Origin: a virus
Strand: one strand, 5' to 3'
Virus record (IMG/VR): IMGVR_UViG_3300035698_008150
Location: 1 to 63,475 of that record
DNA: 63,475 bases
This document shows, one piece after another, positions 1 to 63,475 of this stretch. Position 1 is the stretch's first letter; the number at the start of each line of letters is the position of its first letter. The translations under genes were made by a program, and so were the position numbers. Below the pieces are notes generated by a model. It had not been told where the DNA came from, made no database searches, and saw only the letters and a program-made list of their open reading frames with translations.

Positions 1-127
1 TCAAGGTTCGATGAATTTACTTTATGAGAATTTCAAGAAAATGTTGAATTTTAGGATAAAGATACCTATAATAAACTATAGGCATCCCGAAAAGCCTTAT
101 GAGGAGTAATAATGCTGAGACTTAAAA
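1..127. repeat. Terminal overlap, left copy (same as 63349-63475)
   Basis: Bases 1-127 are identical to 63349-63475. Bases 1-109 are therefore the 3' end of the GT8-like gene that starts at 62420; its TAA falls at 107-109. The length, exactly 127, matches a common largest assembly k-mer, so I read it as a circular contig overlap rather than a physical terminal repeat. The unique circle would be 63,348 bp. Confidence 0.95.
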
Positions 128-156
128 GAATATGGGCAAGTGAAAAAAGATTAGTT
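112..156 (+). pseudogene. Truncated start of a GT9-like gene, cut off by the HNH gene
   Basis: After a GAGGAG ribosome site, an ORF starts MLRLKRIWASEKRLV, which resembles the start of the gene at 626 (MLRIKQIWKGNKKLV). After about 15 codons the similarity stops and the frame runs antisense through the HNH gene (to 624). I read this as a remnant 5' end of a paralog, separated from the intact gene by the endonuclease insertion. The longer antisense frame is not counted as a gene. Confidence 0.6.
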
Positions 157-585
157 AAATCTACCAAGTTTATTTCTTTTTCTATTTTTCCAATGAGTTT
201 GACCAACGTTATGATTATGACCATGAATTTTTTGCGTAGTCAATTCAAGATTTATAATTCTATTATCATTAAGAATACCATTGATATGATGAATTATTTC
301 TTCAGGTTTAAGATATCTACCAAGTTTCTTTTCCATTACCAATCGATGTTCCATTACATAACCATGGCTGTCTCTAAATGGATGATCTTTAGAAAGGATT
401 TGTACATACCCATTTCTTTTTCTTCGTCCTCCTTTCCATCTATAATGATTTTTACCATTAGGAACATTTTTAATAAACAATTTAATAGAGCATTTTCTAG
501 AACAAACAAAATCTTTTTTATTTTTGATTTGACAAGGGAATCTTTCAATTCTTTTACCACAAATAGAACATTTTTTAATAACCAT
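151..585 (-). CDS. HNH homing endonuclease, free-standing
   Basis: 144 aa starting MVIKKCSICGKR. An N-terminal zinc-type pair (CSIC near residues 6-9, then CSRKC) precedes the HNH core IIHHINGILNDNRIINLE, with the paired His and the Asn expected of HNH nucleases that nick or cut DNA to spread themselves. It lies antisense inside the glycan cassette, between a truncated and an intact copy of the same gene start, the usual signature of a mobile endonuclease. An upstream ATG at 657 would lie inside the next gene; the ATG at 585 is preferred because it follows a GGA-type ribosome site that sits in a hairpin. Confidence 0.9.
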   Translation of the reverse strand: MVIKKCSICGKRIERFPCQIKNKKDFVCSRKCSIKLFIKNVPNGKNHYRWKGGRRKRNGYVQILSKDHPFRDSHGYVMEHRLVMEKKLGRYLKPEEIIHHINGILNDNRIINLELTTQKIHGHNHNVGQTHWKNRKRNKLGRFN

Positions 586-586
586 A

Positions 587-607
587 GTCCTATTGTAGCA
601 ATAGGAC
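587..607 (-). promoter_or_regulatory. Hairpin covering the HNH ribosome site
   Basis: GTCCTATTG (587-595) and CAATAGGAC (599-607) form a perfect 9-bp stem with a 3-base loop. Read on the minus strand, the 3' arm ends one base before the HNH ATG and contains the candidate Shine-Dalgarno sequence, so long transcripts would hide it. Several T4 homing endonuclease genes are known to be held back this way; here the role is inferred. Confidence 0.6.
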
Positions 608-625
608 AGCGAGGAGTCAAGTAAT

Positions 626-1468
626 ATGTTGAGGATAAAACAAATCTGGAAAGGCAATAAAAAATTAGTAGATTACATTAAAGAACATAATCCAAAAAAG
701 ATCGGATTATGTTTTGGGCACGGATTAGGCGATACAGTTATGTTCATGTCTCCTTTCGAATCTTTATGTCAAAAATATCCAGAAATTAAGTTTACTTTAA
801 TAATGCAGAAAGGTTTAGGCTTTGAAGAAATAGAGAAAGATATACTTAGTAATAATATTGATGTTGTGTTTACTAATGACTTGTCATACAACGAAGTGGT
901 ACTTGGATATGACATTATTGCAGATATTGATTTTCCAATGAGTGAGGGGCAGATAAAATTGACTAAGGGTGAATATTGTTGTGTTCATGAATTAGGTATT
1001 GATCCTGTGAATGGTCATAAAAAGATAACTTGCGGAAAAAATAGACTAATAGGAATACATTATTTTATAACTTGCTTACCTGATGCGTGCAATCCAGACG
1101 AAGAAACTGCTAAACGAATATGGGATGATGTTTTAGGTGCTGGTTTTATTCCGATAGAAATGCATTTCCAACATGTCTTTCACAATCCTGTAAATAAGAA
1201 GTTTGATTTTGTTGATAGCAATGTAAGAAAAGTAAAGCCTCAAGTAAGCACACTAGTAGGATTGATCGAACAGTGTGCTGGAGTTATTTGTGTAGTTAGC
1301 GGTAATCTTCATACAGCGATTTCTGTGCTTCCTCCGGAAAGGATATTCTTTTTAGAAAAACATTTTAAATTAGAATCATTCACAAAATTAGAAATTGCTA
1401 GGGCATCAATTATGCCTAATGAATATAAGAACGAAGTCAGAGATTGGCTTGTAAGTTTAGATAAATAA
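626..1468 (+). CDS. GT9-like glycosyltransferase (ADP-heptose:LPS type)
   Basis: 280 aa. The N-terminal loop CFGHGLGDTVMFMSP (about residues 29-43) and the C-terminal VSGNLHTAISVL segment match the two Rossmann halves of family 9 glycosyltransferases, which move heptose-like sugars from nucleotide donors. It is short for the family (usually about 350 aa). It starts at an ATG after GAGGAG, and is the last gene of the glycan cassette before a strong terminator. The acceptor is unknown; a virion or host surface glycan is likely. Confidence 0.7.
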   Translation: MLRIKQIWKGNKKLVDYIKEHNPKKIGLCFGHGLGDTVMFMSPFESLCQKYPEIKFTLIMQKGLGFEEIEKDILSNNIDVVFTNDLSYNEVVLGYDIIADIDFPMSEGQIKLTKGEYCCVHELGIDPVNGHKKITCGKNRLIGIHYFITCLPDACNPDEETAKRIWDDVLGAGFIPIEMHFQHVFHNPVNKKFDFVDSNVRKVKPQVSTLVGLIEQCAGVICVVSGNLHTAISVLPPERIFFLEKHFKLESFTKLEIARASIMPNEYKNEVRDWLVSLDK

Positions 1469-1493
1469 GAATAAAGTACCAAACTTTAATTTG

Positions 1494-1530
1494 GCAGAGA
1501 TATATGAATAATGTATCTCTGCTTTTTTTT
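1494..1530 (+). terminator. Intrinsic terminator after the glycan cassette
   Basis: GCAGAGATA (1494-1502) pairs with TATCTCTGC (1514-1522), extended inward by U-G, A-U and U-A pairs, and is followed at once by eight T (1523-1530). It separates the cassette from the fibre genes. Confidence 0.9.
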
Positions 1531-1552
1531 GGTCTTAAATAAGGAGGTTAAA

Positions 1553-2554
1553 ATGGCTATAGAACAACCAGTTGCAAGTGATCCTTTAAATGTACCAAGT
1601 CATTCATTACAGCATAGAATAATAGCAGCTGACGCATCTGCTCCAGTTCAGAGTATAGCCGTTGATGCAAGTGGCGTTCTTGTTGGAGGCACACCTTTGT
1701 TTAGCACTATTAACCCCACTAACTTATTATCTAACGGAAACTTTGAAGCTTGGACAGCAGGAACAGCAGTTGCTCCTGATGGGTGGGCATTAGCAGGTGT
1801 TAGTGCAAGTGTAGCAAGAGAAGGAACAATAATTAAAGTAGGAACATATTCTGCTAAAGTTACGAGAGCAGGGGCAAATGCTTATATACATACAACCTTT
1901 CACGAAGCTAAAGGTGCTGATTATTATAAAAGTAGAACTGTTACTTTTGGTGTTTGGGTCTACGCCACCGTAGCTGATAGAGCTAAATTAGGTATAGGAG
2001 ATGGTCTAACTAATAGTTGGTCATCTTTTCACACAGGGGGTTCTACTTGGGAATGGCTTACAGTTACAAAAACATTTGCTGCTGGAGCAACTGAAGGAAG
2101 AATGTTGTGTTTTATAGATACTGGCGATACTTCAGGATACTTCGACGGTGCTATGCTTGTAGAAGGTTCATCTGCTTTTGCGTTCTCTCCTAAACCAGCA
2201 GAAGAAGGAGTGTGGGCTGATTATTTTGCTACTTCAACTATTAATGGTTGGGCAGCAACCCCAACAGGAAACATTTATACTAAGAAGATAGGTAAGACGG
2301 TATTTGTTGCTTATACTATTACTGGAACAAGTAACTCTGCTGTAACTAACTTTACTGTACCATACGCAATAATTGGTTTTAACCAGATACTTTTAAATCG
2401 TTCTATTGATAATGGGGGAACTGCTGTTACGGGTTATGTCGCAGTAGATACAGGAGCGTCATTAATAGGTTTTGCAAAAAATTTGGCAGGAAATGCGTGG
2501 ACAACATCTGGAACAAAAACAATAAACGGTCAATTTTTTTATGAAACAGAATAA
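1553..2554 (+). CDS. Tail fibre-type structural protein
   Basis: 333 aa from the ATG that follows AAGGAGG (an ATG at 1511 is inside the terminator and is not used). The opening phrase DPLNVPSHSLQHRI followed by APVQSIAVDASG is typical of phage fibre or baseplate proteins. The middle (about 60-220) looks like a beta-sandwich carbohydrate-binding module (NLLSNGNFEAWTAG, WEWLTVTKTF), and the C-terminal part is Gly/Thr-rich beta structure. First gene after the terminator, beside another fibre gene. Role in host glycan binding is inferred. Confidence 0.65.
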   Translation: MAIEQPVASDPLNVPSHSLQHRIIAADASAPVQSIAVDASGVLVGGTPLFSTINPTNLLSNGNFEAWTAGTAVAPDGWALAGVSASVAREGTIIKVGTYSAKVTRAGANAYIHTTFHEAKGADYYKSRTVTFGVWVYATVADRAKLGIGDGLTNSWSSFHTGGSTWEWLTVTKTFAAGATEGRMLCFIDTGDTSGYFDGAMLVEGSSAFAFSPKPAEEGVWADYFATSTINGWAATPTGNIYTKKIGKTVFVAYTITGTSNSAVTNFTVPYAIIGFNQILLNRSIDNGGTAVTGYVAVDTGASLIGFAKNLAGNAWTTSGTKTINGQFFYETE

Positions 2555-2563
2555 AGGAGATAA

Positions 2564-3736
2564 ATGAAAAAACTAATCATAACAACACTATTCTTACTAA
2601 CAATATCACTTAACTCCTATGCTACAGACTTATCTTCCTTATATGGAAGCCCAGGAGCTACAGTAGAATTAGACAATCTTGGAACAGTAGCAATAAACAC
2701 TGACCTTATATCAGATACAGACTCTACAGACGATTTAGGAAGTGCAGCTAAAGAATGGAAAGACCTCTACATAGACGGTACTGCTAATATAGATTCATTA
2801 GTTGCAGATACAGCAGATATAAACGCAGGAACATTTGACGGAGTAGTAGGTGGAACGACACCTGCTGCTGGAAGTTTTACAACTTTAGGTGCTACTGGTG
2901 GTGCAATTTTCAATGAAGATAGTACTGATGTAGATTTCAGAGTTGAGAGTGATACTAATGCAAATGCTTTATTTGTTCAAGGAAGTGATGGCAGAGTTGG
3001 GATAGGTACAGCAACTCCGTCTTTTATATTAGAAATGAAAGGAGATTCAGCTATCTCTTGGCCTGCAACATCAGGAACAACACAAACTGGTGGAATAGCA
3101 AGATTAGAAGGTGCTGATGTAGCTATGATAGATTTTGGTTCAAATGGAGGAAATGGACTTTGGATTCAATCTGGAAGGTCTGATAATCTAGCTTCACAGT
3201 TCTCATTAACTCTGAATAAGAATGGTGGTGATATTGGAATAGGTTTAGCCCCAACAGCAAGAAATAACACATCCCTACAAATATTGGATGGTATAGGTTT
3301 CCCTGCAACTCAAGTAGCCTCATCAGATGCAAATACTTTAGATGATTATGAGGAAGGAACTTGGACTCCTACATTAGCATTAGTGACGCCAGGAAATAGC
3401 TCACATTCTATCCAATTAGGTAGATACCAAAAAATAGGTAATAGAGTTTTTTTCCATGGCAATATAGGATTTGTAAAAGGAACTGGAACAGGGGTTCTTT
3501 CTCTTTCTGGGTTGCCATTTACGTCTGAAAATTTATCAAATCTATATTCAGCCGTTGCAACAGCTATTTTTGCAATAGGAAATACAGATGAAACATTCTG
3601 TGCTGTAAAGTCCCCAAACTCAACATCTATTCTTTTCACTATGCAACCAGAGAGTACGGCTGGTCATGGTGATGTAACAGATACTGATTTGGGAGCAACT
3701 ATATATCTAAGAGTTTCAGGACAATATAATATATAA
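2564..3736 (+). CDS. Secreted-looking tail fibre protein
   Basis: 390 aa. It opens with a canonical Sec signal peptide (MKKLIITTLFLLTISLNSYA), unusual for a virion protein. It then has phage-fibre repeats: DLGSAAKEWKDLYIDGTANI, VGIGTATPSF and YEEGTWTPTL are recurrent motifs in trimeric phage tail fibres. Strong AAGGAG site eight bases before the ATG. It may be a fibre that acquired a signal sequence, or a secreted adhesin sharing fibre modules. Confidence 0.65.
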   Translation: MKKLIITTLFLLTISLNSYATDLSSLYGSPGATVELDNLGTVAINTDLISDTDSTDDLGSAAKEWKDLYIDGTANIDSLVADTADINAGTFDGVVGGTTPAAGSFTTLGATGGAIFNEDSTDVDFRVESDTNANALFVQGSDGRVGIGTATPSFILEMKGDSAISWPATSGTTQTGGIARLEGADVAMIDFGSNGGNGLWIQSGRSDNLASQFSLTLNKNGGDIGIGLAPTARNNTSLQILDGIGFPATQVASSDANTLDDYEEGTWTPTLALVTPGNSSHSIQLGRYQKIGNRVFFHGNIGFVKGTGTGVLSLSGLPFTSENLSNLYSAVATAIFAIGNTDETFCAVKSPNSTSILFTMQPESTAGHGDVTDTDLGATIYLRVSGQYNI

Positions 3737-3746
3737 AAGGAGAAAT

Positions 3747-3806
3747 ATGAAAATACTATCAATCACAATCGGATTACTTTTAATCAAAGGAGAAAATAAA
3801 TGTTAG
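3747..3806 (+). CDS. 19-aa leader-like peptide
   Basis: An AAAAGGAG site precedes an ATG encoding MKILSITIGLLLIKGENKC. The sequence looks like the start of a signal peptide. Its TAG overlaps the next ATG (3800), and its last codons contain the AAAGGAG site of that gene, so it could couple translation, or be the remnant of a second secreted fibre gene. Confidence 0.4.
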   Translation: MKILSITIGLLLIKGENKC

Positions 3807-4297
3807 AAAAACAAATAAAACTAAAACATGGAATATCAGAATTAGGGAATTTACAAGTCTATCCAATAATAGAAATACTTGAAGAAGATAAAGTAATAAG
3901 TTCCACACGAGGTCAAGCATATACATCTAAGAGCATTAAGAACATGGAAGGCTTTGACCAAAAAAGTAAAGATATAGTTTCAGTAATCACTCCCAAAGAA
4001 GTTAAAGATGCATTCCTTTTAGAAAATAAAATAAGAACAAACAATGGAATTGAGAAAATAATTACTCACGATCGCATAGTAGAAGAGTCTGGTTGTATAG
4101 CCGTTCGTAGAATAACTAGAATTTTTGATAATGGAAAAGAAATTGATAAGAAGTATCATCGCAGTTGGATAAACCCAGGGGATAATCCAGACAATAATGA
4201 CATAATTTCAAAAGCATTAGCAATGGGATTACATACACCAAAAGTAATTGCGGATTATAACGAGAAGAACGCAAAAAGAGAAATCAGCAATAAATAA
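3800..4297 (+). CDS. Hypothetical fibre-locus protein
   Basis: 165 aa, soluble, charged, no signal peptide. Not recognised. It sits between the fibre gene and the polyserine gene with an AAAGGAG site. A C-terminal segment (about 110-140, IDKKYHRSWINPGDNPD) recalls the short accessory proteins that follow phage fibre genes and assist their assembly, but that is only a guess from position. Confidence 0.55.
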   Translation: MLEKQIKLKHGISELGNLQVYPIIEILEEDKVISSTRGQAYTSKSIKNMEGFDQKSKDIVSVITPKEVKDAFLLENKIRTNNGIEKIITHDRIVEESGCIAVRRITRIFDNGKEIDKKYHRSWINPGDNPDNNDIISKALAMGLHTPKVIADYNEKNAKREISNK

Positions 4298-4347
4298 CCG
4301 TCAGTATGGGAATGGGGTGTGCAATTTTTAAATATAGAGAGTAAATA

Positions 4348-6951
4348 ATGGCAATAATATACGACCAGAGTAGTAATGCTTATGATGACAGCAACCTAAG
4401 CTATGACGGAACGTTAGGAAGTTCTAGTTCATCTAGTTCTTCTAGTTCCTCAAGCAGTTCTAGTAGTTCATTAAGCTCAAGCAGTTCTAGTTCCTCAAGT
4501 AGCTCTTTAAGTTCTATCAGTTCAAGTTCATCAAGTTCCTCTAGCAGTTCATTCAGCTCAAGCAGTTCTAGTTCATCAAGTAGCTCAAGCAGTTCATTAA
4601 GTTCAAGTAGCTCTAGTTCTTCTAGTTCCTCAAGCAGTTCATATAGCTCAAGTAGTTCCAGTTCATCAAGTAGCTCATTCAGCTCAAGTAGCTCTAGTTC
4701 TTCAAGTAGCTCAAGTAGTTCTTTCAGCTCAAGTAGTTCAAGCTCATCAAGTAGCTCAAGTAGTTCATTAAGTTCTAGTAGCTCTAGTTCTTCTAGTTCC
4801 TCAAGTAGCTCATTTAGCTCAAGTAGCTCAAGCAGTTCATCAAGTTCTTCTTTTAGCTCTAGCTCATCAAGTTCATCAAGTAGCTCAAGTAGTTCTTTCA
4901 GCTCAAGTAGCTCAAGTAGTTCTTCAAGTAGTTCCTTTAGTTCAAGTTCTTCTAGTTCTTCTAGTAGCTCTAGCAGTTCATTCAGCTCAAGTAGTTCAAG
5001 CTCATCAAGTAGCTCAAGCAGTTCATTAAGTTCAAGTAGCTCTAGTAGCTCATCAAGCAGTTCATTCAGTTCAAGTAGCTCTAGCTCATCAAGCAGTTCT
5101 AGTAGCTCAAGCAGCTCAAGTAGTTCCTTTAGCTCAAGTAGCTCTAGCTCATCAAGTAGTTCTAGTTCATCAAGCTCATCAAGCAGTTCATTCAGTTCAA
5201 GTTCTTCAAGTAGCTCATTCAGCTCAAGCAGTTCTTCCAGTTCATCAAGTAGTTCTTTCAGTTCTTCTAGTTCATCAAGTAGCTCAAGTAGTTCTTTAAG
5301 TTCTAGCAGTTCAAGCTCATCAAGTTCCTCAAGTAGTTCCTTTAGCTCTAGTAGCTCAAGCTCATCAAGCTCATCAAGTAGTTCTTTCAGCTCAAGCAGT
5401 TCTAGTTCATCTAGCAGTTCTAGTAGCTCAAGTAGTTCATATAGCTCAAGCTCATCAAGTAGCTCAAGCAGTTCTAGCAGTTCTAGCTCATCAAGCAGTT
5501 CTTTTAGTTCCTCAAGTAGCTCAAGCAGTTCATCAAGCAGTTCATTCAGTTCAAGTAGCTCAAGCAGTTCATCTAGCAGTTCTTTTAGTTCAAGTTCTTC
5601 TAGTTCCTCAAGTAGCTCAAGCAGTTCATCAAGCAGTTCAAGTAGTTCTTTCAGCTCAAGCAGTTCTAGTTCATCTAGCAGTTCTAGTAGCTCAAGTAGT
5701 TCATCTAGCAGTTCTAGTAGCTCAAGTAGTTCTAGTTCATCAAGTAGCTCAAGTAGCTCATATAGTTCTAGTAGTTCAAGTAGCTCAAGTAGCTCATTTA
5801 GTTCAAGTAGCTCAAGTAGTTCTAGTTCATCAAGTAGCTCATTTAGTTCAAGCAGTTCAAGCAGTTCTAGTTCTTCTAGTAGCTCATTCAGTTCAAGCAG
5901 TTCTAGTTCTTCTAGTAGCTCAAGTAGTTCTTTAAGTTCTAGCAGTTCAAGCTCATCGAGTAGTTCATTTAGCTCAAGTTCTTCCAGTTCATCAAGTAGT
6001 TCTAGTAGTTCAAATAGTTCTTTTAGTTCCTCAAGTAGCTCAAGTAGTTCCTTTAGCTCAAGTAGTTCTAGCTCATCAAGCAGTTCAAGCTCGTCTAGTT
6101 CATCAAGCAGTTCTTTCAGCTCAAGTAGTTCCAGTTCATCAAGTTCCTCTAGCAGTTCTTTCAGCTCTAGTAGCTCAAGCTCATCAAGTTCCTCTAGCAG
6201 TTCTTTCAGCTCAAGTAGTTCCAGTTCATCAAGTAGCTCTAGCAGTTCTTTCAGTTCAAGTAGTTCCAGTTCATCAAGTAGCTCTAGCAGTTCATTCAGC
6301 TCAAGTAGTTCTAGTTCATCAAGTAGCTCAAGCAGTTCTTTCAGCTCTAGTTCATCAAGCTCATCAAGCTCATCAAGTAGTTCTTTCAGCTCAAGTTCTT
6401 CTTCTTCGAGTTCATCAAGTAGCTCAAGCTCATCAAGCTCGTCTAGTAGTTCCTTTAGTTCAAGTTCATCAAGTAGCTCTAGTAGCTCAAGCTCATCAAG
6501 CTCATCAAGTAGTTCCAGTTCATCTAGTAGTTCTTTCAGTTCAAGTAGCTCAAGTAGTTCCAGTTCATCTAGCAGTTCATTCAGTTCAAGTAGCTCAAGC
6601 TCATCAAGTAGCTCTAGCTCATCTAGCAGTTCAAGCAGTTCAAGTAGTTCTAGTTCATCAAGCAGTTCATTCAGTTCAAGTAGCTCTAGCTCATCAAGTA
6701 GCTCTAGCTCATCTAGCAGTTCAAGCAGTTCAAGCTCATCAAGTAGTTCAAGTTCTTTTAGTTCTTCAAGTAGTTCAAGCAGTTCAAGTTCATTATCAAG
6801 CTCAAGTTCTTCTAGTTCATCAAGCTCGGCTTCATCATTACCATATCAAGTTGATTTTGTTAATAAAACATATGATTATGAATTTAAAGATGATACAAGC
6901 AATTATAAATTTGATAATAAAACATATAATTATAAATTTGATGAACAATAA
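4348..6951 (+). CDS. Giant polyserine virion-locus protein
   Basis: 867 aa. Residues 1-24 (MAIIYDQSSNAYDDSNLSYD...) form a Tyr/Asp-rich head; residues 25-830 are serine interrupted by about fifty single residues (mostly Phe, some Leu, Tyr, rarely Ile, Asn, Ala). The Ser runs are most often 14 long, also 11, 12, 20 and one near 40. The C-terminus repeats a short Tyr/Phe/Asp motif (NKTYDYEF, SNYKF, NKTYNYKF). Ser is encoded by mixed AGT, AGC, TCA, TCT and TCC, two codon families that cannot interconvert by one base change, so the protein sequence is under selection and this is not a plain microsatellite. It lies between fibre genes and terminase. Likely a virion surface fibre or brush; glycosylation is inferred. 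Confidence 0.85.
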   Translation: MAIIYDQSSNAYDDSNLSYDGTLGSSSSSSSSSSSSSSSSSLSSSSSSSSSSSLSSISSSSSSSSSSSFSSSSSSSSSSSSSSLSSSSSSSSSSSSSSYSSSSSSSSSSSFSSSSSSSSSSSSSSFSSSSSSSSSSSSSSLSSSSSSSSSSSSSSFSSSSSSSSSSSSFSSSSSSSSSSSSSSFSSSSSSSSSSSSFSSSSSSSSSSSSSSFSSSSSSSSSSSSSSLSSSSSSSSSSSSFSSSSSSSSSSSSSSSSSSSSFSSSSSSSSSSSSSSSSSSSSFSSSSSSSSFSSSSSSSSSSSSFSSSSSSSSSSSSLSSSSSSSSSSSSSSFSSSSSSSSSSSSSSFSSSSSSSSSSSSSSSSSYSSSSSSSSSSSSSSSSSSSSFSSSSSSSSSSSSSFSSSSSSSSSSSSFSSSSSSSSSSSSSSSSSSSSSFSSSSSSSSSSSSSSSSSSSSSSSSSSSSSSSSSSSSYSSSSSSSSSSSFSSSSSSSSSSSSSSFSSSSSSSSSSSSSSFSSSSSSSSSSSSSSLSSSSSSSSSSSFSSSSSSSSSSSSSSNSSFSSSSSSSSSFSSSSSSSSSSSSSSSSSSSSFSSSSSSSSSSSSSSFSSSSSSSSSSSSSSFSSSSSSSSSSSSSSFSSSSSSSSSSSSSSFSSSSSSSSSSSSSSFSSSSSSSSSSSSSSFSSSSSSSSSSSSSSSSSSSSSSFSSSSSSSSSSSSSSSSSSSSSSSSSSFSSSSSSSSSSSSSSFSSSSSSSSSSSSSSSSSSSSSSSSSSSSSFSSSSSSSSSSSSSSSSSSSSSSSSSSSSFSSSSSSSSSSSLSSSSSSSSSSSASSLPYQVDFVNKTYDYEFKDDTSNYKFDNKTYNYKFDEQ
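4420..6837 (+). repeat. Imperfect 45-bp periodic polyserine repeat
   Basis: About 806 serine-dominated codons. The commonest unit is one hydrophobic codon (TTC, TTT, TTA or TAT) plus 14 Ser codons, giving a 45-bp period, with variants of 12, 13 and 21 codons. Units differ in synonymous codons, so they are old or kept scrambled. Confidence 0.85.
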
Positions 6952-6965
6952 CAAGGAGATATAGT

Positions 6966-7271
6966 ATGCCAAACAGAAAAAACTTATATTACGTTGCGGA
7001 TGATGTAACATTCCGCGGATCATTCGAGATTGTTGGTGAAGCGCAAACACCGGACACTAATAGCGCCAAAGTTCAAATATGGAAGGTTGGTTCTACTACT
7101 GCAGTGTTAGCTGAAACAACAGCTACGATTGCCGGCACACAAATAAGATATAAATACACTCCATTGATAGTAGGATCATTTGCGTTATTTTTTTACGCAA
7201 CATTTAATTCAGGGGCAGATAAACGTACAGGAACAATAGAATTTTTAGTAAAAAAGAAAGAGGCGCATTAA
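6966..7271 (+). CDS. Hypothetical beta-rich virion protein
   Basis: 101 aa, no signal peptide. Alternating beta-strand pattern (VTFRGSFEIVGEA, AKVQIWKVGSTTAVLAET, SFALFFYATF) suggests a single Ig-like or BppU-like sandwich as found in small phage structural proteins. AAGGAGAT site. Directly follows the polyserine gene and precedes the small terminase by one base, so it is probably virion-associated. Family not recognised. Confidence 0.6.
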   Translation: MPNRKNLYYVADDVTFRGSFEIVGEAQTPDTNSAKVQIWKVGSTTAVLAETTATIAGTQIRYKYTPLIVGSFALFFYATFNSGADKRTGTIEFLVKKKEAH

Positions 7272-7272
7272 T

Positions 7273-7872
7273 ATGGTAAATCCAAAATCATTAGAAAATT
7301 TAAGATTCAATAAGGATAAGAAAGAAGGATATGGATATAGGTATTCTTTACCTCAAGAAAAGATTGATGAGTTGTTTAGCCATTTAGCTGAAGGTATTTC
7401 ATTAAAACAAGCAGCTAAGAATACAAAGATATGTTTTGAAACTGCAAGGAAATACTTTAATAAAGGAGATAGCAAACGCGGAATAAAACCACTTCAATGG
7501 CGACTTACTATGTTTCAGGATAGAATATCAGAGAAATTTAATGTTTTGCTTGAGGAACGTAGGACAAAGATGCTGTACATTATTAGGGAAACATTAGATA
7601 ATATAGAAGATAGAATAAAAGATAAAGAATGTAAATGTTGTAAAGGAGAAGGAACACAATTAAATGGTAAAACTGGTCAGAAGGATTTATGCCAAGCATG
7701 TAACGGTGAAGGAAAAATCACTAGCAAACTAATGGATAAAACAACAATGAAAGATTTTGAACGATTAGCTAGGTTAGAAGTATTTCTTTCTGGTGGAGTA
7801 ACTCAAAAAACAGAAGAAAGAAAGATCTTAACTGCAGAGGAGATAATGCAAGATGCAAGTGATGATACATAA
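7273..7872 (+). CDS. Small terminase subunit with DnaJ-like zinc motif
   Basis: 199 aa. A helix-turn-helix lies at about 40-65 (EGISLKQAAKNTKICFETA), followed by a helical oligomerisation region and a four-Cys cluster CKCCKGEG (120-127) and CQACNGEG (140-147), the CxxCxGxG pattern of DnaJ zinc domains. It overlaps the large terminase start, as expected of the DNA-recognition subunit that loads packaging. The zinc module is unusual in small terminases. Identification rests on HTH plus position. Confidence 0.75.
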   Translation: MVNPKSLENLRFNKDKKEGYGYRYSLPQEKIDELFSHLAEGISLKQAAKNTKICFETARKYFNKGDSKRGIKPLQWRLTMFQDRISEKFNVLLEERRTKMLYIIRETLDNIEDRIKDKECKCCKGEGTQLNGKTGQKDLCQACNGEGKITSKLMDKTTMKDFERLARLEVFLSGGVTQKTEERKILTAEEIMQDASDDT

Positions 7873-9436
7873 TACAGAAAGAATTGATTGGAAAAAAGAA
7901 ATTGCTACACGATCTCCAAAGGATGCAAAAAAGTGGCAGTTTAGTGAGTATAGGCGTTGTGTAGAAGATAAGGTTTATTGGTTTAATAATTATGTATGGA
8001 CGATAGATACTCGTAAAACGCCATCGATTCTCCCATTTACTTTACGTGATTATCAAATTAAATTAATCAATCAGTTAGATAAGTATGAAGATGTATTTAT
8101 TGATAAATGCAGAGATATGGGTATTTCTTGGTCAGTTATGGGGTGGGAATTACATCAAGTTTGTTACACTAAAGGATTTACCGCATTAAATATTTCTAGA
8201 AAAGAATCAGAAGTGCAAGATAACGGTAATACTTTTCATTCTTTGCATGGTAGGTTGGCATTTATGTATCAACGGCTTCCTCCGTTCATTAAACCAAAGG
8301 TACATAATCCTTTTTTAGTTTTTTCAGTTCCTTTAATGAATTCTGTTATAAAGGGTGAATCAGCTAATCCTAAAGCCGGAAGGGATACGCAATATAAATT
8401 TATATTAGTTGATGAAGCAGCTTTTGTTGATTGCTTAGATGAAATGTATAAAGGATTAAGGAATGCTACAAATACGTTATGCTTAAATTCTACACCTCCG
8501 AAAGAAAGTGTGAATAATAAATTTGCGGAAGTAAAAGATATGAAAAACTCTGGATTTGTTAAACTTGGTTTTGACTGGAATTTAAACCCAGACCATACAC
8601 AAGGTTGGTATGATAAAAAAACTGCTTCTATGAGTGAACAGGAAATAGCACAAGAAATATTACGTCAGTACGATAAGGCTTTAACAAATCGTTCTTATCC
8701 AGAGTATGATAAGAAATTACATTTATTAAGTCATAAAGTATATCTTAATCCAAAATCAAAATTATATTGCTTTATGGATTTTGGTCTTGACGGTGAGCCA
8801 TTTGTATTTGCACAAAAAGATTTTGAAGATAGATTATTTATAATCTATTATAAAATATATAGAGATAAGTTAACTACCGAATTATATCAAGAATTTAAAA
8901 AGTGTTTAGATGCTATTAGATATTCAGGAGAGATTAAGGATATAATATTTATAGGTGATAAGTCAGGAAACAAAAGAAATAGAGTTACCAAGACAAGTGT
9001 AATCAGCGATTGGAAAACAGTATCTAATAATCAAATATTAATTAAATCTAGAGAACTTTCTAATTATGAAAAGATGAAGTGTGTAAGAACTTGCCTTAAA
9101 AGATATATTAATGGACGACCACAATTTAATATATCAAATGAACCGACTTGCTTAAACTTTGCACAATGTATCAATGGGGTTACGCTTAATAAATCTAGGG
9201 AAGATCATATAGATAATAAATTTACTCATGCTGTTAATGCTGTTGAGTATGGAATAAATTATTTATTTCCTGTAACAAAAGCATCAGGCGTAGTTGTTAG
9301 TTTAGACCCCGGGGATGATATTAGAGATAATGAAGGGAATTTTGTTAGAAGAATTGGAAGAAATATGTTTAAAGGAACTTCTGTTTCCAGCGTTATTGGT
9401 GATAGAAGAATAGCAAGAAGGAGCCATATATTATGA
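7853..9436 (+). CDS. terL: Large terminase subunit
   Basis: 527 aa, packaging motor. The ATPase has a degenerate Walker A (KCRDMGISWS, 85-94) and Walker B with catalytic Glu (FILVDEAAF, 183-191), then the coupling motif NSTPP. The C-terminal RNase H-fold nuclease shows acidic motifs CFMDFG (about 303), IFIGDKSG (about 366) and HAVNAVEYG (about 461). Start ATG lies about ten bases after GAGGAG inside the small subunit gene. It overlaps the portal gene by four bases (ATGA). Confidence 0.95.
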   Translation: MQVMIHNTERIDWKKEIATRSPKDAKKWQFSEYRRCVEDKVYWFNNYVWTIDTRKTPSILPFTLRDYQIKLINQLDKYEDVFIDKCRDMGISWSVMGWELHQVCYTKGFTALNISRKESEVQDNGNTFHSLHGRLAFMYQRLPPFIKPKVHNPFLVFSVPLMNSVIKGESANPKAGRDTQYKFILVDEAAFVDCLDEMYKGLRNATNTLCLNSTPPKESVNNKFAEVKDMKNSGFVKLGFDWNLNPDHTQGWYDKKTASMSEQEIAQEILRQYDKALTNRSYPEYDKKLHLLSHKVYLNPKSKLYCFMDFGLDGEPFVFAQKDFEDRLFIIYYKIYRDKLTTELYQEFKKCLDAIRYSGEIKDIIFIGDKSGNKRNRVTKTSVISDWKTVSNNQILIKSRELSNYEKMKCVRTCLKRYINGRPQFNISNEPTCLNFAQCINGVTLNKSREDHIDNKFTHAVNAVEYGINYLFPVTKASGVVVSLDPGDDIRDNEGNFVRRIGRNMFKGTSVSSVIGDRRIARRSHIL

Positions 9437-10851
9437 AAAGAAAGAAAGATCAACCAGAACAAGATTCAAGTAATGTTATATTGAATTTTAAAGAACGTAA
9501 AAAAAGGTCAATAGAGTTACAGAGAAGAATAGCTGAATCATACCCAATGGTAGGGGGTACTGGTGAAGATGCTCAATGGCGTTCTTTGACATCTAATTCA
9601 CTCAGGGATTTGAGCCTCCTTACACAGAATAGAATGCAGGATATTGCGTTCTATTTATATGATAGCAATCCTATGGCAGGCAGGATTATCGAGATTATAG
9701 AAGATTTTGTTATTGGTGACGGATTTACTTATTCAGTCAAAGATCCTAATGTAAAAGAAGTTATCGATAATTTTTGGAACGATCCGGATAATAACCTTGA
9801 TGAAGAAATGAATGTTAATGTTGTTGAACTATATTTGTTTGGTGAGTTATGTTTACCGACTTGGGTTAATTCAGCTAACGGTGCAGTTAAGCTAGGGTAT
9901 ATAGATCCAAAGACAATTTTAAAAATTAGAAAAGATAGAAATAATCCAAAGATACAAAAATCATTAATATGGAAAAGATTAAGTGGTTCTTCTAAAGAAC
10001 AAGAAATGAGTATAATAAATGTTGATAGAAATCTTAGGTCAAAAACATATGGGAAGTTAGTTGGAGATTGTTTTTACTTTACAATAAATAAAGTAAGTTC
10101 AGCAACGCGCGGTAGAAGTGTGTTATTAAGATTAGCTGATTGGCTAGATGGATATGATCAATTTCTTTTTACAAGGTTAGAAAGAGCATTCTTGTTGAAT
10201 TCGTTTATTTGGGATGTTGCTTGTGAAGGAATGAATGAATCAGAGCTTCAAGAATTTGTAAAAAAATTAGCGCCGCCTAGACCTGGCTCTATAAGAGCTC
10301 ATAATGAAAAAATCACCTGGAAGTCAGAAACACCTAAATTAGAATCAGCTGATGCATCAGGTGAAGCAGCCTTATTTAAGAACCAGATTTTAGGTGGTGC
10401 TGGATTCCCGGGGCATTGGTTTGCTGAAGGTGATAAAACTACACGTGCAACAGCTATGGAAATGTCGCTTCCTACTCTTAAAAATTTAAAGACTAAACAG
10501 AAAAAAATAAAGTTTCTAATTAAGCGGATGTTTGATTTTGTCATTGACCAAGCAATAATAGCTGGTGTATTAAAAGAGGGTGTTGATAAGACTTTTAAAG
10601 TTATTCCTTCTCCAATAGTTTCTAGAGATAGCAGCAAAGGAACTGCTGAAGCTATGTCAGGATTAATATCTGGATTGGTTCAAGCATCTGATAAAAAATG
10701 GGTTAGTGATAAGAAGGCTAAAACTATTATTAATGCAGTAATATCACAATTAGGTGTAGATGTAGATAGTGAGGCTGATGATAATGTAGATAGTGATGCT
10801 GATGATAATAAGAAAGAAGAAGAAAAAGGAGTAGCGACAAATGAAGAATAA
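9433..10851 (+). CDS. Portal protein
   Basis: 472 aa. Typical portal features are MQDIAFYLYDSNPMAGRIIE (about 66-85), a phrase seen in many portals, then the mixed alpha/beta wing and stem regions, and an acidic C-terminal tail (DVDSEADDNVDSDADDN). The dodecamer would form the DNA entry vertex and anchor the terminase. Its start overlaps terL and its end overlaps the methylase gene by 11 bases, so the three are translationally coupled. Confidence 0.9.
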   Translation: MKRKKDQPEQDSSNVILNFKERKKRSIELQRRIAESYPMVGGTGEDAQWRSLTSNSLRDLSLLTQNRMQDIAFYLYDSNPMAGRIIEIIEDFVIGDGFTYSVKDPNVKEVIDNFWNDPDNNLDEEMNVNVVELYLFGELCLPTWVNSANGAVKLGYIDPKTILKIRKDRNNPKIQKSLIWKRLSGSSKEQEMSIINVDRNLRSKTYGKLVGDCFYFTINKVSSATRGRSVLLRLADWLDGYDQFLFTRLERAFLLNSFIWDVACEGMNESELQEFVKKLAPPRPGSIRAHNEKITWKSETPKLESADASGEAALFKNQILGGAGFPGHWFAEGDKTTRATAMEMSLPTLKNLKTKQKKIKFLIKRMFDFVIDQAIIAGVLKEGVDKTFKVIPSPIVSRDSSKGTAEAMSGLISGLVQASDKKWVSDKKAKTIINAVISQLGVDVDSEADDNVDSDADDNKKEEEKGVATNEE

Positions 10852-12667
10852 AGGGTTTTTGATTGCTTTGTTAGAAGATTTCTCTTTAGATAAAATAGAC
10901 ATCGTTTCTAAAAACGATAACTTTATGGAAGGTGTAAAGCCTGCGTTTGGTTCTCCCGGTGGTAAATTTTTTGTTGCCGGGAAACTAATAAGATTGTTTC
11001 CAGAACATAAAAGATACGTTGAATCATTTATTGGTGGTGGATCTATATTGTTCAGAAAAAAGAGAAGTGAAGAAGAATTTATAAACGATAGAGATAGTGA
11101 TATTGCTTCTTGTTTTAAGTTTATGAAAGACATAACAGAACAACAAGTTGAATCATTAAATAAGCTTGATTGGAAAACATCTAAAGATACATTTAATAAA
11201 TTGCTTCCTGAGTGGAAAGAAAGTAGTCAGCATAACGACCCTGTTTATCAGTTCTATCGTTATGTTTATATCAAAGGAGCTTCAGATGCAGGTCAGATGA
11301 GTTCCTTTGATAATAGATCTGAAGGTGATGTTATGAAAGTAACTACACGAATGCTAAAGATAAAAGAACGTCTGCAAGACGTAACAATAGAAAATATGGA
11401 TTACAGAGATTTTATTAAAAAATATGCGAACAAAGAATCTTTTACTTTTATGGATCCTCCTTATCCGTCAGCTAAGATGGATTGGAAGTGGTGTCCGACA
11501 CAAAATGAATTTGAATCATTTACAAAAACTGTTCCGGGTAAGTGGATGGTTACGTATGAAGTTTGTGACGGTTGGAAAGAATCAAAGTATGATAGAAAGA
11601 TACTTTCTCAATATAATATTGCTGCACCATCAGCAGGTCATATGGCTAGGAAATCAGAATTAATGGTTTCTAATTATCCAATAAAAGAGAACTCAACTTA
11701 TTTAGAATCTGAAATAGATGATGATATAAAGGAATCAATAGTTGACTTTGTTGATAACCTAAGGTTATCGGAAGTACGTGGATTAGGATTAGGCGTTGGT
11801 GGTCCTAGACAAGGTGATGCTGGAACAGATGTTTGTGTTTGCCCTAAGTGTAAAGAAGAAATTAAACATAACAGAGGAACTCCTTGTAATGAAAGTAAAT
11901 GTCCTAAGTGCGGAACACCAATGATAGGAAAAGTTGATAACAAAGAATCTTTAGTTGATGATTTAAAAGATATACTAAAGTTATATGCGGCTAAAAGAAG
12001 AGGTGATGATGTTGATAAAACATTCGAGCAGTTAAAGAGTTCATTTCGTGGTTGTGTATCTGACATCATAGAATCTGGTATTACTGATTTCCATCCAGAA
12101 AAGCTTTCTCCGTTTGCTTTAGAGTTGTTTGATAAATACACAGAGTATAAATATACTGTTGTGCAACCTGATAAATCTGAACAATCATTTAAAACATTAA
12201 AAGAATTAAAAGACAGCAATGTTGATTATCGCGGATATAAGTTTAATATAAAAATGAAAGAAGCAGAAAAGAAGATAGGTAACTTTACTTTTTATAATCA
12301 ATGGTGGAGAAACAAAAATGATAAGATAGATAATTTTACTGTTTCTACTGATTTAGGAATAGATATTCATTTGTCTGAAAATAAAAGTTTGATCGAAGAT
12401 GAATTCAAAGAATCAACTTTTTATATAAAACCTTCAGAATACTCTGTTAGGAAACTTTCAGAGGGAATATCATTTATGTTACCTCATAGTGATTTTAATA
12501 TTACTGATATGCTTTCTTGGATTAAAGTAATAGATAGAGGAAATATATCTATTCTTGAAAGCACAGAGTTAGAGAAAATAATAGAGTTTTCTGGTAAAAA
12601 AATTAAAGGTATTTTTACAGCTAAGAGAGAAAATGAGAACTCAGACTTTTGGGTTTTGAAAAAATAA
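10841..12667 (+). CDS. Dam-like adenine methylase fused to zinc ribbon and unknown domain
   Basis: 608 aa. Residues 1-285 are a D12-class adenine-N6 methylase: SPGGKFFVAGKL (39-50), FIGGGSILF (63-71), INDRD (81-85) and DPPY (205-208). A linker rich in Gly leads to a zinc ribbon (C334, C337, C354, C357; GTPCNESKCPKCGTPM). The last 245 residues are not recognised; the final strand pair GKKIKGIFTAKR...FWVLKK recalls OB-fold ends of ligase-like domains. It sits between portal and capsid genes where a head protein is usual, so a packaging-linked or virion role is possible. Confidence 0.8.
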   Translation: MKNKGFLIALLEDFSLDKIDIVSKNDNFMEGVKPAFGSPGGKFFVAGKLIRLFPEHKRYVESFIGGGSILFRKKRSEEEFINDRDSDIASCFKFMKDITEQQVESLNKLDWKTSKDTFNKLLPEWKESSQHNDPVYQFYRYVYIKGASDAGQMSSFDNRSEGDVMKVTTRMLKIKERLQDVTIENMDYRDFIKKYANKESFTFMDPPYPSAKMDWKWCPTQNEFESFTKTVPGKWMVTYEVCDGWKESKYDRKILSQYNIAAPSAGHMARKSELMVSNYPIKENSTYLESEIDDDIKESIVDFVDNLRLSEVRGLGLGVGGPRQGDAGTDVCVCPKCKEEIKHNRGTPCNESKCPKCGTPMIGKVDNKESLVDDLKDILKLYAAKRRGDDVDKTFEQLKSSFRGCVSDIIESGITDFHPEKLSPFALELFDKYTEYKYTVVQPDKSEQSFKTLKELKDSNVDYRGYKFNIKMKEAEKKIGNFTFYNQWWRNKNDKIDNFTVSTDLGIDIHLSENKSLIEDEFKESTFYIKPSEYSVRKLSEGISFMLPHSDFNITDMLSWIKVIDRGNISILESTELEKIIEFSGKKIKGIFTAKRENENSDFWVLKK

Positions 12668-12679
12668 ATCATTTTTTCC

Positions 12680-12708
12680 TTGACATTTATAAAAAATAAG
12701 ACTATATT
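12680..12708 (+). promoter_or_regulatory. Sigma70-type promoter for the capsid genes
   Basis: TTGACA (12680-12685), 17-bp spacer, TATATT (12703-12708). It lies in the only clear gap of the head module, about 40 bases before the next ATG, and would raise expression of protease, capsid and decoration genes. Confidence 0.85.
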
Positions 12709-12750
12709 TTAAGTGTATAGGTTTTTAACAGTTTATTCACAGGAGGTAAA

Positions 12751-13068
12751 ATGCCTTATCCAACTGAACACACCTGTCGGGTCGCAGAACCATTACCACA
12801 GAACTCTGGTATTTTTGCTCGTAAATCAATTGCTTCTGGTATAAGCATAGTAATGCAAAAATCTAAAGGAGATTCTAACTCTCCTATGAAGGTTCAATCT
12901 TATCGATTTGGAAAACACCAATTCACTCATACTGAAGCTAAAGAATGGTTAAAAAAACATAGTATAGAATATACTGCGTTTGAACCTGCTAGTAGCCCGG
13001 ATAAGAAAGAAACAAGAGCTGACATTATCAATAGGATAACTAAAGAGTTATCAGGTGTGATAATTTAA
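12751..13068 (+). CDS. Small head-module protein (MPYPTEH family)
   Basis: 105 aa, AGGAGG site. Begins MPYPTEHTCRVAEP, a phrase found at the N-terminus of small proteins or prohead proteases of many phages; a later segment (FGKHQFTHTEAKEWLKKH) fits the same group. The gene abuts the protease-capsid gene (its TAA overlaps the next ATG), so it probably acts in capsid assembly. No enzymatic motif seen. Confidence 0.65.
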   Translation: MPYPTEHTCRVAEPLPQNSGIFARKSIASGISIVMQKSKGDSNSPMKVQSYRFGKHQFTHTEAKEWLKKHSIEYTAFEPASSPDKKETRADIINRITKELSGVII

Positions 13069-15650
13069 TGAAATATAATCATTTACATATTGCTTCATTC
13101 TTAGAAAGTAGTTCTTCTGGCGATAAGTGGAAAGTAATGGTGATCGAAGAAGGACTGTCGAAAAACGGCAAATACTATACAAAGGAAGCCCTCCAAAAAT
13201 CTATTCCTTTATTTGAAAAATCAAAAGTTTGTTTTTATGAGTGGAAAGACAAGCATTTTGACCACATACCTTTATCCGTTGAAAAGATGTGTCCGGAAGG
13301 ATTTCCTCTACAAACAGCCGGCTACCTTGATAATGTGAAGTTTGAAACAGTTAAGGTTGAAGGTAGAGAAGTCGCTGGTTTAACTGCATCTTTACACTTA
13401 TTAGAAAAAAACTCAAGAGTTAAAGATTTGAAGCAAATGCTTACAAATGCTTGGAAAAAAGGATTAAAAAACCTACTTGGACTTTCCATAAATGCTGAGG
13501 GGCCGTCAAGCGTGCGTATGATGAATGGGCAACCGATAACAGTTGTCAATGGAATAAGTAAGGTTTTCAGTACCGATTTCGTGACTCAGCCTGCGGCGGG
13601 CGGCGGGTTACTAAAAATAATTGAAAGTTTCAATACAAAAGGAGGTATGGAACAGATGTTTAAGAAGATTATCGAATCGTTGAAAAGGTTTAATTCGAAG
13701 ATATTAGAAAGCGTAGATATCGCTAATATCACAGAAGAAGAAGTAGTAAGTATTTTTGAATCATTAGCTAAAGAAGCTAAAGAGAAAAATTCAGACAAGG
13801 CTGATAACCTTGAAGAGATTGTCGGTAAAATGAAAGACAAGAAATATGAGGAAGCAGAAGCTTTACTTAATGCTATAACAAATGAACAAAAAATGTCAGA
13901 TAATGATTTGCTTAATGCTGATGATAAAACATTAAGCCCCGGAGATTTAAAGAAAAAGAAAGCTTTGCTAAAAGTGGAACAAGATGCTGCTGCAAAAGAA
14001 GCAAAGAAACAAGAAGATTTAGAGAATAAAAATAAAGATTTAGAATCTAAATTAGATGCTATAAATAGCAAACTAGCTATTAGAGAATGCAAAGAGCTAT
14101 TAGAAGTTGCTTTATCTGAAAGCAACTTGCCAGAAGTAATCAAACATAAAATTCGTAATTCCTTTAAAAACAAGGTGTTTAAAGAATCAGAGATAAAAGA
14201 ATCTGTTAAAGCAGAGCGTGATACATTGGCAAAATTAGTTGAAAGCAAAGCAGTTATTGATTTTGGTGGTGATTTTGACGGCTCTTTTGTGAAAAGAGAT
14301 CCTATCACCCGCGTTCAAGCATCTATGGATTTAATGTTAGGTTACAAACCTAGTGACGTAGATAAAGATAAGTACAAAGATATTGATGGTTTTAGATCAT
14401 TAAAAGAAGCTTATGTTGCTTTTACTGATGATGCAGAAGTATCCGGAAGATTAGGACCTCGTGCATTGTCTAGATTAAGCGAATCAGTTGTTGATGATAA
14501 CACTACATTTTCCTACGCTTTAGGTTATTCTATGCAAAGAAGAATGCTTCCTGAATATAGAGCAATACCTGAACTATGGAAAAAGATAGCAGTGTCAACA
14601 CCTATCAAAGATTTTAAATTACAGGAAAGAATTCAATGGGGTGGTTTTGGAGTGCTTCCTACAGTGCAAGCAGCTAGAACAGTTGCCGGAACACCAATAG
14701 ATAGTGCAACTCCTACATACCCTGAATTAGGGTTCCCTGGCGATACCGAGGCAACATACGCTGTGATGACTAAAGGTGGAGTAATCACAGTAACAAGAAG
14801 ATCAATCATTGATGATGATTTGAAAGTATTGACAGGAATTCCTAAAAGAGTTGGGAAAGCAGCTGGATATACTTTGAATCAATTTGCGTTTGATTTAATG
14901 TTAGGGTATGGAGCTTCTGGAATCAATACTGCTACTATTTATGATAGTGCAGTTCTTTACATTGCATCTCATAAGAATTATCGCACAGGTGCATTAGGTT
15001 ACGATAATCTTCAGGACTTGCTTAATGATATGTGGTATCAGTGTGAGTTAGGATATAAAACTGACGTGGCAACACAATTAGAAGCAGCTGCTACAACATT
15101 AGATGTTACTGCTGGAACTGGTCAGTATTTCAAAGCCGGAGATTATGCCTGGCTAGACGGAGAAATTGTTCGTGTAGATTCAGTATCTACTGATGCATTG
15201 ACTATTGCAAGAGGAATGTTTGGAACAACTGATGCTCAGCATTTAGTTGCAGTTGATGTAAGAAAAGTTACTCAGTTCTTAGCATTAGAGAAACCTATCC
15301 TATGGGTACCTCGTGCTTTGAATGGTACTGCATTGGCATTACAGAAATCAGAAAAACATCCAGAGAATGCTGAAGGTGGAATTAATACACTGAGAAATCA
15401 GTTTGAAGTAGAACAAAGCCCATTCTTACGTGGTGATGAAAATAATTACTATATTTCATCTAAGATTTCTGACGTAGAAGGAATAGAAATAGGGTTTTTA
15501 AATGGTAAAGAAGAACCAGAAATTTTGGTTCAAGATCAACCTACTGTCGGAAACGTATTTACCTATGATACGATCCGCTACAAAGTTCGTCATGAATACG
15601 GCGGAGCAGTTGTTGATTTCAGAGCGTTTGCAGGGGCGATTGTAACTTAA
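13068..15650 (+). CDS. Prohead protease-scaffold-major capsid fusion
   Basis: 860 aa. Residues 1-185 form a phage prohead serine protease: SKNGKYYTKEAL (31-42), candidate catalytic His at 63 or 66 (KHFDHIP), LLGLSINAEG with candidate Ser140, and VTQPAAGGG at its end. About 197-420 is a Lys/Glu-rich scaffold-like region with coiled coil near 285-345. About 425-860 is the HK97-type major capsid protein (a coat-protein-like P-loop and E-loop layout; the C-terminus FTYDTIRYKVRHEYGGAVVD is capsid-like). In most phages these are two or three genes. An internal ribosome site at 13640 may supply scaffold-capsid alone. Self-cleavage would release the coat protein. Confidence 0.85.
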   Translation: MKYNHLHIASFLESSSSGDKWKVMVIEEGLSKNGKYYTKEALQKSIPLFEKSKVCFYEWKDKHFDHIPLSVEKMCPEGFPLQTAGYLDNVKFETVKVEGREVAGLTASLHLLEKNSRVKDLKQMLTNAWKKGLKNLLGLSINAEGPSSVRMMNGQPITVVNGISKVFSTDFVTQPAAGGGLLKIIESFNTKGGMEQMFKKIIESLKRFNSKILESVDIANITEEEVVSIFESLAKEAKEKNSDKADNLEEIVGKMKDKKYEEAEALLNAITNEQKMSDNDLLNADDKTLSPGDLKKKKALLKVEQDAAAKEAKKQEDLENKNKDLESKLDAINSKLAIRECKELLEVALSESNLPEVIKHKIRNSFKNKVFKESEIKESVKAERDTLAKLVESKAVIDFGGDFDGSFVKRDPITRVQASMDLMLGYKPSDVDKDKYKDIDGFRSLKEAYVAFTDDAEVSGRLGPRALSRLSESVVDDNTTFSYALGYSMQRRMLPEYRAIPELWKKIAVSTPIKDFKLQERIQWGGFGVLPTVQAARTVAGTPIDSATPTYPELGFPGDTEATYAVMTKGGVITVTRRSIIDDDLKVLTGIPKRVGKAAGYTLNQFAFDLMLGYGASGINTATIYDSAVLYIASHKNYRTGALGYDNLQDLLNDMWYQCELGYKTDVATQLEAAATTLDVTAGTGQYFKAGDYAWLDGEIVRVDSVSTDALTIARGMFGTTDAQHLVAVDVRKVTQFLALEKPILWVPRALNGTALALQKSEKHPENAEGGINTLRNQFEVEQSPFLRGDENNYYISSKISDVEGIEIGFLNGKEEPEILVQDQPTVGNVFTYDTIRYKVRHEYGGAVVDFRAFAGAIVT
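13640..13658 (+). promoter_or_regulatory. Internal ribosome site in the protease-capsid gene
   Basis: AGGAGG (13640-13645) precedes two in-frame ATG codons, one base and ten bases later (13647, 13656). The second has good spacing and starts at residue 197, just after the protease domain, giving a 664-aa scaffold-capsid product. Lambda-type nested scaffold genes are the known parallel. Confidence 0.65.
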
Positions 15651-15670
15651 TAACCGAATTAATGGCGATG

Positions 15671-15719
15671 GTCGGGGGAGAAATCTCCCGACACAGCTGT
15701 TAGGTTGGAAAATACCTAA
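15671..15719 (+). promoter_or_regulatory. Two hairpins between capsid and decoration genes
   Basis: GTCGGG (15671-15676) pairs with CCCGAC (15687-15692), with AG/CT above a two-G bulge. TTAGGT (15700-15705) pairs with ACCTAA (15714-15719). Neither is followed by a T run, so they are more likely mRNA stabilising or processing structures than terminators. Confidence 0.5.
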
Positions 15720-15739
15720 TATTAAGGAGGATTTTTTAA

Positions 15740-16081
15740 ATGAAATTCACAAGATATAAATATGGAGTAGCAAATGAAAGAGGTACTGTTCTCTCTAAAA
15801 CAGCAGATTATACAATATTAGAAAATGATATTTTAAGATCCGGTCAGTTTTTTAAAGTTGATGGTCATAAGTTAACATTGCCTGCCGCTAGTGGAAATTT
15901 AAAAGGTACAAGTGTATATGTTTTTGGAAGTAGCGGTTCATCTAAAGTAGCTGTTGTTGCTGGTTTTGGTGGTGGTGGTGCTAGTTATGATACTGTAACC
16001 GTAGGAGCATATAATACTATAGAGTTTTGGTGTGACGGCAGTTATTGGTACGCATTATCTAATGCGGTTGGTGCTAGCTAA
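15740..16081 (+). CDS. Capsid decoration-type protein without Ser tail
   Basis: 113 aa. Beta-rich with LTLPAAS (about 50), AGFGGGGASYDTVTVG and FWCDGSYWYAL near the C-terminus. Its position right after the capsid gene and a strong AAGGAGG site suggest an abundant head-decoration protein. The next gene encodes a paralog sharing the whole fold plus a polyserine tail; this copy ends cleanly after YALSNAVGAS. Confidence 0.7.
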   Translation: MKFTRYKYGVANERGTVLSKTADYTILENDILRSGQFFKVDGHKLTLPAASGNLKGTSVYVFGSSGSSKVAVVAGFGGGGASYDTVTVGAYNTIEFWCDGSYWYALSNAVGAS

Positions 16082-16098
16082 AATAAAGGAGGACAATT

Positions 16099-16653
16099 AT
16101 GCCAAAACCTACCAGATATAAATATAGTGTCGCTAACCGTAGGGGTACAACCCTAAGTAAATCCGCAGATTACTCTCTGACAGAGAATGATGTTGAAAGA
16201 AGTGGATCTTTATTTGTTAAATTAACTTCAGGAAATACACTAACTTTACCTGCCGCTAGTGATAGTTTAAAAGGCGCTAGTGTTTATGTTAATACATCTG
16301 ATCAAGGCATTGTATATGTTGCTGCCGGATTTGGTGGTGGGGGAGCTAGTTATGATACTGCTAATATAGGAAAGTATGAATCTGCTGAGTTTTGGTGTGA
16401 CGGCAGTTATTGGTACGCATTAAATGTAACTGTAGCTGGAAATACTTCTAGTTCATCATCCAGTTCATCATCTTTTTCCAGTAGCTCATCAAGTTCATCA
16501 AGTAGCTCAAGTAGCTCATTAAGTTCATCAAGTAGTTCATTAAGCTCGAGTAGCTCAAGCTCAAGTAGCTCAAGTAGCTCAAGCTCAAGCTCAAGCTCAT
16601 CAAACTCAAGTAGTTCTAGCTCATCTAGTTCGAGCTCAAGCGAATCTAGTTAA
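16099..16653 (+). CDS. Capsid decoration-type protein with polyserine tail
   Basis: 184 aa. Residues 1-115 are paralogous to the preceding protein (shared TRYKY, LTLPAAS, FGGGGASYDT, FWCDGSYWYAL). Residues 117-184 are almost pure Ser with Phe, Leu, Asn and a final ESS. It would display about 68 Ser outward at each decoration site. AAAGGAGG site. Having tailed and untailed copies side by side suggests mixed decoration or recent tail gain. Confidence 0.75.
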   Translation: MPKPTRYKYSVANRRGTTLSKSADYSLTENDVERSGSLFVKLTSGNTLTLPAASDSLKGASVYVNTSDQGIVYVAAGFGGGGASYDTANIGKYESAEFWCDGSYWYALNVTVAGNTSSSSSSSSSFSSSSSSSSSSSSSSLSSSSSSLSSSSSSSSSSSSSSSSSSSSNSSSSSSSSSSSSESS

Positions 16654-16664
16654 AAGTTAAACCT

Positions 16665-16692
16665 ACCCTTGGCGGTAAACTCCGCCAAGGGT
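16665..16692 (+). terminator. Strong hairpin after decoration gene, weak terminator or processing site
   Basis: ACCCTTGGCGG (16665-16675) and CCGCCAAGGGT (16682-16692) form a perfect 11-bp stem with a 6-base loop. The following bases are TACTAAAGG, no T run, so partial termination or 3'-end protection of the decoration mRNA is more likely than full stop. Confidence 0.5.
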
Positions 16693-16710
16693 TACTAAAG
16701 GAGATAGATA

Positions 16711-17004
16711 ATGGCATATCCCGCTTATAAATGCCCTTTTAAAAATAATGCCGGTGCAGGAATTGTTTGTGAGAATATTGCATGTGGATTGTTCAACGTT
16801 GTTGAAAATGACTGCAATTTTATTATGAATGAACGAAGAAAACATCAGCTAACTGGTAAAGTAGTTCCTAATACAAATACTTATTCTAGTTCGAGTTCTA
16901 GTTCTAGTTCGAGTTCATATAGCTCGAGTTCTTCTTCGTCGAGTTCTTCTTCGTCGAGTTCTTCTTCGTCGAGTTCTTCTTCGTCGAGTTCGAGTTCTTC
17001 TTAA
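16711..17004 (+). CDS. Small Cys-rich protein with polyserine tail
   Basis: 97 aa. Residues 1-57 hold four Cys (8, 20, 25, 35) that could bind metal or form disulfides; not a recognised family. Residues 59-97 are Ser with one Tyr. Part of the tail is four perfect copies of a 15-bp unit. Between decoration protein and head-tail connector, with AAAGGAG site, so probably a minor head protein displayed on the virion. Confidence 0.65.
   Translation: MAYPAYKCPFKNNAGAGIVCENIACGLFNVVENDCNFIMNERRKHQLTGKVVPNTNTYSSSSSSSSSSSYSSSSSSSSSSSSSSSSSSSSSSSSSSS
16926..16985 (+). repeat. 15-bp minisatellite (four perfect copies) in a Ser tail
   Basis: GAGTTCTTCTTCGTC is repeated exactly four times (16926, 16941, 16956, 16971). 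Perfect identity means recent expansion, unlike the scrambled codons of the 4.3-7 kb gene, and shows how Ser tails can change length without frame loss. Confidence 0.9.
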
Positions 17005-17013
17005 GGGGGTATT

Positions 17014-17736
17014 GTGTCTTATACTAGAGAAGATTATTTAACACGATTAGAAACTGCACTACAGGATGATGCTGAAAAACTGCAACCTGATGATAAGTAT
17101 CGTATTTTAACGCAATCTGTAGTAATCTTTTCTAAAGATAAACCAAACACTAAGATAAAAGAATCAACAGGAGATGGTTCTTCTTATGATTTTGCTCTTC
17201 CTAGCGATTGGGTAGAAGGTACTTCTTATATTATTGGACAGATTGAATATCCAGCTGATGATTATCAAAATCCTAGTTATCTTGAACAGATAGATTGGAA
17301 GTTCTTTAAAAAGAACGTTGAGAGTGTGATGACTACTTATATTCGCATTTTAAGTTTCATCCCTGCGAATGGTAAAATATTAAAATATGAATATGCGTTA
17401 CCTCAAATATTAAATGAGGAAACTTGTACTATAAATGATAGTTATATAGAGGCAGTTACTAATCTAACTGCCGCTCTTTGTTTTTGGGCTCTCGCGGCTA
17501 AATTTGCACAAACTACTGATTCTACTATCGAAGCTGATGTTATTGATTATCAACGGAAATCTGATCTTTATGCATCCTTAGCAAAAGAGAAGATGTCAGT
17601 TTATAATTCATTAATGGGTCTAGGTATAGAATCTAAGAATTCAGGTGCGGCCTCTGCTGGGATTGCGGTTAAAGATCTTGACATGGAATACTCATGGAAA
17701 GAAGATATGTTAACACATCCTATTAGATGGCGATAA
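17014..17736 (+). CDS. Head-tail connector (adaptor) protein, putative
   Basis: 240 aa from a GTG eight bases after AAGGGGG. Mostly helical N-terminus (YTREDYLTRLETALQDDAEKL) then beta segment and a long helical C-terminal half ending in a basic PIRWR. Size, fold pattern and position between head and tail genes fit a gp6- or gp15-type adaptor that seals the portal. No direct family motif recognised. Confidence 0.55.
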   Translation: MSYTREDYLTRLETALQDDAEKLQPDDKYRILTQSVVIFSKDKPNTKIKESTGDGSSYDFALPSDWVEGTSYIIGQIEYPADDYQNPSYLEQIDWKFFKKNVESVMTTYIRILSFIPANGKILKYEYALPQILNEETCTINDSYIEAVTNLTAALCFWALAAKFAQTTDSTIEADVIDYQRKSDLYASLAKEKMSVYNSLMGLGIESKNSGAASAGIAVKDLDMEYSWKEDMLTHPIRWR

Positions 17737-17764
17737 TTCCCCAAGCAAAGAGATTTAGGAGAAG

Positions 17765-17810
17765 GCGGAGATAGATGAACATATGGTGATTTTTACATCT
17801 ATCCTTCCGC
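17765..17810 (+). terminator. Imperfect hairpin between connector and tail genes
   Basis: GCGGA plus GATAGATG (17765-17777) pair with CATCTATC and TCCGC (17796-17810), with a 2-base bulge, and are followed by TTTATTATG. It could act as a weak terminator separating head from tail transcripts. It also lies where the next gene's ribosome site should be, so it may limit translation. Confidence 0.5.
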
Positions 17811-17820
17811 TTTATTATGC

Positions 17821-18267
17821 ATGTCATTAGCATTAATTAGAACACAAATAAAAACTAAGCTTGAAGCAATATCAGGTGTAGAAAATGTTTATGATTATAA
17901 ACGTTTCTGTAGCGACCTTACTACATATAATACCTTGTTTGTTAAGGATTCTAAAGTAAACACTTGGGAAATAGAAAGGACTTCTTTTGAAAGGATTGGG
18001 CATGGGGGGTCAGGTGATGTTGAAGATGTAAATAATACTTTTATAATTAGTGGTTTCTATTCTTTTTATGATGAATTAGCCACAGAAAAAACATTTCAAG
18101 ACCTTATTGAAACTATTTGTGCTAGTTTTATCAGTGATCCAACATTAGGCGGAACAGCAAATATCGTGCATATTCCTATTACCGGAGAGTTTTCAATGGT
18201 AATGTTAGGTGCAGTTTTATGTCATAAATGCGATATAACAATTAATATTGATGATAGAATTATTTAA
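17821..18267 (+). CDS. Tail completion/terminator-like protein, putative
   Basis: 148 aa. Pattern of N-terminal helix (LIRTQIKTKLEAISGVENVYDY), beta strands and a helix (TFQDLIETICASFI) fits the tail-terminator fold of lambda gpU type, and the gene precedes the tail tube gene as expected. No clear Shine-Dalgarno sequence is present; a hairpin ends ten bases before the ATG, suggesting low or structured translation. Confidence 0.5.
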   Translation: MSLALIRTQIKTKLEAISGVENVYDYKRFCSDLTTYNTLFVKDSKVNTWEIERTSFERIGHGGSGDVEDVNNTFIISGFYSFYDELATEKTFQDLIETICASFISDPTLGGTANIVHIPITGEFSMVMLGAVLCHKCDITINIDDRII

Positions 18268-18281
18268 AGGAGGGAAAGAAA

Positions 18282-19301
18282 ATGGCTAAAATATCAAGAG
18301 TTGCTCAATTAGCAGGAAAAGTAGAAACTATTAGTGGAACAGCAGAAACATTAGCAGCAGCACAAGCTACAATACTGTCATATGAGCCAGTGTTAGATGC
18401 TGATTTTGAACAGTATAAAAGAAATCCTGTTGTGAAGCATATGTCTAGGTTTGCTTCTGAGCCTGGTGCAAGGAAAATGTCGCTTGCTTTTAAAGCTGAG
18501 TTAATGGGGCCAATATCCGGATCAAAAGGAACAACACTACCACTAACGCCGTTTCTTCGTTCTTGTGGATTGTCAGAAAGCCTTTCAGTTGGAACATCTA
18601 ATATTTATGTTCCTGTATCAAGTAGTTTTGTTACCTGTACAGTAGCTAAATACTTAGATGGAATAAGAAAAACAATGTCAGGTTGTGCCGGTAATGTTAA
18701 ATTTCAGTTTAAAGTTGGTGAACCTGTTTTTTGTGAATTTGCAATGGAAGGTAAATATTACGAACATAGCGATACTGCACTGTTAACTCCTACATACCCG
18801 GAACAAGTTCCTTTAATTTTTATGGGTGCAACTGTTACTATTGACAGTGATAGTTTAGTAATGGATACTTTAGAAATTGATATGCAGAATGAAGTTGTTA
18901 TATCTCCTAGACCTCAAGATTCATCTGGTATTGATTATGCTAAAATAGTTGGTAGAAATCCACAAATGTCATTTGACCCTGAATTAGTTTCTATTGCTAG
19001 CCATGATTTTTATTCAAAGATACTTTCTCGTTCTACAATGGCTGTAGTGATTAATATGAATGATAGCAATGGAAATAATATTACTTTTTCATTGCCGGCA
19101 GTAAGGTACACAGGATTAAAAGAAGCTGATAGAAGTGGTATTGCGGCGTTAAGTGCTACTTGCGAAATTTGTAAGAATTCAGACGCGGGTAATGATGAGA
19201 TAACAATTACTATGGGAACATCATCTAGTTCATCTAGCTCAAGTAGTTCAAATAGTTCAAGCAGTTCTAGTTCGTCAAGTTCTAGTAGTGAGAGTGCTTA
19301 A
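18282..19301 (+). CDS. Major tail tube protein with polyserine C-terminus
   Basis: 339 aa, AAAGGAGG site. Beta-rich repeats of a tube protein (MSLAFKAELMGP, FQFKVGEPVFCEFAMEGKY, DTLEIDMQNEV), then residues from about 313 are Ser with one Asn and a final ESA. The position between terminator-like and chaperone genes supports a tail tube subunit; a Ser tail would then be repeated along the whole tail. Alternative: another tail structural protein. Confidence 0.65.
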   Translation: MAKISRVAQLAGKVETISGTAETLAAAQATILSYEPVLDADFEQYKRNPVVKHMSRFASEPGARKMSLAFKAELMGPISGSKGTTLPLTPFLRSCGLSESLSVGTSNIYVPVSSSFVTCTVAKYLDGIRKTMSGCAGNVKFQFKVGEPVFCEFAMEGKYYEHSDTALLTPTYPEQVPLIFMGATVTIDSDSLVMDTLEIDMQNEVVISPRPQDSSGIDYAKIVGRNPQMSFDPELVSIASHDFYSKILSRSTMAVVINMNDSNGNNITFSLPAVRYTGLKEADRSGIAALSATCEICKNSDAGNDEITITMGTSSSSSSSSSSNSSSSSSSSSSSSESA

Positions 19302-19311
19302 AAGGATATGA

Positions 19312-19788
19312 ATGCCTAGTAGTTTTAAATGCAGAATAGATATTGATGTTTCTAATCCTGATTATAGTGATGCATCTATTCCATTAGGTCAAGTTGCTAG
19401 AAAAATTGCTGAAAGTTCAAGAAGGAATATACGCACACAAACTAGCATTAAAGGACACGCATTTAAAGGTTTATCAGTAAAAACAATTAAAGATAAAAGA
19501 AGAGAAGGAAGTGACTATCCTACAAGAGCATTGTATAGAAAAGGAATTATGTATCGTGCAATTCATGTTTATCAAAGAAGTAAAAATGCATTTGAAGTTG
19601 GTATAATTCCTAGAGGTAAACCAAAAAGAGATTTAGTAGGGTATATTCATCAGGAAATATACCCTATAATAAGAGCGTTTTTAGGATTTGATGCAAAATC
19701 TAGGCAATGGTCTAAAGAAAGATTTAGACGATGGATGAAAGAGAGAAAAGAAAAAGCTAAAAGAACTAAATCAACCTATAGTTATTAA
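19312..19788 (+). CDS. Basic phage morphogenesis-type protein
   Basis: 158 aa, strongly basic. SSRRNIRTQTSIKGHAFKGLSVKTIKDKR (cut in two: SSRRNIRTQ and FKGLSVKTIKDKR) and YRKGIMYRAIHVYQ resemble the Mu gpG-like virion morphogenesis family, which takes part in tail completion. The last 20 residues are a Lys/Arg tail (ERKEKAKRTKSTYSY). It lies between tail tube and tail chaperone genes. Confidence moderate. Confidence 0.5.
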   Translation: MPSSFKCRIDIDVSNPDYSDASIPLGQVARKIAESSRRNIRTQTSIKGHAFKGLSVKTIKDKRREGSDYPTRALYRKGIMYRAIHVYQRSKNAFEVGIIPRGKPKRDLVGYIHQEIYPIIRAFLGFDAKSRQWSKERFRRWMKERKEKAKRTKSTYSY

Positions 19789-19799
19789 AGGAGGGTGTC

Positions 19800-20210
19800 G
19801 TGGTAGATCCAATCAGTGTCGGAATGACAAAAGAATACACATTAGAAAAGGATAAAGTAAATCCTACAATTTGGTTAATAGGTCCATTAGACTCTATTAT
19901 GAAATCAAAGTTTATTTCAAGCTTTGGTAAAATTGAGATAAAAGATGATAAACCAGTTTACGTTCAAGGAGATATTGATTATACACAAAATAATTTTACT
20001 ATCTTAAAATATGGATTAAAAGGATTTAAAAACTTCAAGATCAATGGAAAAGAATTAGAGTTTAAAACAAAAAAAGAAAAAGTTTTCAATATTGAAATTG
20101 AAGTTGTTGCTGATGAAACTATGAGAGCAATTCCTTTATTTGTAATAAATGAATTAGCCGCAATAATTTGGGGTGAAAACGAGGTTGGTGAAGATTTAGA
20201 AAAAAACTAA
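19800..20210 (+). CDS. Tail assembly chaperone, gpG-like (zero frame)
   Basis: 136 aa from a GTG after AGGAGGG. Small mixed alpha/beta protein with C-terminal helix (AIPLFVINELAAIIWGENEV). Its stop follows an A AAA AAC heptamer read in the right phase, and the downstream frame encodes the second chaperone part. In lambda-like phages the short form and the frameshifted long form coat the tape measure protein during tail assembly. It sits immediately before the tape measure gene, as expected. Confidence 0.8.
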   Translation: MVDPISVGMTKEYTLEKDKVNPTIWLIGPLDSIMKSKFISSFGKIEIKDDKPVYVQGDIDYTQNNFTILKYGLKGFKNFKINGKELEFKTKKEKVFNIEIEVVADETMRAIPLFVINELAAIIWGENEVGEDLEKN

Positions 20211-20250
20211 TATTGGCAGTTGAGGTGTCAAGCTTAGGCCTTAATTGCCA
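20201..20250 (+). promoter_or_regulatory. Programmed minus-1 frameshift site with stem-loop
   Basis: Heptamer A AAA AAC (20201-20207) is phased as GAA AAA AAC in the upstream frame. After a 6-base spacer containing the TAA, TGGCAGTTGAGG (20214-20225) pairs with CCTTAATTGCCA (20239-20250), 12 bp including two G-U pairs, loop 13 bases. A minus-1 slip reads straight into the next frame. Confidence 0.9.
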
Positions 20251-20518
20251 CGATTGTAATGAACATCAAAAGAAATTTCGTGGGTGTAATGGCAAACCAA
20301 TTCAGCCATATTTAATAGATGGTAAGCCAGCGGATAGGTGCATAGCAAAAATGCTACCACCAGAGGTAAAAACGTATATAAAATATTATGAATATTATAA
20401 AAAAGGATTGTTACCTTTCCCCGGTAGTGTTGCACAGCAACCAGCAAAACTATTAGATATATTCGACATTTTAGAATCAGCTGAGATAAAAGTAATGAAC
20501 AGTAAACATAAGGTGTAA
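20213..20518 (+). CDS. Tail chaperone C-terminal part, gpGT-like (minus-1 frame)
   Basis: 101 aa open frame with no ribosome site and only a TTG at its head; it is expected as a fusion to the preceding protein (19800-20207, then the minus-1 frame to 20518; about 239 aa in total). Cys residues in NCHDCNEHQKKFRGCNG (residues 11-27) and DRCIAK suggest a small metal site. The T part of such fusions binds tail tube subunits. Confidence 0.85.
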   Translation: MAVEVSSLGLNCHDCNEHQKKFRGCNGKPIQPYLIDGKPADRCIAKMLPPEVKTYIKYYEYYKKGLLPFPGSVAQQPAKLLDIFDILESAEIKVMNSKHKV

Positions 20519-20519
20519 T

Positions 20520-22463
20520 ATGGCAGTAGGCGATCAAAATTTTACAGTTAGAGCAACATTTGTTGATAAAGCTTCTGGTAAAGTCATAAAAGCTAATGCA
20601 GCAATGATTAATTCCATGAAGAAGGTAGGAGTCCAATTTCAAAAAACTGGGGCTGAAACTGCTATGGCTTTAGATAAAATGGCGCAAGGACATGAAAAAG
20701 CAGGAAGGTTTTCAAGATTCCACAACGCTCAAATAGGTAAGCTAATAGGATCTATTGGTTCTATGCGTAACATAATACTTGTTTGGATGTTTGCTTTAGG
20801 ACCATTAATCAATCTTTTTAAATCAGCTACCAAAGCTATGATGATACAAGAAGATGCTGTAAAGCGTCTTAGCTTTGCTATGGAAATCCAAGGTACTGCT
20901 TCTAAATTTATGCAAAATAATCTTAAAGAATTGTCTGCTGCTTTTCAAGAAACAACTAGATACGGTGATGAAGCAATATTGGAAGTAATGGAAAAATTAA
21001 TTACTGTAGGCGGAGTTGTACCTTCTAAATTAAAAAGAGCAACCCAAGCTGTTGTAGATTTTGCAGCAGGGTCCGGAAGAAGCCTATCAGAAGCGGGTGA
21101 GCTAATAGCAAAAAGTGCTGTTGGATATACAATGCAAATATCTAGGTTGTTCGGAGTTACTATACCTAAAAGCATGTCTGTAGCCAAACAATTTGAAATG
21201 GTTCTTGGATTGATAGAAGGAAAGATGGCTGGAAGAGCTCAAAGAGATATAAAAAGTTATGCAGGTAGCGTAGCGCAGATGGCTAACGCTTGGAGTGATG
21301 CAAAAGAAGCTTTAGGTTTTTTTCTTAATAAAACATTTCATTTGCAGGCTGGTATGAAAATAATGAAAGATATGTTTGATACGTGGTCTGGTAAAAATGC
21401 TTCTACTGCAATGATGGTATTAGATAAAGAAATAAGCAAAGTTGATAAATCGTTACAAATTTTAATTAAAACTAGCAAGAATATAAGTGGGAAAAATTTC
21501 TTATTCATGAAACCTGATAATCTTACAAATAAGATTGCAGAGAAACAACAAGAAAGACTTGCTTTGATAACAAGAAAAACACAGTTAGAAATTCAATCAT
21601 TTATGGATTCAATTAGACTTAAAGAACAAGGTAAAATAATAGAAGCAGAACAAGCTAAAATGGCAACACAAAAAGAATGGGCAGATACATATTCAATATT
21701 TCAAAGAACTCGAGCTGATTATCAAATAGAACAATTAAATCAAGAGTATGCTTTATACCTAAAAGTATTTGAAGATAATGCAGCTAGAAAATTAGAGATA
21801 GAGGAATGGTATCAAGCTAAAGTAACAAAATTACGAAAGCTTGCGTTAACAGATGCCAAAGATCAATACGATGCTATGGAAGTAATGACGAAATCATTTG
21901 CTGTTAATATGCGTAATTCTATGTCTGATGGTTTTTTTAAGGTTATCAAAGGAGATTTTGAATCATTAAAAGATGTATTAGTGTCATTTGGTGATGCAAT
22001 GTTAAAAACTATTACAGATATTATTGCTAATTTAATAATAATGTCAATATGGCAAAAAGCAGCTGGGCTATTAGGATATTCAGGAGGGGTTGTTGGTGCC
22101 GTTATTAATGCAGGAACTGCACGCGCTCATTCTGGTGGGTATATTATGGATTCAAAAAATAGTTTTGGGTATCGAAAGAAGTTTCATTCTGGAGGAGAAG
22201 TTCCCGCAACATTACTTGAGGGTGAGGGTGTATTAAACCGAAGAGCAATGGGCAATTTAGGTGTAGATAATTTGAATAAGCTTAATCGCGGAGAAGGTTC
22301 CGGCGGCGGCGGCGGAGTAGTAAATAATTATTATATTCAAACTATTGATGAACGATCATTCAGAGAAAGGTTACAGCAGAACGGAGATATTTATGCAAAT
22401 GCTTCCGGAAGAAGCATAATGGATAATCAATCATTAAGAGGAATTACACAAAAATATGGCTAA
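20520..22463 (+). CDS. Tape measure protein
   Basis: 647 aa. Typical opening with a short beta segment then heptad-rich helices, a hydrophobic stretch (MRNIILVWMFALGPLINLF, about 80-100) and Ala-rich regions (AVVDFAAGSGRSLSEAGELI). The C-terminal lambda H-like part has SDGFFKVIKGDFESLKDVL and a Gly-rich end with HSGGEVPATLLEGEGVLNRR. At about 0.15 nm per residue this predicts a tail near 95-100 nm. It overlaps the next gene by eight bases. Confidence 0.9.
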   Translation: MAVGDQNFTVRATFVDKASGKVIKANAAMINSMKKVGVQFQKTGAETAMALDKMAQGHEKAGRFSRFHNAQIGKLIGSIGSMRNIILVWMFALGPLINLFKSATKAMMIQEDAVKRLSFAMEIQGTASKFMQNNLKELSAAFQETTRYGDEAILEVMEKLITVGGVVPSKLKRATQAVVDFAAGSGRSLSEAGELIAKSAVGYTMQISRLFGVTIPKSMSVAKQFEMVLGLIEGKMAGRAQRDIKSYAGSVAQMANAWSDAKEALGFFLNKTFHLQAGMKIMKDMFDTWSGKNASTAMMVLDKEISKVDKSLQILIKTSKNISGKNFLFMKPDNLTNKIAEKQQERLALITRKTQLEIQSFMDSIRLKEQGKIIEAEQAKMATQKEWADTYSIFQRTRADYQIEQLNQEYALYLKVFEDNAARKLEIEEWYQAKVTKLRKLALTDAKDQYDAMEVMTKSFAVNMRNSMSDGFFKVIKGDFESLKDVLVSFGDAMLKTITDIIANLIIMSIWQKAAGLLGYSGGVVGAVINAGTARAHSGGYIMDSKNSFGYRKKFHSGGEVPATLLEGEGVLNRRAMGNLGVDNLNKLNRGEGSGGGGGVVNNYYIQTIDERSFRERLQQNGDIYANASGRSIMDNQSLRGITQKYG

Positions 22464-23343
22464 TACTAATATACTAACATTAACACCTGAATTTGGTTTA
22501 AAAGAAACTATAAGTTTTAATACCAATATAAGTGATTCTGAAAGTGGCATAGAACAACGCGATGCTTTATGGGATCATGGATTAAGAGATTATAACCTTA
22601 CTTGTAAATTCCTAACCCAAACAGCAATGAATGTAATTTGGGATTTTTATATTGCAAGGTTAGGCGCTTATGATTATTTTTTATTAAAAATTCTTACCGA
22701 GTATCAAATAACAGATGAAGCATTAGGGTCAGCTGATGGAGTAACAGCCGCTTTTTTACTTCATAATTTTCCTGTTGATGTTTCTGCAAATAGTTCTTGT
22801 ACTGTTGGTGGCGTTGCTAATACAAACTACACTTTAAGCAATAATTTTACCACTGAAAAATCATATATAACATTCAATCCTATTCCGGCAAGTGGCGCGA
22901 TATTACTTTCTTATGAATATTATTTTAAAGTTAGGTTTACTGATGATAAATTAACTAGAGAATTAGCCGCGTATCAGTTATTGCATTCCGGTATTAATTT
23001 AAAAGAGATTAGGTGGAGTTCTTATAATCCTCCTGAAGGAAACTTTAGTTCTTCTAGTTCTTCTAGTTCAATGAGTTCCAGCTCATCGTCTAGTTCAAGT
23101 AGATCTTCTTCAAGCTCATCTAGCTCAAGTTCTAGCTCATCTAGCTCAAGTTCTAGCTCATCTAGCTCATCGAGTTCATCTTCTCTTTCATCAAGTTCTT
23201 CGAGCTCATCAAGTTCAAGTAATTCTAGTTCATCATCAAGCAGTAGTGATTCTTCTAGTTCATCATCAAGTAGTAGCTCATTTAGTTCAAGCAGTTCTTT
23301 CAGCTCAAGTAGCTTTAGTTCATCAAGTAGCTCTAGCGGTTAA
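22456..23343 (+). CDS. DUF2460-like distal tail protein with polyserine tail
   Basis: 295 aa. Residues 1-197 match the GTA gp12/DUF2460 pattern: N-terminal strands, DYNLTCKFLTQTAMNVIWDF (about 45-64), then a domain with VSANSSCTVGG and IPASGAILLSYEYYFKVRF. Residues 198-294 are Ser with rare Met, Arg, Leu, Asn, Asp and Phe, so about one third of the protein is a Ser brush. The following three genes also follow the GTA order (DUF2163, NlpC/P60, tip protein). Confidence 0.8.
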   Translation: MANTNILTLTPEFGLKETISFNTNISDSESGIEQRDALWDHGLRDYNLTCKFLTQTAMNVIWDFYIARLGAYDYFLLKILTEYQITDEALGSADGVTAAFLLHNFPVDVSANSSCTVGGVANTNYTLSNNFTTEKSYITFNPIPASGAILLSYEYYFKVRFTDDKLTRELAAYQLLHSGINLKEIRWSSYNPPEGNFSSSSSSSSMSSSSSSSSSRSSSSSSSSSSSSSSSSSSSSSSSSSSSLSSSSSSSSSSSNSSSSSSSSDSSSSSSSSSSFSSSSSFSSSSFSSSSSSSG

Positions 23344-23354
23344 GGGGGTTTAAA

Positions 23355-24215
23355 ATGTTGAGTTTATCTGCAACGTTAATAGCTATTAAGAATCAACTGC
23401 AACATAAGCCGGTAGAGATACATGACATTTATTTAGGTTCGCAAACTGCCGAAGATTCTAATACCCTTCATTTCATTAACTTCTATTTTCCATTATATTT
23501 TTTTAATTACCTTAGCCATACATCACAACAATATACTCCTGTAGGCGTGTCAAGAAGTGCAATGAAAAAAAGTACACATGGCGAGATAGAGCGTGTTGGA
23601 TACCAAATAGATAATGTCACAAAAGCAATGTCTGTTTATGCAGCAGCTCATGATTTAAGAAATAAACGAATTGTTACAAGGCTAATATTCAGAGATCATT
23701 TAAGTTCTTACTTAGATGCTAAAATAGTTTTTGATGGCTTTATCCAGAATGTATCTTTTTCTAGAAAAAAAATGGCTGCAAACTGTACCCCCGTTTTAGG
23801 GTCATTAAGTTTTGAAACTGGGTGGCCCTACCAAATTGAATGTAATGCAAGATTTGGAGATAGCTATTGTCAAATAGATAAAGATGCAGTAGCTAATAAA
23901 GTAATAGGTGCAGTTACAGGCGGAACAACTACTACTATTATAGATACTGTTAATTTAGACCAAGCAGATGATTATTGGAACTGGGGTATAATTACATTTA
24001 CTTCAGGAAACAATAATGGTTCATCGAGAAAGATATTAGATTTTGTTTCATCTACGCATACATTAACATTAGATTATGCTTTAGACGTTGCTCCAACTGC
24101 TACTGATGCATTTGCAGTATATCGTGGCTGTGATAAAACATTAAATTCTTGTGATACAATATTTTCTAATACTATTAATTATCATGGATTCCATACAATA
24201 CCTTTAACAAAATGA
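23355..24215 (+). CDS. DUF2163-like tail hub protein (GTA gp13 type)
   Basis: 286 aa. The C-terminal half has the family hallmarks: PYQIECNARFGDSYCQID (about 158-175), YRGCDKTLNSCDTIFSN and the ending GFHTIPLTK. In gene transfer agents this protein joins the distal ring to the hub and carries paired Cys. AAGGGGG site; overlaps the next gene (ATGA). Confidence 0.85.
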   Translation: MLSLSATLIAIKNQLQHKPVEIHDIYLGSQTAEDSNTLHFINFYFPLYFFNYLSHTSQQYTPVGVSRSAMKKSTHGEIERVGYQIDNVTKAMSVYAAAHDLRNKRIVTRLIFRDHLSSYLDAKIVFDGFIQNVSFSRKKMAANCTPVLGSLSFETGWPYQIECNARFGDSYCQIDKDAVANKVIGAVTGGTTTTIIDTVNLDQADDYWNWGIITFTSGNNNGSSRKILDFVSSTHTLTLDYALDVAPTATDAFAVYRGCDKTLNSCDTIFSNTINYHGFHTIPLTK

Positions 24216-24607
24216 TAGATTTAAATAAACTTATTGGCATCCCTTTTAAATTAAATCATAAAGACTTTAAATTTTGTGATTGTAGAGGAATTGTTTATTT
24301 ATATTATAAATATGTTAAGAACAAAGAGTTACCATTTACTGACGGAAAAAATATAATATTTAGAAATCAAAAAAAAGATAAGAATAGAATGGCATCTGTT
24401 TTAAATACTTTTGCTGATATAGTAGATATAAATGATATTGATGAAGGAGATATTGTTGTCATCGATAATCATAAACAAGTAGGATCATTAGGAGTATGCA
24501 TTAATAATAAACAAATATTACATATGGACGGAGTTGTTGGATCGTGTCTTACTAGATTAAGATATTTAAAAGAATTTATATCATTAATATATAGACCAAA
24601 TGATTAA
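24212..24607 (+). CDS. NlpC/P60-type tail peptidase (GTA gp14 type)
   Basis: 131 aa. DCRGIVYLYYKY gives the catalytic Cys24 of the DCxGLV motif. DEGDIVVID precedes QVGSLGVCINNKQILHM, where the usual HVG reads QVG (89-91); His87 lies two residues earlier, so the catalytic His is uncertain. The enzyme would open peptidoglycan at entry from the tail tip. Overlaps both neighbours, in the conserved hub order. Confidence 0.75.
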   Translation: MIDLNKLIGIPFKLNHKDFKFCDCRGIVYLYYKYVKNKELPFTDGKNIIFRNQKKDKNRMASVLNTFADIVDINDIDEGDIVVIDNHKQVGSLGVCINNKQILHMDGVVGSCLTRLRYLKEFISLIYRPND

Positions 24608-27434
24608 AAAAATACTTTTACTATTTGCATTTTTTCAGTTTTTCATCGTTACATACGCTTATGCCGGAGTAGTAGGCGGCGCAATAGGAGCCGCAATTTG
24701 GTCGATAGGTGTTATGATAGTTGATTATGCATGGGTTCATCCTTTTATAACTGCTTTCACCGTAGCGTCTATTGCTTACTCATTAGCTTCTGGAAGTAAA
24801 GCAGATAAGTTAGGTGCATCAGGTTCAAAATATACATCGCGAAGTATAGAAAACACTTTTTCTAATGAAGGAATTGTTCCAATAATTTATGGAGGCCCAA
24901 TACTCGTTGGAGGAAATATAATATGGCAGTCTGAACCCGGGACTACTGTACAAAGATTCATCGGTTTTTGTATAGGTGAAGTGAGTTCAGTAAGTAATAT
25001 TATTATTGATGAAAAAGATATAGCAACTTTATCTGGATGTAGTTATACAGCATACACAGGAACTTCTACACAAACTGTTGATGCAAGAGGATCCGCAACA
25101 GTTAAAGGATTAAGAGATGTATGCTATGTTGCCGCAACAATAACTGCCGGAGATGATGTCAGTAGTAACCCAACATTAGGCGCTAAAATAACAGGAAAGA
25201 AAGTTGCTCTTTGGGATGCTGGAATACATCAATGGACTGCTTCTAAAGCATTTTCTAAAAATCCATCCGCTATAATTCGTGATTATATGGGCTTAAGTGT
25301 AGTGCTTGGTGGGTGTGGAGTTTCATCAAGCTTCATTGATGATGATAGCTTTGGTGATTTTTACGAGCACTGTGCTGAAGGTGTGAGCAATGGTTCTGGC
25401 GGAACAGAAGAAAGATATGAATTAACTATTGCTCTTGATACAAAACATTCAGCATTAGATAACTTAGCAAAAATGTTAATTACTTGCAATGCACAATTGA
25501 TACGCAGTGGTGCAACTTATAAAATAGTATATGAAAAATCAGGTGAAACATCAGTAATGGCATTTACTGAGGATAATATAGATAACGATACATTTAATTA
25601 TGGGTATGGAAAGTCAGACGAAATACATAATAAAATAGGAGTAGAATGGATATCTCCGTTAGAAATAAAGAACCCTAAAAGAATAGCATGGGCAGAAGAT
25701 GAATTAGATCAGGACATAAGGGGAATACGAGAAAGCAAAATCGAAATGTATGGCATCATAAGACAATCTCAAGCATCTAGACAAGCAAATAAAATATTAT
25801 ATGAAGGTAAGTTAAATGATATTTGGTGTGAATTTGAATCTACGATTGAAGCAATGCATTGTGAGCAATATGATATTGTTTCAGTTACGCATTCAAGACC
25901 TAATTGGGATACTGCATTGTTTAGAATTATGAGTATAACTGAAGCGAATTTTGGGCGGGCTAAATATGTATGCAATGCATATAACAGTTCTGTATTAGAT
26001 GATGGTTTTGGATCAACCTTCGATGATTGGGATTCTGGAAATCCTCCTAACCCATACGAAGCTGTTGTAGATGTTACTAATATTGCTTTATCGGAAACTG
26101 GATGGGTTAATGTTGATGGAACGTGGGTAGTTGTAGTTGACGTAAGTTGGACTGCGCCGGCAACAAATCGTGATTTATTAAACAATTATATTATTGAATT
26201 AGCAAAATCAGGAGGTAGTTATACTCAATACGGAATTGCAGATAAATCTGCTACTACATTTAGAATAAGTAGCGGATTAAATAGTGGTCAAACATATAAT
26301 ATTAAAGTTAAAACACAATCAGTAAAGAATATTATATCTACAGGTCGCATCTCAAATCCAATTACATTAGTTGGAAAATCTACTAATCCTTCTAATGTTT
26401 CTAGCTTCACTTCCTCTTGGGGTAAAAATTTAGAGTTATCTTGGGCAATTGTTACTGATTCTGATTTATCTGGATATGAAATAAGAGATGAAGATGCTAA
26501 CTTTGGAACTGATGATGCACATTTAATATATCGTGGGTTAGCAAATAAAAAAGTTTTAATTCCTTCTAGCCGAGCTCCGGGTACATATTGGTTGAGATCA
26601 ATAAATTCAAGCGGTAAGTATTCTATTACTTCAGCCCAAATAACTCCGGTAAATGCTGCCCCGGCGATCCCATTATCTTTAACTGCTGATATTGTTTTTA
26701 ATATAGCACGTTTATGCTGGACTGATGATACCGCAACTGATATTGAATACTATGATGTATATTATTCTAAAACTAATGCTTGGGCTGGAGAAGAAAAATT
26801 ATTTGGTAAAGTACCGGGGCGTAACTGCACAATACAAGGTGAAAGCTCACAGAATGGAATGTCAGATGATAATGGCGCGGCAAATACTGATTACGTTACT
26901 GATTTAGATTTAGCCGGTTGGGGGCCTGATTATTGGAAAGGAAGTTACATAGAAATAATATCTGGTACAGGAGTAGGTGAAGAATTAAAAGTATCAGCGT
27001 ATGCTACAGCTACAGGTAAGTTTACTATGGATGATAATTGGGTAGCACCTCCTGATACAACTTCTAAGTTTTTTTTACATCCTGTTAGGTACTATAAAGT
27101 AAGAGGTGTTGATGGTTTTGGCGCAGGAAATTTTACATCAGCTGTAGAAGTAAAATATATAGAGTTTACAGAAGGTATGCTTGGCGATCAAATCATAACC
27201 GCGAGGAAAGTTTATGCCGGAGAAGTAATAACTTTATCAGCACAAATAAAAGATGCAATTATTCAAAATGCTCATATTATCGATTTGTCTGCTGATAAGA
27301 TAACAGCAGGTAGCTTGACAATTACAGTTAATGTTGGTAGTGCTGGAAAAATAGTATTAGACGGTGCTAATGATGTAATAAAAGTATATGATGCATCAAG
27401 CATACTAAGAGTTGAGCTAGGCAAATTATCATGA
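24600..27434 (+). CDS. Tail tip/host specificity protein (lambda J, GTA gp15 type)
   Basis: 944 aa. A hydrophobic N-terminus (MIKKILLLFAFFQFFIVTYA, then a second Gly/Ala-rich segment) precedes the tip core (VPIIYGGPILVGGNIIW, about 93-109). Fibronectin type III-like repeats lie at about 490-690 (VVDVSWTAPATNRDLLNNYI, SGQTYNIKVKT). The C-terminal region (LGDQIITARKVYAGEVITLS) is fibre-like and ends with RVELGKLS. It would form the central tip and contact the host. Its last four bases overlap the next gene. Confidence 0.85.
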   Translation: MIKKILLLFAFFQFFIVTYAYAGVVGGAIGAAIWSIGVMIVDYAWVHPFITAFTVASIAYSLASGSKADKLGASGSKYTSRSIENTFSNEGIVPIIYGGPILVGGNIIWQSEPGTTVQRFIGFCIGEVSSVSNIIIDEKDIATLSGCSYTAYTGTSTQTVDARGSATVKGLRDVCYVAATITAGDDVSSNPTLGAKITGKKVALWDAGIHQWTASKAFSKNPSAIIRDYMGLSVVLGGCGVSSSFIDDDSFGDFYEHCAEGVSNGSGGTEERYELTIALDTKHSALDNLAKMLITCNAQLIRSGATYKIVYEKSGETSVMAFTEDNIDNDTFNYGYGKSDEIHNKIGVEWISPLEIKNPKRIAWAEDELDQDIRGIRESKIEMYGIIRQSQASRQANKILYEGKLNDIWCEFESTIEAMHCEQYDIVSVTHSRPNWDTALFRIMSITEANFGRAKYVCNAYNSSVLDDGFGSTFDDWDSGNPPNPYEAVVDVTNIALSETGWVNVDGTWVVVVDVSWTAPATNRDLLNNYIIELAKSGGSYTQYGIADKSATTFRISSGLNSGQTYNIKVKTQSVKNIISTGRISNPITLVGKSTNPSNVSSFTSSWGKNLELSWAIVTDSDLSGYEIRDEDANFGTDDAHLIYRGLANKKVLIPSSRAPGTYWLRSINSSGKYSITSAQITPVNAAPAIPLSLTADIVFNIARLCWTDDTATDIEYYDVYYSKTNAWAGEEKLFGKVPGRNCTIQGESSQNGMSDDNGAANTDYVTDLDLAGWGPDYWKGSYIEIISGTGVGEELKVSAYATATGKFTMDDNWVAPPDTTSKFFLHPVRYYKVRGVDGFGAGNFTSAVEVKYIEFTEGMLGDQIITARKVYAGEVITLSAQIKDAIIQNAHIIDLSADKITAGSLTITVNVGSAGKIVLDGANDVIKVYDASSILRVELGKLS

Positions 27435-27991
27435 ACGAATTTGGATTAAAAGTATATGATTCATTAGGTTCAAACTACACTACAATTACTCCTAAAATAT
27501 CTACCATTGTTAGCTCTGGAAGAATAACAATGCCTAATACTTTAAATGTTGATAACACTTACGGTGTTGTTATAGACTTGCCCGGAACTAGTGCGATTCC
27601 TAAAGAAGATATTACTGTTTTAATTGCTCCTATTGAACATACATATAAGATAACTAATATTTTATATTCTTCACAAAATATTGGCTATATGGATTCTGCT
27701 ATGTCTTATTATAAGCACGCAAAGGCAACAGGAGTTATGACTTCTTGGACTGCTGGAAATTTGACTCCATCAACTGCAACTACTTATGATGGGTTTGCTG
27801 GAATATTCCCTGTTAGCTTTTGGGATATTAAAGGTGGAACAACTTTTACATCTGTATTATTATTCGCGGCAACATGTTATTTAGCTTACGATGCTAGCGC
27901 AAGTGAGTTTATAAAAGTTTATTCGATCGGAGATAAAGGAGTAAATAAAATAGAATATGTAGTAACTATTAAGAATCATAATTATGAGTAA
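27431..27991 (+). CDS. Tail tip accessory protein, paralog 1
   Basis: 186 aa. Opens NEFGLKVYDSLGSNYTTITP and contains IVSSGRITMPNTLN, YGVVIDLPG and FTSVLLFAATCYLAYD. The next two genes share this plan, so the three are tandem paralogs. Beta-rich; probably minor tip or side-fibre subunits. It has little ribosome site of its own and relies on overlap with the tip gene. Confidence 0.7.
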   Translation: MNEFGLKVYDSLGSNYTTITPKISTIVSSGRITMPNTLNVDNTYGVVIDLPGTSAIPKEDITVLIAPIEHTYKITNILYSSQNIGYMDSAMSYYKHAKATGVMTSWTAGNLTPSTATTYDGFAGIFPVSFWDIKGGTTFTSVLLFAATCYLAYDASASEFIKVYSIGDKGVNKIEYVVTIKNHNYE

Positions 27992-29117
27992 TTACGGATT
28001 AAAAATATTTGATACTATAGGAAACAGCAGTTTAATTGTTCCAAATATTGCTCAAATAATATCTTCTGGAACAATAACATTGCCTAATGCTTTAAATGGT
28101 GACGGTACTTATGGTGTAGACATTGATCTACCCGGAGATTATGATATTGATAATACTGACCTTGGTATGATTGTGCAAATAAGAGATTTTGATTATCGAC
28201 TTTCTGTACATGAGTTTACATATCCAACTAATAATTCTTTGAAAGTATTCTATGGTGACGATAGCTATACTTACTATGATAAAGATGTAAATACAGGGGT
28301 AATGACATCATGGACACCCGGAGATATGACAGCATCAGATATAACTAAGTGGAATCATTTAATACAAATATCATTACTGGCTGGTTGGGATAAGTTTGGA
28401 AGCACGTCAAAAGCAATGCGAATATTCGCCGCAGTGCATTATGGGTTTTTAAATATTGCCGGAGGTACTGCGGCTACTACAACATTTTATGGTAGAGATA
28501 CTACACAAACTGTCAATGGTCAAGCAGGGTATATCTTATCTGAAACACAAGGTTCAACACTCCAAACATATACAATAACTAGCGATGCATCTTATAGACT
28601 TATTGCTGCTGTAACAACAAACTGTAGTATATATAGAATTTCTTATCCTAGTGGTGCAACATTATTAGGCAACAACGTTGCATCTGATACAAGTTTTGTA
28701 AGAGGTGGAGAAGGATCAGTAAGTGGAACTTGGGCTTGCCCTTTGACTAACTTAACTCCCGGTGATGCAGTTTGTATTGTTGTAAATGTATGGTGTTATT
28801 TTAGAGATAATGCGTGGCTATCAGGTGATAAGGCTTTTGCTATTGTTTTTATTACTACTGTTTCAGAAGATTGGTGTACATTAGAATCTAATACATGGAC
28901 TGTTTACAGATATATAACTGCTATTGAAAGTACAGGAGCCGGCGGTAACTACGCTACTGTTACATTATCATGGGGAAATTCAACAAAAGAAATGAAAACT
29001 ACAGGGATAAAATATAAACCATTAGTATATTCTGGAAAAGATGTAGCTACTATTGGAACAAATGGTGTTTCAGAAGTTGATTATATAATGTATATGAAAA
29101 AGTATAGAGGAGATTAA
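27984..29117 (+). CDS. Tail tip accessory protein, paralog 2 with inserted domain
   Basis: 377 aa. Residues 1-160 and the C-terminus match paralogs 1 and 3 (NYGLKIFDTIGNS, TYGVDIDLPG, MRIFAAVHYGFL). About 160-345 is an extra beta-rich domain (TTTFYGRDTTQTVNGQAGYI, SLSWGNS-like strands) absent from its neighbours, possibly a ligand-binding insert. Overlaps both neighbours by a few bases. Confidence 0.7.
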   Translation: MSNYGLKIFDTIGNSSLIVPNIAQIISSGTITLPNALNGDGTYGVDIDLPGDYDIDNTDLGMIVQIRDFDYRLSVHEFTYPTNNSLKVFYGDDSYTYYDKDVNTGVMTSWTPGDMTASDITKWNHLIQISLLAGWDKFGSTSKAMRIFAAVHYGFLNIAGGTAATTTFYGRDTTQTVNGQAGYILSETQGSTLQTYTITSDASYRLIAAVTTNCSIYRISYPSGATLLGNNVASDTSFVRGGEGSVSGTWACPLTNLTPGDAVCIVVNVWCYFRDNAWLSGDKAFAIVFITTVSEDWCTLESNTWTVYRYITAIESTGAGGNYATVTLSWGNSTKEMKTTGIKYKPLVYSGKDVATIGTNGVSEVDYIMYMKKYRGD

Positions 29118-29668
29118 TGGATTACGGTCTTAGAGTAAGCGATACATTAGGTCATTCAGTCATAATAACTCCTAATGTATCAAATATTATAAGCTCTGGA
29201 ACTACAGCAATGCCGCAAGCACTGAATGGCGATACAACATACGGTGTTGATATTGATCTACCCGGCACTAGCTCATATAAATTAGAAGATATTGGAGTTC
29301 AAATAAGAGTAAGATATTTTACATATTCGTTCTCTGAAAAAATGATTGGTGATGATGCTGGAGGGTATGCTTTTTTTAGAAGTATATATACTACTAGCAA
29401 AACATACTATTCTCGTAATGATGCCACAGGTGCAATGACAGCATGGGTTCCTGAATTTTTTAAAGATACTTTATATAATATGTTTCCTATTGGTTTTTGG
29501 GATCCGTTAGGAGCCACTACATTTACATCGGTAAGGTTATTCGCGGCAACATGTTATTTATGTTATGATAATTCAACATCAACATACAAAAAAGTTTATA
29601 CTATTGATGATGCAAAATTCATTGATTATGTAGTTTATCTTAAAAATTTACAAACAGAGGAGGTATAA
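29117..29668 (+). CDS. Tail tip accessory protein, paralog 3
   Basis: 183 aa. Same plan as paralog 1: DYGLRVSDTLGHSVIITP, ISSGTTAMPQALNGD, YGVDIDLPGT and FTSVRLFAATCYLCYD. GAGGAGAT site overlapping the end of paralog 2. Confidence 0.7.
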   Translation: MDYGLRVSDTLGHSVIITPNVSNIISSGTTAMPQALNGDTTYGVDIDLPGTSSYKLEDIGVQIRVRYFTYSFSEKMIGDDAGGYAFFRSIYTTSKTYYSRNDATGAMTAWVPEFFKDTLYNMFPIGFWDPLGATTFTSVRLFAATCYLCYDNSTSTYKKVYTIDDAKFIDYVVYLKNLQTEEV

Positions 29669-30063
29669 TGTTATTAGGTTACAATAAGAATGGAGATATC
29701 CAATTTATATTTACTGATGAAAAATATTTAGCAATGAAATATCCAAACAATACAGCAAAGATAAGTAATTTTTGGGGAACAGTAAAGCATGATCTAACAG
29801 AATTATTTGTGCCTATAAGCACTTTTATAGATTGGGATAATTATAAAAATTATAGAATTGTAAATAGTGTTATTGTAAAAAAAACTAAAGAAGAAATAAA
29901 CAAAAATAATATTAAAAAAAACATCATGAAAAGAGAAATCATTAAAAAAAAAATTGGAGGGATGAAAAATGGGAGCTTAACAAATAAAGTACCAAAAAAA
30001 ATAGCAGGAGAAATACCATGGAAAACGGAAATGGAAAACAAGTCACTAGAAGGAATGATGTAG
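29668..30063 (+). CDS. Hypothetical tail-locus protein
   Basis: 131 aa, GAGGAGG site. N-terminal LLGYNKNGDIQFIFTDEKYL and GTVKHDLTELF resemble small proteins that follow phage tail tip genes; the C-terminal 50 residues are very basic and Lys-rich. Overlaps the next gene by 46 bases in another frame. Function unknown. Confidence 0.6.
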   Translation: MLLGYNKNGDIQFIFTDEKYLAMKYPNNTAKISNFWGTVKHDLTELFVPISTFIDWDNYKNYRIVNSVIVKKTKEEINKNNIKKNIMKREIIKKKIGGMKNGSLTNKVPKKIAGEIPWKTEMENKSLEGMM

Positions 30064-30281
30064 GAAATAAAATATTAACGGCTGTAATATCAGCTATGGT
30101 AATTGCAATAATGGGAATGACTATCTCAGTTGCAAGCCAAGCAACTGCAAAAGCTAACGCTAATTGTATATCATTAAAAGCATTAGAGATCGCCCAACAA
30201 TTTGTTAAAGAATATACTTATACAGCTATTGACGAAATTAAAAGTGATATTAAAGAAATAAAACGAGCAGTAGTAAAATAA
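30018..30281 (+). CDS. Small membrane protein with coiled coil
   Basis: 87 aa, AGGAG site six bases before ATG. One membrane segment at about 19-40 (ILTAVISAMVIAIMGMTISV) followed by a helix with heptads (FVKEYTYTAIDEIKSDIKEI). The plan suggests a lysis accessory or inner-membrane spanin-like protein; not certain. Confidence 0.55.
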   Translation: MENGNGKQVTRRNDVGNKILTAVISAMVIAIMGMTISVASQATAKANANCISLKALEIAQQFVKEYTYTAIDEIKSDIKEIKRAVVK

Positions 30282-30285
30282 AAAG

Positions 30286-30474
30286 ATGTCTAAAAACAAA
30301 ATGGATATATTTGAGGAAATCTTCTTATTTTTAATCGATGTACCTTCTATACGTTGGAAACTAAAAAAAATAATAGATTCCAAAGATACTGTAGATTTTG
30401 CTTCGTTAAATGTAAGTTTAAATAAATTAGAATTAGAAATAATACGAAGAAAAAAGGAGGCTCGAGATGAATAA
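30286..30474 (+). CDS. Small hypothetical protein
   Basis: 62 aa, helical and charged (SLNKLELEIIRRKKEARDE at the end). No recognised motif, no clear ribosome site; it lies four bases after the previous stop and overlaps the next start, so it is probably translated by coupling. Confidence 0.5.
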   Translation: MSKNKMDIFEEIFLFLIDVPSIRWKLKKIIDSKDTVDFASLNVSLNKLELEIIRRKKEARDE

Positions 30475-30625
30475 GACAGTTGCTAAAGTAGTAGTTTTAC
30501 TGGCATTAGTAATATGTGTCATAATATTTTTCAAGACGATTTTTTTTGGCGTTGTAGTAGGTGCTTTAGCGTCAATAGTTTATTTTTCTTTAACAGGAAG
30601 TACATTAAACTGGAAGAAGAAATAG
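30467..30625 (+). CDS. 52-aa two-pass membrane protein, holin candidate
   Basis: Starts at ATG 30467 after AAAAAGGAGG. Hydrophobic segments VVVLLALVICVIIFF (8-22) and IFFGVVVGALASIVYFSL (25-42), a short turn with one Lys, and a basic tail NWKKK. Small size and two helices fit class II or III holins, which permeabilise the membrane at lysis. Overlaps the preceding gene. Confidence 0.65.
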   Translation: MNKTVAKVVVLLALVICVIIFFKTIFFGVVVGALASIVYFSLTGSTLNWKKK

Positions 30626-30626
30626 A

Positions 30627-31001
30627 ATGGAAAAACCTGCAAACGGAAAATTCAGCCTTAAATACTTTTTGTTTGGTAAAGGATTACCGGACTGGATATC
30701 TGCATGGGGGAGTGGGTGGCGTATAGTAATGACACTTACTATATTATTCTTTATAGTAATTACTATATATAGGGCATTTTTTAAGAAAGATCAAACTCAA
30801 TCTCAACACTTGAATGTCTGGCCTCTAAGTTTCTCAACAGTAACATATACTCCGCAACAATCTCAAAAACAAGTAGGGAAAAAACGCGCTTGGTGGTTAC
30901 CAACATTCTTCGCGGAAGGGTATGGCTTTTCAGAAACTTCTAATAATGCTACTTCTAGAACTGGTATCGGAGCTAGAATCGGTGGGCGATTTGAATTATA
31001 A
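30627..31001 (+). CDS. Membrane protein, last gene of the late operon
   Basis: 124 aa. Single membrane segment at about 33-50 (VMTLTILFFIVITIYRAFF) and a soluble C-terminal part ending TGIGARIGGRFEL. Begins one base after the holin candidate stop. Probably a lysis or entry-related protein; not recognised. Confidence 0.55.
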   Translation: MEKPANGKFSLKYFLFGKGLPDWISAWGSGWRIVMTLTILFFIVITIYRAFFKKDQTQSQHLNVWPLSFSTVTYTPQQSQKQVGKKRAWWLPTFFAEGYGFSETSNNATSRTGIGARIGGRFEL

Positions 31002-31004
31002 AGT

Positions 31005-31074
31005 ATTATATGCCTAAATCAAACAGAAATGGCGTATTTTGCCACGTTAAAATTTAGGCATATAATTTCTTTGA
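31005..31074 (+). terminator. Strong intrinsic terminator of the structural region
   Basis: ATTATATGCCTAAAT (31005-31019) and ATTTAGGCATATAAT (31052-31066) form a perfect 15-bp stem enclosing a small inner hairpin (TGGC/GCCA), followed by TTTCTTT. It lies between convergent plus- and minus-strand transcription units. Confidence 0.9.
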
Positions 31075-31133
31075 TTCATTGCCTTATTAGCACCACGCTA
31101 ATCCTTGTTAGAAAAAGTGACATTGTACGTGCA

Positions 31134-31622
31134 TTATCGTAATAATATTTGCAATGTTGCTATAATTGCAAAACCTCTCCCTAATTCCTCTATCCATACA
31201 GAATATCTTAGCTTATATTTATTGACAATATAGTTTAAGCCTCCCATAAATACAGCTAAGATAACTGATCTGGCAATTAACATTAGCCAACAGCCTGTAA
31301 TTATAGCGTAAGGGAAATAAGCTAATCCAATAAACAATCCATGTAAATAAAAATTATCCTCTGGATACATCCAATTTATTAATCTCGCCAACATATCTTT
31401 AATTGGATTCTTACTGTTATCATAATATGTTGTAAGACTTGCTCCCAACAAGCCGTAAGATATGAGATGGATATACCCAGGCACTTTTAGTTTAAGCACG
31501 AATAACACAGAGATGATTGCTACTAATGGAATGAGCCAATCTCTCATCCAAGATTTGAATGGTTTACCGTATCCACCCATTCTGTAAAATATTGCGCTGA
31601 TACACGATAGAAAAAATGTCAT
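31134..31622 (-). CDS. Multi-pass membrane protein
   Basis: 162 aa, AGGAGG site. Four or so hydrophobic segments. SAIFYRMGGYGKPFKSWMRD (9-28) matches a motif (YRxGG ... PFxxxxRD) recurrent in small phage membrane proteins of unknown function. Last gene of the minus-strand region. A lysis, exclusion or membrane-remodelling role is possible. Confidence 0.6.
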   Translation of the reverse strand: MTFFLSCISAIFYRMGGYGKPFKSWMRDWLIPLVAIISVLFVLKLKVPGYIHLISYGLLGASLTTYYDNSKNPIKDMLARLINWMYPEDNFYLHGLFIGLAYFPYAIITGCWLMLIARSVILAVFMGGLNYIVNKYKLRYSVWIEELGRGFAIIATLQILLR

Positions 31623-31645
31623 TAATCACCTCCTCTTAGCTACTA

Positions 31646-31858
31646 TTAATTAACTGGAGTAACTCTTATCTTAGTTTCTCCGGCTTCTTTGTTATTCAAT
31701 ACACCAACAAAAGAATTAAACTCTGCATATCCTTTTTGAATAATTAAATTACCTTGACCGTCTGAGCTAATGCTTGTTACGAATGGTCCGGCTGTTGAAC
31801 ACCCAACGATTGAAAATAAAATCACTGATAACACTATCATCATTATACCTTTATTCAT
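31646..31858 (-). CDS. Small lipoprotein
   Basis: 70 aa, AAAGGAGGG site. Signal peptide with lipobox SIVGC (Cys20), then a soluble 50-residue part. In phages such lipoproteins act as outer spanins or as exclusion proteins blocking receptors; nothing in the sequence separates the two. Confidence 0.65.
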   Translation of the reverse strand: MNKGIMMIVLSVILFSIVGCSTAGPFVTSISSDGQGNLIIQKGYAEFNSFVGVLNNKEAGETKIRVTPVN

Positions 31859-31872
31859 ATTTCCCTCCTTTT

Positions 31873-32079
31873 TTACATTCCACTATTTACATTCCATGTT
31901 TTTCTATTATAGCCTAAGTAGTTAGCATTGTTGTAAGGGTTGCCGTCATTAGACGTATCTCTGTAGTGACCACTAACATAAGTGCCGTTACTTCTTGAGT
32001 ATCCGTTTATCCACTTAATTGCTGCAAAACAGTTACCCATAATCATCATCGAGATTAGAACCAACCAAATTATTTTCAT
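31873..32079 (-). CDS. Small secreted protein with HYRDT motif
   Basis: 68 aa from the ATG at 32079, which follows AAGGAGGTGTTC; an upstream ATG at 32103 lacks such a site. Sec signal peptide (KIIWLVLISMMIMGNCFA), then GYSRSNGTYVSGHYRDT and NPYNNANYLGYN, a pattern seen in short secreted bacterial proteins. Function unknown. Confidence 0.65.
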   Translation of the reverse strand: MKIIWLVLISMMIMGNCFAAIKWINGYSRSNGTYVSGHYRDTSNDGNPYNNANYLGYNRKTWNVNSGM

Positions 32080-32104
32080 GAACACCTCCTTATTATCTGT
32101 CATA

Positions 32105-32284
32105 CTATTTAATGAAATTTATAGCCTCTTGTAAACCATTTCTAATTTTTTTCCTCTCAATCGGAGTATCTGCTTGTAAAAGATTGTACGCTATATTCTT
32201 CCGCATTTTACTTTTAACTATTCCGATCACCTCATCTTTTGTAGATATTTCCCCCAAGATACTGAGTAACTTCTTTTTCGTCAT
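32105..32284 (-). CDS. Small helical hypothetical protein
   Basis: 59 aa, AAAGGAGGATGAT site. MTKKKLLSILGEISTK and ADTPIERKKIRNGLQEAI; entirely helical, basic. Not recognised. Confidence 0.6.
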   Translation of the reverse strand: MTKKKLLSILGEISTKDEVIGIVKSKMRKNIAYNLLQADTPIERKKIRNGLQEAINFIK

Positions 32285-32299
32285 ATCATCCTCCTTTTT

Positions 32300-32794
32300 T
32301 CACTCTACCACCTTCAATTTATAAACATTACCCTTTAACTCTGCTGTGATTATATCTCCTGTTTTGATTGATTCCTCTTTTGGTTTTATGAGGGTGTACC
32401 AGTGTTGCTGACCTATTATCCACCCAGTACTAGCATTCTTACGCAAAATAAAATAACCTACCCCATCATTAGAACTATCTATAGCTCCTAACACTTCTCT
32501 TATATCTCCATACTCATCCTCAACCTTATCATGTCTCCTAACAACATCATTATTCCTATCCACTCCACATTTAGCATAGGCTACTATTTTGGCGTTGACA
32601 TTTTCTAAGTCTGCTTTTGACCAAGAAGCACCACTAAATTCAGTTTCTTCTGCTCTTTTCAATATTCCACAACAACTACCACAATTTATTCTTTCATTTC
32701 CAACATAATCCACTCTACGATAATAACCCTCATTCCCTTTCCACACACACCCAACCTCGAATTTCTGTTTGTTTGCTTCAAATGTTTTATTCAC
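32300..32794 (-). CDS. Hypothetical protein
   Basis: 164 aa from a GTG directly after AGGAGGGG. Contains VGCVWKGNEGYYRRVDYVGN and GCGVD-like Cys clusters; the C-terminal HWYTLIKPKEESIKTGDIIT resembles small SH3-like barrels common in phage early proteins. Function unknown. Confidence 0.55.
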   Translation of the reverse strand: MNKTFEANKQKFEVGCVWKGNEGYYRRVDYVGNERINCGSCCGILKRAEETEFSGASWSKADLENVNAKIVAYAKCGVDRNNDVVRRHDKVEDEYGDIREVLGAIDSSNDGVGYFILRKNASTGWIIGQQHWYTLIKPKEESIKTGDIITAELKGNVYKLKVVE

Positions 32795-32824
32795 AACCCC
32801 TCCTTTTTAATTTATAACGCCAAG

Positions 32825-33115
32825 TTAATGTTTCTTGTTAAGAAAACCCCTTAAACCTTCTGACATTGTGCTATTATCATTAAATTCTTCTTCCACTTCT
32901 TCTTCCACTTCCGATAACCTTTCCCCAAAGTATGGGGTTTTAGCCAAGCCCTTTAAAACTATTTTATCAACTGGGATACATTCAATCTCTACCACCTCAA
33001 ACAAGCACTCCTTAACTTCAACCCTTTCACCAACTTTCCATGGAATAAGTTTCCCCTTTACGTTAAGAATCTCTTTTTTTGTTAAATCATAAATGTGTCC
33101 ATTATCACTGTTCAT
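32825..33115 (-). CDS. Hypothetical SH3-like phage protein
   Basis: 96 aa, AAAAGGAGG site supplied by the end of the preceding 24-aa gene. WKVGERVEVKECLFEVVEIE is a recurrent beta-barrel phrase of small phage proteins; an acidic helix (SEVEEEVEEEF) follows. Function unknown. Confidence 0.6.
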   Translation of the reverse strand: MNSDNGHIYDLTKKEILNVKGKLIPWKVGERVEVKECLFEVVEIECIPVDKIVLKGLAKTPYFGERLSEVEEEVEEEFNDNSTMSEGLRGFLNKKH

Positions 33116-33118
33116 TAT

Positions 33119-33193
33119 CTACCTCCTTTTTAATTTATACCAATAACGCCAAGTTAATAATAATGCTATTACTAGAGATATAATTAGTATCAT
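33119..33193 (-). CDS. 24-aa membrane peptide
   Basis: MILIISLVIALLLTWRYWYK plus a basic tail LKRR. Its ATG overlaps the preceding TGA (ATGA), and its last codons form the AAAAGGAGG site of the next gene. It may be a real single-pass micropeptide or a coupling device. Confidence 0.4.
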   Translation of the reverse strand: MILIISLVIALLLTWRYWYKLKRR

Positions 33194-33342
33194 TTGTTTA
33201 TTTCCTCATAAAATATAATCTTTAATAAATCTTCTTTTGTATTCCATTGCTTACTGTATAATAACAACTTGAGATTATAAATATTCATCCAACTCCCTCC
33301 TAAGGTTGTTTCATCATATTCAAAAATTACTTTTATCTTCAT
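33190..33342 (-). CDS. Small hypothetical protein
   Basis: 50 aa, AAGGAGGG site. MKIKVIFEYDETTLGGSWMN then a helical half. The N-terminal strand-loop pattern resembles small single-domain early proteins. Function unknown. Confidence 0.55.
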   Translation of the reverse strand: MKIKVIFEYDETTLGGSWMNIYNLKLLLYSKQWNTKEDLLKIIFYEEINK

Positions 33343-33364
33343 ACATCCCTCCTTATAATTAGTA

Positions 33365-33739
33365 TCATATTAATAGTTCTGGGTTTTCATATATGTTTCC
33401 GATTATTCCGACTTCAGGCTCAATCCTAAATGTTATAAATTTACGACCAAAAGATGTCGGTTCATAAAACCCAAAACAAGCATAATCGTGATTCCATTCA
33501 ATCTTCGAAACATTACGATATTCTTTAACCACATCCCCCTCATATATCTCCTTATCGTTTTTATCTTTTAATCCTGTGTATTGCATAAGTTCCCATTTAT
33601 GATAATCATCTAATTCTTGATGACCAACAAATCTCCTGAAATCATAGTGGCTTCCATCATCAAATACAATCCCAGTTTGTACGTTGCAATACATTATCTT
33701 ATCTACTTTATCCCAAGCTCTAAACTTTATCTCTCTCAT
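33365..33739 (-). CDS. YopX-family protein
   Basis: 124 aa, AAGGAGGG site. Has the YopX signature: MREIKFRAWDKVDKIM at the start, then QYTGLKDKNDKEIYEGDVV (about 54-72) and GNIYENPELL at the end. The family is widespread in phages of many hosts; its function is unknown. Confidence 0.85.
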   Translation of the reverse strand: MREIKFRAWDKVDKIMYCNVQTGIVFDDGSHYDFRRFVGHQELDDYHKWELMQYTGLKDKNDKEIYEGDVVKEYRNVSKIEWNHDYACFGFYEPTSFGRKFITFRIEPEVGIIGNIYENPELLI

Positions 33740-33758
33740 ACATCCCTCCTTATTTAAA

Positions 33759-33861
33759 GGTCGGTGGCAGGAATTTAACCTGCTTTGATGTGTGTCTTAC
33801 TGGTGGTTCACACTCTTAACCATTTAAACCAATTCAGCGTTTCCCAAACGCCACACCGACC
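33759..33861 (-). tRNA. tRNA-like element, possible UUA anticodon
   Basis: On the minus strand an 8-bp acceptor GGTCGGTG/CACCGACC encloses a T arm GCAGG-TTAAATT-CCTGC, a D-position hairpin GCGTTT-GGG-AAACGC, and an anticodon-like arm AATTG-GTTTAAA-TGGTT whose loop puts U33 before UUA (33825-33827). A 34-base extra region contains GTGTG/CACAC. The 8/5 acceptor, 6-bp D stem and large extra arm recall selenocysteine-type or allo-tRNAs, but the anticodon stem is weak (three G-U pairs), C56 is replaced and CCA is not encoded. It could be a degenerate tRNA or a mimic. Confidence 0.4.
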
Positions 33862-33871
33862 CATTATTTTC

Positions 33872-33988
33872 TTAATCCACAACCCTTTTTTCTTCTTCCT
33901 TTATCCTTCTAGTAGACAAGGCATTGTCAATCCAATATTTGTTATGAGCTGGGATTAACTTTTTATGTTTTTCTTTTAGTTTATACAT
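33872..33988 (-). CDS. 38-aa conserved-looking phage peptide
   Basis: MYKLKEKHKKLIPAHNKYWI then DNALSTRRIKEEEKRVVD. The KKLIPAHNK...DNAxSTR pattern recurs in tiny phage proteins. AAGGAGGG site overlapping the end of the upstream gene. Confidence 0.5.
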   Translation of the reverse strand: MYKLKEKHKKLIPAHNKYWIDNALSTRRIKEEEKRVVD

Positions 33989-34150
33989 TTAAATACCCTC
34001 CTTTTTTAATTCAGTTTGTTGAACAAGTTGCGTAATACCTTCTTGCAATTGCATATAGTCTTTACTCTTAATCGTCGTGCTTAACTTCATGTTTACTTGG
34101 CAAATGCCATCTCTTTCAAATAACTTAAATTCCCATTCATATAATTTCAT
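33989..34150 (-). CDS. Small hypothetical protein
   Basis: 53 aa, AAGGAGC site. MKLYEWEFKLFERDGICQVN and a helical C-terminus. It begins inside the end of the previous gene. Function unknown. Confidence 0.5.
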   Translation of the reverse strand: MKLYEWEFKLFERDGICQVNMKLSTTIKSKDYMQLQEGITQLVQQTELKKEGI

Positions 34151-34349
34151 TTTTGCTCCTTCCGCATATTGCGTATTTGCTCAAGAATAAACTTCTCGTG
34201 TTACACAAATTATTATCAATTTTTTTACATCTAACATCTTTCCCAGTTTCTTCACAATAGCTTATTAAAGACTTTCTCCCTTTAACCAATTTAGTCCTTC
34301 CATCTCGCTTGATTATCTTCTTGCATTTTGGGCATTTAAAATAACTCAT
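34137..34349 (-). CDS. Small zinc-ribbon protein
   Basis: 70 aa. FKCPKCKKIIKRDGR (4-18) and later Cys pairs (YCEETGKDVRC, C49) fit a zinc ribbon. Its ATG overlaps the preceding stop. DNA- or RNA-binding role is inferred only. Confidence 0.55.
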   Translation of the reverse strand: MSYFKCPKCKKIIKRDGRTKLVKGRKSLISYCEETGKDVRCKKIDNNLCNTRSLFLSKYAICGRSKNEII

Positions 34350-34498
34350 TTCCTACACAAATTATTATCATTTCTTATTGATACCGCCAAACAAGCGTGG
34401 CATAGAGCATATTTATTGTAGCTGTTTAGTTGCTTTCCACACTTACAATGAGTTTGGTTTTTCCTTCTCAATAGGTTTATATCTTTTCTTCTAGCCAT
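34346..34498 (-). CDS. 50-aa zinc-finger-like protein
   Basis: Basic N-terminus MARRKDINLLRRKNQ, then CKCGKQL and CHACL, a C-x-C...C-x2-C zinc site. Starts inside the methylase stop (TAATG) and ends inside the next ATG, so the three genes are coupled. Confidence 0.55.
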   Translation of the reverse strand: MARRKDINLLRRKNQTHCKCGKQLNSYNKYALCHACLAVSIRNDNNLCRK

Positions 34499-35535
34499 TA
34501 AAATAATCTCCTTTCTTGATCTATTCTTTTATTTGCAATCTTTATATAATTCGGATTTAATTCTATTCCGATAAATTTTCTACTAAATTTTTCTGCTACT
34601 ACTCCTGTTGTTCCTGAGCCACAAAATATATCTAAAACAGTTCCTCCTATAGGACATCCAGCTTTAATCGGTGTTTCTATAAGTTCTTCAGGAAATACAG
34701 CAAAGTGAGCTTCTTTAAATGGCTTAGTTGTTATTTTCCATACTGTTCGTTTGTTGCGACCGGGTTTATTTATTAGATTTTTGAAACTTCTTCTTGTTTG
34801 AGCAGGGTCTTTAGATTTATTTCCCATATTTGCTTTCATAAAATCTTTAGTATTTTCTGTTTTTACTTCTTTTCCGAATCGACTATCGTTTATTGTAGTT
34901 TCTGACATTGGTTCATACTGAGTTTCAAATCGATACTTCTTATTCTTAACGAAGAAAAACATCTTCTCAAAATCTACTGTAAACCTATCTTTAATACTTG
35001 ACGGCATACAGTTTGGCTTATACCAAATAATTTCATTCCGGAGTATCCACCCTCGATTGCACATTTCTATTGCAAAGCGAGAGGGAATTTGGCATAGGCA
35101 TTTACTTGGTAAAAATACTTTACCTTTTTTAATTGAATAAGTATCTCCTAAATTAACCCAACAAGTACCATCTCTTTTTAATACTCTTTTAGCCTCATCA
35201 AATATTCCGCATAGCCTCATTACATATTCGTGGAATGTTGGTTCTAATCCTAATTGGAAATCTATTTTTTTCGCGCCGCAATCAGGGCAAATATTTTTCC
35301 ACCTCGGCGCATCTGTTCCTTTTCTATTTCCGTCTTGTATCGGGCTTGATTTTAATGAGTAATCATACCTACTTTTTTTCTTTGCATTTGCATGAGTGCA
35401 GTTTTTATTGCCTCCTTTCCACGTAGCTGTTCCATAATCTCTTAATCCCCAATAAGGCGGAGATGTAATAATACAATTTATGCTTTCGCTTTTAAAAGTT
35501 CTTAATACTGTCAACGCATCGCCCTTAATTACCAA
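34498..35535 (-). CDS. Beta-class DNA methyltransferase
   Basis: 345 aa. Catalytic motif IV TSPPYWGLRDYG (about 24-35) comes first and the SAM-binding motif I DIFCGSGTTG (about 308-317) near the C-terminus, the beta-class order of N4-cytosine or N6-adenine DNA methylases. A Cys pair (ICPDC) lies in an insert. Start is a TTG six bases after AGGAGG; no ATG fits. Likely protects phage DNA from host restriction. No partner nuclease is adjacent. Confidence 0.9.
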   Translation of the reverse strand: MVIKGDALTVLRTFKSESINCIITSPPYWGLRDYGTATWKGGNKNCTHANAKKKSRYDYSLKSSPIQDGNRKGTDAPRWKNICPDCGAKKIDFQLGLEPTFHEYVMRLCGIFDEAKRVLKRDGTCWVNLGDTYSIKKGKVFLPSKCLCQIPSRFAIEMCNRGWILRNEIIWYKPNCMPSSIKDRFTVDFEKMFFFVKNKKYRFETQYEPMSETTINDSRFGKEVKTENTKDFMKANMGNKSKDPAQTRRSFKNLINKPGRNKRTVWKITTKPFKEAHFAVFPEELIETPIKAGCPIGGTVLDIFCGSGTTGVVAEKFSRKFIGIELNPNYIKIANKRIDQERRLF

Positions 35536-35537
35536 AT

Positions 35538-35693
35538 TTACCTCCTTCGCTTATAATCTAAACACCAATTATGTTTGGTGTATTTAATAAATATCTTTTT
35601 CTTTTTGCAATAATATCTTTTGTTTGAGAATAGTTTTTTAAATAAAACATATGAGCTATATAAACAATCTTTACAATTATATTTACTAATCAT
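35538..35693 (-). CDS. 51-aa basic Cys-containing peptide
   Basis: MISKYNCKDCLYSSYVLFKK with further Cys at 29 and 44 and many Lys. Its ATG overlaps the preceding TAG and its last codons form the AGGAGG site of the methylase gene. Could bind zinc and nucleic acid. Confidence 0.45.
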   Translation of the reverse strand: MISKYNCKDCLYSSYVLFKKLFSNKRYYCKKKKIFIKYTKHNWCLDYKRRR

Positions 35694-35970
35694 TGACTAC
35701 TGTTCCGTTAAACATCTCTACTATTTTTTTTACTAATTCATTCTGCATTGCTTTTCTATGAAGATATAGAGATTCAAACCTTCTTTTTTCTGTCGGAGAT
35801 AAAGAATTCCATGAAGCTTCTAGAGGATCCTCAAACTTTGTTTGGAAATTATTTATTACATTTTTCCATTTCTTTTGGTCTGCTTTTAAATCACTCTCGT
35901 TTTCAGAGATATACTTTAATGCTTTAGAAAACCTTTCATATGCTTTTTTAAACTCCGCTATTTTATTCAT
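35686..35970 (-). CDS. Hypothetical helical protein
   Basis: 94 aa. Long charged helices (AEFKKAYERFSKALKYISEN, FESLYLHRKAMQNELVKKIV). Overlaps its upstream neighbour by four bases. Not recognised. Confidence 0.55.
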   Translation of the reverse strand: MNKIAEFKKAYERFSKALKYISENESDLKADQKKWKNVINNFQTKFEDPLEASWNSLSPTEKRRFESLYLHRKAMQNELVKKIVEMFNGTVVND

Positions 35971-36362
35971 TGTAATTTTTCCTTTCGTTTTACATAATAT
36001 TCTTTGTTGTATTTTTTAATCATATCTTTTAAATTTGATTTTTTTGTTAGAGCATATGTTGCTTTAAAAACCATTAATTCTTTTTTCCGTTCTTTAAAAA
36101 ATATTGTCATATGGGATTTTGCGCTTTCAAAAAACTTTCTTTGATGTTCTTCTAGCTTATGCTTATTTTGTTCATAGAATGCTACTTTACACGTCATATA
36201 TGGCGCATTGGGTTCATTAGATAACGGAATAATAGCGTGCTTGGGTATCTGTTGAAATACATCAATAATATACTCAAATGATTCCGGCATAGTTTCATCT
36301 CTTACTTTAGAGATATGTTTTAAATATTTGTAAGCCTTATCTTTTATTCTTATCATTTTCAT
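35967..36362 (-). CDS. Hypothetical basic protein
   Basis: 131 aa. Lys-rich, mostly helical (RIKDKAYKYLKHISKVRDE at the start; Lys/Tyr-rich end). First gene downstream of the repeat-rich intergenic region, with an AAAGGAA site. It might bind those repeats, but no DNA-binding motif is recognised. Confidence 0.5.
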   Translation of the reverse strand: MKMIRIKDKAYKYLKHISKVRDETMPESFEYIIDVFQQIPKHAIIPLSNEPNAPYMTCKVAFYEQNKHKLEEHQRKFFESAKSHMTIFFKERKKELMVFKATYALTKKSNLKDMIKKYNKEYYVKRKEKLQ

Positions 36363-36461
36363 TTTACAATTCCTTTTTATTTGTTCAGCAATCGTTCCAT
36401 GCTAGGTTTTTTTCTTTGTTCAAAATTTCCTTCAAATGTAGCATTTTTTTGATGTAACATT

Positions 36462-36493
36462 TTTGAGGGTAAAAATGCTGTTTTACCCTCAAA
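36462..36493 (-). promoter_or_regulatory. 13-bp perfect hairpin in the intergenic region
   Basis: TTTGAGGGTAAAA (36462-36474) and TTTTACCCTCAAA (36481-36493), loop ATGCTG. No T run follows on either strand. Candidate cruciform, protein site or mRNA leader structure for the genes below it. Confidence 0.55.
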
Positions 36494-36502
36494 TCAGCGA
36501 TT

Positions 36503-36775
36503 TCCGCGTAACGCGTAACGGTTTAGCAAAACTGCATTTTCTTTTGGTATCAAACACTTATGTAAATTTCCTAAACCGTTATACCGTTACAATCCCGCAC
36601 GAAATAACCGTTTTTTCATAAATATTGAACTTGAAAAAGGTGTTTTTAAGGGTAAGGATATATGGAAAAATAGTTTGTTCGTGCGGAAACGTAATGCTGT
36701 AACGGTTTAGCAAAATCAAAAAAACTATTGATTTTATTGAAAACGGAAAAAAATAAACCGTTATACCGTTACGCA
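36503..36775. repeat. Cluster of GTAACGG/CCGTTAC repeats, operator or origin candidate
   Basis: The 36363-36801 gap holds no credible gene. It contains GTAACGGTTTAGCAAAA twice (36515-36531, 36699-36715) and the inverted TAAACCGTTATACCGTTAC twice (36572-36590, 36754-36772), plus single half-sites (GTAACGC at 36508, AACCGTT at about 36606). Also TTCGTGCGG and its complement lie at about 36679 and 36595. The same elements flank the promoter at 43.6 kb. The region directly follows the primase-helicase gene. Confidence 0.7.
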
Positions 36776-36801
36776 CCCCCAAAAATCTATGCTGAACGCT
36801 T

Positions 36802-39447
36802 TTAACCCTCAATTAACTCCTTTGAAACACTCTCATCATCCTCTACAGCTTCTACACTCTCACCCTCATTGTCGATCAATCCTTCAGGAGCATCTGCAAC
36901 TTCTGGATTTATTATTGAACCAGTTATTGCATTATAAAATGTATCTTTATCACAAGGAAACTTACTATATATATCTTCTATCTTAGGTAGAAATCCTAAT
37001 GTAGAACTTGACCACTCTAATCCTCGTCTAGATATTCTAAATTGTGAAGCTTTACCTCTACCGCCTGCACCTTTTTCAGAATACTCAATAAGATTTGCCC
37101 TCATTAAAACATACATCCATTTCTTAACCTTATCTACTTTCCAATCCATATATTCAGCAATATCTTTATATTTAAAAATAAACTCATTCTCATAACTTTC
37201 ATCTTCTTCTGGCTTCCAATTATCACTCATTGTTTTAATTGCTTTCCAAAGCTGTTCTGCTGATGGGCCTATTTCATATATAGTATATGTCAATATAGAT
37301 TCCGCTACTGTTTTAGCTACAAAATAATCTGCTAATGTAGAGATTAAATGTATTGTTCCGTCAGGTTGCTTTTTTTGTTCTCTATGGAATTGGTGTAGTA
37401 TTGTCACTATTTCAATTAGCACTCTAAATCTTTCCCTATCTCTTCTTATTCTTACAGGTTTATCAGGGAACACAGAAAATACCTCTTTTGCGTATGGAAT
37501 AATTATCTTGAAATCTGGATTAAGTAAACGTTGTATATTTTTCCAGAGATTTAATTCTTTTTCATCTAACTTAAATGTTTCTCCCATTGCCTTACGAATA
37601 GTTATATCACCTATTGCTTGTGTTAACTGTGGAGAATCATCACTAAATACTGAAAAGTTTCTAGTTTCATTTTCATCAAACATCTGCGCTTTGGTAGTTG
37701 TGATAAGAAATCCTACAGGTCCTTTAACTTTCTTTGTTATAGTTTCCATTTGACCAGAGTGTTGATCCTTAACAGGCATCATTAAAATTAAATCGCCTTC
37801 TGATTGCGCGGTTCTTATAGAATAATCAGCCGCTTCTGAGCCGGGAAGCTCATTGATAAATATAATTCTGTTTTGCATTCCGTCCTCGGGTAAATGGAAG
37901 AAAGCATTTTGCGTTGCTCTCGTAATGAAATGATAACCTTCTTCCGGTATAAGCCTTTGGATACATTGACACGAAAAAGATTTACCACTAGAAGCTTCAC
38001 CTTTGACTGTTATTGATAATGGCTCTTTTGTTATTCTTGACGTATAACATAAATAAACCATTAGCCTCATTATTTCTTCTCCAACAACACCCATTTTATT
38101 TGTTAAAGAAATGACATTATATAAAACATTTTTATTCTCCGTAAGGAATTTTATTGCTTCATTCTTTTCACCTTCTGTCATTATATATAATTGCTTAGGT
38201 GCAGTTAATTTATCATGCTCTTCTTTTTCTAATTGCTTTTTAACTAGATCCTCTAATTTAATTAAATCAGAATCTATCTCGTCCTCTTGTGATGCTTTAA
38301 CAAATCTTGCTCTATTAGATGCCATACTTAATTTAATAGAATCTTTAAATAATATTTTTCCTGATTTGCTTAATGTAAGAGATACTTTAAAATTTCCAGA
38401 TTTCATAAATTCAAAGTTAGCTAATCTAAACTCATAATCTTTCTTTCTAAATACCATTATTTCTTTATCTCTAAAAATCATAGTAATGATGCCTTTATCT
38501 ATTTGCTCTTTTCTCATCTGTGAGCTTGTTAGAGGGCAAGTTGTTTTATCACAATAATTTTGGATTATCGCATCATCACAACCATAGCTTTTATAACCAC
38601 CTTTAAAGACAGAGTTTATTATTTTAATTAGAACTCTTTCAGGTAGAGGTGGTGTATTTCTCTCGTTCCAGCCTGCTATTAGAGTTTGAATATCATTCTC
38701 TGACATTCCTTTTTCTTTATAATTTATAGCTAATCTGAAACAGGCATTATCTCGATGACCTTTAGAAACTCCTTCTTTTATTTTATGTATGCAAGGTAAC
38801 TCTTTGCTTGGGATATAATGTTTATTATCGGATCCTGTATCTAGCATTGTTACTTTTTTTCTTCCTAAACTTTTTCCAATAATAGTTATTTTTATTAGAG
38901 TAATATCTGTTTTTTTAATTTTAGAAAGGTCTTTAATATTATTTATAAATGTTTTATTATCATCATCTACAAAAATTGTTCTATCATTCCCGGCATCTCC
39001 ACCGAACAAAGGGAGGTTAATGTAGTTTCCAAAAGGATGAGCTTCATTAACGCTGTCTTGCTTAGGAAAGATTTCGCAGATAATACCCATCTCACTCAAT
39101 ATATTTTCAAAAACTAATCTTGGCTTTATAGCTTCAATTTTTTCATTGAAGAAACACCAGATATGAAATCCTTTACTCTTACTTCTTTCAATATAAATAT
39201 TTAATCTTAACTCTTCTAATTTTTGTTTTATTGCTAATGCTTTCTCGAAGTTATTCTCATCTAAATCTACTGCAATCCAATTAACAAACTCTTTATTGTA
39301 AATAGGATATATACCCATTCTTTGCATTCCGTCTATATGTTTTTTATATATTTCTAATGTTAGCTTTTCTTTTAGACAGAAATTATTTCGCCCATAGGCA
39401 TCATCTCTTCCGGAAAAGAGTTCAGAAAATTGTTTAATGTCATTCAT
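36802..39447 (-). CDS. Primase-helicase: AEP primase fused to AAA+ helicase
   Basis: 881 aa, TAGGAG site. N-terminal archaeo-eukaryotic primase core: VDLD (60-63) for metal, RSKSKGFHIWCFF (88-100) and GNYINLPLFGG (140-150). A Cys cluster (C290, C299, C304) and helical PriCT-like region follow. The motor has Walker A GEASSGKS (483-490) and Walker B RIIFINE (527-533), with sensor-like ITTTKAQMFDENETRNF. A winged-helix-like C-terminus (KDIAEYMDWKVDKVKKWMYV) ends with an acidic tail. It would prime and unwind at the phage origin; no DNA polymerase gene is visible in the genome. Confidence 0.9.
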   Translation of the reverse strand: MNDIKQFSELFSGRDDAYGRNNFCLKEKLTLEIYKKHIDGMQRMGIYPIYNKEFVNWIAVDLDENNFEKALAIKQKLEELRLNIYIERSKSKGFHIWCFFNEKIEAIKPRLVFENILSEMGIICEIFPKQDSVNEAHPFGNYINLPLFGGDAGNDRTIFVDDDNKTFINNIKDLSKIKKTDITLIKITIIGKSLGRKKVTMLDTGSDNKHYIPSKELPCIHKIKEGVSKGHRDNACFRLAINYKEKGMSENDIQTLIAGWNERNTPPLPERVLIKIINSVFKGGYKSYGCDDAIIQNYCDKTTCPLTSSQMRKEQIDKGIITMIFRDKEIMVFRKKDYEFRLANFEFMKSGNFKVSLTLSKSGKILFKDSIKLSMASNRARFVKASQEDEIDSDLIKLEDLVKKQLEKEEHDKLTAPKQLYIMTEGEKNEAIKFLTENKNVLYNVISLTNKMGVVGEEIMRLMVYLCYTSRITKEPLSITVKGEASSGKSFSCQCIQRLIPEEGYHFITRATQNAFFHLPEDGMQNRIIFINELPGSEAADYSIRTAQSEGDLILMMPVKDQHSGQMETITKKVKGPVGFLITTTKAQMFDENETRNFSVFSDDSPQLTQAIGDITIRKAMGETFKLDEKELNLWKNIQRLLNPDFKIIIPYAKEVFSVFPDKPVRIRRDRERFRVLIEIVTILHQFHREQKKQPDGTIHLISTLADYFVAKTVAESILTYTIYEIGPSAEQLWKAIKTMSDNWKPEEDESYENEFIFKYKDIAEYMDWKVDKVKKWMYVLMRANLIEYSEKGAGGRGKASQFRISRRGLEWSSSTLGFLPKIEDIYSKFPCDKDTFYNAITGSIINPEVADAPEGLIDNEGESVEAVEDDESVSKELIEG

Positions 39448-39480
39448 TTTATCTCCTAAATTATAATTATTAATAATACG

Positions 39481-39506
39481 CCGGCGCTAGATTGCTCTAA
39501 CGCCGG
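39481..39506 (-). promoter_or_regulatory. GNRA-capped hairpin after the 39.5-kb gene
   Basis: On the minus strand CCGGCGTTAGA-GCAA-TCTAGCGCCGG is an 11-bp stem closed by a GCAA tetraloop, starting 14 bases after the upstream gene's stop and ending before the primase ribosome site. No T run. Likely mRNA stabiliser or processing site. Confidence 0.65.
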
Positions 39507-39520
39507 TTGGAAAAGATGGA

Positions 39521-40267
39521 TTACTCAGAGTTTTCTTCTGTCAACTCAACGTCAATGTCAGCTTTACGTCTATAAAGCGAATCAAACATCTTTTTTGCAG
39601 TATCATATTCTTCGTTTGTGCATCTCCTAACGAATTTAATAATAGGTACTGCATAAGTTCCTTTTGTTCCTTTTTCAATCTTTGAGGAAAGATTATATAC
39701 TCTAGCAAACATATCTTCGCCAGAATACCTCGCCATTGAAAGGAATGTTTTCGCTGTTTTAATTGCTGTTTTCATCATCGACAATGAGAGTGGGAATTGT
39801 TGTAGTCTATCAACAAGTATGCAAGGAAAATTGTAAACCTGCGAGAATTTAGGTGGCTCTTTTCCTTCCCAAGCTGAACCGGGAACCTCTTCAACAGGTT
39901 TATCTAAAAATTGCTCATATTCCTCAATAGCCATTGTTACTTTAATGTTATCTCTAGACATCATTACAAGCCCGCGCTCAAGATCAAATTGAGCTCTGGT
40001 TTTAAACATGAACAAAGGAATTATTTCTAATTCATCACCAAACACTTCATCAGTTAAGTTATTAAATAACTCTCCCATTTTTGCGTTTCCATCAACGCAT
40101 ACTTGAGATAATCCTTGAGCAAGCCCAAGCCGAGCTATTTTAATATCTCCTTCGTCCATTGCCTCAAAACCTGCCGGAACGTGTGATTTGTCTGTTCCTC
40201 CTGATACTCTTAATTCGAGATTCTGTGATTCGTTAGATGTTACTTCATTCTTTTTTTCTTCACTCAT
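39521..40267 (-). CDS. Replication-module protein, putative ssDNA-binding
   Basis: 248 aa, AAGGAGGG site. The phrase FEAMDEGDIKIARLGLAQGL (34-53) resembles the IPRLKLLQ-type opening of phage single-stranded DNA-binding or replication accessory proteins. The C-terminus is very acidic (DIDVELTEENSE), as is usual for phage SSBs. It lies directly upstream of the primase-helicase. Family assignment is tentative. Confidence 0.5.
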   Translation of the reverse strand: MSEEKKNEVTSNESQNLELRVSGGTDKSHVPAGFEAMDEGDIKIARLGLAQGLSQVCVDGNAKMGELFNNLTDEVFGDELEIIPLFMFKTRAQFDLERGLVMMSRDNIKVTMAIEEYEQFLDKPVEEVPGSAWEGKEPPKFSQVYNFPCILVDRLQQFPLSLSMMKTAIKTAKTFLSMARYSGEDMFARVYNLSSKIEKGTKGTYAVPIIKFVRRCTNEEYDTAKKMFDSLYRRKADIDVELTEENSE

Positions 40268-40280
40268 CTTACCCTCCTTT

Positions 40281-40682
40281 TTACTTCATTAATGTTATGG
40301 CTAACTCTGGTTTAAAGAAATATTTAAATAGATCATCCGGAATTTGCTCTCCTTCTTTTAGTAGACCAGAGATAAAGGAAGATAAGGTTTTATTATGTAT
40401 AGCTGACTTAATCATATCTGACCTGCCGCAATCCTCAGCAATCCACCTTAAAGCTTCTTCTTTTTTATCTTTGTCAACACTAACATAGAGCGTTTCTTTT
40501 CGGACAGCAGAACAATTCAAAGTATTGCTTTTAAATGACTTTAAATCTCTGTTCTCCATATACTCTATTAGAGCTAATTCCGCTTCTTGTTTCACCTTTT
40601 TTGCATCTGACAAGAGTACAGTAAATTCTTTTTCTCTTGTTCTAGCATCAAGGACTAACTGAAGTAACTCTGTTTCATTCAT
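40281..40682 (-). CDS. Hypothetical protein, replication cluster
   Basis: 133 aa, TAGGAGGTGAG site. N-terminal coiled helix (ELLQLVLDARTREKEFTVLL), a strand (NTLNCSAVRKETLYVSVDK), then DDLFKYFFKPELAITL. Pairs with the SSB-like gene, 13 bases apart. Conserved-looking but not recognised. Confidence 0.55.
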   Translation of the reverse strand: MNETELLQLVLDARTREKEFTVLLSDAKKVKQEAELALIEYMENRDLKSFKSNTLNCSAVRKETLYVSVDKDKKEEALRWIAEDCGRSDMIKSAIHNKTLSSFISGLLKEGEQIPDDLFKYFFKPELAITLMK

Positions 40683-40700
40683 TCAACTCACCTCCTAAAA

Positions 40701-40901
40701 CTATTCTTTTGATATTGTCCAGATTGCTTTTCCTTCTTGATTCTTGAGCGTAATCTCCCCTTTTGCATAACGCTTATCAGAAACATAACTAGCGTTAATT
40801 TTCCGCGATGCAGCTACTTTTGCGCTAAAGTTATCTCTTGCTGGTATTGGCAACGTTGTTGTCATATTCTCGTACGTAGCAGATAGAACATAGATTCTCA
40901 T
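40701..40901 (-). CDS. Small hypothetical protein
   Basis: 66 aa, AAGGAGGTGAGG site. Single mixed alpha/beta domain (MRIYVLSATYENMTTTLPIP; Ala/Lys-rich helix; final beta pair). Function unknown. Confidence 0.6.
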   Translation of the reverse strand: MRIYVLSATYENMTTTLPIPARDNFSAKVAASRKINASYVSDKRYAKGEITLKNQEGKAIWTISKE

Positions 40902-40916
40902 TTTTCCTCACCTCCT

Positions 40917-41126
40917 TTATTTTATTTTTTCATTCCACACTAATCTCATATCAAAACCTTGTTCCAAACAATATATTTTATGTTCTAAATTATCTTTCTT
41001 AATCTCAATTACTCTATAATTTTCATATGGCTTATGCATAGGAGCGCAACCTAAAATAAGCCACATGAAAACTACACTTAATAATAAACATACCAATATA
41101 CACAAAAAAAGAAATAGCTTATCCAT
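40917..41126 (-). CDS. Small membrane-anchored or lipoprotein
   Basis: 69 aa, AAAGGAG site. Long hydrophobic segment (3-26) ending in a lipobox-like LILGC (Cys27), then a charged soluble part. Either a lipoprotein or a single-pass membrane protein. Overlaps the nuclease gene by eight bases. Confidence 0.55.
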   Translation of the reverse strand: MDKLFLFLCILVCLLLSVVFMWLILGCAPMHKPYENYRVIEIKKDNLEHKIYCLEQGFDMRLVWNEKIK

Positions 41127-41436
41127 TATATTTCTCCTTTATTATTGTCATTATCTTATCAATAAACTCATTCAATGTTTCTTGTTTATCAATATATAAT
41201 AATGATTCTCCACCGGCAATCATGAACGCTGTCATTTGATAACTTTGATATAAAGTTAATGCACCGTCAGCACTCTTGAATTCAATAGCGAATGGAACTC
41301 CTTTGATAACTAAGAAACCGTCAAATGGTTTTTTATTTCCGAGATTGAGTGTATCTGGTATTTTATACCAAAAGCAATTAGGGTCTGCTTTCGCTATCTT
41401 ATCCTTAAACTTTTGATATAATTTTCTTTCACTCAT
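41119..41436 (-). CDS. PD-(D/E)XK nuclease, VRR-NUC/resolvase-like
   Basis: 105 aa. FDGFLVIKGVPFAIEFKS (39-56) gives the D...ExK catalytic core, and LTLYQSYQMTAF matches the Q-rich helix after it, as in VRR-NUC and RecU-type nucleases that cut branched DNA. Near RNase H and helicase genes, so a role in recombination or in resolving DNA before packaging is likely. Overlaps both neighbours. Confidence 0.75.
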   Translation of the reverse strand: MSERKLYQKFKDKIAKADPNCFWYKIPDTLNLGNKKPFDGFLVIKGVPFAIEFKSADGALTLYQSYQMTAFMIAGGESLLYIDKQETLNEFIDKIMTIIKEKYNG

Positions 41437-41750
41437 AATCCATCTCTCATTTCTTCATCTTCGATCAACCCTCTTAACAATGCTAGATATACTCTTGCAT
41501 CTTTAATCCTACTTTCAATTGGCTCTTCTGAAAAAGTTTGATTGTTTCTGATATAACTGCAAATAGAATCTAAATGTTTTTTGAGATATACCCATAATAC
41601 TAACTTTGCATCTATGTTTAATTCTTTACCTAATCTTTTAAAATTATCTAATTTATCGCCTTGAGTATATTCTTTACCTTTTTCTGAGCTAACCTTGATC
41701 TCTTCTTCTACCATGTTTTTATATAATTTATGAAAATATTCTGCATCCAT
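41433..41750 (-). CDS. DUF1599/Nmad1-like small phage protein
   Basis: 105 aa, AAAGGAGG site. SEKGKEYTQGDKLDNFKRLG (22-41), LVLWVYLKKHLDSI and IESRIKDARVYLALLRGLI follow the helical pattern of a common phage family related to MazG-like all-alpha folds. The partner nucleotide is unknown. Confidence 0.6.
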   Translation of the reverse strand: MDAEYFHKLYKNMVEEEIKVSSEKGKEYTQGDKLDNFKRLGKELNIDAKLVLWVYLKKHLDSICSYIRNNQTFSEEPIESRIKDARVYLALLRGLIEDEEMRDGL

Positions 41751-41752
41751 AC

Positions 41753-41911
41753 TTACCTCCTTTTTTTACTTGCTATAAACTTTTTCATTGCTTCTCTAAA
41801 GTAAGGCAAAAAAGAATTATAACAATCATTGCACAAACCATGACTATTTAATGGAGTTGGTAAATTTTCCTCTTTCTTTCCACATTTACGGCACTTAGTT
41901 CCTTTATTCAT
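41753..41911 (-). CDS. Small zinc-ribbon protein
   Basis: 52 aa starting at 41911 (MNKGTKCRKCGK), after AAAGGGG; the upstream ATG at 41938 lies inside the helicase and lacks a site. CRKC (7-10) and CNDC (27-30) form a zinc ribbon. Its ATG overlaps the helicase stop (TAATG). Confidence 0.65.
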   Translation of the reverse strand: MNKGTKCRKCGKKEENLPTPLNSHGLCNDCYNSFLPYFREAMKKFIASKKRR

Positions 41912-43518
41912 TATTGCCCCTTTAACATGTTTAAACATGATTCTGATAGGTTCTGTTTGGTTTTTAATGCCTTATATATCACTTCATCAATAGAGTTCTT
42001 AGCAAGTAGTTGAAAGTATGTAGTATTATATTTTTGACCAATCCTGTGGCATCTGTCGCACGCTTGGACGTATTCCTCATAACTATAAGATAACGAATAC
42101 CAAATAGAATAACTACACTGTTGGAGATTTAATCCATGCCCTCCTGATTTCGGATGAGCTATTAAGAAACGTTTTTTCCCTGCTTGAAAGTCTTGTATAT
42201 TTTTAATCTTTTCTTTCTGAGGTATTGTGCCGTTTAATAATACAGCATCATCTCCTAATAAGAGCTTTAGCTCTGCTGATTCCCAATGGTATTGTATCCA
42301 TATTATTATTTGTTTATTTTTAGGTATTGAGTTTATTGTTTCAGTTAATACTTTAATTTTTGAATCACTTACTTTAACAGGAATCCCATTTATATTTATT
42401 ACGAATCCTCCTGTTATCTCTCTAAGCTTACATATCTTTGATAATTCATTAGCGGCTAGAGTAATACTATCTTTAAATTCTAAAACATTCTCTTTCTTCA
42501 TTGATTCATATGCTTTCTCTTGCACCTTATCCATATAGACTAATCTAGTTTCAAATATTTGTTCTGGTAAATCTAATGCATCTTCTTTTTGTAAAGAGAA
42601 TGCTTGTCTTGATATTCTATCCATTATTGCCTCTTTGGCTCCACTCATTGTGCGGTAAAGATAACCTCCGTAACCTGTTGAGTAAAAGAAACTATTTCTA
42701 TATTTATAAAAATTATCACTAAGTAGCTCATCATTAACAAACGCCATTTGACCCCAATACTCTAATAAATTATTAGGCGCTGGAATACCGCTTAAACATA
42801 TTCTATGTTTTATTTTATTTTTATAGTCAAGAATAGTTTTAGTTATCGCTGATGAGTGTGATTTTATTTTAGCGCTCTCATCTATTATTAAACAACTTAT
42901 TTTGTTCTCAATAGACGGTTTCTTTATCTTTGATAGTTTTTTAAACCCTTCAAAATTTATAATATATACATCGTAATCATTGTTCCACTCTTTCAAATTA
43001 TTCCATAGCACAATTGACCTGAGATTACTCCATTTATTTATTTCTGCTACCCATACACTCTCTAATGTAGATAAAGGCGCAATGATGATTGCCGGTAACT
43101 TCCAATGCTCTATTAGTTTTATAGCTGTTAATGTTTTGCCGAGCCCCGGATCCATAAACAAAGCGTAGCTATCAAACATAGCAGCAAGAGCAATAGCTTT
43201 CTTTTGATGCTGATAGCACATTGATAAATCAGTTTTACCTAACTTATCAATCAAGCAATCATTTATTTTTATTTTATTAGCGAGGTTAACTTTTTCGTGG
43301 TACTTTTGTTTCTCGTTGCGTAATTGTTGGTATATAATCTTAGTATCTAAATCGTATTGAATATTTAGATGCTCTATTATATCTATTAATTTTCTTTTTG
43401 GGAATACCCACGAAGAGGTTGCTTTATGAAACTTATATTCTCCGATTGATTTGACTAATTCTTTTTCTTCAAACAGGCATTTTACGATTGCCGAATCATT
43501 ATTTACAGATACAAACAT
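41911..43518 (-). CDS. SNF2-family helicase/ATPase
   Basis: 535 aa. Walker A DPGLGKTLTAIKL (123-135), Walker B LIIDESAKIKS (about 205), motif III-like CLSGIPAP, then the C-terminal lobe with KSGGHGLNLQQC (motif V) and QACDRCHRIGQ (motif VI). Phage relatives act in replication or recombination, or displace proteins from DNA. Transcribed from the promoter at 43598-43625. Confidence 0.9.
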   Translation of the reverse strand: MFVSVNNDSAIVKCLFEEKELVKSIGEYKFHKATSSWVFPKRKLIDIIEHLNIQYDLDTKIIYQQLRNEKQKYHEKVNLANKIKINDCLIDKLGKTDLSMCYQHQKKAIALAAMFDSYALFMDPGLGKTLTAIKLIEHWKLPAIIIAPLSTLESVWVAEINKWSNLRSIVLWNNLKEWNNDYDVYIINFEGFKKLSKIKKPSIENKISCLIIDESAKIKSHSSAITKTILDYKNKIKHRICLSGIPAPNNLLEYWGQMAFVNDELLSDNFYKYRNSFFYSTGYGGYLYRTMSGAKEAIMDRISRQAFSLQKEDALDLPEQIFETRLVYMDKVQEKAYESMKKENVLEFKDSITLAANELSKICKLREITGGFVININGIPVKVSDSKIKVLTETINSIPKNKQIIIWIQYHWESAELKLLLGDDAVLLNGTIPQKEKIKNIQDFQAGKKRFLIAHPKSGGHGLNLQQCSYSIWYSLSYSYEEYVQACDRCHRIGQKYNTTYFQLLAKNSIDEVIYKALKTKQNLSESCLNMLKGQ

Positions 43519-43535
43519 ATGAAAACTCCTTGTTT

Positions 43536-43656
43536 ATACCGTTACGAGTATTGCGAATCAAAGCAAATGATTTTTAATAGAATGTTATTGAAAATCCATT
43601 ATAACATTGCTTTTTTTCGTGTCAAGGGCTTTTTTTTACAATACTCGTAACGGTAT
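43536..43656. repeat. 18-bp perfect inverted repeats around a promoter
   Basis: ATACCGTTACGAGTATTG (43536-43553) is the exact complement of CAATACTCGTAACGGTAT (43639-43656). The right copy continues as GTAACGGTATAACGGTTTAG to 43666. They flank the minus-strand promoter, one just upstream of its -35 box and the other about 45 bases downstream of -10, suitable for looping repression. Confidence 0.85.
43598..43625 (-). promoter_or_regulatory. Consensus sigma70 promoter, minus strand
   Basis: On the minus strand TTGACA (43625-43620), 16-bp spacer, TATAAT (43603-43598): both hexamers are perfect consensus. It drives the SNF2 helicase and probably the genes downstream to the primase-helicase. Confidence 0.9.
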
Positions 43657-43670
43657 AACGGTTTAGGTTA

Positions 43671-43856
43671 TTAACCAATATTCAATATTTCTGGATGTTC
43701 CATTGCGTTCCTAACAAGCAATCTTATTAGCGCTGACCGCGATGCTATCTCGGGAATTTTCTTCTTTACTTTCCTATCAAGGAATGTAATTTCGCTTTGA
43801 GTAAATCCCACCAATATATTAATTTTGCGGTCTTTTGCGCTCACTTTTTTTGTCAT
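43671..43856 (-). CDS. Ribbon-helix-helix repressor candidate
   Basis: 61 aa, AAGGAGG site. Strand NILVGFTQSE (about 13-22), helix, turn IPEIASRSALIRLLVRNAM: the ribbon-helix-helix plan of CopG/Arc/MetJ regulators, which bind repeats as dimers through the strand. It ends just five bases before the GTAACGG operator copy at 43647-43666 and directly upstream of the strongest promoter, so it is the best candidate to bind those repeats. Confidence 0.75.
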   Translation of the reverse strand: MTKKVSAKDRKINILVGFTQSEITFLDRKVKKKIPEIASRSALIRLLVRNAMEHPEILNIG

Positions 43857-43869
43857 AATCCTCCTTTTA

Positions 43870-44088
43870 TTAATCTTTGTCTTGGTTTCCTAATAGTGTG
43901 AAAGTAATTCCATTCTTTCTCATTTCTACGAGCAAAGTGTTAACTATTTTGTTCATAACATATTCATTAGCAAAAGGTCCGTGAGTATGTATATGCCCTG
44001 TCTTATTAATTACCACTACTAAATGCTCATCAGCATCATTTAACTCTGGAATGTCATTTTTGTTCTCGCAGTTAAATGGACATTTCAT
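43870..44088 (-). CDS. Small hypothetical protein with Cys and His
   Basis: 72 aa, GGAGGGA site. Begins MKCPFNCENK; INKTGHIHTHGPFANEYVMN follows, then a helical end. It may bind a metal. Overlaps RNase H gene by 17 bases. Not recognised. Confidence 0.55.
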   Translation of the reverse strand: MKCPFNCENKNDIPELNDADEHLVVVINKTGHIHTHGPFANEYVMNKIVNTLLVEMRKNGITFTLLGNQDKD

Positions 44089-44494
44089 TTATCCCTCCAG
44101 TTTTTGCTGCTCTATCAGCTAAATGGATTAATTGTCTAGGTATCCAACTTATCTTGAAGTTTAATACTTGCTGTTTTAATTCCATAAACTCTAGATAGAG
44201 CAATTTTGTGTTTTTGTGTTTAATCCTCCAATATCCTTTTGCTTGATTGACAACAGTTTTGCTATCAGAAAAGATATACTTTTCAGCTTTTCTATCTTTT
44301 TTATTAGCAAACCTCATCCCTGCAATTAGCGCTGACCACTCTGCCTGCATACTTGTCTTGATGCCAATATCAGCACAATACCTATAATTAGGCAGAATGA
44401 TTTTTGAGTTTCTAGAGCGATCCCAAGCTACAACTCCTATCGATGATGGTCCGGGATTACCTCTACTAGATCCGTCACAAAGAATTACTATCAC
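44072..44494 (-). CDS. Ribonuclease HI-like protein
   Basis: 140 aa from a GTG after AAGGGAG. DGSSRGNPGPSSIGVVAWD (7-25) is the RNase HI first-strand motif; catalytic set Asp7, Glu52 (MQAEWSALIAG), Asp77 (FSDSKTVV) and Asp127 (HLADRAAK). Removes RNA primers or RNA-DNA hybrids during phage replication. All four acidic residues are present. Confidence 0.9.
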   Translation of the reverse strand: MIVILCDGSSRGNPGPSSIGVVAWDRSRNSKIILPNYRYCADIGIKTSMQAEWSALIAGMRFANKKDRKAEKYIFSDSKTVVNQAKGYWRIKHKNTKLLYLEFMELKQQVLNFKISWIPRQLIHLADRAAKTGGINEMSI

Positions 44495-44497
44495 TGT

Positions 44498-46090
44498 TTA
44501 GCTCCCTTTTATCATTTCTTTTGGCACTTTTGTTTTTGTAAGTCCTAACATTTCTTTAATAATTTCTCCCTTCTTTTCTTTCCAAGCTAAGCTACCTACT
44601 TTAAGTTTCAATTCTTTTGACAGTTTTTGCAAACCAGCTTTTGAGAATTTTTCGAGATATTCTTGAGTAATTCTGAATTTCTTACCGATATTAATACCGG
44701 CTTCTTCACCAAGATCCTCTAATTCTTTTGTTTCGTATTTACTCAATCTATCTAACACAACTTTTTCAACAATTTTAAGCAATTCATCGGTTTTTAATTT
44801 CAATAAGAAATTTTTAAACTCTTTTGTTCCTCTTACTTCGTAATTTGGTAAATCTTTCTTAAATCCAAGATAACCAGATATACTATTACTTGCTCCTGAC
44901 TCCATATCAAAGAGTTGGTCAAGCAATATTCGATTAATTTGCACCACTTTAGCATTTACCTTGAGTTCAGATATAAAGAATTGTCGTTTAAATATATCCA
45001 CTCTGTTTGCTTTCTGCCTCGCTTCATACTGAGCTGATGCATCTATTTCTTTATCACCTGTTTTGATTGACATTGCTTTACGCTCTACTGCTTTTGATTT
45101 CCGCATTGTTCGTTTGAAGCAATCTCTATTCAAGCAAACTTGTTTCTCTCTACCGGTTGGTCCGATAATAATAGCAAATGTTGGACAAGTTTTTATGCAC
45201 TCTGTTTTGAATTGCTCTGCCGGAAATCCATTACCTTCATAACCAGAAAAATCAACGATGTCTTTTAATAACTCTGCATCCTTTGACCCATATTGAGGTT
45301 CGGTTTTCAATATTATTACTTTTTTGCCTTTTTTCTTGTACGCTTCCTCTTTTTCTTTTTGTACTTCTCTTATTTTCTTTGAGAAACAAAGATTATTCAT
45401 ACATTTTCCTTTAAGAGAATTACTCCTATCAAACAAATCATCGTATGTACTGCCATTAAATGAGCAAGTTTTACAATCTTTCTTGTTAAAGCAAGCAGTT
45501 TCTAATCTTTGCGAGTAGTTTTCTAATTCTCCTTCTGCTTTCACCGGAGAATATCGGTAGCGAATAATATCATTAGCTAAATGCTTTTGGTACTTAGCAT
45601 CAGATAACCTTGTAAGCACGAATCCATGATCTGCGGAGATTTTACCTTCTTTAATCATTTTCTTTACTTCATCACATAAATCAAGGAGTGACAATATTCT
45701 CTTTACACGATACTCAGATTTACCAGTGATTACCATAATGTCTTTTGCTTTGTAGTTTTCTCCTAATGATTTGTATGCCAATGCCTCATCAATAGGGTTT
45801 AAATCTTTGCGCTGTAAATTTGCAACTAATTGATACTCAACTCTATCATTTTTTTCAGCATCAACAGATAACACAGGAATCTCTGTAAGACCTGCGTACT
45901 TTGCCGCGCTGAATCTCCTATGACCATCGAGTAAATCAATTTTACTTCCATTCTTCCTTACTAATAAAGGTTGAAGTATTCCTTTCTCTTTTAATGAGAT
46001 AATCAAACTAGATAAACTTTCTTTCGTAATATCTTTTCTGATATTCTCTCCAACAATTATTTTGTCTATTGTTACCGTAGATAATTCCAT
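44498..46090 (-). CDS. ParB/Spo0J-like protein with Cys clusters
   Basis: 530 aa, AAGGAG site. N-terminal ParB-nuclease/CTPase fold: IIVGENIRKD (11-20), KEKGILQPLLVRK (34-46), DLLDGHRRFSAAKYAGL (about 52-68), NLQRKDLNPIDEALAY. A helix-turn-helix with ADHGFVLTRL follows. The middle has Cys clusters (FNKKDCKTCSF, CMNNLCF, CIKTC, CLNRDCF), longer than chromosomal ParB (about 300 aa). In phages such proteins can regulate transcription or act as nucleases rather than partition; no ParA is nearby. Confidence 0.8.
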   Translation of the reverse strand: MELSTVTIDKIIVGENIRKDITKESLSSLIISLKEKGILQPLLVRKNGSKIDLLDGHRRFSAAKYAGLTEIPVLSVDAEKNDRVEYQLVANLQRKDLNPIDEALAYKSLGENYKAKDIMVITGKSEYRVKRILSLLDLCDEVKKMIKEGKISADHGFVLTRLSDAKYQKHLANDIIRYRYSPVKAEGELENYSQRLETACFNKKDCKTCSFNGSTYDDLFDRSNSLKGKCMNNLCFSKKIREVQKEKEEAYKKKGKKVIILKTEPQYGSKDAELLKDIVDFSGYEGNGFPAEQFKTECIKTCPTFAIIIGPTGREKQVCLNRDCFKRTMRKSKAVERKAMSIKTGDKEIDASAQYEARQKANRVDIFKRQFFISELKVNAKVVQINRILLDQLFDMESGASNSISGYLGFKKDLPNYEVRGTKEFKNFLLKLKTDELLKIVEKVVLDRLSKYETKELEDLGEEAGINIGKKFRITQEYLEKFSKAGLQKLSKELKLKVGSLAWKEKKGEIIKEMLGLTKTKVPKEMIKGS

Positions 46091-46091
46091 A

Positions 46092-46271
46092 CTAATCTCC
46101 TTGTGTTACTGTCATCTTGACAGCGAGTTCTTTCTTAAAATAATCTTTCTTCAAATAAATCCTCTTCGGGAACACGATTGGAGATAACTCCTTATTCTTA
46201 ACTACAAATATATGATATTGTTGTGTAGTTTTGCCTGCGTATTCAAATTCTATCTCCACACTTTTACTCAT
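46092..46271 (-). CDS. Small hypothetical protein
   Basis: 59 aa from the ATG at 46271 after AGGAGGTGAG; the ATG at 46292 that overlaps the upstream stop has no such site. Beta-rich: EIEFEYAGKTTQQYHIFVVK. Function unknown. Confidence 0.55.
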   Translation of the reverse strand: MSKSVEIEFEYAGKTTQQYHIFVVKNKELSPIVFPKRIYLKKDYFKKELAVKMTVTQGD

Positions 46272-46288
46272 ACTCACCTCCTTTTTAT

Positions 46289-46495
46289 TCATTCTTTATC
46301 ATCTTCTTGTGGGAAAACTTGTGGTAAAAATGTTAAATCTTCAGGGCATGTAGCAGCTCCAGTATAGTCTCGGAATTTATTCCATAGATTATCACAATGA
46401 TAAACAACAAAGATAAATTGTTTATTCCAAGATTTAATTCTACCTTGCTCTTTTTTAAAGCCACTATCATAAATAACCCAATTACCAATATTCAC
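46289..46495 (-). CDS. Small hypothetical protein, KOW/SH3-like
   Basis: 68 aa from a GTG. NIGNWVIYDSGFKKEQGRIK (2-21) and FIFVVYHCDN resemble a small beta-barrel. There is no ribosome site close to the GTG; a strong AAAGGAGG lies about 30 bases upstream before a two-codon ORF, so the start or a coupling step is uncertain. Confidence 0.45.
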   Translation of the reverse strand: MNIGNWVIYDSGFKKEQGRIKSWNKQFIFVVYHCDNLWNKFRDYTGAATCPEDLTFLPQVFPQEDDKE

Positions 46496-46549
46496 TTTTT
46501 TTAATTCAGCAATTTAAATCAACTCATCACCTCCTTTAAATTTTTTATA

Positions 46550-46843
46550 TTACTTAGTATCTATTATCTTTTTTTGCTGATTCATATATTGAATAGCACA
46601 GTTTTTTAATTCTCTGATTAAATCTCCTATCAAAGATAAAGATTTCATAGAAACTTCCATTTTACCTAAGGTGTAATATTCTTTTGTAGTCATTACAACT
46701 GTAGTTATTTTTTTCCCATAATCATCAATAAGAGATACATTAATACTTACACTAGGAAGTGCATTCTTGCACTCAATGCTTATTCCAGTTATCTCTCCCT
46801 CAACAATGTTAATCGGCAACATTTTCATTTCCTTTTTTTTCAT
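46550..46843 (-). CDS. Small hypothetical protein
   Basis: 97 aa from the ATG at 46843 after AAGGAG; the longer frame to 46999 overlaps the next gene and lacks a site. NIVEGEITGISIECK, SVSINVSLIDDYG and YYTLGKMEVSMK suggest a beta domain followed by a helix. Function unknown. Confidence 0.55.
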   Translation of the reverse strand: MKKKEMKMLPINIVEGEITGISIECKNALPSVSINVSLIDDYGKKITTVVMTTKEYYTLGKMEVSMKSLSLIGDLIRELKNCAIQYMNQQKKIIDTK

Positions 46844-46856
46844 ATTAACTCCTTCT

Positions 46857-47135
46857 TTAATATCTATATTTTTTAAACGCTTCATAATCACAATTGACAC
46901 ACATTTTAATATGGTGTGTTCCGAAAATTTTCTTTCCATGCTTTTGTATCCATTCTGCATTATGATTAGAGAGATGACAATAAATAGTCCAATCACCAAT
47001 CTCTCCTGTTACTGCTACCCAACGAAGTTCTTTACCTGTTTTAGCTATAAATAAACCAGACTCATTATCAATAGCTGTTCCGGTTGCAAATATAAAATGC
47101 TTCTTTAGCTCTTTTAACTTCTTAACTGTTAACAT
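46857..47135 (-). CDS. Small hypothetical protein
   Basis: 92 aa, AAGGAGGTGAGG site. Beta-rich, Trp-containing (RWVAVTGEIGDWTIYCHLSN) with Cys pair at the end (KMCVNCDYEAFKK). Function unknown. Confidence 0.55.
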   Translation of the reverse strand: MLTVKKLKELKKHFIFATGTAIDNESGLFIAKTGKELRWVAVTGEIGDWTIYCHLSNHNAEWIQKHGKKIFGTHHIKMCVNCDYEAFKKYRY

Positions 47136-47147
47136 TTCCTCACCTCC

Positions 47148-47330
47148 TTATACTCCACTTGCTAATTTTCTGAGTGATCTCCACTCTTTTTCTGACATCA
47201 TTTTCAACCATTGTTCTCCGGTGTGGTTTAAATCTTTTTTTACTTGCTTTACTGCATCTTTTTTAGTATCAGCATTAAATATAAAAAATTTAAACTTTTT
47301 ATTAACTACTTGTAAGACATAATACTCCAT
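47148..47330 (-). CDS. Small hypothetical protein
   Basis: 60 aa, AGGAGGA site. YVLQVVNKKFKFFIFNADTK then a helix; beta-beta-alpha pattern. Function unknown. Confidence 0.5.
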   Translation of the reverse strand: MEYYVLQVVNKKFKFFIFNADTKKDAVKQVKKDLNHTGEQWLKMMSEKEWRSLRKLASGV

Positions 47331-47346
47331 TTTCCTCCTTCTTTAA

Positions 47347-47520
47347 TTAAAATCTTTCTGTTATTGTTAATTTATTTCCTTTAACTTCTAAATCACAATT
47401 AGAATATCCATTTCTATGAGCCCAATTTAATATAGCCTCTTCTTTAGATAAATTTGGATAAACCTTTTTAAATGCTTTTATCTCTTCTGCATCAAACTTT
47501 ATTATTTGTTTGCTTTCCAT
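47347..47520 (-). CDS. 57-aa hypothetical protein
   Basis: AAAGGAG site. MESKQIIKFDAEEIKAFKKV, then NLSKEEAILNWAHRNGYSNC and a C-terminal strand. Possible helix-turn-helix-like middle. Not recognised. Confidence 0.5.
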   Translation of the reverse strand: MESKQIIKFDAEEIKAFKKVYPNLSKEEAILNWAHRNGYSNCDLEVKGNKLTITERF

Positions 47521-47533
47521 AAAACTCCTTTGT

Positions 47534-47815
47534 TTACGTTACCATTTGAGCTATTTCCCAAAGTTTACTCATCTCTTTTTTATCTTGTTTTACATCTGCT
47601 TTAGCATTATCTAATAATCCACTTTCTTCAAAATCTCCGTAATATCCCCAACATCCACCTTTCTCATTTCCTAATTCATCCTCTATCATAAATCCATAAA
47701 TGTTACCACTCAAGTAATCATTCCAAGTTTTAATCAAATCTAGAGCTAAACCTCTTGCTATCTTTTTTGTTTTAGCTTCTGTTTTATTAACAAACACTAA
47801 TCCTAATTGGCTCAC
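47534..47815 (-). CDS. Hypothetical protein
   Basis: 93 aa from a GTG after GGAGATGAG. Contains GLALDLIKTWNDYLSGNIYG and NEKGGCWGYYGDFEESG (about 49-65), a pattern seen in phage and plasmid early proteins. Function unknown. Confidence 0.55.
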   Translation of the reverse strand: MSQLGLVFVNKTEAKTKKIARGLALDLIKTWNDYLSGNIYGFMIEDELGNEKGGCWGYYGDFEESGLLDNAKADVKQDKKEMSKLWEIAQMVT

Positions 47816-47818
47816 ATC

Positions 47819-48136
47819 TCATCTCCGATCGGGAAAATTTCCTTCATTCTTTAGAGCTAAGCTAACTCCGCTATGAATGTATGCCTCTAGTCTGAAGATA
47901 TAATATTCTTTAATATATTTCAGAGCTTCTTCGTCATTATCTCCATACTCGTCCACTCCTTCGTTGGCTATACATATTGCTAATTTTTTATTAACATTAG
48001 TATCTACATAAAAATCTCTATGATAGCCAACGAGAAATAATACTTCATCTCCGTTACTATCAGGACTTTCCGGGTCTTGGTCTTGATAAATATTTATTTT
48101 ATAACCTTTATATTCTTTCTGTTCTACGATTTCCAT
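47819..48136 (-). CDS. Hypothetical protein
   Basis: 105 aa, AAAGGAGG site. GYKINIYQDQDPESPDSNGD (11-30) and FLVGYHRDFYV, DEEALKYIKEYYIFRLEAYI; resembles a family of short early proteins from phages and mobile elements. Ends three bases before the next gene's GTG region. Function unknown. Confidence 0.55.
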   Translation of the reverse strand: MEIVEQKEYKGYKINIYQDQDPESPDSNGDEVLFLVGYHRDFYVDTNVNKKLAICIANEGVDEYGDNDEEALKYIKEYYIFRLEAYIHSGVSLALKNEGNFPDRR

Positions 48137-48150
48137 CTCTACCTCCTTTA

Positions 48151-48327
48151 TTATTTAGTGATTTTATATTTATACATATCTCGTTGAACTCCGCAAGGTT
48201 TAATATCCTCAAACCCTTTGTCATCAATATAAGTTTCAAATACTCTTCCATATTTATCTGTTATTTGCCCATTAACTATTTTTAAACCCATTTTCTCTTT
48301 CAATTGCTTTGTAACTCTTGTTTTCAT
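48151..48327 (-). CDS. 58-aa hypothetical protein
   Basis: AAGGAGGG site. MKTRVTKQLKEKMGLKIVNG then ITDKYGRVFETYIDDKG. Basic, no known motif. Confidence 0.5.
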   Translation of the reverse strand: MKTRVTKQLKEKMGLKIVNGQITDKYGRVFETYIDDKGFEDIKPCGVQRDMYKYKITK

Positions 48328-48350
48328 TTTCCCTCCTTAATATAATGGAG

Positions 48351-48379
48351 TGCGTAGAGCCAAGGCACTTAGCCTCGCA
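48351..48379 (-). ncRNA. Intergenic hairpin, possible structured RNA
   Basis: Within the 82-base gap 48328-48409: TGCG/CGCA outer pairs and GGCTAAG/CTTGGCT inner stem (two wobble pairs) around a TGC loop on the minus strand. Too small for a tRNA and not followed by T. Possibly an mRNA spacer structure. Confidence 0.3.
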
Positions 48380-48409
48380 GTATTGTTCCGCTCCCCAATA
48401 TTTCGAGAT

Positions 48410-48601
48410 TTACTTTTCTGGTAGAGTTGTAATAGTTGTAATAGTTTTTCTATCTGCTGAGAATGTATCTGAATAAGAGATATCATTATCAACTCTCAAG
48501 CGATAAGTTGTTCCTCTTTCCAATATCCTTATCTCTATAATCGTTGCATCTACCATAACTTTATCTCCAATCCCGATCTCTTTAATTTCTTCTGTTTCCA
48601 T
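48410..48601 (-). CDS. Small hypothetical OB-like protein
   Basis: 63 aa, AAAAGGAGG site. IGDKVMVDATIIEIRILERG (11-30) then TYRLRVDND; a small beta-barrel pattern. Function unknown. Confidence 0.55.
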   Translation of the reverse strand: METEEIKEIGIGDKVMVDATIIEIRILERGTTYRLRVDNDISYSDTFSADRKTITTITTLPEK

Positions 48602-48614
48602 TAGTACCTCCTTT

Positions 48615-49190
48615 TTATACTTTAACTTTTGTTGAATATAACTCAGACATATCTTTTGAAACTTTCGCTCCGTCTGCCTCTACTTTCTCCCAATTTGGTT
48701 CTTTACTATCTGGATTTATATCCAATTCACAAACGAAGCAATGAGCGTAGTTTGGAGAATTCCATTCATTCCCATTCACTCCTTTTTCTTTAGTTTCTCC
48801 TTTTGCTCTACCCTGAACATAGATAGTAAGTGTTTTCTTCTCAACATCAATTGCATATACCCACTCTATAAATAGAGCATCTGCTGTTTTTTCATTCATT
48901 GTTCCGTCAGGAACTCCATCTCTCATAACGAAATCAGGAGTATGGCAATAGCAACTCTCTGGAAAGTTTGACCAACCTCCACGATGCCCCTTGATATAAA
49001 TATCAACAAAAGATCGGAGAGCACGAGTTCCGTCATTTGAAACTCCAATTACTCCTTTGTTTAATATAAATTTTTTCATCAATATATCCCATATCTCTTT
49101 TCCTCTACAAGTAGGATAACCGTCAAAATGACAGTAAACTCCTTTGAATCCAGTTTTTGTTTTCTCCGCTATACAGCTTCTCGTTGACAT
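48615..49190 (-). CDS. Conserved phage/plasmid protein (MSTRSCI family)
   Basis: 191 aa, AAAGGAGGGG site. Opens MSTRSCIAEKTKTGFKGVYC then HFDGYPTCRGKEI, a signature of a widely spread family in phages and mobile elements of unknown function. FIEWVYAIDVEKKTLTIYVQ gives a beta core. Confidence 0.7.
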   Translation of the reverse strand: MSTRSCIAEKTKTGFKGVYCHFDGYPTCRGKEIWDILMKKFILNKGVIGVSNDGTRALRSFVDIYIKGHRGGWSNFPESCYCHTPDFVMRDGVPDGTMNEKTADALFIEWVYAIDVEKKTLTIYVQGRAKGETKEKGVNGNEWNSPNYAHCFVCELDINPDSKEPNWEKVEADGAKVSKDMSELYSTKVKV

Positions 49191-49214
49191 TTCCCCTCCT
49201 TTTTTACTCTTTCC

Positions 49215-50165
49215 TTAATTTTTTACTAAAGCCAGAGCAGTATCATACGCTTTCATCTTTAATGTTGCGCCACTCCCGAGCCAAATATTCTGTAATCTAT
49301 TAGAGGGATTGTTGTTTTTAATACCTCTAAAATGATCAACGTAACGAGTAACTGCGTTGTAAGCACTCCATAGTGTATCTTTACTCTCTGAATATTCTGG
49401 ACGGTTGTGGAGATTCATTAAATCACCAATTTGGTTTTGTTTTCTCTGAGATATATCTAAATCGTCTTTGCCACAGATAAGAGATGTGAAATAAACCTCT
49501 GCTTGCTCATCCCTTACCTTCTCTCCTGCAAATGCTTTTAGCGATTCTTCAAAGTCAGAGTAGAAAGTTACTGCTATTCCTAATGCTCTTTGCGCTTCTC
49601 TTATTTTGCTGTTAATATTTCCTGTATGTCTAATGGAGATTCCGTCTTTAGTTCTGGACAGAGCAGCGGAAAGAGTATTTTGACATACTACTCTTACAGG
49701 AGTGAAGAACATCTTCAAAGCTGAACAGCCATCGTGTGAATTCGTGAGTAAAAGATATTTCTCCACAACATCCTTTTTCGTTACTTCGATAATATCTGGT
49801 AGCTCTGCAAGTATCCATATTCGCTCGCCCTTACCTAAAGCTCCGGCAGTATGATACATTGCAAATTTATCTCCAACTACTGAATCGAAGAAATCAAATG
49901 ACTCTGTATTTTGCACAGGTTGATATGAGCTACCAACAATCCCAAGAGGTTGGTTTGTGTCAATTCTAACTGTTGCGAATTTATTCTCGATTTCTACTCG
50001 GTCCTCTGTATAAATCTTTTGGAGATTAACTTGATAATCCAACTTTGATGCCTCAATTGCCTCTTTCGCTGTTGCTGGATTATCGAGCTTTACTCCTAAT
50101 CCGTGCCAAGGAACCGCTCCGGTGTAAAACATTCTGTTACCATTCTCATTTAAATTATGAGCCAT
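49215..50165 (-). CDS. DUF932 phage/plasmid-related protein
   Basis: 316 aa, AAAAGGAGG site. PWHGLGVKLDNPATAKEAIE (19-38), PLGIVGSSYQPVQNTESFDF (73-92), VVCQNTLSAALS and WSAYNAVTRYVDH match DUF932/TIGR03299. Members are common in phages and plasmids; biochemical role unknown. Confidence 0.85.
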   Translation of the reverse strand: MAHNLNENGNRMFYTGAVPWHGLGVKLDNPATAKEAIEASKLDYQVNLQKIYTEDRVEIENKFATVRIDTNQPLGIVGSSYQPVQNTESFDFFDSVVGDKFAMYHTAGALGKGERIWILAELPDIIEVTKKDVVEKYLLLTNSHDGCSALKMFFTPVRVVCQNTLSAALSRTKDGISIRHTGNINSKIREAQRALGIAVTFYSDFEESLKAFAGEKVRDEQAEVYFTSLICGKDDLDISQRKQNQIGDLMNLHNRPEYSESKDTLWSAYNAVTRYVDHFRGIKNNNPSNRLQNIWLGSGATLKMKAYDTALALVKN

Positions 50166-50177
50166 ATAAACCTCCTT

Positions 50178-50369
50178 TTAACTTTTAACTAAACTCTTTG
50201 TTGCGTTTTCACTATCTTTTCTCCCTAACTCGAAGCACCTTTCACAGTTGCAAGATAATTTTCCTGTTCCCTCCCACATAACCCAATCTCTGTAGTCAGT
50301 AGATGCTCCGATAAAAAAAGATACCTCTTCTTTTACCTTACCGCAGTAGTCGCAATATAATTTCTTCAT
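50178..50369 (-). CDS. Small zinc-finger protein
   Basis: 63 aa, AAGGAGGTGAGG site. Two pairs, CDYCGK (6-11) and CNCERCFELG (40-49), form a probable zinc site. Function unknown. Confidence 0.6.
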   Translation of the reverse strand: MKKLYCDYCGKVKEEVSFFIGASTDYRDWVMWEGTGKLSCNCERCFELGRKDSENATKSLVKS

Positions 50370-50467
50370 TTTTCCTCACCTCCTTTTTAGAATAGATTTA
50401 TGCTGAGATAACAAATAATACCTCTTTCTTATATCAGCACAGATAACTTGCTGAACTCTTTTACCTC

Positions 50468-50514
50468 GTCAGAGCCGGTATCTCCGGCTGACACCTGCGA
50501 TTTCTCGCAGGTGT
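50468..50514 (-). promoter_or_regulatory. Tandem hairpins, one GAAA-capped
   Basis: On the minus strand ACACCTGCGA-GAAA-TCGCAGGTGT (50514-50491) is a perfect 10-bp stem with a GNRA tetraloop, followed by AGCCGG-AGATA-CCGGCT (50489-50473) with an outer GTC/GAC. They start just below the stop of the next upstream gene and no T run follows; mRNA stabilisation or processing is likely. The rest of the gap (50391-50467) holds only a weak TGCTGA/TCAGCA repeat. Confidence 0.65.
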
Positions 50515-50525
50515 TTCGGCATCTC

Positions 50526-51062
50526 TTAGTTATGATAATCAACTACTACTGCCCACTTCTTACCAACTAATTGCTCTTCTGATAAATCAACCTCATCTTC
50601 CTCTATATCGCAGAAATGCTTGTACTCTTCTTCTGCAATCAACTCTTTAATTAAGTTGTCATACAATACTTTATCAATTATTTGAGCATCATCTTCCTCT
50701 CCGATAGGATTATACTTATCTCTCCAGAAAGGAATTACTCCTGTATAGTCTGGAAAGTATTTATTGAACATAGATGCAAATTGTTCTCTTCTCTGTTTTT
50801 CTGTATCTTCGGCGCTAGTATTCCAACCAAAATCTTTTTCAAACTCTTCAACGCAAGTTTTTAATTTTACTTTATCTAATCTCACCGATGATAAATCTCC
50901 TGACCATCTCCCACCTATAACAAACCAATCAGCCATTCCTGAAGCAAATCTCCCTTGCCCGCAGAAGCCATTCTCATCCAACCAACCTTGAACAAAATGC
51001 CTCGCTTCCTTGGAGTCATTTGCTTTTTCTTTATCCATAGTTACTATCATTCTATAATGCAT
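50526..51062 (-). CDS. Hypothetical early protein
   Basis: 178 aa, AAAAGGAGGG site. SGMADWFVIGGRWSGDLSSV (41-60) is a distinctive conserved-looking phrase; the C-terminus is acidic (DIEEDEVDLSEEQLVG) and ends with a beta strand. Function unknown. Confidence 0.6.
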   Translation of the reverse strand: MHYRMIVTMDKEKANDSKEARHFVQGWLDENGFCGQGRFASGMADWFVIGGRWSGDLSSVRLDKVKLKTCVEEFEKDFGWNTSAEDTEKQRREQFASMFNKYFPDYTGVIPFWRDKYNPIGEEDDAQIIDKVLYDNLIKELIAEEEYKHFCDIEEDEVDLSEEQLVGKKWAVVVDYHN

Positions 51063-51080
51063 CTCTTCCCTCCTTTTTGT

Positions 51081-51257
51081 TTACCATAACTCGTCTATAT
51101 AATCAGGTTCTAAACCAAACCACTCTTGACATATTCCGAAAGGCATTTCTCCTTGAGATAACCTTTCATCAAAATCATCTTTCGCTTGGGAGATCAAATC
51201 ATCAGCCTCTTGTTCACTGATTCCATCTCTTTTCATTATAACTTCTTTGATACTCAC
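51081..51257 (-). CDS. 58-aa conserved phage protein
   Basis: GTG start after GGGGG. VIMKRDGISEQEADDLISQA and FGICQEWFGLEPDYIDELW match a small acidic family repeated in many phages (MKRDG...EADxLI...EEWFGLEPDY). Function unknown. Confidence 0.7.
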   Translation of the reverse strand: MSIKEVIMKRDGISEQEADDLISQAKDDFDERLSQGEMPFGICQEWFGLEPDYIDELW

Positions 51258-51259
51258 AT

Positions 51260-51400
51260 TTACCCCCTTTTTGTTTTGAAGTAAAGAGCATATAACTGCT
51301 TTTTACTCATTTTGCCTAATCTCTTCTTGCTATATCCGCAAGCAAGAGATAAAGCATTTATCAACTCTGATTTGTATCGAGGAACCAAAAAATCTCTCAT
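51260..51400 (-). CDS. 46-aa basic protein
   Basis: MRDFLVPRYKSELINALSLA, CGYSKKRLGKMSKKQLYALY: a helix-turn-helix-like basic peptide, common as tiny phage proteins with KKQLYAIYF ends. AGAGGTGAT site overlapping the previous gene's end. Confidence 0.55.
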   Translation of the reverse strand: MRDFLVPRYKSELINALSLACGYSKKRLGKMSKKQLYALYFKTKRG

Positions 51401-51401
51401 A

Positions 51402-51551
51402 TCACCTCTTTTGTTTAATCACATCATAATTAAAGTCGAATGAGTGTAGTTGCACGTGGAGTTTATTTATCTCGTACTTTAAACTATGAATTTTTACTTT
51501 AATCAACTTTTGTTGCTCTACTTGGTTTTTTACAAGAACTGCTTGTTTCAT
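51402..51551 (-). CDS. 49-aa coiled-coil peptide
   Basis: MKQAVLVKNQVEQQKLIKVK, then a helical stretch; GAGGTAAAG site. Its TGA precedes the next ATG by only one base in the opposite order (ATG 51400), so the pair is coupled. Function unknown. Confidence 0.5.
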   Translation of the reverse strand: MKQAVLVKNQVEQQKLIKVKIHSLKYEINKLHVQLHSFDFNYDVIKQKR

Positions 51552-51562
51552 TTCTTTACCTC

Positions 51563-51958
51563 TTATTCCTCTCTGTAAAATACTTGGTCTTTATACTCAT
51601 ACACTTTTGTCATATCCTTAACCCAATAAGGAGTTCCGAACGCTTTAATATTTTCCCAATGAGTTGCTCCAGAAGTAATATCTTTGTTCATACTCTCAAG
51701 CCACGCTTTTTCTGCGAGATCAAATACCCATTGAGGCTCGTTGCTGACGTGCTTCGCATTCTCTCCGTAAACTCCTTTCAATGTTCCGCGATTCCGTATT
51801 GCGCAAGCCACCGCAACCATTCCGATATAACCTTGATTACTCGCTTCACCAATGATTGCTCTTATTGCTCTTTGCTTATCAATATTCGCTGAATAACTCG
51901 AAGTGTGAAAGATAAGCAGAAAGATAAGAGCTAGTAAGCGTTTTTTGCTCTTGCTCAT
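51563..51958 (-). CDS. Secreted SleB-type cell wall hydrolase (endolysin candidate)
   Basis: 131 aa. Sec signal (KKRLLALIFLLIFHTSSYSA), then the Hydrolase_2/SleB domain: RAIIGEASNQGYIGMVAVAC (33-52) with candidate catalytic Glu38, AIRNRG, ITSGATHWENI and FGTPYWVKDM, KVYEYKDQVFYREE. Cleaves peptidoglycan glycan strands. A signal-bearing lysin in the early region, away from the holin candidate at 30.5 kb, suggests export by Sec with a later trigger for lysis. Confidence 0.85.
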   Translation of the reverse strand: MSKSKKRLLALIFLLIFHTSSYSANIDKQRAIRAIIGEASNQGYIGMVAVACAIRNRGTLKGVYGENAKHVSNEPQWVFDLAEKAWLESMNKDITSGATHWENIKAFGTPYWVKDMTKVYEYKDQVFYREE

Positions 51959-51967
51959 TTTTTCTCC

Positions 51968-52117
51968 TTATACTTTTGCTGATTTACATTGAGATAACCA
52001 AAATTCTTGTTTGCAACAAAATACTCCGTATCTCGTTTCCTCACTTGGATGAATCTCTCGGTTGCAGAAAGGGCAATAAAACTTATGTTCTATCAACTCT
52101 CTTAACGCTATAAACAT
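51968..52117 (-). CDS. 49-aa zinc-ribbon protein
   Basis: MFIALRELIEHKFYCPFCNR, later FCCKQEFW and QCK; C15-x2-C18 and CC35-36 can bind zinc. AAGGAGGTGAGG site. Function unknown. Confidence 0.6.
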   Translation of the reverse strand: MFIALRELIEHKFYCPFCNREIHPSEETRYGVFCCKQEFWLSQCKSAKV

Positions 52118-52168
52118 TTTCCTCACCTCCTTTATTGTTTAAATAGCTCATCAGTATGTTATACATAG

Positions 52169-52189
52169 ACGGCGGAGATAATCCGCCGT
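52169..52189 (-). promoter_or_regulatory. 8-bp GC-rich hairpin
   Basis: ACGGCGGA (52169-52176) and TCCGCCGT (52182-52189), loop of 5. It lies just after the 16-aa ORF and before the zinc-ribbon gene on the minus strand, without a T run; similar in placement to the hairpins at 39.5 and 50.5 kb. Confidence 0.6.
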
Positions 52190-52197
52190 TTCGCTAT

Positions 52198-52248
52198 TCA
52201 ATCCCTATAACTCTCTGGAAATAACCACGCTAACATCTCATCATCCAT
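52198..52248 (-). CDS. 16-aa acidic micro-ORF
   Basis: AAGGAGG site precedes MDDEMLAWLFPESYRD. Real translation is plausible from the site; too short to judge function. Confidence 0.3.
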   Translation of the reverse strand: MDDEMLAWLFPESYRD

Positions 52249-52265
52249 CTTTCCTCCTTGGTTAA

Positions 52266-52523
52266 TTATATCAACTCTTTGATTATATTTCTTAAAGCAG
52301 TATCAACGTGTTGGTCATAAGCGTAAGTATAAACTTCTCTAACAATAAAGTTGCTCAACCCTGCAAGATATAATAAATCCCAGCGTAATCTCTTCTCTTT
52401 ATCTTTGCCAAGATTATTGTCGATATAATACTTCAACTCTTTTTCAACCGTTGTTTTGTTATGCACTAACACTTGAGATATATCCTTTTTCATTTTTTCG
52501 TAGTGGTTACTCTTAACCTTCAT
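52266..52523 (-). CDS. Hypothetical helical protein
   Basis: 85 aa, AAAAGGAGG site. All-helical: KSNHYEKMKKDISQVLVHN, YLAGLSNFIVREVYTYAYDQ. A pattern shared by short early phage proteins. Function unknown. Confidence 0.55.
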   Translation of the reverse strand: MKVKSNHYEKMKKDISQVLVHNKTTVEKELKYYIDNNLGKDKEKRLRWDLLYLAGLSNFIVREVYTYAYDQHVDTALRNIIKELI

Positions 52524-52534
52524 TAAACCTCCTT

Positions 52535-52702
52535 TTAGCTTCCGTATAATCCGTAAGAGTTTAAAAGCTGTATTGCTTGCATTGCAATTAAATTATTATT
52601 GCAATATACCTCAAGATGATCATCCAGCCTATATAATAGCTGAAATAACGTATTAACTTCTTCCTTCGTTATCCTCTTTACTTCTATGTTCTCTTTCTTC
52701 AT
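52535..52702 (-). CDS. 55-aa hypothetical protein
   Basis: AAAGGAGG site. MKKENIEVKRITKEEVNTLF then an amphipathic helix ending NSYGLYGS. Not recognised. Confidence 0.55.
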   Translation of the reverse strand: MKKENIEVKRITKEEVNTLFQLLYRLDDHLEVYCNNNLIAMQAIQLLNSYGLYGS

Positions 52703-52812
52703 AAACCTCCTTTGTTTAATCTATGCTGATATTCTTTGATACTTCGTTATTGTAATGAGGGGAGGGGAGAGGTATCGCGCTCCCGCATTACTTCAATGCT
52801 TCATTTAATCCT

Positions 52813-52875
52813 CTATTATATATAATATAATAATATATTTATAGTAAGTTACTTTACTATATATAGTATATATAC
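52813..52875. other. AT-only stretch next to iterons
   Basis: An almost pure A/T run (ATTATATATAATATAATAAT onward) in the 390-base gene-free gap 52703-53092. Easily melted DNA beside direct repeats is the usual layout of a theta origin; here it is only a candidate. Confidence 0.5.
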
Positions 52876-52980
52876 AATAAGAGTGCAATTTTAAAAAAAC
52901 GTTTGGTTTAAATATAACTTAAAACTCCTAATAACAGATATAATTGGAGATAATTGGAGTTAGCTCTTAGAATCTTTTCT

Positions 52981-53041
52981 GTTGCCTTGAAAGTAATAGC
53001 TTTTTTGTTGCCTTGAAAGTCTTTTCTGTTGCCTTGAAAGT
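52981..53041. repeat. Three iteron-like direct repeats
   Basis: GTTGCCTTGAAAGT occurs exactly three times (52981-52994, 53007-53020, 53028-53041), two copies extended to CTTTTCTGTTGCCTTGAAAG. TAATTGGAG is also doubled (52941, 52951). With the AT-rich run nearby, this is an origin or regulator-binding candidate. Confidence 0.75.
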
Positions 53042-53092
53042 CTAGCAGTGTATTTTTTTTTGGGATGCTTTTAAAAATTTTTAACTATTACT

Positions 53093-53608
53093 TTACGCCG
53101 AAACATTACTTTTTACTAAGCAACTTGCTTTGTAAACTATATTGTCCGCAACTCTGTCAACGCCGTTGATGCCTTGCAATGCAAGTTTAGCTTTGAAGTT
53201 TTTCTGCCAGTTTGGATTATTTACATCAATAGTGATATCGTTAATCCCTTCACGTTTTAAAGTTAAACTATTATCTGTCAACAAAAATTCTTGCTTGCGT
53301 TTGTTTAAACTTGCATCATTCTTGTAGTTAACGAAAGCTAAAATCTCCTTAGCGAAAGCTACTTTTTCGCGGATATCAACCATTGATAATTTGAATTCCG
53401 CTTTAAGTTTTGCGACGTCTGTTTTAGCTGTTTCAAGTATTGTTTTTGCCTCTTCAAGCTGTTTTTCCTTGTCGCTGTCGCTCAAGCAATCCCGATATTC
53501 AGTAGCAATGACTTGTTTCTGCTTCTGCATCTCCGCCTTTAATGCTTTTTGTTTTTCCTTTAGTAGCTTAGCATCCGCCAATAAATCTTGAATTGTTTTT
53601 TTAGCCAT
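53093..53608 (-). CDS. Coiled-coil early protein
   Basis: 171 aa, first gene of the minus-strand region. Residues 1-100 are highly charged coiled coil (LLADAKLLKEKQKALKAEMQ, DKEKQLEEAKTILETAKTDV); the rest is mixed (NKRKQEFLLTDNSLTLKREG). It borders both the iterons and the divergent promoters, so a nucleoid-like or early regulatory role is possible. Contains no known DNA-binding motif. Confidence 0.6.
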   Translation of the reverse strand: MAKKTIQDLLADAKLLKEKQKALKAEMQKQKQVIATEYRDCLSDSDKEKQLEEAKTILETAKTDVAKLKAEFKLSMVDIREKVAFAKEILAFVNYKNDASLNKRKQEFLLTDNSLTLKREGINDITIDVNNPNWQKNFKAKLALQGINGVDRVADNIVYKASCLVKSNVSA

Positions 53609-53686
53609 TTTGGTACCGCCTTATTATTGTTTGTAAAGCATCCCAAAAAAAATACACTAATTGTCAAGGAACTATATTGATACATC

Positions 53687-53714
53687 ATTATCGCATATAT
53701 ATATATCTTGTCAA
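53687..53714 (-). promoter_or_regulatory. Minus-strand early promoter
   Basis: On the minus strand TTGACA (53714-53709), 16-bp spacer, GATAAT (53692-53687). About 80 bases upstream of the 53608 start. A second TTGACA (53667-53662) lacks a good -10. Confidence 0.75.
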
Positions 53715-53745
53715 TATATATTTTTTACCGCTGGGATTATATTAC

Positions 53746-53774
53746 TTGACATAACTATATATGTATGCTATAAG
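53746..53774 (+). promoter_or_regulatory. Plus-strand early promoter 1
   Basis: TTGACA (53746-53751), 17-bp spacer, TATAAG (53769-53774). It faces away from the minus promoter 32 bases to the left. About 300 bases without a clear gene follow; TAGCTTAGA occurs twice there (about 53827 and 53928), and CACCTCCT at 53809 resembles the 3' end of 16S rRNA. Confidence 0.75.
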
Positions 53775-53997
53775 ATGAAAAGTTAGAAAAAAGATTATAA
53801 GAAATCCGCACCTCCTCTCCCCTATATAGCTTAGAACTCTCATTTCAGCACATCTAACATTCTCTCTCAACTAAAAATCGTTCGCACCTTATTGCCTTTT
53901 TTCCATTTCCCTACTTTTATATTTAGCTTAGACTTTGATTTCCCATAAAAAAGGTATAGCGAGAATTCCAAGCATTATAAAAAAAACAAAAAAACAC

Positions 53998-54026
53998 TTG
54001 ACTTAACATCAAATTTGGTATATATT
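53998..54026 (+). promoter_or_regulatory. Plus-strand promoter 2 before groES
   Basis: TTGACT (53998-54003), 17-bp spacer, TATATT (54021-54026). Predicted start about 54033, about 135 bases before groES. Confidence 0.8.
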
Positions 54027-54082
54027 TTGTGTATTGATAAAAGTGTAGACCTATGTGGCGATAAAAGCTAAAAGAAAATATA

Positions 54083-54172
54083 ATGAATAAGATAAAAACA
54101 AATGAAAGCAAAAGTTCAGCCCTGAATAATTCAGGGTTTTTTTATTTTGTAAGCAAAAAGGAGGAAGTATGA
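54083..54172 (+). CDS. 29-aa leader peptide overlapping groES
   Basis: ATG at 54083 opens MNKIKTNESKSSALNNSGFF and runs through the terminator hairpin; its TGA overlaps the groES ATG. The ribosome site is weak (AAAGAAAA). If translated, ribosomes would disrupt the hairpin and couple to groES. Confidence 0.35.
   Translation: MNKIKTNESKSSALNNSGFFYFVSKKEEV
54120..54143 (+). terminator. Attenuator-like terminator in the groES leader
   Basis: CCCTGAA (54120-54126), loop TAA, TTCAGGG (54130-54136), then seven T. It lies between promoter 2 and groES with no upstream gene to end, so it either attenuates the operon or ends a short RNA of about 110 bases. Confidence 0.85.
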
Positions 54173-54471
54173 ATATAATTGAACCGTTAAATAAGCGGAT
54201 AATAGTTGAGCCAGATGCAAAGGAAAGTGTATCGAAAGGTGGGATTTTCATACCGCAGACTGCCAGCCAGAAAGCACCAACGAAAGGTAGGGTCGTTTCA
54301 ATAGCGAGTGACTGCGCTATAAAGATTCGGCTAAGCAAAGGGGATTTGGTTATTTTCCCGAAGTTCGCCGGCACAGAGATTATCGTGCCACCATTAGATA
54401 TAGAAGGGAAAGATAAAGTATTACAGATTATAAAGGAAGAGGATATACTTGCCGTTATCAAACCAAGTTAA
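54169..54471 (+). CDS. groES: GroES-like co-chaperonin
   Basis: 100 aa, AAGGAGGAAGT site. Cpn10 features: NIIEPLNKRIIVEPDA (2-17), mobile-loop region KGGIFIPQTASQKAPTKGRV (23-42), GDLVIFPKFAGTEI (about 58-71) and EEDILAVI near the end. Like T4 gp31 it would pair with host GroEL to fold phage capsid proteins. First gene of the rightward early operon. Confidence 0.92.
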   Translation: MNIIEPLNKRIIVEPDAKESVSKGGIFIPQTASQKAPTKGRVVSIASDCAIKIRLSKGDLVIFPKFAGTEIIVPPLDIEGKDKVLQIIKEEDILAVIKPS

Positions 54472-54482
54472 AAAGGAGAATA

Positions 54483-54893
54483 ATGGACGATAAAAACGGT
54501 ACATTAGGAAAAAAAAGAGAAGATCTAAGAGAAAGCCAAGTAGCAGCAATAAAATCAGCTGTTTTAGAAACATTGCATAAACTAGAAGATCTAGAGAAGG
54601 AAAAGCAAATTATACATGGCGCCATTAAGATATTGAAACACGACCTATTTGATTTGAAGGATGGGCGGTTGGACAGGATAGTCGAGCGTCACGAGATAGA
54701 TGAGAGATCAAAGGAGTTGAGTGCAGTTTGTATTGAAAGGATTAAGGACCAAAAACCCTCAGCGCCTTGGTTTATCTTGTATGGGTTGAAAGGAAAGGCA
54801 GATAAAGGATCTACTGATGTAAATAACTCAATTACTAAAACTCATGCTTCTGGAAGTTATAAGTTATCTGATGGAAGCATCAAATATCTATGA
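54483..54893 (+). CDS. Hypothetical coiled-coil protein
   Basis: 136 aa, AAGGAG site. Charged helix from 10 to 85 (KSAVLETLHKLEDLEKEKQI), then SAPWFILYGLKGKADKG. Not recognised; between groES and the glycan cassette. Confidence 0.55.
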   Translation: MDDKNGTLGKKREDLRESQVAAIKSAVLETLHKLEDLEKEKQIIHGAIKILKHDLFDLKDGRLDRIVERHEIDERSKELSAVCIERIKDQKPSAPWFILYGLKGKADKGSTDVNNSITKTHASGSYKLSDGSIKYL

Positions 54894-54896
54894 CAA

Positions 54897-55130
54897 ATGG
54901 TAAAAAAACAGATTAAGATAGACGTCGATGAAGGATCTGATACATTCGGGATGTTCGTGGTGTTGGAAGGAATATTTTATGTTACCCACCACAAATGTGA
55001 TTTCAAGAATAACGTCCTTATTAGCAAGGATAATAGGGTGAGAATAGCTAAATCGATGCTAAATGGTTTGGAAAAGACACTAGATACAGGGTTAAGAGTA
55101 GAACAGCTAACTTATAGCAAAAGGAAATGA
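54897..55130 (+). CDS. Small hypothetical protein
   Basis: 77 aa; ATG three bases after the previous TGA, little ribosome site, so coupled. Beta-rich (SDTFGMFVVLEGIFYVTHHK) then a helix. Function unknown. Confidence 0.5.
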   Translation: MVKKQIKIDVDEGSDTFGMFVVLEGIFYVTHHKCDFKNNVLISKDNRVRIAKSMLNGLEKTLDTGLRVEQLTYSKRK

Positions 55131-55134
55131 TAAA

Positions 55135-55716
55135 ATGATTAAATATAATGTTGATTACTATTACAATCTTTTGAAGATTCATACGTGTACAGCAAAGGAA
55201 ATTAATGACTTGCGGTGGAATTTTGTCGCAAAATATACAATGATTGATAAAATCGCTAGACAATATGCAACAGTTCTTGATTATGGGTGCGGTCCGGGCT
55301 GGTTTGCTGCATTTAAGCCTGACTACATTAGGCAGAATAACATTGATACTTTCGATATTATGCCTGTTCCGCAGACAGGGATAAGAAGGATTCAGTATAG
55401 CGTTGTAACGCTTTGGGATGTGCTGGAACATATTGCGGATTTTACTGATATTGAGAATGTGATTAATCGGACAAATTTTGTTGCGATGACTATTCCGATT
55501 AAACCTGATAGCATAAGGTGGAATTCGTGGAAACACTTTAAGCCGGGCGAGCATCTCCATTATTATACAGTTGATTTACTAAAAGCATTGTTTAGATTGT
55601 ATGGTTTTTCATTAAAAATTGATGAAATGATTGAATGTCCTCCAAGAAGCGATGTGCATTCATTGATTTTCGAGAAATCTGATTGGGTTACTACAACGAC
55701 GAGGAATAATGGATAA
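55135..55716 (+). CDS. SAM-dependent methyltransferase (Methyltransf_23-like)
   Basis: 193 aa. VLDYGCGPGWFAAF (47-60) is motif I for SAM; LWDVLEHIADF (about 93-103) is the class I motif II region. WKHFKPGEHLHYYTVDLLKA is typical of the sugar/lipid O-methyltransferase group. First gene of the glycan cassette; likely methylates a sugar or precursor. Confidence 0.8.
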   Translation: MIKYNVDYYYNLLKIHTCTAKEINDLRWNFVAKYTMIDKIARQYATVLDYGCGPGWFAAFKPDYIRQNNIDTFDIMPVPQTGIRRIQYSVVTLWDVLEHIADFTDIENVINRTNFVAMTIPIKPDSIRWNSWKHFKPGEHLHYYTVDLLKALFRLYGFSLKIDEMIECPPRSDVHSLIFEKSDWVTTTTRNNG

Positions 55717-57484
55717 AGAGAAAGTAGTCTTAGTAAACGATTTATCCCCGGGCGATATTTTAATAATGTCAGTGGCGATCCGGTCATTGTATAAAGCTTA
55801 CCCTAATAAGTATATGATTGACGTTCGTTCGCCATGCAATGAGATATTCAATAATAATCCTTATATTCAAAAAATACCGATAAGTAATAATGCTAAAGTC
55901 AATGAGGCTATCGAGAAATTAAAGAAAAATGACAACCTTCCTCCGATATTGGTGGAAGATACTAAATATATTATATCCCACTACCCTCTTATCCATATTT
56001 CTGGCATGTCAGGGCTTCCTTTTGCTGATGGGCATCGAATGTTTTTGGCGCAGAAGCTAGGGATTGAAATACCGCGAACAGGTATGAAGCCAGATATTTT
56101 CTTTTCAAACGAGGAATTGGCACTACCTAGGCAGATAAAAGGCAAATATTGGCTGATAAATGCTGGAATCAAGAATGACTACACCTTAAAATACTATCCT
56201 TACTATCAAGAAGTGGTAAATCTGCTAAAAGATAAGATTCAAGTCGTTCAAGTTGGACATACAGCTCACAACCACCCACTATTGGACAATGTATTGGATT
56301 TAAGGGGGAAAACTAACCTAAGGCAACTGTTTCTACTGTCTAAGTACGCAGAAGGGGCTATATGCCCAGTTTCGTTGCAAATGGTTATAATGGCATCGTT
56401 AAGTAAGCCTTGCGTAGTGGTTGCCGGCGCCAGAGAGGGGGTTAGGTGGCAATTAAATCCAGATCATCGCTTCCTATATACTAATGGCGCAATTAAATGT
56501 GCAAAGTATGACGGCTGTTGGCGGTCAAAGATAGAAGAATGCACGTTCAAATCTTCTGAAGGTAATCCAATGTGCATGGAATTAATTCGCCCGGAGGACA
56601 TCGCGCGAGCGGTAGAGTTGTATTACTTAGGTGGAGTGTTGAAGTATGAGAAAGAAAACCCGGTTATTCTTAACCAAAAAGAAGGAGTAAATAAAATGGA
56701 TAAAGTGACTCTTAACGCTATTGTTCCTGAGAATACTGGTGATAACACTGCAGTTCCAAATATATTAAACGCTGATAATAGCAATTTAAACAAAGATATT
56801 ATAGATGTTAATAAAATAACCGTTTCTGAATCTTTTCCTGTCGGTATTAATTCTCCACAAGCAACATCTTCGATATTTAATATATTAAGGATATTAAAGA
56901 AGTTAAATGATAGCGATACATTTCTCGAGGCGTATCACTGGCATTTGAATAAGCGTAAAGATACATTTATGGATACGTATCATTTTATGCAGTGGGTTGG
57001 TGCTAATGTAAGACCTAAACGAATATTAGAGATAGGAACACGCACTGGTATATCAATTTGCCAATTATTATCAGCCTATACTAATTATGATAGTTTAGAA
57101 GAAATAATACTTTGTGATTTGTTTAATGATGGATTAGCAACGCCTCAAGGCGTTTTAAATGCTTTGAACTATTTGAATATTCCAACTGATAAAGTTAAAT
57201 TCATTGTTGGCAGTTCATTAGATGAAATACCTAAATTTATTGGAAAGCAAACTTTCGATTATATTCTTGTTGATGGAAATCATGATAAAGATTATGCAAG
57301 AAAAGATTTAATTAATGCAGTTCAATTAATAGAAAAAGGCGGTTACATTGTCTTTGATGATATAACACCTGACGGCTGTTCACTCCAAGATGTATGGGAT
57401 GAGTTTAAAACAAATAACAATGCCTCTTTTAATTTCATGGAGAATCATGACGGTAAAGGATTAGGCGTAGCTAAAAAAATATGA
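55709..57484 (+). CDS. GT9-like transferase fused to methyltransferase
   Basis: 591 aa. Residues 1-310 are GT9-like: LVNDLSPGDILIMSVAIRSL (8-27), WLINAGIKNDYTLKYYP and AICPVSLQMVIMAS. A linker follows, then about 395-591 is a class I methyltransferase of the Methyltransf_24 type: RILEIGTRTGISICQLL, YILVDGNHDKDYARKDLINA, GYIVFDDITPDG. An in-frame ATG at 56696 (residue 330) follows GAAGGAG with 8-base spacing, so the methyltransferase part may also be made alone. Looks like two genes joined by loss of a stop. Confidence 0.8.
   Translation: MDKEKVVLVNDLSPGDILIMSVAIRSLYKAYPNKYMIDVRSPCNEIFNNNPYIQKIPISNNAKVNEAIEKLKKNDNLPPILVEDTKYIISHYPLIHISGMSGLPFADGHRMFLAQKLGIEIPRTGMKPDIFFSNEELALPRQIKGKYWLINAGIKNDYTLKYYPYYQEVVNLLKDKIQVVQVGHTAHNHPLLDNVLDLRGKTNLRQLFLLSKYAEGAICPVSLQMVIMASLSKPCVVVAGAREGVRWQLNPDHRFLYTNGAIKCAKYDGCWRSKIEECTFKSSEGNPMCMELIRPEDIARAVELYYLGGVLKYEKENPVILNQKEGVNKMDKVTLNAIVPENTGDNTAVPNILNADNSNLNKDIIDVNKITVSESFPVGINSPQATSSIFNILRILKKLNDSDTFLEAYHWHLNKRKDTFMDTYHFMQWVGANVRPKRILEIGTRTGISICQLLSAYTNYDSLEEIILCDLFNDGLATPQGVLNALNYLNIPTDKVKFIVGSSLDEIPKFIGKQTFDYILVDGNHDKDYARKDLINAVQLIEKGGYIVFDDITPDGCSLQDVWDEFKTNNNASFNFMENHDGKGLGVAKKI
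56682..56698 (+). promoter_or_regulatory. Internal ribosome site inside the GT9-methyltransferase gene
   Basis: AAGGAG (56682-56687), spacer, in-frame ATG 56696. Would start a 262-aa methyltransferase-only product. Confidence 0.6.
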
Positions 57485-58518
57485 AAATATTAATTACTGG
57501 CGGAGCAGGTCTTGTTGGAAGTCATTGTGCGGAACATTTTGCTAATAAAGGAGATTCTGTTGTTATCCTTGATAATTTAATGCGCTCTAAGTTATTTGGA
57601 TATGATAAAGAGTCAGTTGAGTTTAATTGGAACTTTTTAGGTTCGTTTGATAATATTGAACGTATAAAAGGCGATGTTAGAAATGTTGAAGATGTAAACA
57701 ACTCTATGAGTAAAGGTGTTGATGCAGTTATACATACCGCTGGCCAGCCGGGAGTTCCTAGTTCTACAAGAATGCCGATAGAAGATTTTCAGATAAACGC
57801 ATTCGGCACTCTTAACGTTCTTGAGTGTTTGAGAAAAATAAATCCAAAAGCTACATTTTGTTATTGTTCTACCAATAAAGTTTATGGCGAGAATGTAGAC
57901 ACGATACCATTAGAAGAAGGAAGGACACGATATAATTATTTAGGTACTAAAGGAGTTAAAGAAACTCTGCCTGTTGATTTAACAGGACATACTCCGTATG
58001 GTGTCTCTAAATTAGTCGGAGATTTATATGCTCAGGAATATGCACATATTTATGGGATGCGAACTGGTGTATTTAGAATGTCTTGTATTTATGGGATTAG
58101 ACAGTTTGGCTTTGAGGATCAAGGTTGGGTTGCTTGGTTTATAATTGCTAATTTATTAAAGAAAGAAATAACTATTTTTGGCGATGGTAAGCAAGTTAGA
58201 GATCTTCTTTATGTTACTGATTTAGTAGATGCTTTTGATAAATTTATATATAGCGATGTTAAGTCAGATGTTTTCAACATAGGTGGAGGTTCTGAGAATA
58301 CGGAGTCTTTAAAGGAATTCATAACACACTTAGAATCTCTGACGAATAGATCTACACAATTGAAATATGCTGATTGGCGGCCGTCTGATCAAAAGGTATA
58401 TATTACAGATATATCTAAGGTTAAAAAAATTCTTAATTGGGAGCCTAAGATTCATACACTTACAGGTATAAAAAAAGTTATAAATTGGATTGATAATAAT
58501 AAGGAAATATTTATTTAA
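57481..58518 (+). CDS. NAD-dependent sugar epimerase/dehydratase (extended SDR)
   Basis: 345 aa. TGGAGLVGSHCAEHF (6-20) is the NAD-binding GxxGxxG motif; YCSTNKVYG holds the Ser/Thr region and YGVSK the catalytic Tyr-Lys. RQFGFEDQGWVAWFI and GDGKQVRDLLYVTDLVDAF are typical of CDP-tyvelose or UDP-glucose epimerase relatives. It makes a nucleotide sugar for the cassette. Overlaps the previous gene by four bases. Confidence 0.9.
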   Translation: MKILITGGAGLVGSHCAEHFANKGDSVVILDNLMRSKLFGYDKESVEFNWNFLGSFDNIERIKGDVRNVEDVNNSMSKGVDAVIHTAGQPGVPSSTRMPIEDFQINAFGTLNVLECLRKINPKATFCYCSTNKVYGENVDTIPLEEGRTRYNYLGTKGVKETLPVDLTGHTPYGVSKLVGDLYAQEYAHIYGMRTGVFRMSCIYGIRQFGFEDQGWVAWFIIANLLKKEITIFGDGKQVRDLLYVTDLVDAFDKFIYSDVKSDVFNIGGGSENTESLKEFITHLESLTNRSTQLKYADWRPSDQKVYITDISKVKKILNWEPKIHTLTGIKKVINWIDNNKEIFI

Positions 58519-58519
58519 A

Positions 58520-59170
58520 ATGCAACATCCTAAAGACATTGAATACTTTAAAGAATACCCAGCACCGCTAATGGAATTATTTCATTCAGCACATTTTACT
58601 AATATAAATGCGACTGATTCTTTTTTTGGCTGTATGCTTTATTTTTTAATTAGAGCATTCAGATGTCAGAAAGTTTTAGAGATAGGATCCGCAGAAGGTT
58701 ATTCAGCATGGTATATGGCTAATGGTGTCAGAGATAATGCTATAAGGCATAACTTTAAAGACGTTATGTATTATGGAATAGATATTGTTAAGATAGGTGA
58801 AGTAGAAAAAATTTTAACTGACCATAATCTTCCGAATACTATGTTACCAATAGACACAATAACTTTGGGGAAAGAAGTGTTTGAAGATACTAAATTTGAT
58901 TTAGTATTCCAAGACGGCTGTCATGAAGCAACTCATGTATTTCATGAGTTTAAAACTCTCTGGCCATTATTAAAAGGTAATGGTTTAGGCTATTGGATTA
59001 TGCACGACACGCGAGGTCCGGCTGAAGAAGGTTATAAAAGGATTTTAGAATATATAAAACAAGAAAATATAGATATTCAACATATTAATTTGGATGAAGG
59101 TATTTATGGATTAGGTATGTTTAGAAAAATGGAAGGCTTTGATTATTCTAAGAAACTTTGGAATGACTAA
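58520..59170 (+). CDS. Methyltransferase, CmcI/Methyltransf_24-like
   Basis: 216 aa from the ATG just after the epimerase stop (MQHPKDIEYFKEY); an earlier ATG (58490) is inside the epimerase. KVLEIGSAEGYSAWYMANG is SAM motif I, FDLVFQDGCHEATHVFHEF holds the acidic motif, YWIMHDTRGP the catalytic-side loop. Related to the C-terminal part of the 55709 fusion and to the 61801 gene. Acts probably on cassette sugars. Confidence 0.75.
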   Translation: MQHPKDIEYFKEYPAPLMELFHSAHFTNINATDSFFGCMLYFLIRAFRCQKVLEIGSAEGYSAWYMANGVRDNAIRHNFKDVMYYGIDIVKIGEVEKILTDHNLPNTMLPIDTITLGKEVFEDTKFDLVFQDGCHEATHVFHEFKTLWPLLKGNGLGYWIMHDTRGPAEEGYKRILEYIKQENIDIQHINLDEGIYGLGMFRKMEGFDYSKKLWND

Positions 59171-59175
59171 TATTA

Positions 59176-59619
59176 ATGAGTAAAATGAAAAATAAAATTA
59201 TAGGTTACGCATACGTAGTGGGAGATATAATTCATACAGGTCATTTATTACATCTTGAAAACTGTTCAAAATTATGTGATGCGCTTTTTGTAGGAGTATT
59301 ATCGGAGAAGGCAGTAATGGAAAAGAAGCCTAGCCCAATAATGTCTTTAGCAGAACGCATTTACATTATAAACAGTTTGAAGTTTGTAACTTGTGCTATA
59401 TGTCAGGATGACTATAGTCCTTTGGGGAATTGTAAGGCAACCAAGCCAGATATCTTATTTGAGTCAACTTCGCATTCAGAATATCCAGCTAATAACTTTA
59501 TGAAATCGATTGGCGGTCGAGTTATTGTAATGCCTTACTTCAGTGAACAGAGTTCAACAAACATTAAGGAGAAGATAAATGCGGATAATAATAATGGCAA
59601 TAGTTCTAATAATGGTTAA
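59176..59619 (+). CDS. Cytidylyltransferase-like protein (RfaE/TagD type)
   Basis: 147 aa. VGDIIHTGHLLHLENCSKLC carries the HxGH nucleotide-binding motif (HTGH) and SLAERIYIINSL is the family helix with ER; FFESTSHSEY-like region replaces the ISSTxIR motif as SEQSSTNIKEKI. Joins CTP or ATP to a sugar or alditol phosphate, making the activated donor. The Asn-rich end overlaps the next gene. Confidence 0.85.
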   Translation: MSKMKNKIIGYAYVVGDIIHTGHLLHLENCSKLCDALFVGVLSEKAVMEKKPSPIMSLAERIYIINSLKFVTCAICQDDYSPLGNCKATKPDILFESTSHSEYPANNFMKSIGGRVIVMPYFSEQSSTNIKEKINADNNNGNSSNNG

Positions 59620-59755
59620 TGGTTGCGCTGGGTTAGGTTTAAATAAAAAATGCACAGTAATACCAGACGAGATATGGATATCAGGAGATTTAGATCCAAA
59701 TAATAATTACAACGCTGTTGAATATACCGGGGGGATAAAATGGAAATTAAAATAA
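59579..59755 (+). CDS. 58-aa lipoprotein
   Basis: AAGGAGA site inside the previous gene. MRIIIMAIVLIMVNGCAGLG has a lipobox (VNGC, Cys16); the mature part ends GGIKWKLK. It may be an outer-spanin-like or surface-exclusion lipoprotein. It overlaps the following gene by 16 bases. Confidence 0.6.
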   Translation: MRIIIMAIVLIMVNGCAGLGLNKKCTVIPDEIWISGDLDPNNNYNAVEYTGGIKWKLK

Positions 59756-60144
59756 AAGAAACTGAAACAAGGTCGGTAGTAAAAAGTGCAATTTGGCGTG
59801 TTGTAGGAGTGCTCGTACTTGGAGCCGTAACTTATTTTTATACTAGACAATGGGTACAAACATCTTGGATAACTTTTTTACATCATGGAGTGTTCTTTTT
59901 TGTATTCTGGGCACATGAGAGATTTTATTTACATACTGATTTTGTTGGTTTAAAGAGAAAAATTTTAAAGATGATTACATATGAGAGCATACTAGGTTTT
60001 CTAATCCTAGGTGTAATCACCTTAATAGTCACTGGGGATGTTCAGACTATGAATAAAATAACCATTACTTATATTCTAATCAAACATTTTCTTTATGTAT
60101 TTAATGAGTTTATCTGGGATAAGATTAATTGGGGTAAAAAATGA
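59740..60144 (+). CDS. DUF2061-type membrane protein
   Basis: 134 aa. TETRSVVKSAIWRVVGVLVL (7-26) followed by HHGVFFFVFWAHERFYLHTD is the DUF2061 pattern; the domain occurs twice in tandem. Four membrane segments. Family members sit in sugar-nucleotide or sulfate-related clusters; probably a membrane partner of the cassette. Confidence 0.75.
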   Translation: MEIKIKETETRSVVKSAIWRVVGVLVLGAVTYFYTRQWVQTSWITFLHHGVFFFVFWAHERFYLHTDFVGLKRKILKMITYESILGFLILGVITLIVTGDVQTMNKITITYILIKHFLYVFNEFIWDKINWGKK

Positions 60145-60782
60145 AAAAATGGTCTTCGCACGACGCGTTGTATAAAGAAATGACCAGTAAGGAGAAATAC
60201 GAAGGTCATCCTCAACGAATGAATTTTAAGAGGACTAATGAATATTTACAAGATTTAAGATTAGTCTTTGGAAAAGTAGGAATAAAATTCTTTTTATTCT
60301 GCGGAACATTAGTTGGGGCTATCCGCGATCATGATTTCCCTTGGCTAGACGATGATGCTGACGTTGGTGTTCTTTTCGAAGATGCAGATAAGTTTGTTGA
60401 AGCTGAGAAAATCTTTAAAGAAATGGGTTACTATACTTGTTTCGGTGAGACAATCGATGGTCGCAGAACATCTGGATACATTGCAAGAAAAGAGCATAGA
60501 GAGAAAATAGATTTTTATGTTCTTTTTTCTTTTGGCGGAGAACGTTGTTTTTACAGATTTGTTAAAGACGGATATGATTTGTATATACCATATCCTCAAA
60601 AATACTTTGACAATTTGAAAGAAATAGAATTTAAAGGAGAGAAGTATTTTGTGCCTAATCCGCCAGAAGAATTTTTAACATACCTCTGGGGCAATTGGAA
60701 AGTTCCGAGAGGCGGTCAATGGGGTCTTATCAGCCATAAAAAGGTTTTAAAAGAAGAATTCAAACATGAGGGGGCACGATGA
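60141..60782 (+). CDS. LicD-family phosphotransferase
   Basis: 213 aa. FLFCGTLVGAIRDHDFPWLD then DDADVGV (about 51-78) is the LicD/fukutin catalytic core with its acidic cluster; EKIDFYVLFSFGG follows. LicD enzymes transfer phosphocholine or similar phospho-groups to glycans. Overlaps the neighbouring genes by four bases each. Confidence 0.85.
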   Translation: MKKWSSHDALYKEMTSKEKYEGHPQRMNFKRTNEYLQDLRLVFGKVGIKFFLFCGTLVGAIRDHDFPWLDDDADVGVLFEDADKFVEAEKIFKEMGYYTCFGETIDGRRTSGYIARKEHREKIDFYVLFSFGGERCFYRFVKDGYDLYIPYPQKYFDNLKEIEFKGEKYFVPNPPEEFLTYLWGNWKVPRGGQWGLISHKKVLKEEFKHEGAR

Positions 60783-61654
60783 AATACGCATTTACACTTT
60801 CTTGCACTGGTGGATATTTGTTCGGTATGATAAGTGCCATGAACGCTATGGCTCATTTTGGGGTAAGAGCTGATTGGGAAGTTGCTTATGCCAATATACC
60901 TTCAGAAATGAGAAATAAAATATCTTGCTCTTTTCCATTTAAAGTTAATTGGACGTTTATACCAGAATTGATCGAGGGAACAAATAAGATAGCTGATAGG
61001 CATTGGATCGCAACTTGGTTGATGACAAAGAAAGTTATTAATAATTATGACGCTATATGCCACACTCAAGCAGACCATATGCCTTTAAGCAATATGACAG
61101 CTCTTTTCAAAGCGGCTGCTGATGGCTGTCTTGTTTTAACAGAACATTTCAATTATTCTAACACTATAGAAGATTTATACGCAAGAAATTCTCCTGTTGT
61201 TGATAGAGGGCAGTGTTCGTTGACAGACCAATTCATTTTTGCAAATCCAACACATAAGAATATCTTTTCCACTGTTGCTGAGACAATGGATCAGAAGTTA
61301 GAGGGAGATAGAAACCATCCGGTTATAATTCTCAACAATGTTGTAAAGGCAGCTGTTCCTTTTGAAGAAGTGATTACTCTTGAGCGTCATATATGGGCGT
61401 TCCAAAAGAATCTTAATAATATACCTTTACGTAGAAGCGGAAATAATATCTTAACGAATAATGACGTTAGGCTTCGAGGGATCCACAACCGTTGGTGGCA
61501 GAAAGGAAGGGCTAATAGTGAGCTAAGGAATAATCCTGGAAAAGACATGTCAATCACAATAGCTAACTGGAATTTAATTCGTGACTATATGGCTGAGTTC
61601 AATGCAATGCGTCCAGAAATAGCAGTGGAGGATTATGAAAGAACTGTTTGGTAA
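60779..61654 (+). CDS. Glycosyltransferase-like protein (GT-A type)
   Basis: 291 aa. TLSCTGGYLFGMISAMNAMA at the start and AICHTQADHMPLSNMTALF (about 90-108) in place of the DxD metal motif suggest a GT-A fold; DQFIFANPTHKNIF is also transferase-like. It resembles the 62420 gene in plan, but the DxD is QADH, so activity is less certain. Overlaps a truncated methyltransferase frame. Confidence 0.6.
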   Translation: MKYAFTLSCTGGYLFGMISAMNAMAHFGVRADWEVAYANIPSEMRNKISCSFPFKVNWTFIPELIEGTNKIADRHWIATWLMTKKVINNYDAICHTQADHMPLSNMTALFKAAADGCLVLTEHFNYSNTIEDLYARNSPVVDRGQCSLTDQFIFANPTHKNIFSTVAETMDQKLEGDRNHPVIILNNVVKAAVPFEEVITLERHIWAFQKNLNNIPLRRSGNNILTNNDVRLRGIHNRWWQKGRANSELRNNPGKDMSITIANWNLIRDYMAEFNAMRPEIAVEDYERTVW

Positions 61655-61799
61655 AATAGAAACTCCTAGGTGGGAGGTTGTTGAGACTTTAATTAATAAA
61701 TATGATCTTAGGAAAATAGCTGAGATAGGTATTTTCCATGCAGACATGGCATGCAAGGTGTTGCATGGTGCTAGGGTTACAACAATTAAACAATTTTAA
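61635..61799 (+). pseudogene. Truncated methyltransferase paralog, 54 aa
   Basis: After GTGGAGG, MKELFGKIETPRWEVVETLI and NKYDLRKIAEIGIFHADMAC match the start of the next gene (RWDLLTLLIRQYNLKQIAEV...). The frame stops after residue 54, just past SAM motif I, so it cannot be an enzyme. It may now serve only to couple translation of the intact copy, whose ATG comes two bases after its stop. Confidence 0.7.
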
Positions 61800-61800
61800 T

Positions 61801-62406
61801 ATGTGGGAAATAAAAAGAAATCTAAAATTTGAGAAACTAACTGAAGGCTATAAATTATTCCCAATTCAGAATTTAATGCGTTGGGATTTGCTGACGTTAT
61901 TGATACGACAATATAATTTAAAGCAAATAGCTGAAGTAGGAGTTTATCGAGGCGATACTGCAAAAAGAATATTGAGAGAACATCATTCTTTCTTTGATAA
62001 AGGAAACATGGGTAGCCCTTTACAATTTAAGCATTACTACATGATAGATCATTCACCTTCGAAACAATGCTTAGAACTTGCAAAAGAATATTCTGATATA
62101 AGCACTTTTCTTTGTGCTAAATCAATAAATGCCGTTAAAGATTTTCAAGATAATTCCCTGGACCTTGTTTTTGTTGATGCTTGTCATTGGTATAAAGATG
62201 CAAAAGAAGATATGGTGGCATGGCTTTCTAAAGTAAAAAAAGGTGGTTGGTTTGTTGGACATGATTTTTATTTAGATGGTGTTGATAAGTGGCATGAGGA
62301 TGTTAGGAAAGCCGCTGACGAAGTATTAGGTTATCGTGATTATTATATTTTCCCTGACGTTGAGCCATGTGGTAGAGGTTGCATGTTTATGAAACGCATA
62401 ATGTAA
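61801..62406 (+). CDS. Methyltransferase, Methyltransf_24-like
   Basis: 201 aa from ATG 61801 (MWEIKRNLKFEKLTEGYKLF). QIAEVGVYRGDTAKRIL is SAM motif I; LDLVFVDACHWYKDAKEDM and GGWFVGHDFYLDGVD follow the class. No ribosome site of its own; coupled to the truncated paralog. Probably modifies cassette sugars. Confidence 0.8.
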   Translation: MWEIKRNLKFEKLTEGYKLFPIQNLMRWDLLTLLIRQYNLKQIAEVGVYRGDTAKRILREHHSFFDKGNMGSPLQFKHYYMIDHSPSKQCLELAKEYSDISTFLCAKSINAVKDFQDNSLDLVFVDACHWYKDAKEDMVAWLSKVKKGGWFVGHDFYLDGVDKWHEDVRKAADEVLGYRDYYIFPDVEPCGRGCMFMKRIM

Positions 62407-62419
62407 AAGGAGATAACAA

Positions 62420-63457
62420 ATGGAAGAAGTAAATACAAACCCTGGAAAAGTTTTCTCAGTAGAATGTAACGAGCCTAGAAGTAAGTATGCGTATGTAGTT
62501 TGTGCAGATATACGATACCTTCCAGAAGTTGTTGCCGAATTGAATTCTTTAGATTATGTTGGCAATACTCAAGACGTTCATTTCTATGGTTCTAAAATTC
62601 CAATGATAGTTAAAGACCAATTCAAATTACTTAATTATAGAATTATTTTTCATGACATTAGTGAGGAAGAAATAAAAGAATCTCATGGTCTTAGTGAAGT
62701 TGTTTGTCGTAAGCGATATTGGTTTGCAAATAAGATAGGTAAACTTTATGATGCAATATGTGTTTTAGATGCTGATATGATATTCTGCCGAAACCCAATA
62801 CATTACTTTACAATGGCAGCAAAGACTGGATTGGTATTATGTGCCGGTAAAGAGCAGAATAAAGTTTACGATGATCCGCACCATCAATTCAAAGGAGAAT
62901 GGTTAATGCCGAAGGGTTATTATAATCCTGTTGATTTATGTAATTGTCCGCTGTTCGTTGATATGAAGATATGGGGTGAATGCTTAGCTAAAAGTTTTTC
63001 TATATTTATGGACGGTTTTGATGAAATGAAAGGCACTAATTTCAAAGCTCCAGATATGGACGCAATGAATTTATGTTTGTTAGAAGCTGGCTCAGCAGAT
63101 AAGACAGTTGTCTTGGCAGGGATTCAATGGTTATCGACCAACGAGCAATTACTCAAGCCATATATTCGTGCCGTTAAAGATAGAGGATTAATAAAGACTG
63201 AGTGTGGAATCCCAATTTACTCTTATCATGGCCAATATTACCATAAAAAGTGGCGTAATTGCCAGATAGAGAATCGGCATGGCTGTGCTGCTAGATACTT
63301 AAAAGCTAATAAACATAAAGAAACTCAGGAACATATGGATAGTCAAGCTCAAGGTTCGATGAATTTACTTTATGAGAATTTCAAGAAAATGTTGAATTTT
63401 AGGATAAAGATACCTATAATAAACTATAGGCATCCCGAAAAGCCTTATGAGGAGTAA
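62420..63457 (+). CDS. GT8-like glycosyltransferase
   Basis: 345 aa, AAAGGAG site. AICVLDADMIFCRNP (about 112-126) has the DxD (DAD) metal motif of GT-A family 8-type enzymes; NCPLFVDMKIWGECL and the C-terminal YSYHGQYYHKKWRN fit too. It transfers sugar from a nucleotide donor. Its last 109 bases are repeated at the window start. It is followed across the junction by the truncated GT9-like start. Confidence 0.8.
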   Translation: MEEVNTNPGKVFSVECNEPRSKYAYVVCADIRYLPEVVAELNSLDYVGNTQDVHFYGSKIPMIVKDQFKLLNYRIIFHDISEEEIKESHGLSEVVCRKRYWFANKIGKLYDAICVLDADMIFCRNPIHYFTMAAKTGLVLCAGKEQNKVYDDPHHQFKGEWLMPKGYYNPVDLCNCPLFVDMKIWGECLAKSFSIFMDGFDEMKGTNFKAPDMDAMNLCLLEAGSADKTVVLAGIQWLSTNEQLLKPYIRAVKDRGLIKTECGIPIYSYHGQYYHKKWRNCQIENRHGCAARYLKANKHKETQEHMDSQAQGSMNLLYENFKKMLNFRIKIPIINYRHPEKPYEE

Positions 63458-63475
63458 TAATGCTGAGACTTAAAA
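63349..63475. repeat. Terminal overlap, right copy (same as 1-127)
   Basis: Identical to bases 1-127; see that entry. Joins the genome into a circle of 63,348 bp. Confidence 0.95.

Follow-up and report, generated by a model that had tools for sequence, protein, structure and literature searches.

The genome studied here raises the question of why a family of uncultured tailed phages should carry long, nearly pure serine tracts on several putative virion proteins. The window (the whole stretch of DNA analysed) is a phage genome of 63,475 nt with a 127-bp end repeat. A six-frame scan of the window places the tracts in five + strand open reading frames and in none elsewhere, as the first-pass annotation had claimed, and their lengths of 804, 68, 39, 26 and 98 residues lie close to the earlier figures of about 806, 68, 39, about 26 and 97. 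The five carriers and two untailed genes are as follows.

4348..6951, + strand: 867-residue protein with an internal polyserine tract (4420-6831), no family match
13068..15650, + strand: head maturation protease / major head protein (phrog_133, phrog_4523), no serine tail
15740..16081, + strand: untailed paralogue of the 16099 protein, directly 3' of the major head gene
16099..16653, + strand: decoration/spike-like protein; core 16099-16434, polyserine tail 16447-16650 (68 residues)
16711..17004, + strand: small Cys-rich protein, polyserine tail 16885-17001 (39 residues)
18282..19301, + strand: putative tail tube protein, polyserine tail 19221-19298 (26 residues)
22456..23343, + strand: DUF2460 protein, polyserine tail 23047-23340 (98 residues)

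The description of the tracts as C-terminal tails, with the 4348 protein as the exception, holds for the window (four of five genes) but not for several relatives, in which another domain follows the tract. The 4348 protein has 24 residues before its tract and 40 after it. Its 804-residue tract contains 753 Ser and 37 Phe, and its C terminus, which has relatives in G001, G002, G003, G005 and G006, contains nine-residue repeats of the type KTYDYKFKD. The tracts are not a product of chance, because Ser makes up 7.7% of the 25 other open reading frames checked, in which the longest Ser run is four, and only about 1.5e-7 runs of ten Ser are expected in 20,000 residues. Since all six Ser codons are present across the five genes, in DNA with overlapping periods of, for example, 9, 15, 27, 45 and 90 bp, no single simple DNA repeat accounts for them. 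An error in a single assembly does not account for them either, since near-identical records show the genes again and their orthologues in diverged phages carry tracts too; the exact lengths of the long tracts depend on metagenome assemblies. A literature search on polyserine in phages or virions, with subscription papers mostly outside its range, gave nothing on point among the matches listed.

Several of the tailed proteins probably belong to the particle. The 18282 protein matches phrog_290, 'minor tail protein' (E = 2.8e-14), and this match together with gene order points to a tail tube protein. The 22456 protein matches PF09343 (DUF2460, E = 4.1e-21), a family that we take to be of the distal-tail type. 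The AlphaFold model of the 16099 protein, which is of moderate quality (mean pLDDT 75.8), resembles phage spike and baseplate domains (Foldseek, VIA), and the core has one chance match only among PDB sequences (E = 0.63). The carrier identities proposed earlier (decoration, tail tube and distal tail) agree with these matches, except that the 16099 protein proves to have a tandem paralogue, 15740, that is untailed in the window. Family searches with the 16711 protein gave no convincing match. The best isolate matches are weak and did not lead to a host: Microcystis phage Mae-JY22 for the major head protein (32% over 66%), and six records from Rhodobacter, Sphingobium and Roseobacter phages for the DUF2460 protein (25-29%). 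The Mae-JY22 protein at 30259-31209, taken as the tail tube counterpart by gene order, has no serine tail.

The four carriers are tailed in all readable orthologues (21/21, 22/22, 27/27 and 18/18 rows, counts that take in near-identical records), the shortest tail having 10 Ser, and the orthologous cores are 52-100% identical. The tails thus co-occur in one genome, a check set by the first-pass annotation, across the clade. Ser is retained despite codon drift in the tail of the 22456 protein, the one tail tested, since the other three of the four tail pairs are not alignable. Between G007 (the window strain) and G002, Ser is kept at 102 aligned positions of this tail while 56 codons differ, 16 of them in the first base (TCN/AGY), and pS is 0.66 against a pN of 0.14. 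Tract length varies: near-identical strains have 813 vs 919 and 103 vs 121 residues in the scan, and when two tracts are set aside, a second genome differs by one base in 60,727.

A glycan cassette, overlooked in the first-pass annotation, lies upstream of the long polyserine gene on the circular map. Both window ends overlap by the 127-bp repeat in G007, so the cassette runs on into the genes at 626-4348. Its genes and the repeat are listed below.

55135..55716, + strand: SAM methyltransferase (PF13489)
55709..57484, + strand: GT9-fold glycosyltransferase fused to a methyltransferase; the N-terminal ~310 residues are the GT9 part, with four invariant Cys
57481..58518, + strand: nucleotide-sugar epimerase/dehydratase (SDR; PF01370, PF16363)
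58490..59170, + strand: methyltransferase (PF13578), often conserved alongside GT9
59176..59619, + strand: nucleotidyltransferase (PF01467; TIGR02199, E = 7e-20)
60141..60782, + strand: LicD-type phosphotransferase (PF04991)
60779..61654, + strand: cassette protein, putative glycosyltransferase, with relatives in G001, L172 and L174
61738..62406, + strand: methyltransferase (PF13578)
62420..63457, + strand: cassette protein, putative GT-A glycosyltransferase with an invariant DAD motif
63349..63475, no strand: 127-bp repeat identical to window positions 1-127
626..1468, + strand: cassette protein, possibly GT9-like as judged by eye, no convincing family

The 59176 protein is closest to heptose-1-phosphate adenylyltransferase, with a match under that model's cut-off. 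No glycosyltransferase family matched the 62420, 60779 or 626 proteins, PDB sequences gave no match for 62420, and INPHARED gave none for 62420 or the GT9 domain. The 626 protein has relatives in 12 distinct contigs, each with Ser-rich tracts as well. Three relatives of the SDR gene from outside the window strain show no Ser tract within the stretch examined. G002-G006 are records in which the main cassette is not in view.

GT9 enzymes are classically lipopolysaccharide (LPS) heptosyltransferases. The GT9 domain of the 55709 protein (predicted model, pLDDT 89.4) has the GT9 / GT-B catalytic fold when its model is compared with the PDB. Its best Foldseek match is TibC (4rap, E = 3.6e-11), which the Z-scores do not set apart (20.9 for TibC, 23.5 for an uncharacterised GT9 and 21.8 for 1psw). 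In profile comparison LPS heptosyltransferase II (1psw, E = 3.7e-7) is the best PDB sequence match, ahead of TibC; the alignment of profile A4 with TibC (E = 0.001) extends across the Cys region, and those with LPS heptosyltransferases stop by position 233. The four Cys are invariant in 18/18 GT9 sequences; their spacing differs from that of TibC, with three of the four aligning in register. According to the available text of PMC4358343, four Cys (339, 342, 358 and 370) form the iron finger of TibC, the enzyme glycosylates protein Ser and not Thr, and residues 1-97 form an N-terminal β-barrel. This barrel has no counterpart in the predicted model of the 55709 protein, which starts at the residue aligned to TibC 91-93.

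The association between GT9 and polyserine extends to other viruses. Of 18 further viral loci with a GT9 relative, 14 have a tract of at least 30 residues within 10 kb of it, compared with 0 of 80 control loci that share a tail-fibre domain; the count excludes the window and G001 strains, and three of the 18 loci (L181, L312 and L313) were rows of the query alignment. L321 and L322, which are alike, have a 16-residue tract only, and the last two loci have none. Seven of the 18 loci combine relatives of GT9, 58490, 62420 and 626. At least two more types of phage show the linkage; the window-type head protein or terminase was not found in 16 of the 18 GT9 records, and G104 and G106 have a different head module (phrog_334/156). 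Polyserine in phages does not need GT9, because the reverse survey found it in only 6 of 50 polyserine contigs, of which one belongs to the same clade as the window and another gave a weak, partial match. Three bacterial GT9 relatives lie in genome contigs, and the stretches examined there hold no tract, a 20-residue tract and three Ser-rich stretches, respectively.

The residue make-up of the tracts is skewed. In the clade (75 tracts, 7,049 residues), Thr is seen 6 times against 66 expected, Pro 0 against 50, Cys 7 against 51, Gly 4 against 44 and Ala 4 against 25; Asn is reduced, and Phe, Leu and Ile exceed expectation. GT9-linked loci outside the clade (10 loci, 22 tracts, 2,370 residues) give 2/19 for Thr, 0/16 for Pro, 0/13 for Cys and 1/11 for Gly. 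Phe is in excess in the clade only, the other GT9-linked loci having 9 against 10.5 expected, and Arg is not depleted in these outside loci.

Taken together, the evidence suggests a sugar coat on the phage particle that is built on the serine tails. The reading favoured here, with a probability of roughly 0.55, is that the tails are displayed acceptor scaffolds, O-glycosylated by the phage's own cassette, and that a mucin-like coat results. Display on the virion, which is inferred, would place the tails on the tail tube, the tail tip, the decoration protein and perhaps a long fibre-like protein. The GT9-fold enzyme 55709 would add the first sugar, possibly a heptose, to Ser, and the 62420, 60779, 626 and LicD proteins and the methyltransferases would extend and cap it. 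The thickness of the coat would then change with tract length, and its benefit might be shielding, altered adsorption or particle stability. More tentatively, and at somewhat less than even odds, this may be a transferable viral mucin system, in which a Ser-specific GT9 cassette and polyserine scaffolds move together between unrelated phage types, the scaffold is attached to the head, the tail tube and the tail tip, and the thickness is tuned by rapid change in tract length.

The tails could instead be an unmodified brush or stalk, flexible, hydrophilic spacers that prevent particles from touching or set binding domains at a distance from the surface, with the cassette serving elsewhere. In its favour, the tract of G001 and G002 lies between the 16099 core and a galactose-binding domain of the F5/8 type, bacterial carbohydrases have polyserine linkers between their domains (available text of PMC2386152), and 44 of the 50 surveyed polyserine contigs have no GT9 in the record. 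Against it, the usual flexible-linker residues Gly, Thr, Pro and Ala are strongly depleted, with Asn reduced and Phe, Leu and Ile raised in the clade, and the GT9 linkage recurs in phages that lack the window's head genes; we regard it as rather unlikely. Neutral expansion by slippage at permissive C termini would fit the repetitive tract DNA and the length differences between near-identical strains, but it is scarcely credible when Ser is kept through many synonymous changes (in the one testable tail), the residue spectrum is far from mutational expectation, the same carriers are tailed in all readable orthologues and the paralogue 15740 has no tail in the window.

Other explanations separate the cassette from the tails. 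The target of the cassette may be phage DNA or the host surface (LPS or capsule), and its place near polyserine may reflect only a shared tail-fibre and host-interaction region. The classical role of GT9, the best profile match to 1psw (Z = 21.8) and the LicD-type gene agree with such a target; the proximity of GT9 to tracts in different lineages, when 0 of 80 loci sharing a tail-fibre domain show a tract, and the alignment of the Cys region with the protein-modifying TibC speak against it, and its probability is low. Phosphorylation of the tails, or their modification by host enzymes rather than the phage cassette, is less probable still: Ser is also a kinase target and the 44 contigs without GT9 would be accommodated, but no protein kinase was recognised among the open reading frames scanned, which included part of the small ones.

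Glycosylation of acceptor Ser by phage enzymes would have partial precedents. In mycobacteriophage virions the capsid and tail tube subunits bear glycans at their C termini (Freeman et al. 2023, Cell Host Microbe, as described in the available text of PMC12619734), and a related phage is suggested to encode glycosyltransferases of its own (available text of PMC11256854). As far as these texts go, the present phage is similar in encoding glycosyltransferases, one of GT9 fold by predicted structure and others putative. Its C-terminal tails are on a tail tube candidate and a decoration-like protein, and its major head protein is untailed. It differs in the GT9 fold of the candidate enzyme and in the proposed acceptors, which consist almost wholly of Ser, reach hundreds of residues and are found on at least four carriers, the mycobacteriophage acceptor sequences being outside this comparison. 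TibC and the bacterial autotransporter heptosyltransferases, as presented in the available text of PMC4358343, resemble the 55709 protein in their GT9 fold and in a region towards the end of the catalytic domain that has four Cys, though with different spacing; Ser is the proposed acceptor here too. The window's enzyme, unlike TibC, lacks the N-terminal β-barrel, is phage-encoded and fused to a methyltransferase, and would act on polyserine tails rather than an autotransporter. The polyserine linkers of Saccharophagus degradans carbohydrases (available text of PMC2386152) are Ser tracts that join domains, whereas the tracts here are mostly C-terminal tails, their carriers are putative virion proteins, and a glycan cassette is linked to them. 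A position between two folded domains is not seen for the four window tails but is seen in G001 and G002 for the orthologues of the 16099 protein.

If the favoured reading is true, phages make their own mucin-like coat, with several virion proteins bearing homopolymer scaffolds and phage enzymes loading them, and protein O-glycosylation can use about the simplest possible acceptor, which would be useful for studying and using Ser glycosylation. The role of such a coat in nature (shielding, altered adsorption or stability) becomes a testable question. Phage Ig-like decoration domains are likewise accessory modules of a single kind that recur on a number of virion proteins, but the module here is a homopolymer with no folded domain. 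The GT9-polyserine linkage could help to pick out the genomes of such phages from those of uncultured viruses. The near-identical records presumably come from a cold Antarctic lake, and an ice-binding role was considered for that reason.

The window, a viral sequence record 63,475 bases long, has a 127-bp direct repeat at both ends, and because these ends overlap by the repeat in a near-identical record (G007, 63,847 bases), its map is circular. Polyserine (polySer) is encoded by five plus-strand genes, designated here by their start positions, and by no further window reading frame in a reading-frame scan. In 25 other window ORFs checked, Ser makes up 7.7% of the residues, in runs of four at most.

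PolySer tracts of the window (gene start, strand, position in the protein, length)
4348, plus strand, internal tract, 804 residues
16099, plus strand, C-terminal tract, 68 residues
16711, plus strand, C-terminal tract, 39 residues
18282, plus strand, C-terminal tract, 26 residues
22456, plus strand, C-terminal tract, 98 residues

The 4348 tract (4420-6831) has interruptions, mostly Phe, with a spacing of exactly 15 residues in 21 of 49 gaps. The C-terminus of this protein (6856-6942) has 9-residue motif repeats of the KTYDYKFKD type, which recur in relatives and could be an anchor. The minus-strand genes include a primase-like gene (AEP-TOTE, 36802-39447), a SNF2-type helicase (41911-43518) and a ParB-like protein (44498-46090).

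Among the carriers, 18282 matches a tail family (phrog_290, E 2.8e-14), and the gene order suggests that it is the tail tube. The 22456 protein matches DUF2460 (E 4.1e-21), which we take to be a distal-tail family. In the available text of PMC7296036, which does not give the DUF name, the gene-transfer-agent distal tail protein Rcc01695 is attached to the tail tube. The predicted model of the 16099 core is of moderate quality (mean pLDDT 75.8); among its best matches are the capsid spike of a Pseudomonas phage (Foldseek E 1.2e-4) as well as tailspike and T4-type baseplate domains (best VIA Z 10.5 over 91 residues, rmsd 3.8). These matches support a virion surface domain without proving it, since a fragment of a non-phage protein from E. 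coli reaches Z 9.7 too. The paralogue of 16099, 15740, which adjoins the major head gene, is untailed in the window. Family searches gave no convincing match for the Cys-rich 16711 protein or for the 4348 protein.

A Ser tract follows the core in every orthologue with a readable C-terminus when the four tailed cores are searched by tblastn against 29 records (19 loci, with near-identical ones among them, and 10 genomes, complete or partial, of which the window is one): 21/21 rows for 16099, 22/22 for 16711, 27/27 for 18282 and 18/18 for 22456, the last count leaving out one row (L129) whose core runs off the contig end. The shortest of these tails contains 10 Ser, and core identities range from 52 to 100%. 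The genome G003 and the locus L126 have no 16711 match by tblastn, and in both an extra 16099-like copy lies just upstream and is tailed. Five related genomes (G001, G002, G003, G005 and G006) encode a protein that resembles 4348 at its C-terminus and has a long tract in its interior, and G004 has a looser counterpart. In G003, G004 and G005, further tracts lie within a long relative of the window tail protein 24600. G001 and G002 have 16099 orthologues in which the tract joins the core to a galactose-binding domain of F5/8 type; both domains score above the Pfam cut-off, one with 30.5 bits and the other by a bare margin (27.9 against 27.8). In two loci, L112 (1188-1259) and L113 (154-225), the gene that follows the orthologue of 16711, a gene of the 17014 type, starts with about 15 Ser, and a third, L014, has tandem DUF2460-like ORFs (1380-1565 and 2607-2990) with a Ser tail on each.

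The codon comparison is limited to the 22456 tail, the alignment of the three other tails being too poor; between G007 and G002 it aligns with a single four-residue gap. Codons differ at 56 of the 102 Ser-Ser positions, 16 of them as TCN versus AGY, and pS and pN are 0.66 and 0.14 in the tail and 0.53 and 0.10 in the core. In the clade pool (20 records, 75 tracts, 7,049 residues, the near-identical L115 and L116 not both counted), 92.2% of residues are Ser. Against a one-step mutational expectation, and with no p-value because duplicated repeat units make the counts non-independent, Thr, Cys, Gly and Ala fall short by roughly 6- to 11-fold, Pro is absent where 50 are expected, Arg and Asn are about twofold low, and Phe, Leu and Ile are above expectation. 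Outside the clade, ten loci linked to GT9 (22 tracts with 2,370 residues) have Thr twice where 19 are expected and are likewise depleted in Pro, Cys, Gly and Asn; their Phe agrees with expectation (9 against 10.5) and their Arg is above it. Since Ser is kept while Thr and ordinary linker residues are lost, the residue make-up points to some agent that recognises the Ser of the tracts. The tracts also vary in length: the 372 bp by which the window and G007 differ are wholly accounted for by the scan lengths of the tracts in 4348 (813 against 919 residues) and 22456 (103 against 121), as (106 + 18) x 3 = 372, lengths that come from short-read assembly of repeats and may be misjudged. Outside these two tracts there is one difference in 60,727 bases and no indel. 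Neutral tract expansion could produce such length changes, but is disfavoured by the retention of Ser.

A putative glycan cassette extends from 55135 to 63457 and then across the circle to 626-1468. It contains methyltransferases, a nucleotide-sugar SDR, a nucleotidyltransferase nearest, below cut-off, to heptose-1-phosphate adenylyltransferases, a LicD-type gene, the 55709 enzyme and the unknowns 60779, 62420 and 626; a similar cassette lies just upstream of the polySer gene of G001. The N-terminal domain of 55709 has a predicted GT9 glycosyltransferase fold (model pLDDT 89.4). Foldseek ranks the bacterial heptosyltransferase TibC (4rap) first at E 3.6e-11, with LPS heptosyltransferase II close at 4.6e-11, and the fold alone cannot choose among 3tov, 1psw (LPS heptosyltransferase II) and TibC, because their VIA Z scores are 23.5, 21.8 and 20.9 (TibC rmsd 2.9, 260 residues). 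By sequence profile the strongest match is 1psw (E 3.7e-7, positions 97-222), while that to TibC is weaker (E 0.001) but takes in the Cys region and reaches position 284. All 18 relatives (18/18) share four invariant Cys. According to PMC4358343, TibC has four iron-binding Cys on which its activity depends, and it modifies Ser, not Thr. The N-terminal barrel of TibC is missing from 55709, which is therefore not placed in the TibC family.

Scanning with five GT9 sequences as queries turned up 30 viral loci, 12 of them window or G001 strains. Within the stretch examined, 14 of the 18 others have a tract of at least 30 residues, two (L321 and L322, which are alike) have one of 16, and two have none. 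The 80 best of 577 loci that have a tail-fibre domain in common with window gene 2564 served as controls; none has a tract of at least 30 residues and one has 16 (14/18 against 0/80, Fisher p 9e-14, the loci not being mutually independent). Median length is 18.1 kb for the GT9 loci and 11.8 kb for the controls, but the controls total three times more sequence. Without L181, found through its own Ser tract, the figure is 13/17 (p 5e-13); it is 11/15 (p 2e-11) when L312 and L313 (contigs of L175 and L174), which like L181 were query rows picked with Ser tracts already known, are also left out. The contig of L314, one of the two tract-negative loci, has a tract further out (L172). Less pure tracts are found in L318 (mixed) and L320, where Ser/Cys tracts (8248-9144 and 17593-19767) lie near the GT9 relative; those of the clade are nearly pure Ser. 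A window-type head protein or terminase is present in only 2/18 GT9 records, many of which are fragments. The genomes G104 and G106 carry head genes of another kind (phrog_334, phrog_156), and in G103 a tape measure gene is accompanied by head genes without a family match. Relatives of 62420 occur at 17 loci, and 6/6 outside the window strain (two G001-type) have polySer; in the contrast set, SDR relatives outside that strain, 3/3 have no polySer within the stretch examined. In the reverse direction, a codon-pattern survey of 50 polySer contigs, out of at least 79 loci, finds GT9 in six, each of which has either a long tract or more than one (L208 is a member of the window's clade, and in L190 the match is weak and partial); one of 38 controls has a weak partial match. 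GT9 thus predicts polySer, not conversely.

The simplest and most likely working model is phage-encoded O-glycosylation, in which polySer scaffolds set on several virion proteins would be modified and the linked GT9 enzyme, with its TibC-like Cys region, would be the candidate Ser-recognising agent. A cassette directed at host LPS would suit the 1psw match, and has the linkage of GT9 to the tracts to be set against it. That linkage weighs likewise against the tails being an unmodified brush or stalk; other modifications of the tails are a further rival. Mycobacteriophage virions are described as glycosylated at C-termini (by way of PMC12619734), and bacterial enzymes as having polySer linkers (PMC2386152). 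The literature searched yielded nothing on polySer carried across a clade by several structural proteins of a phage, or on a link between polySer and a GT9 cassette, and there is a chance that the combination is a new system.

Other arrangements were also seen. The 273-kb viral contig L248 has two very long ORFs (1005-14577), each broken by many Ser tracts, and a GT9 is also present. A 3-kb bacterial MAG contig (L326, 978-1400) has a GT9 relative and three Ser-rich stretches. At least 15 surveyed contigs (L176, L177, L178, L182, L193, L205, L211, L215, L222, L227, L229, L230, L232, L236 and L243) have an ORF of about 1,130-1,220 residues whose terminal part, or a stretch close to it, is a single short Ser tail (24-47 residues); these tails may be of another nature.
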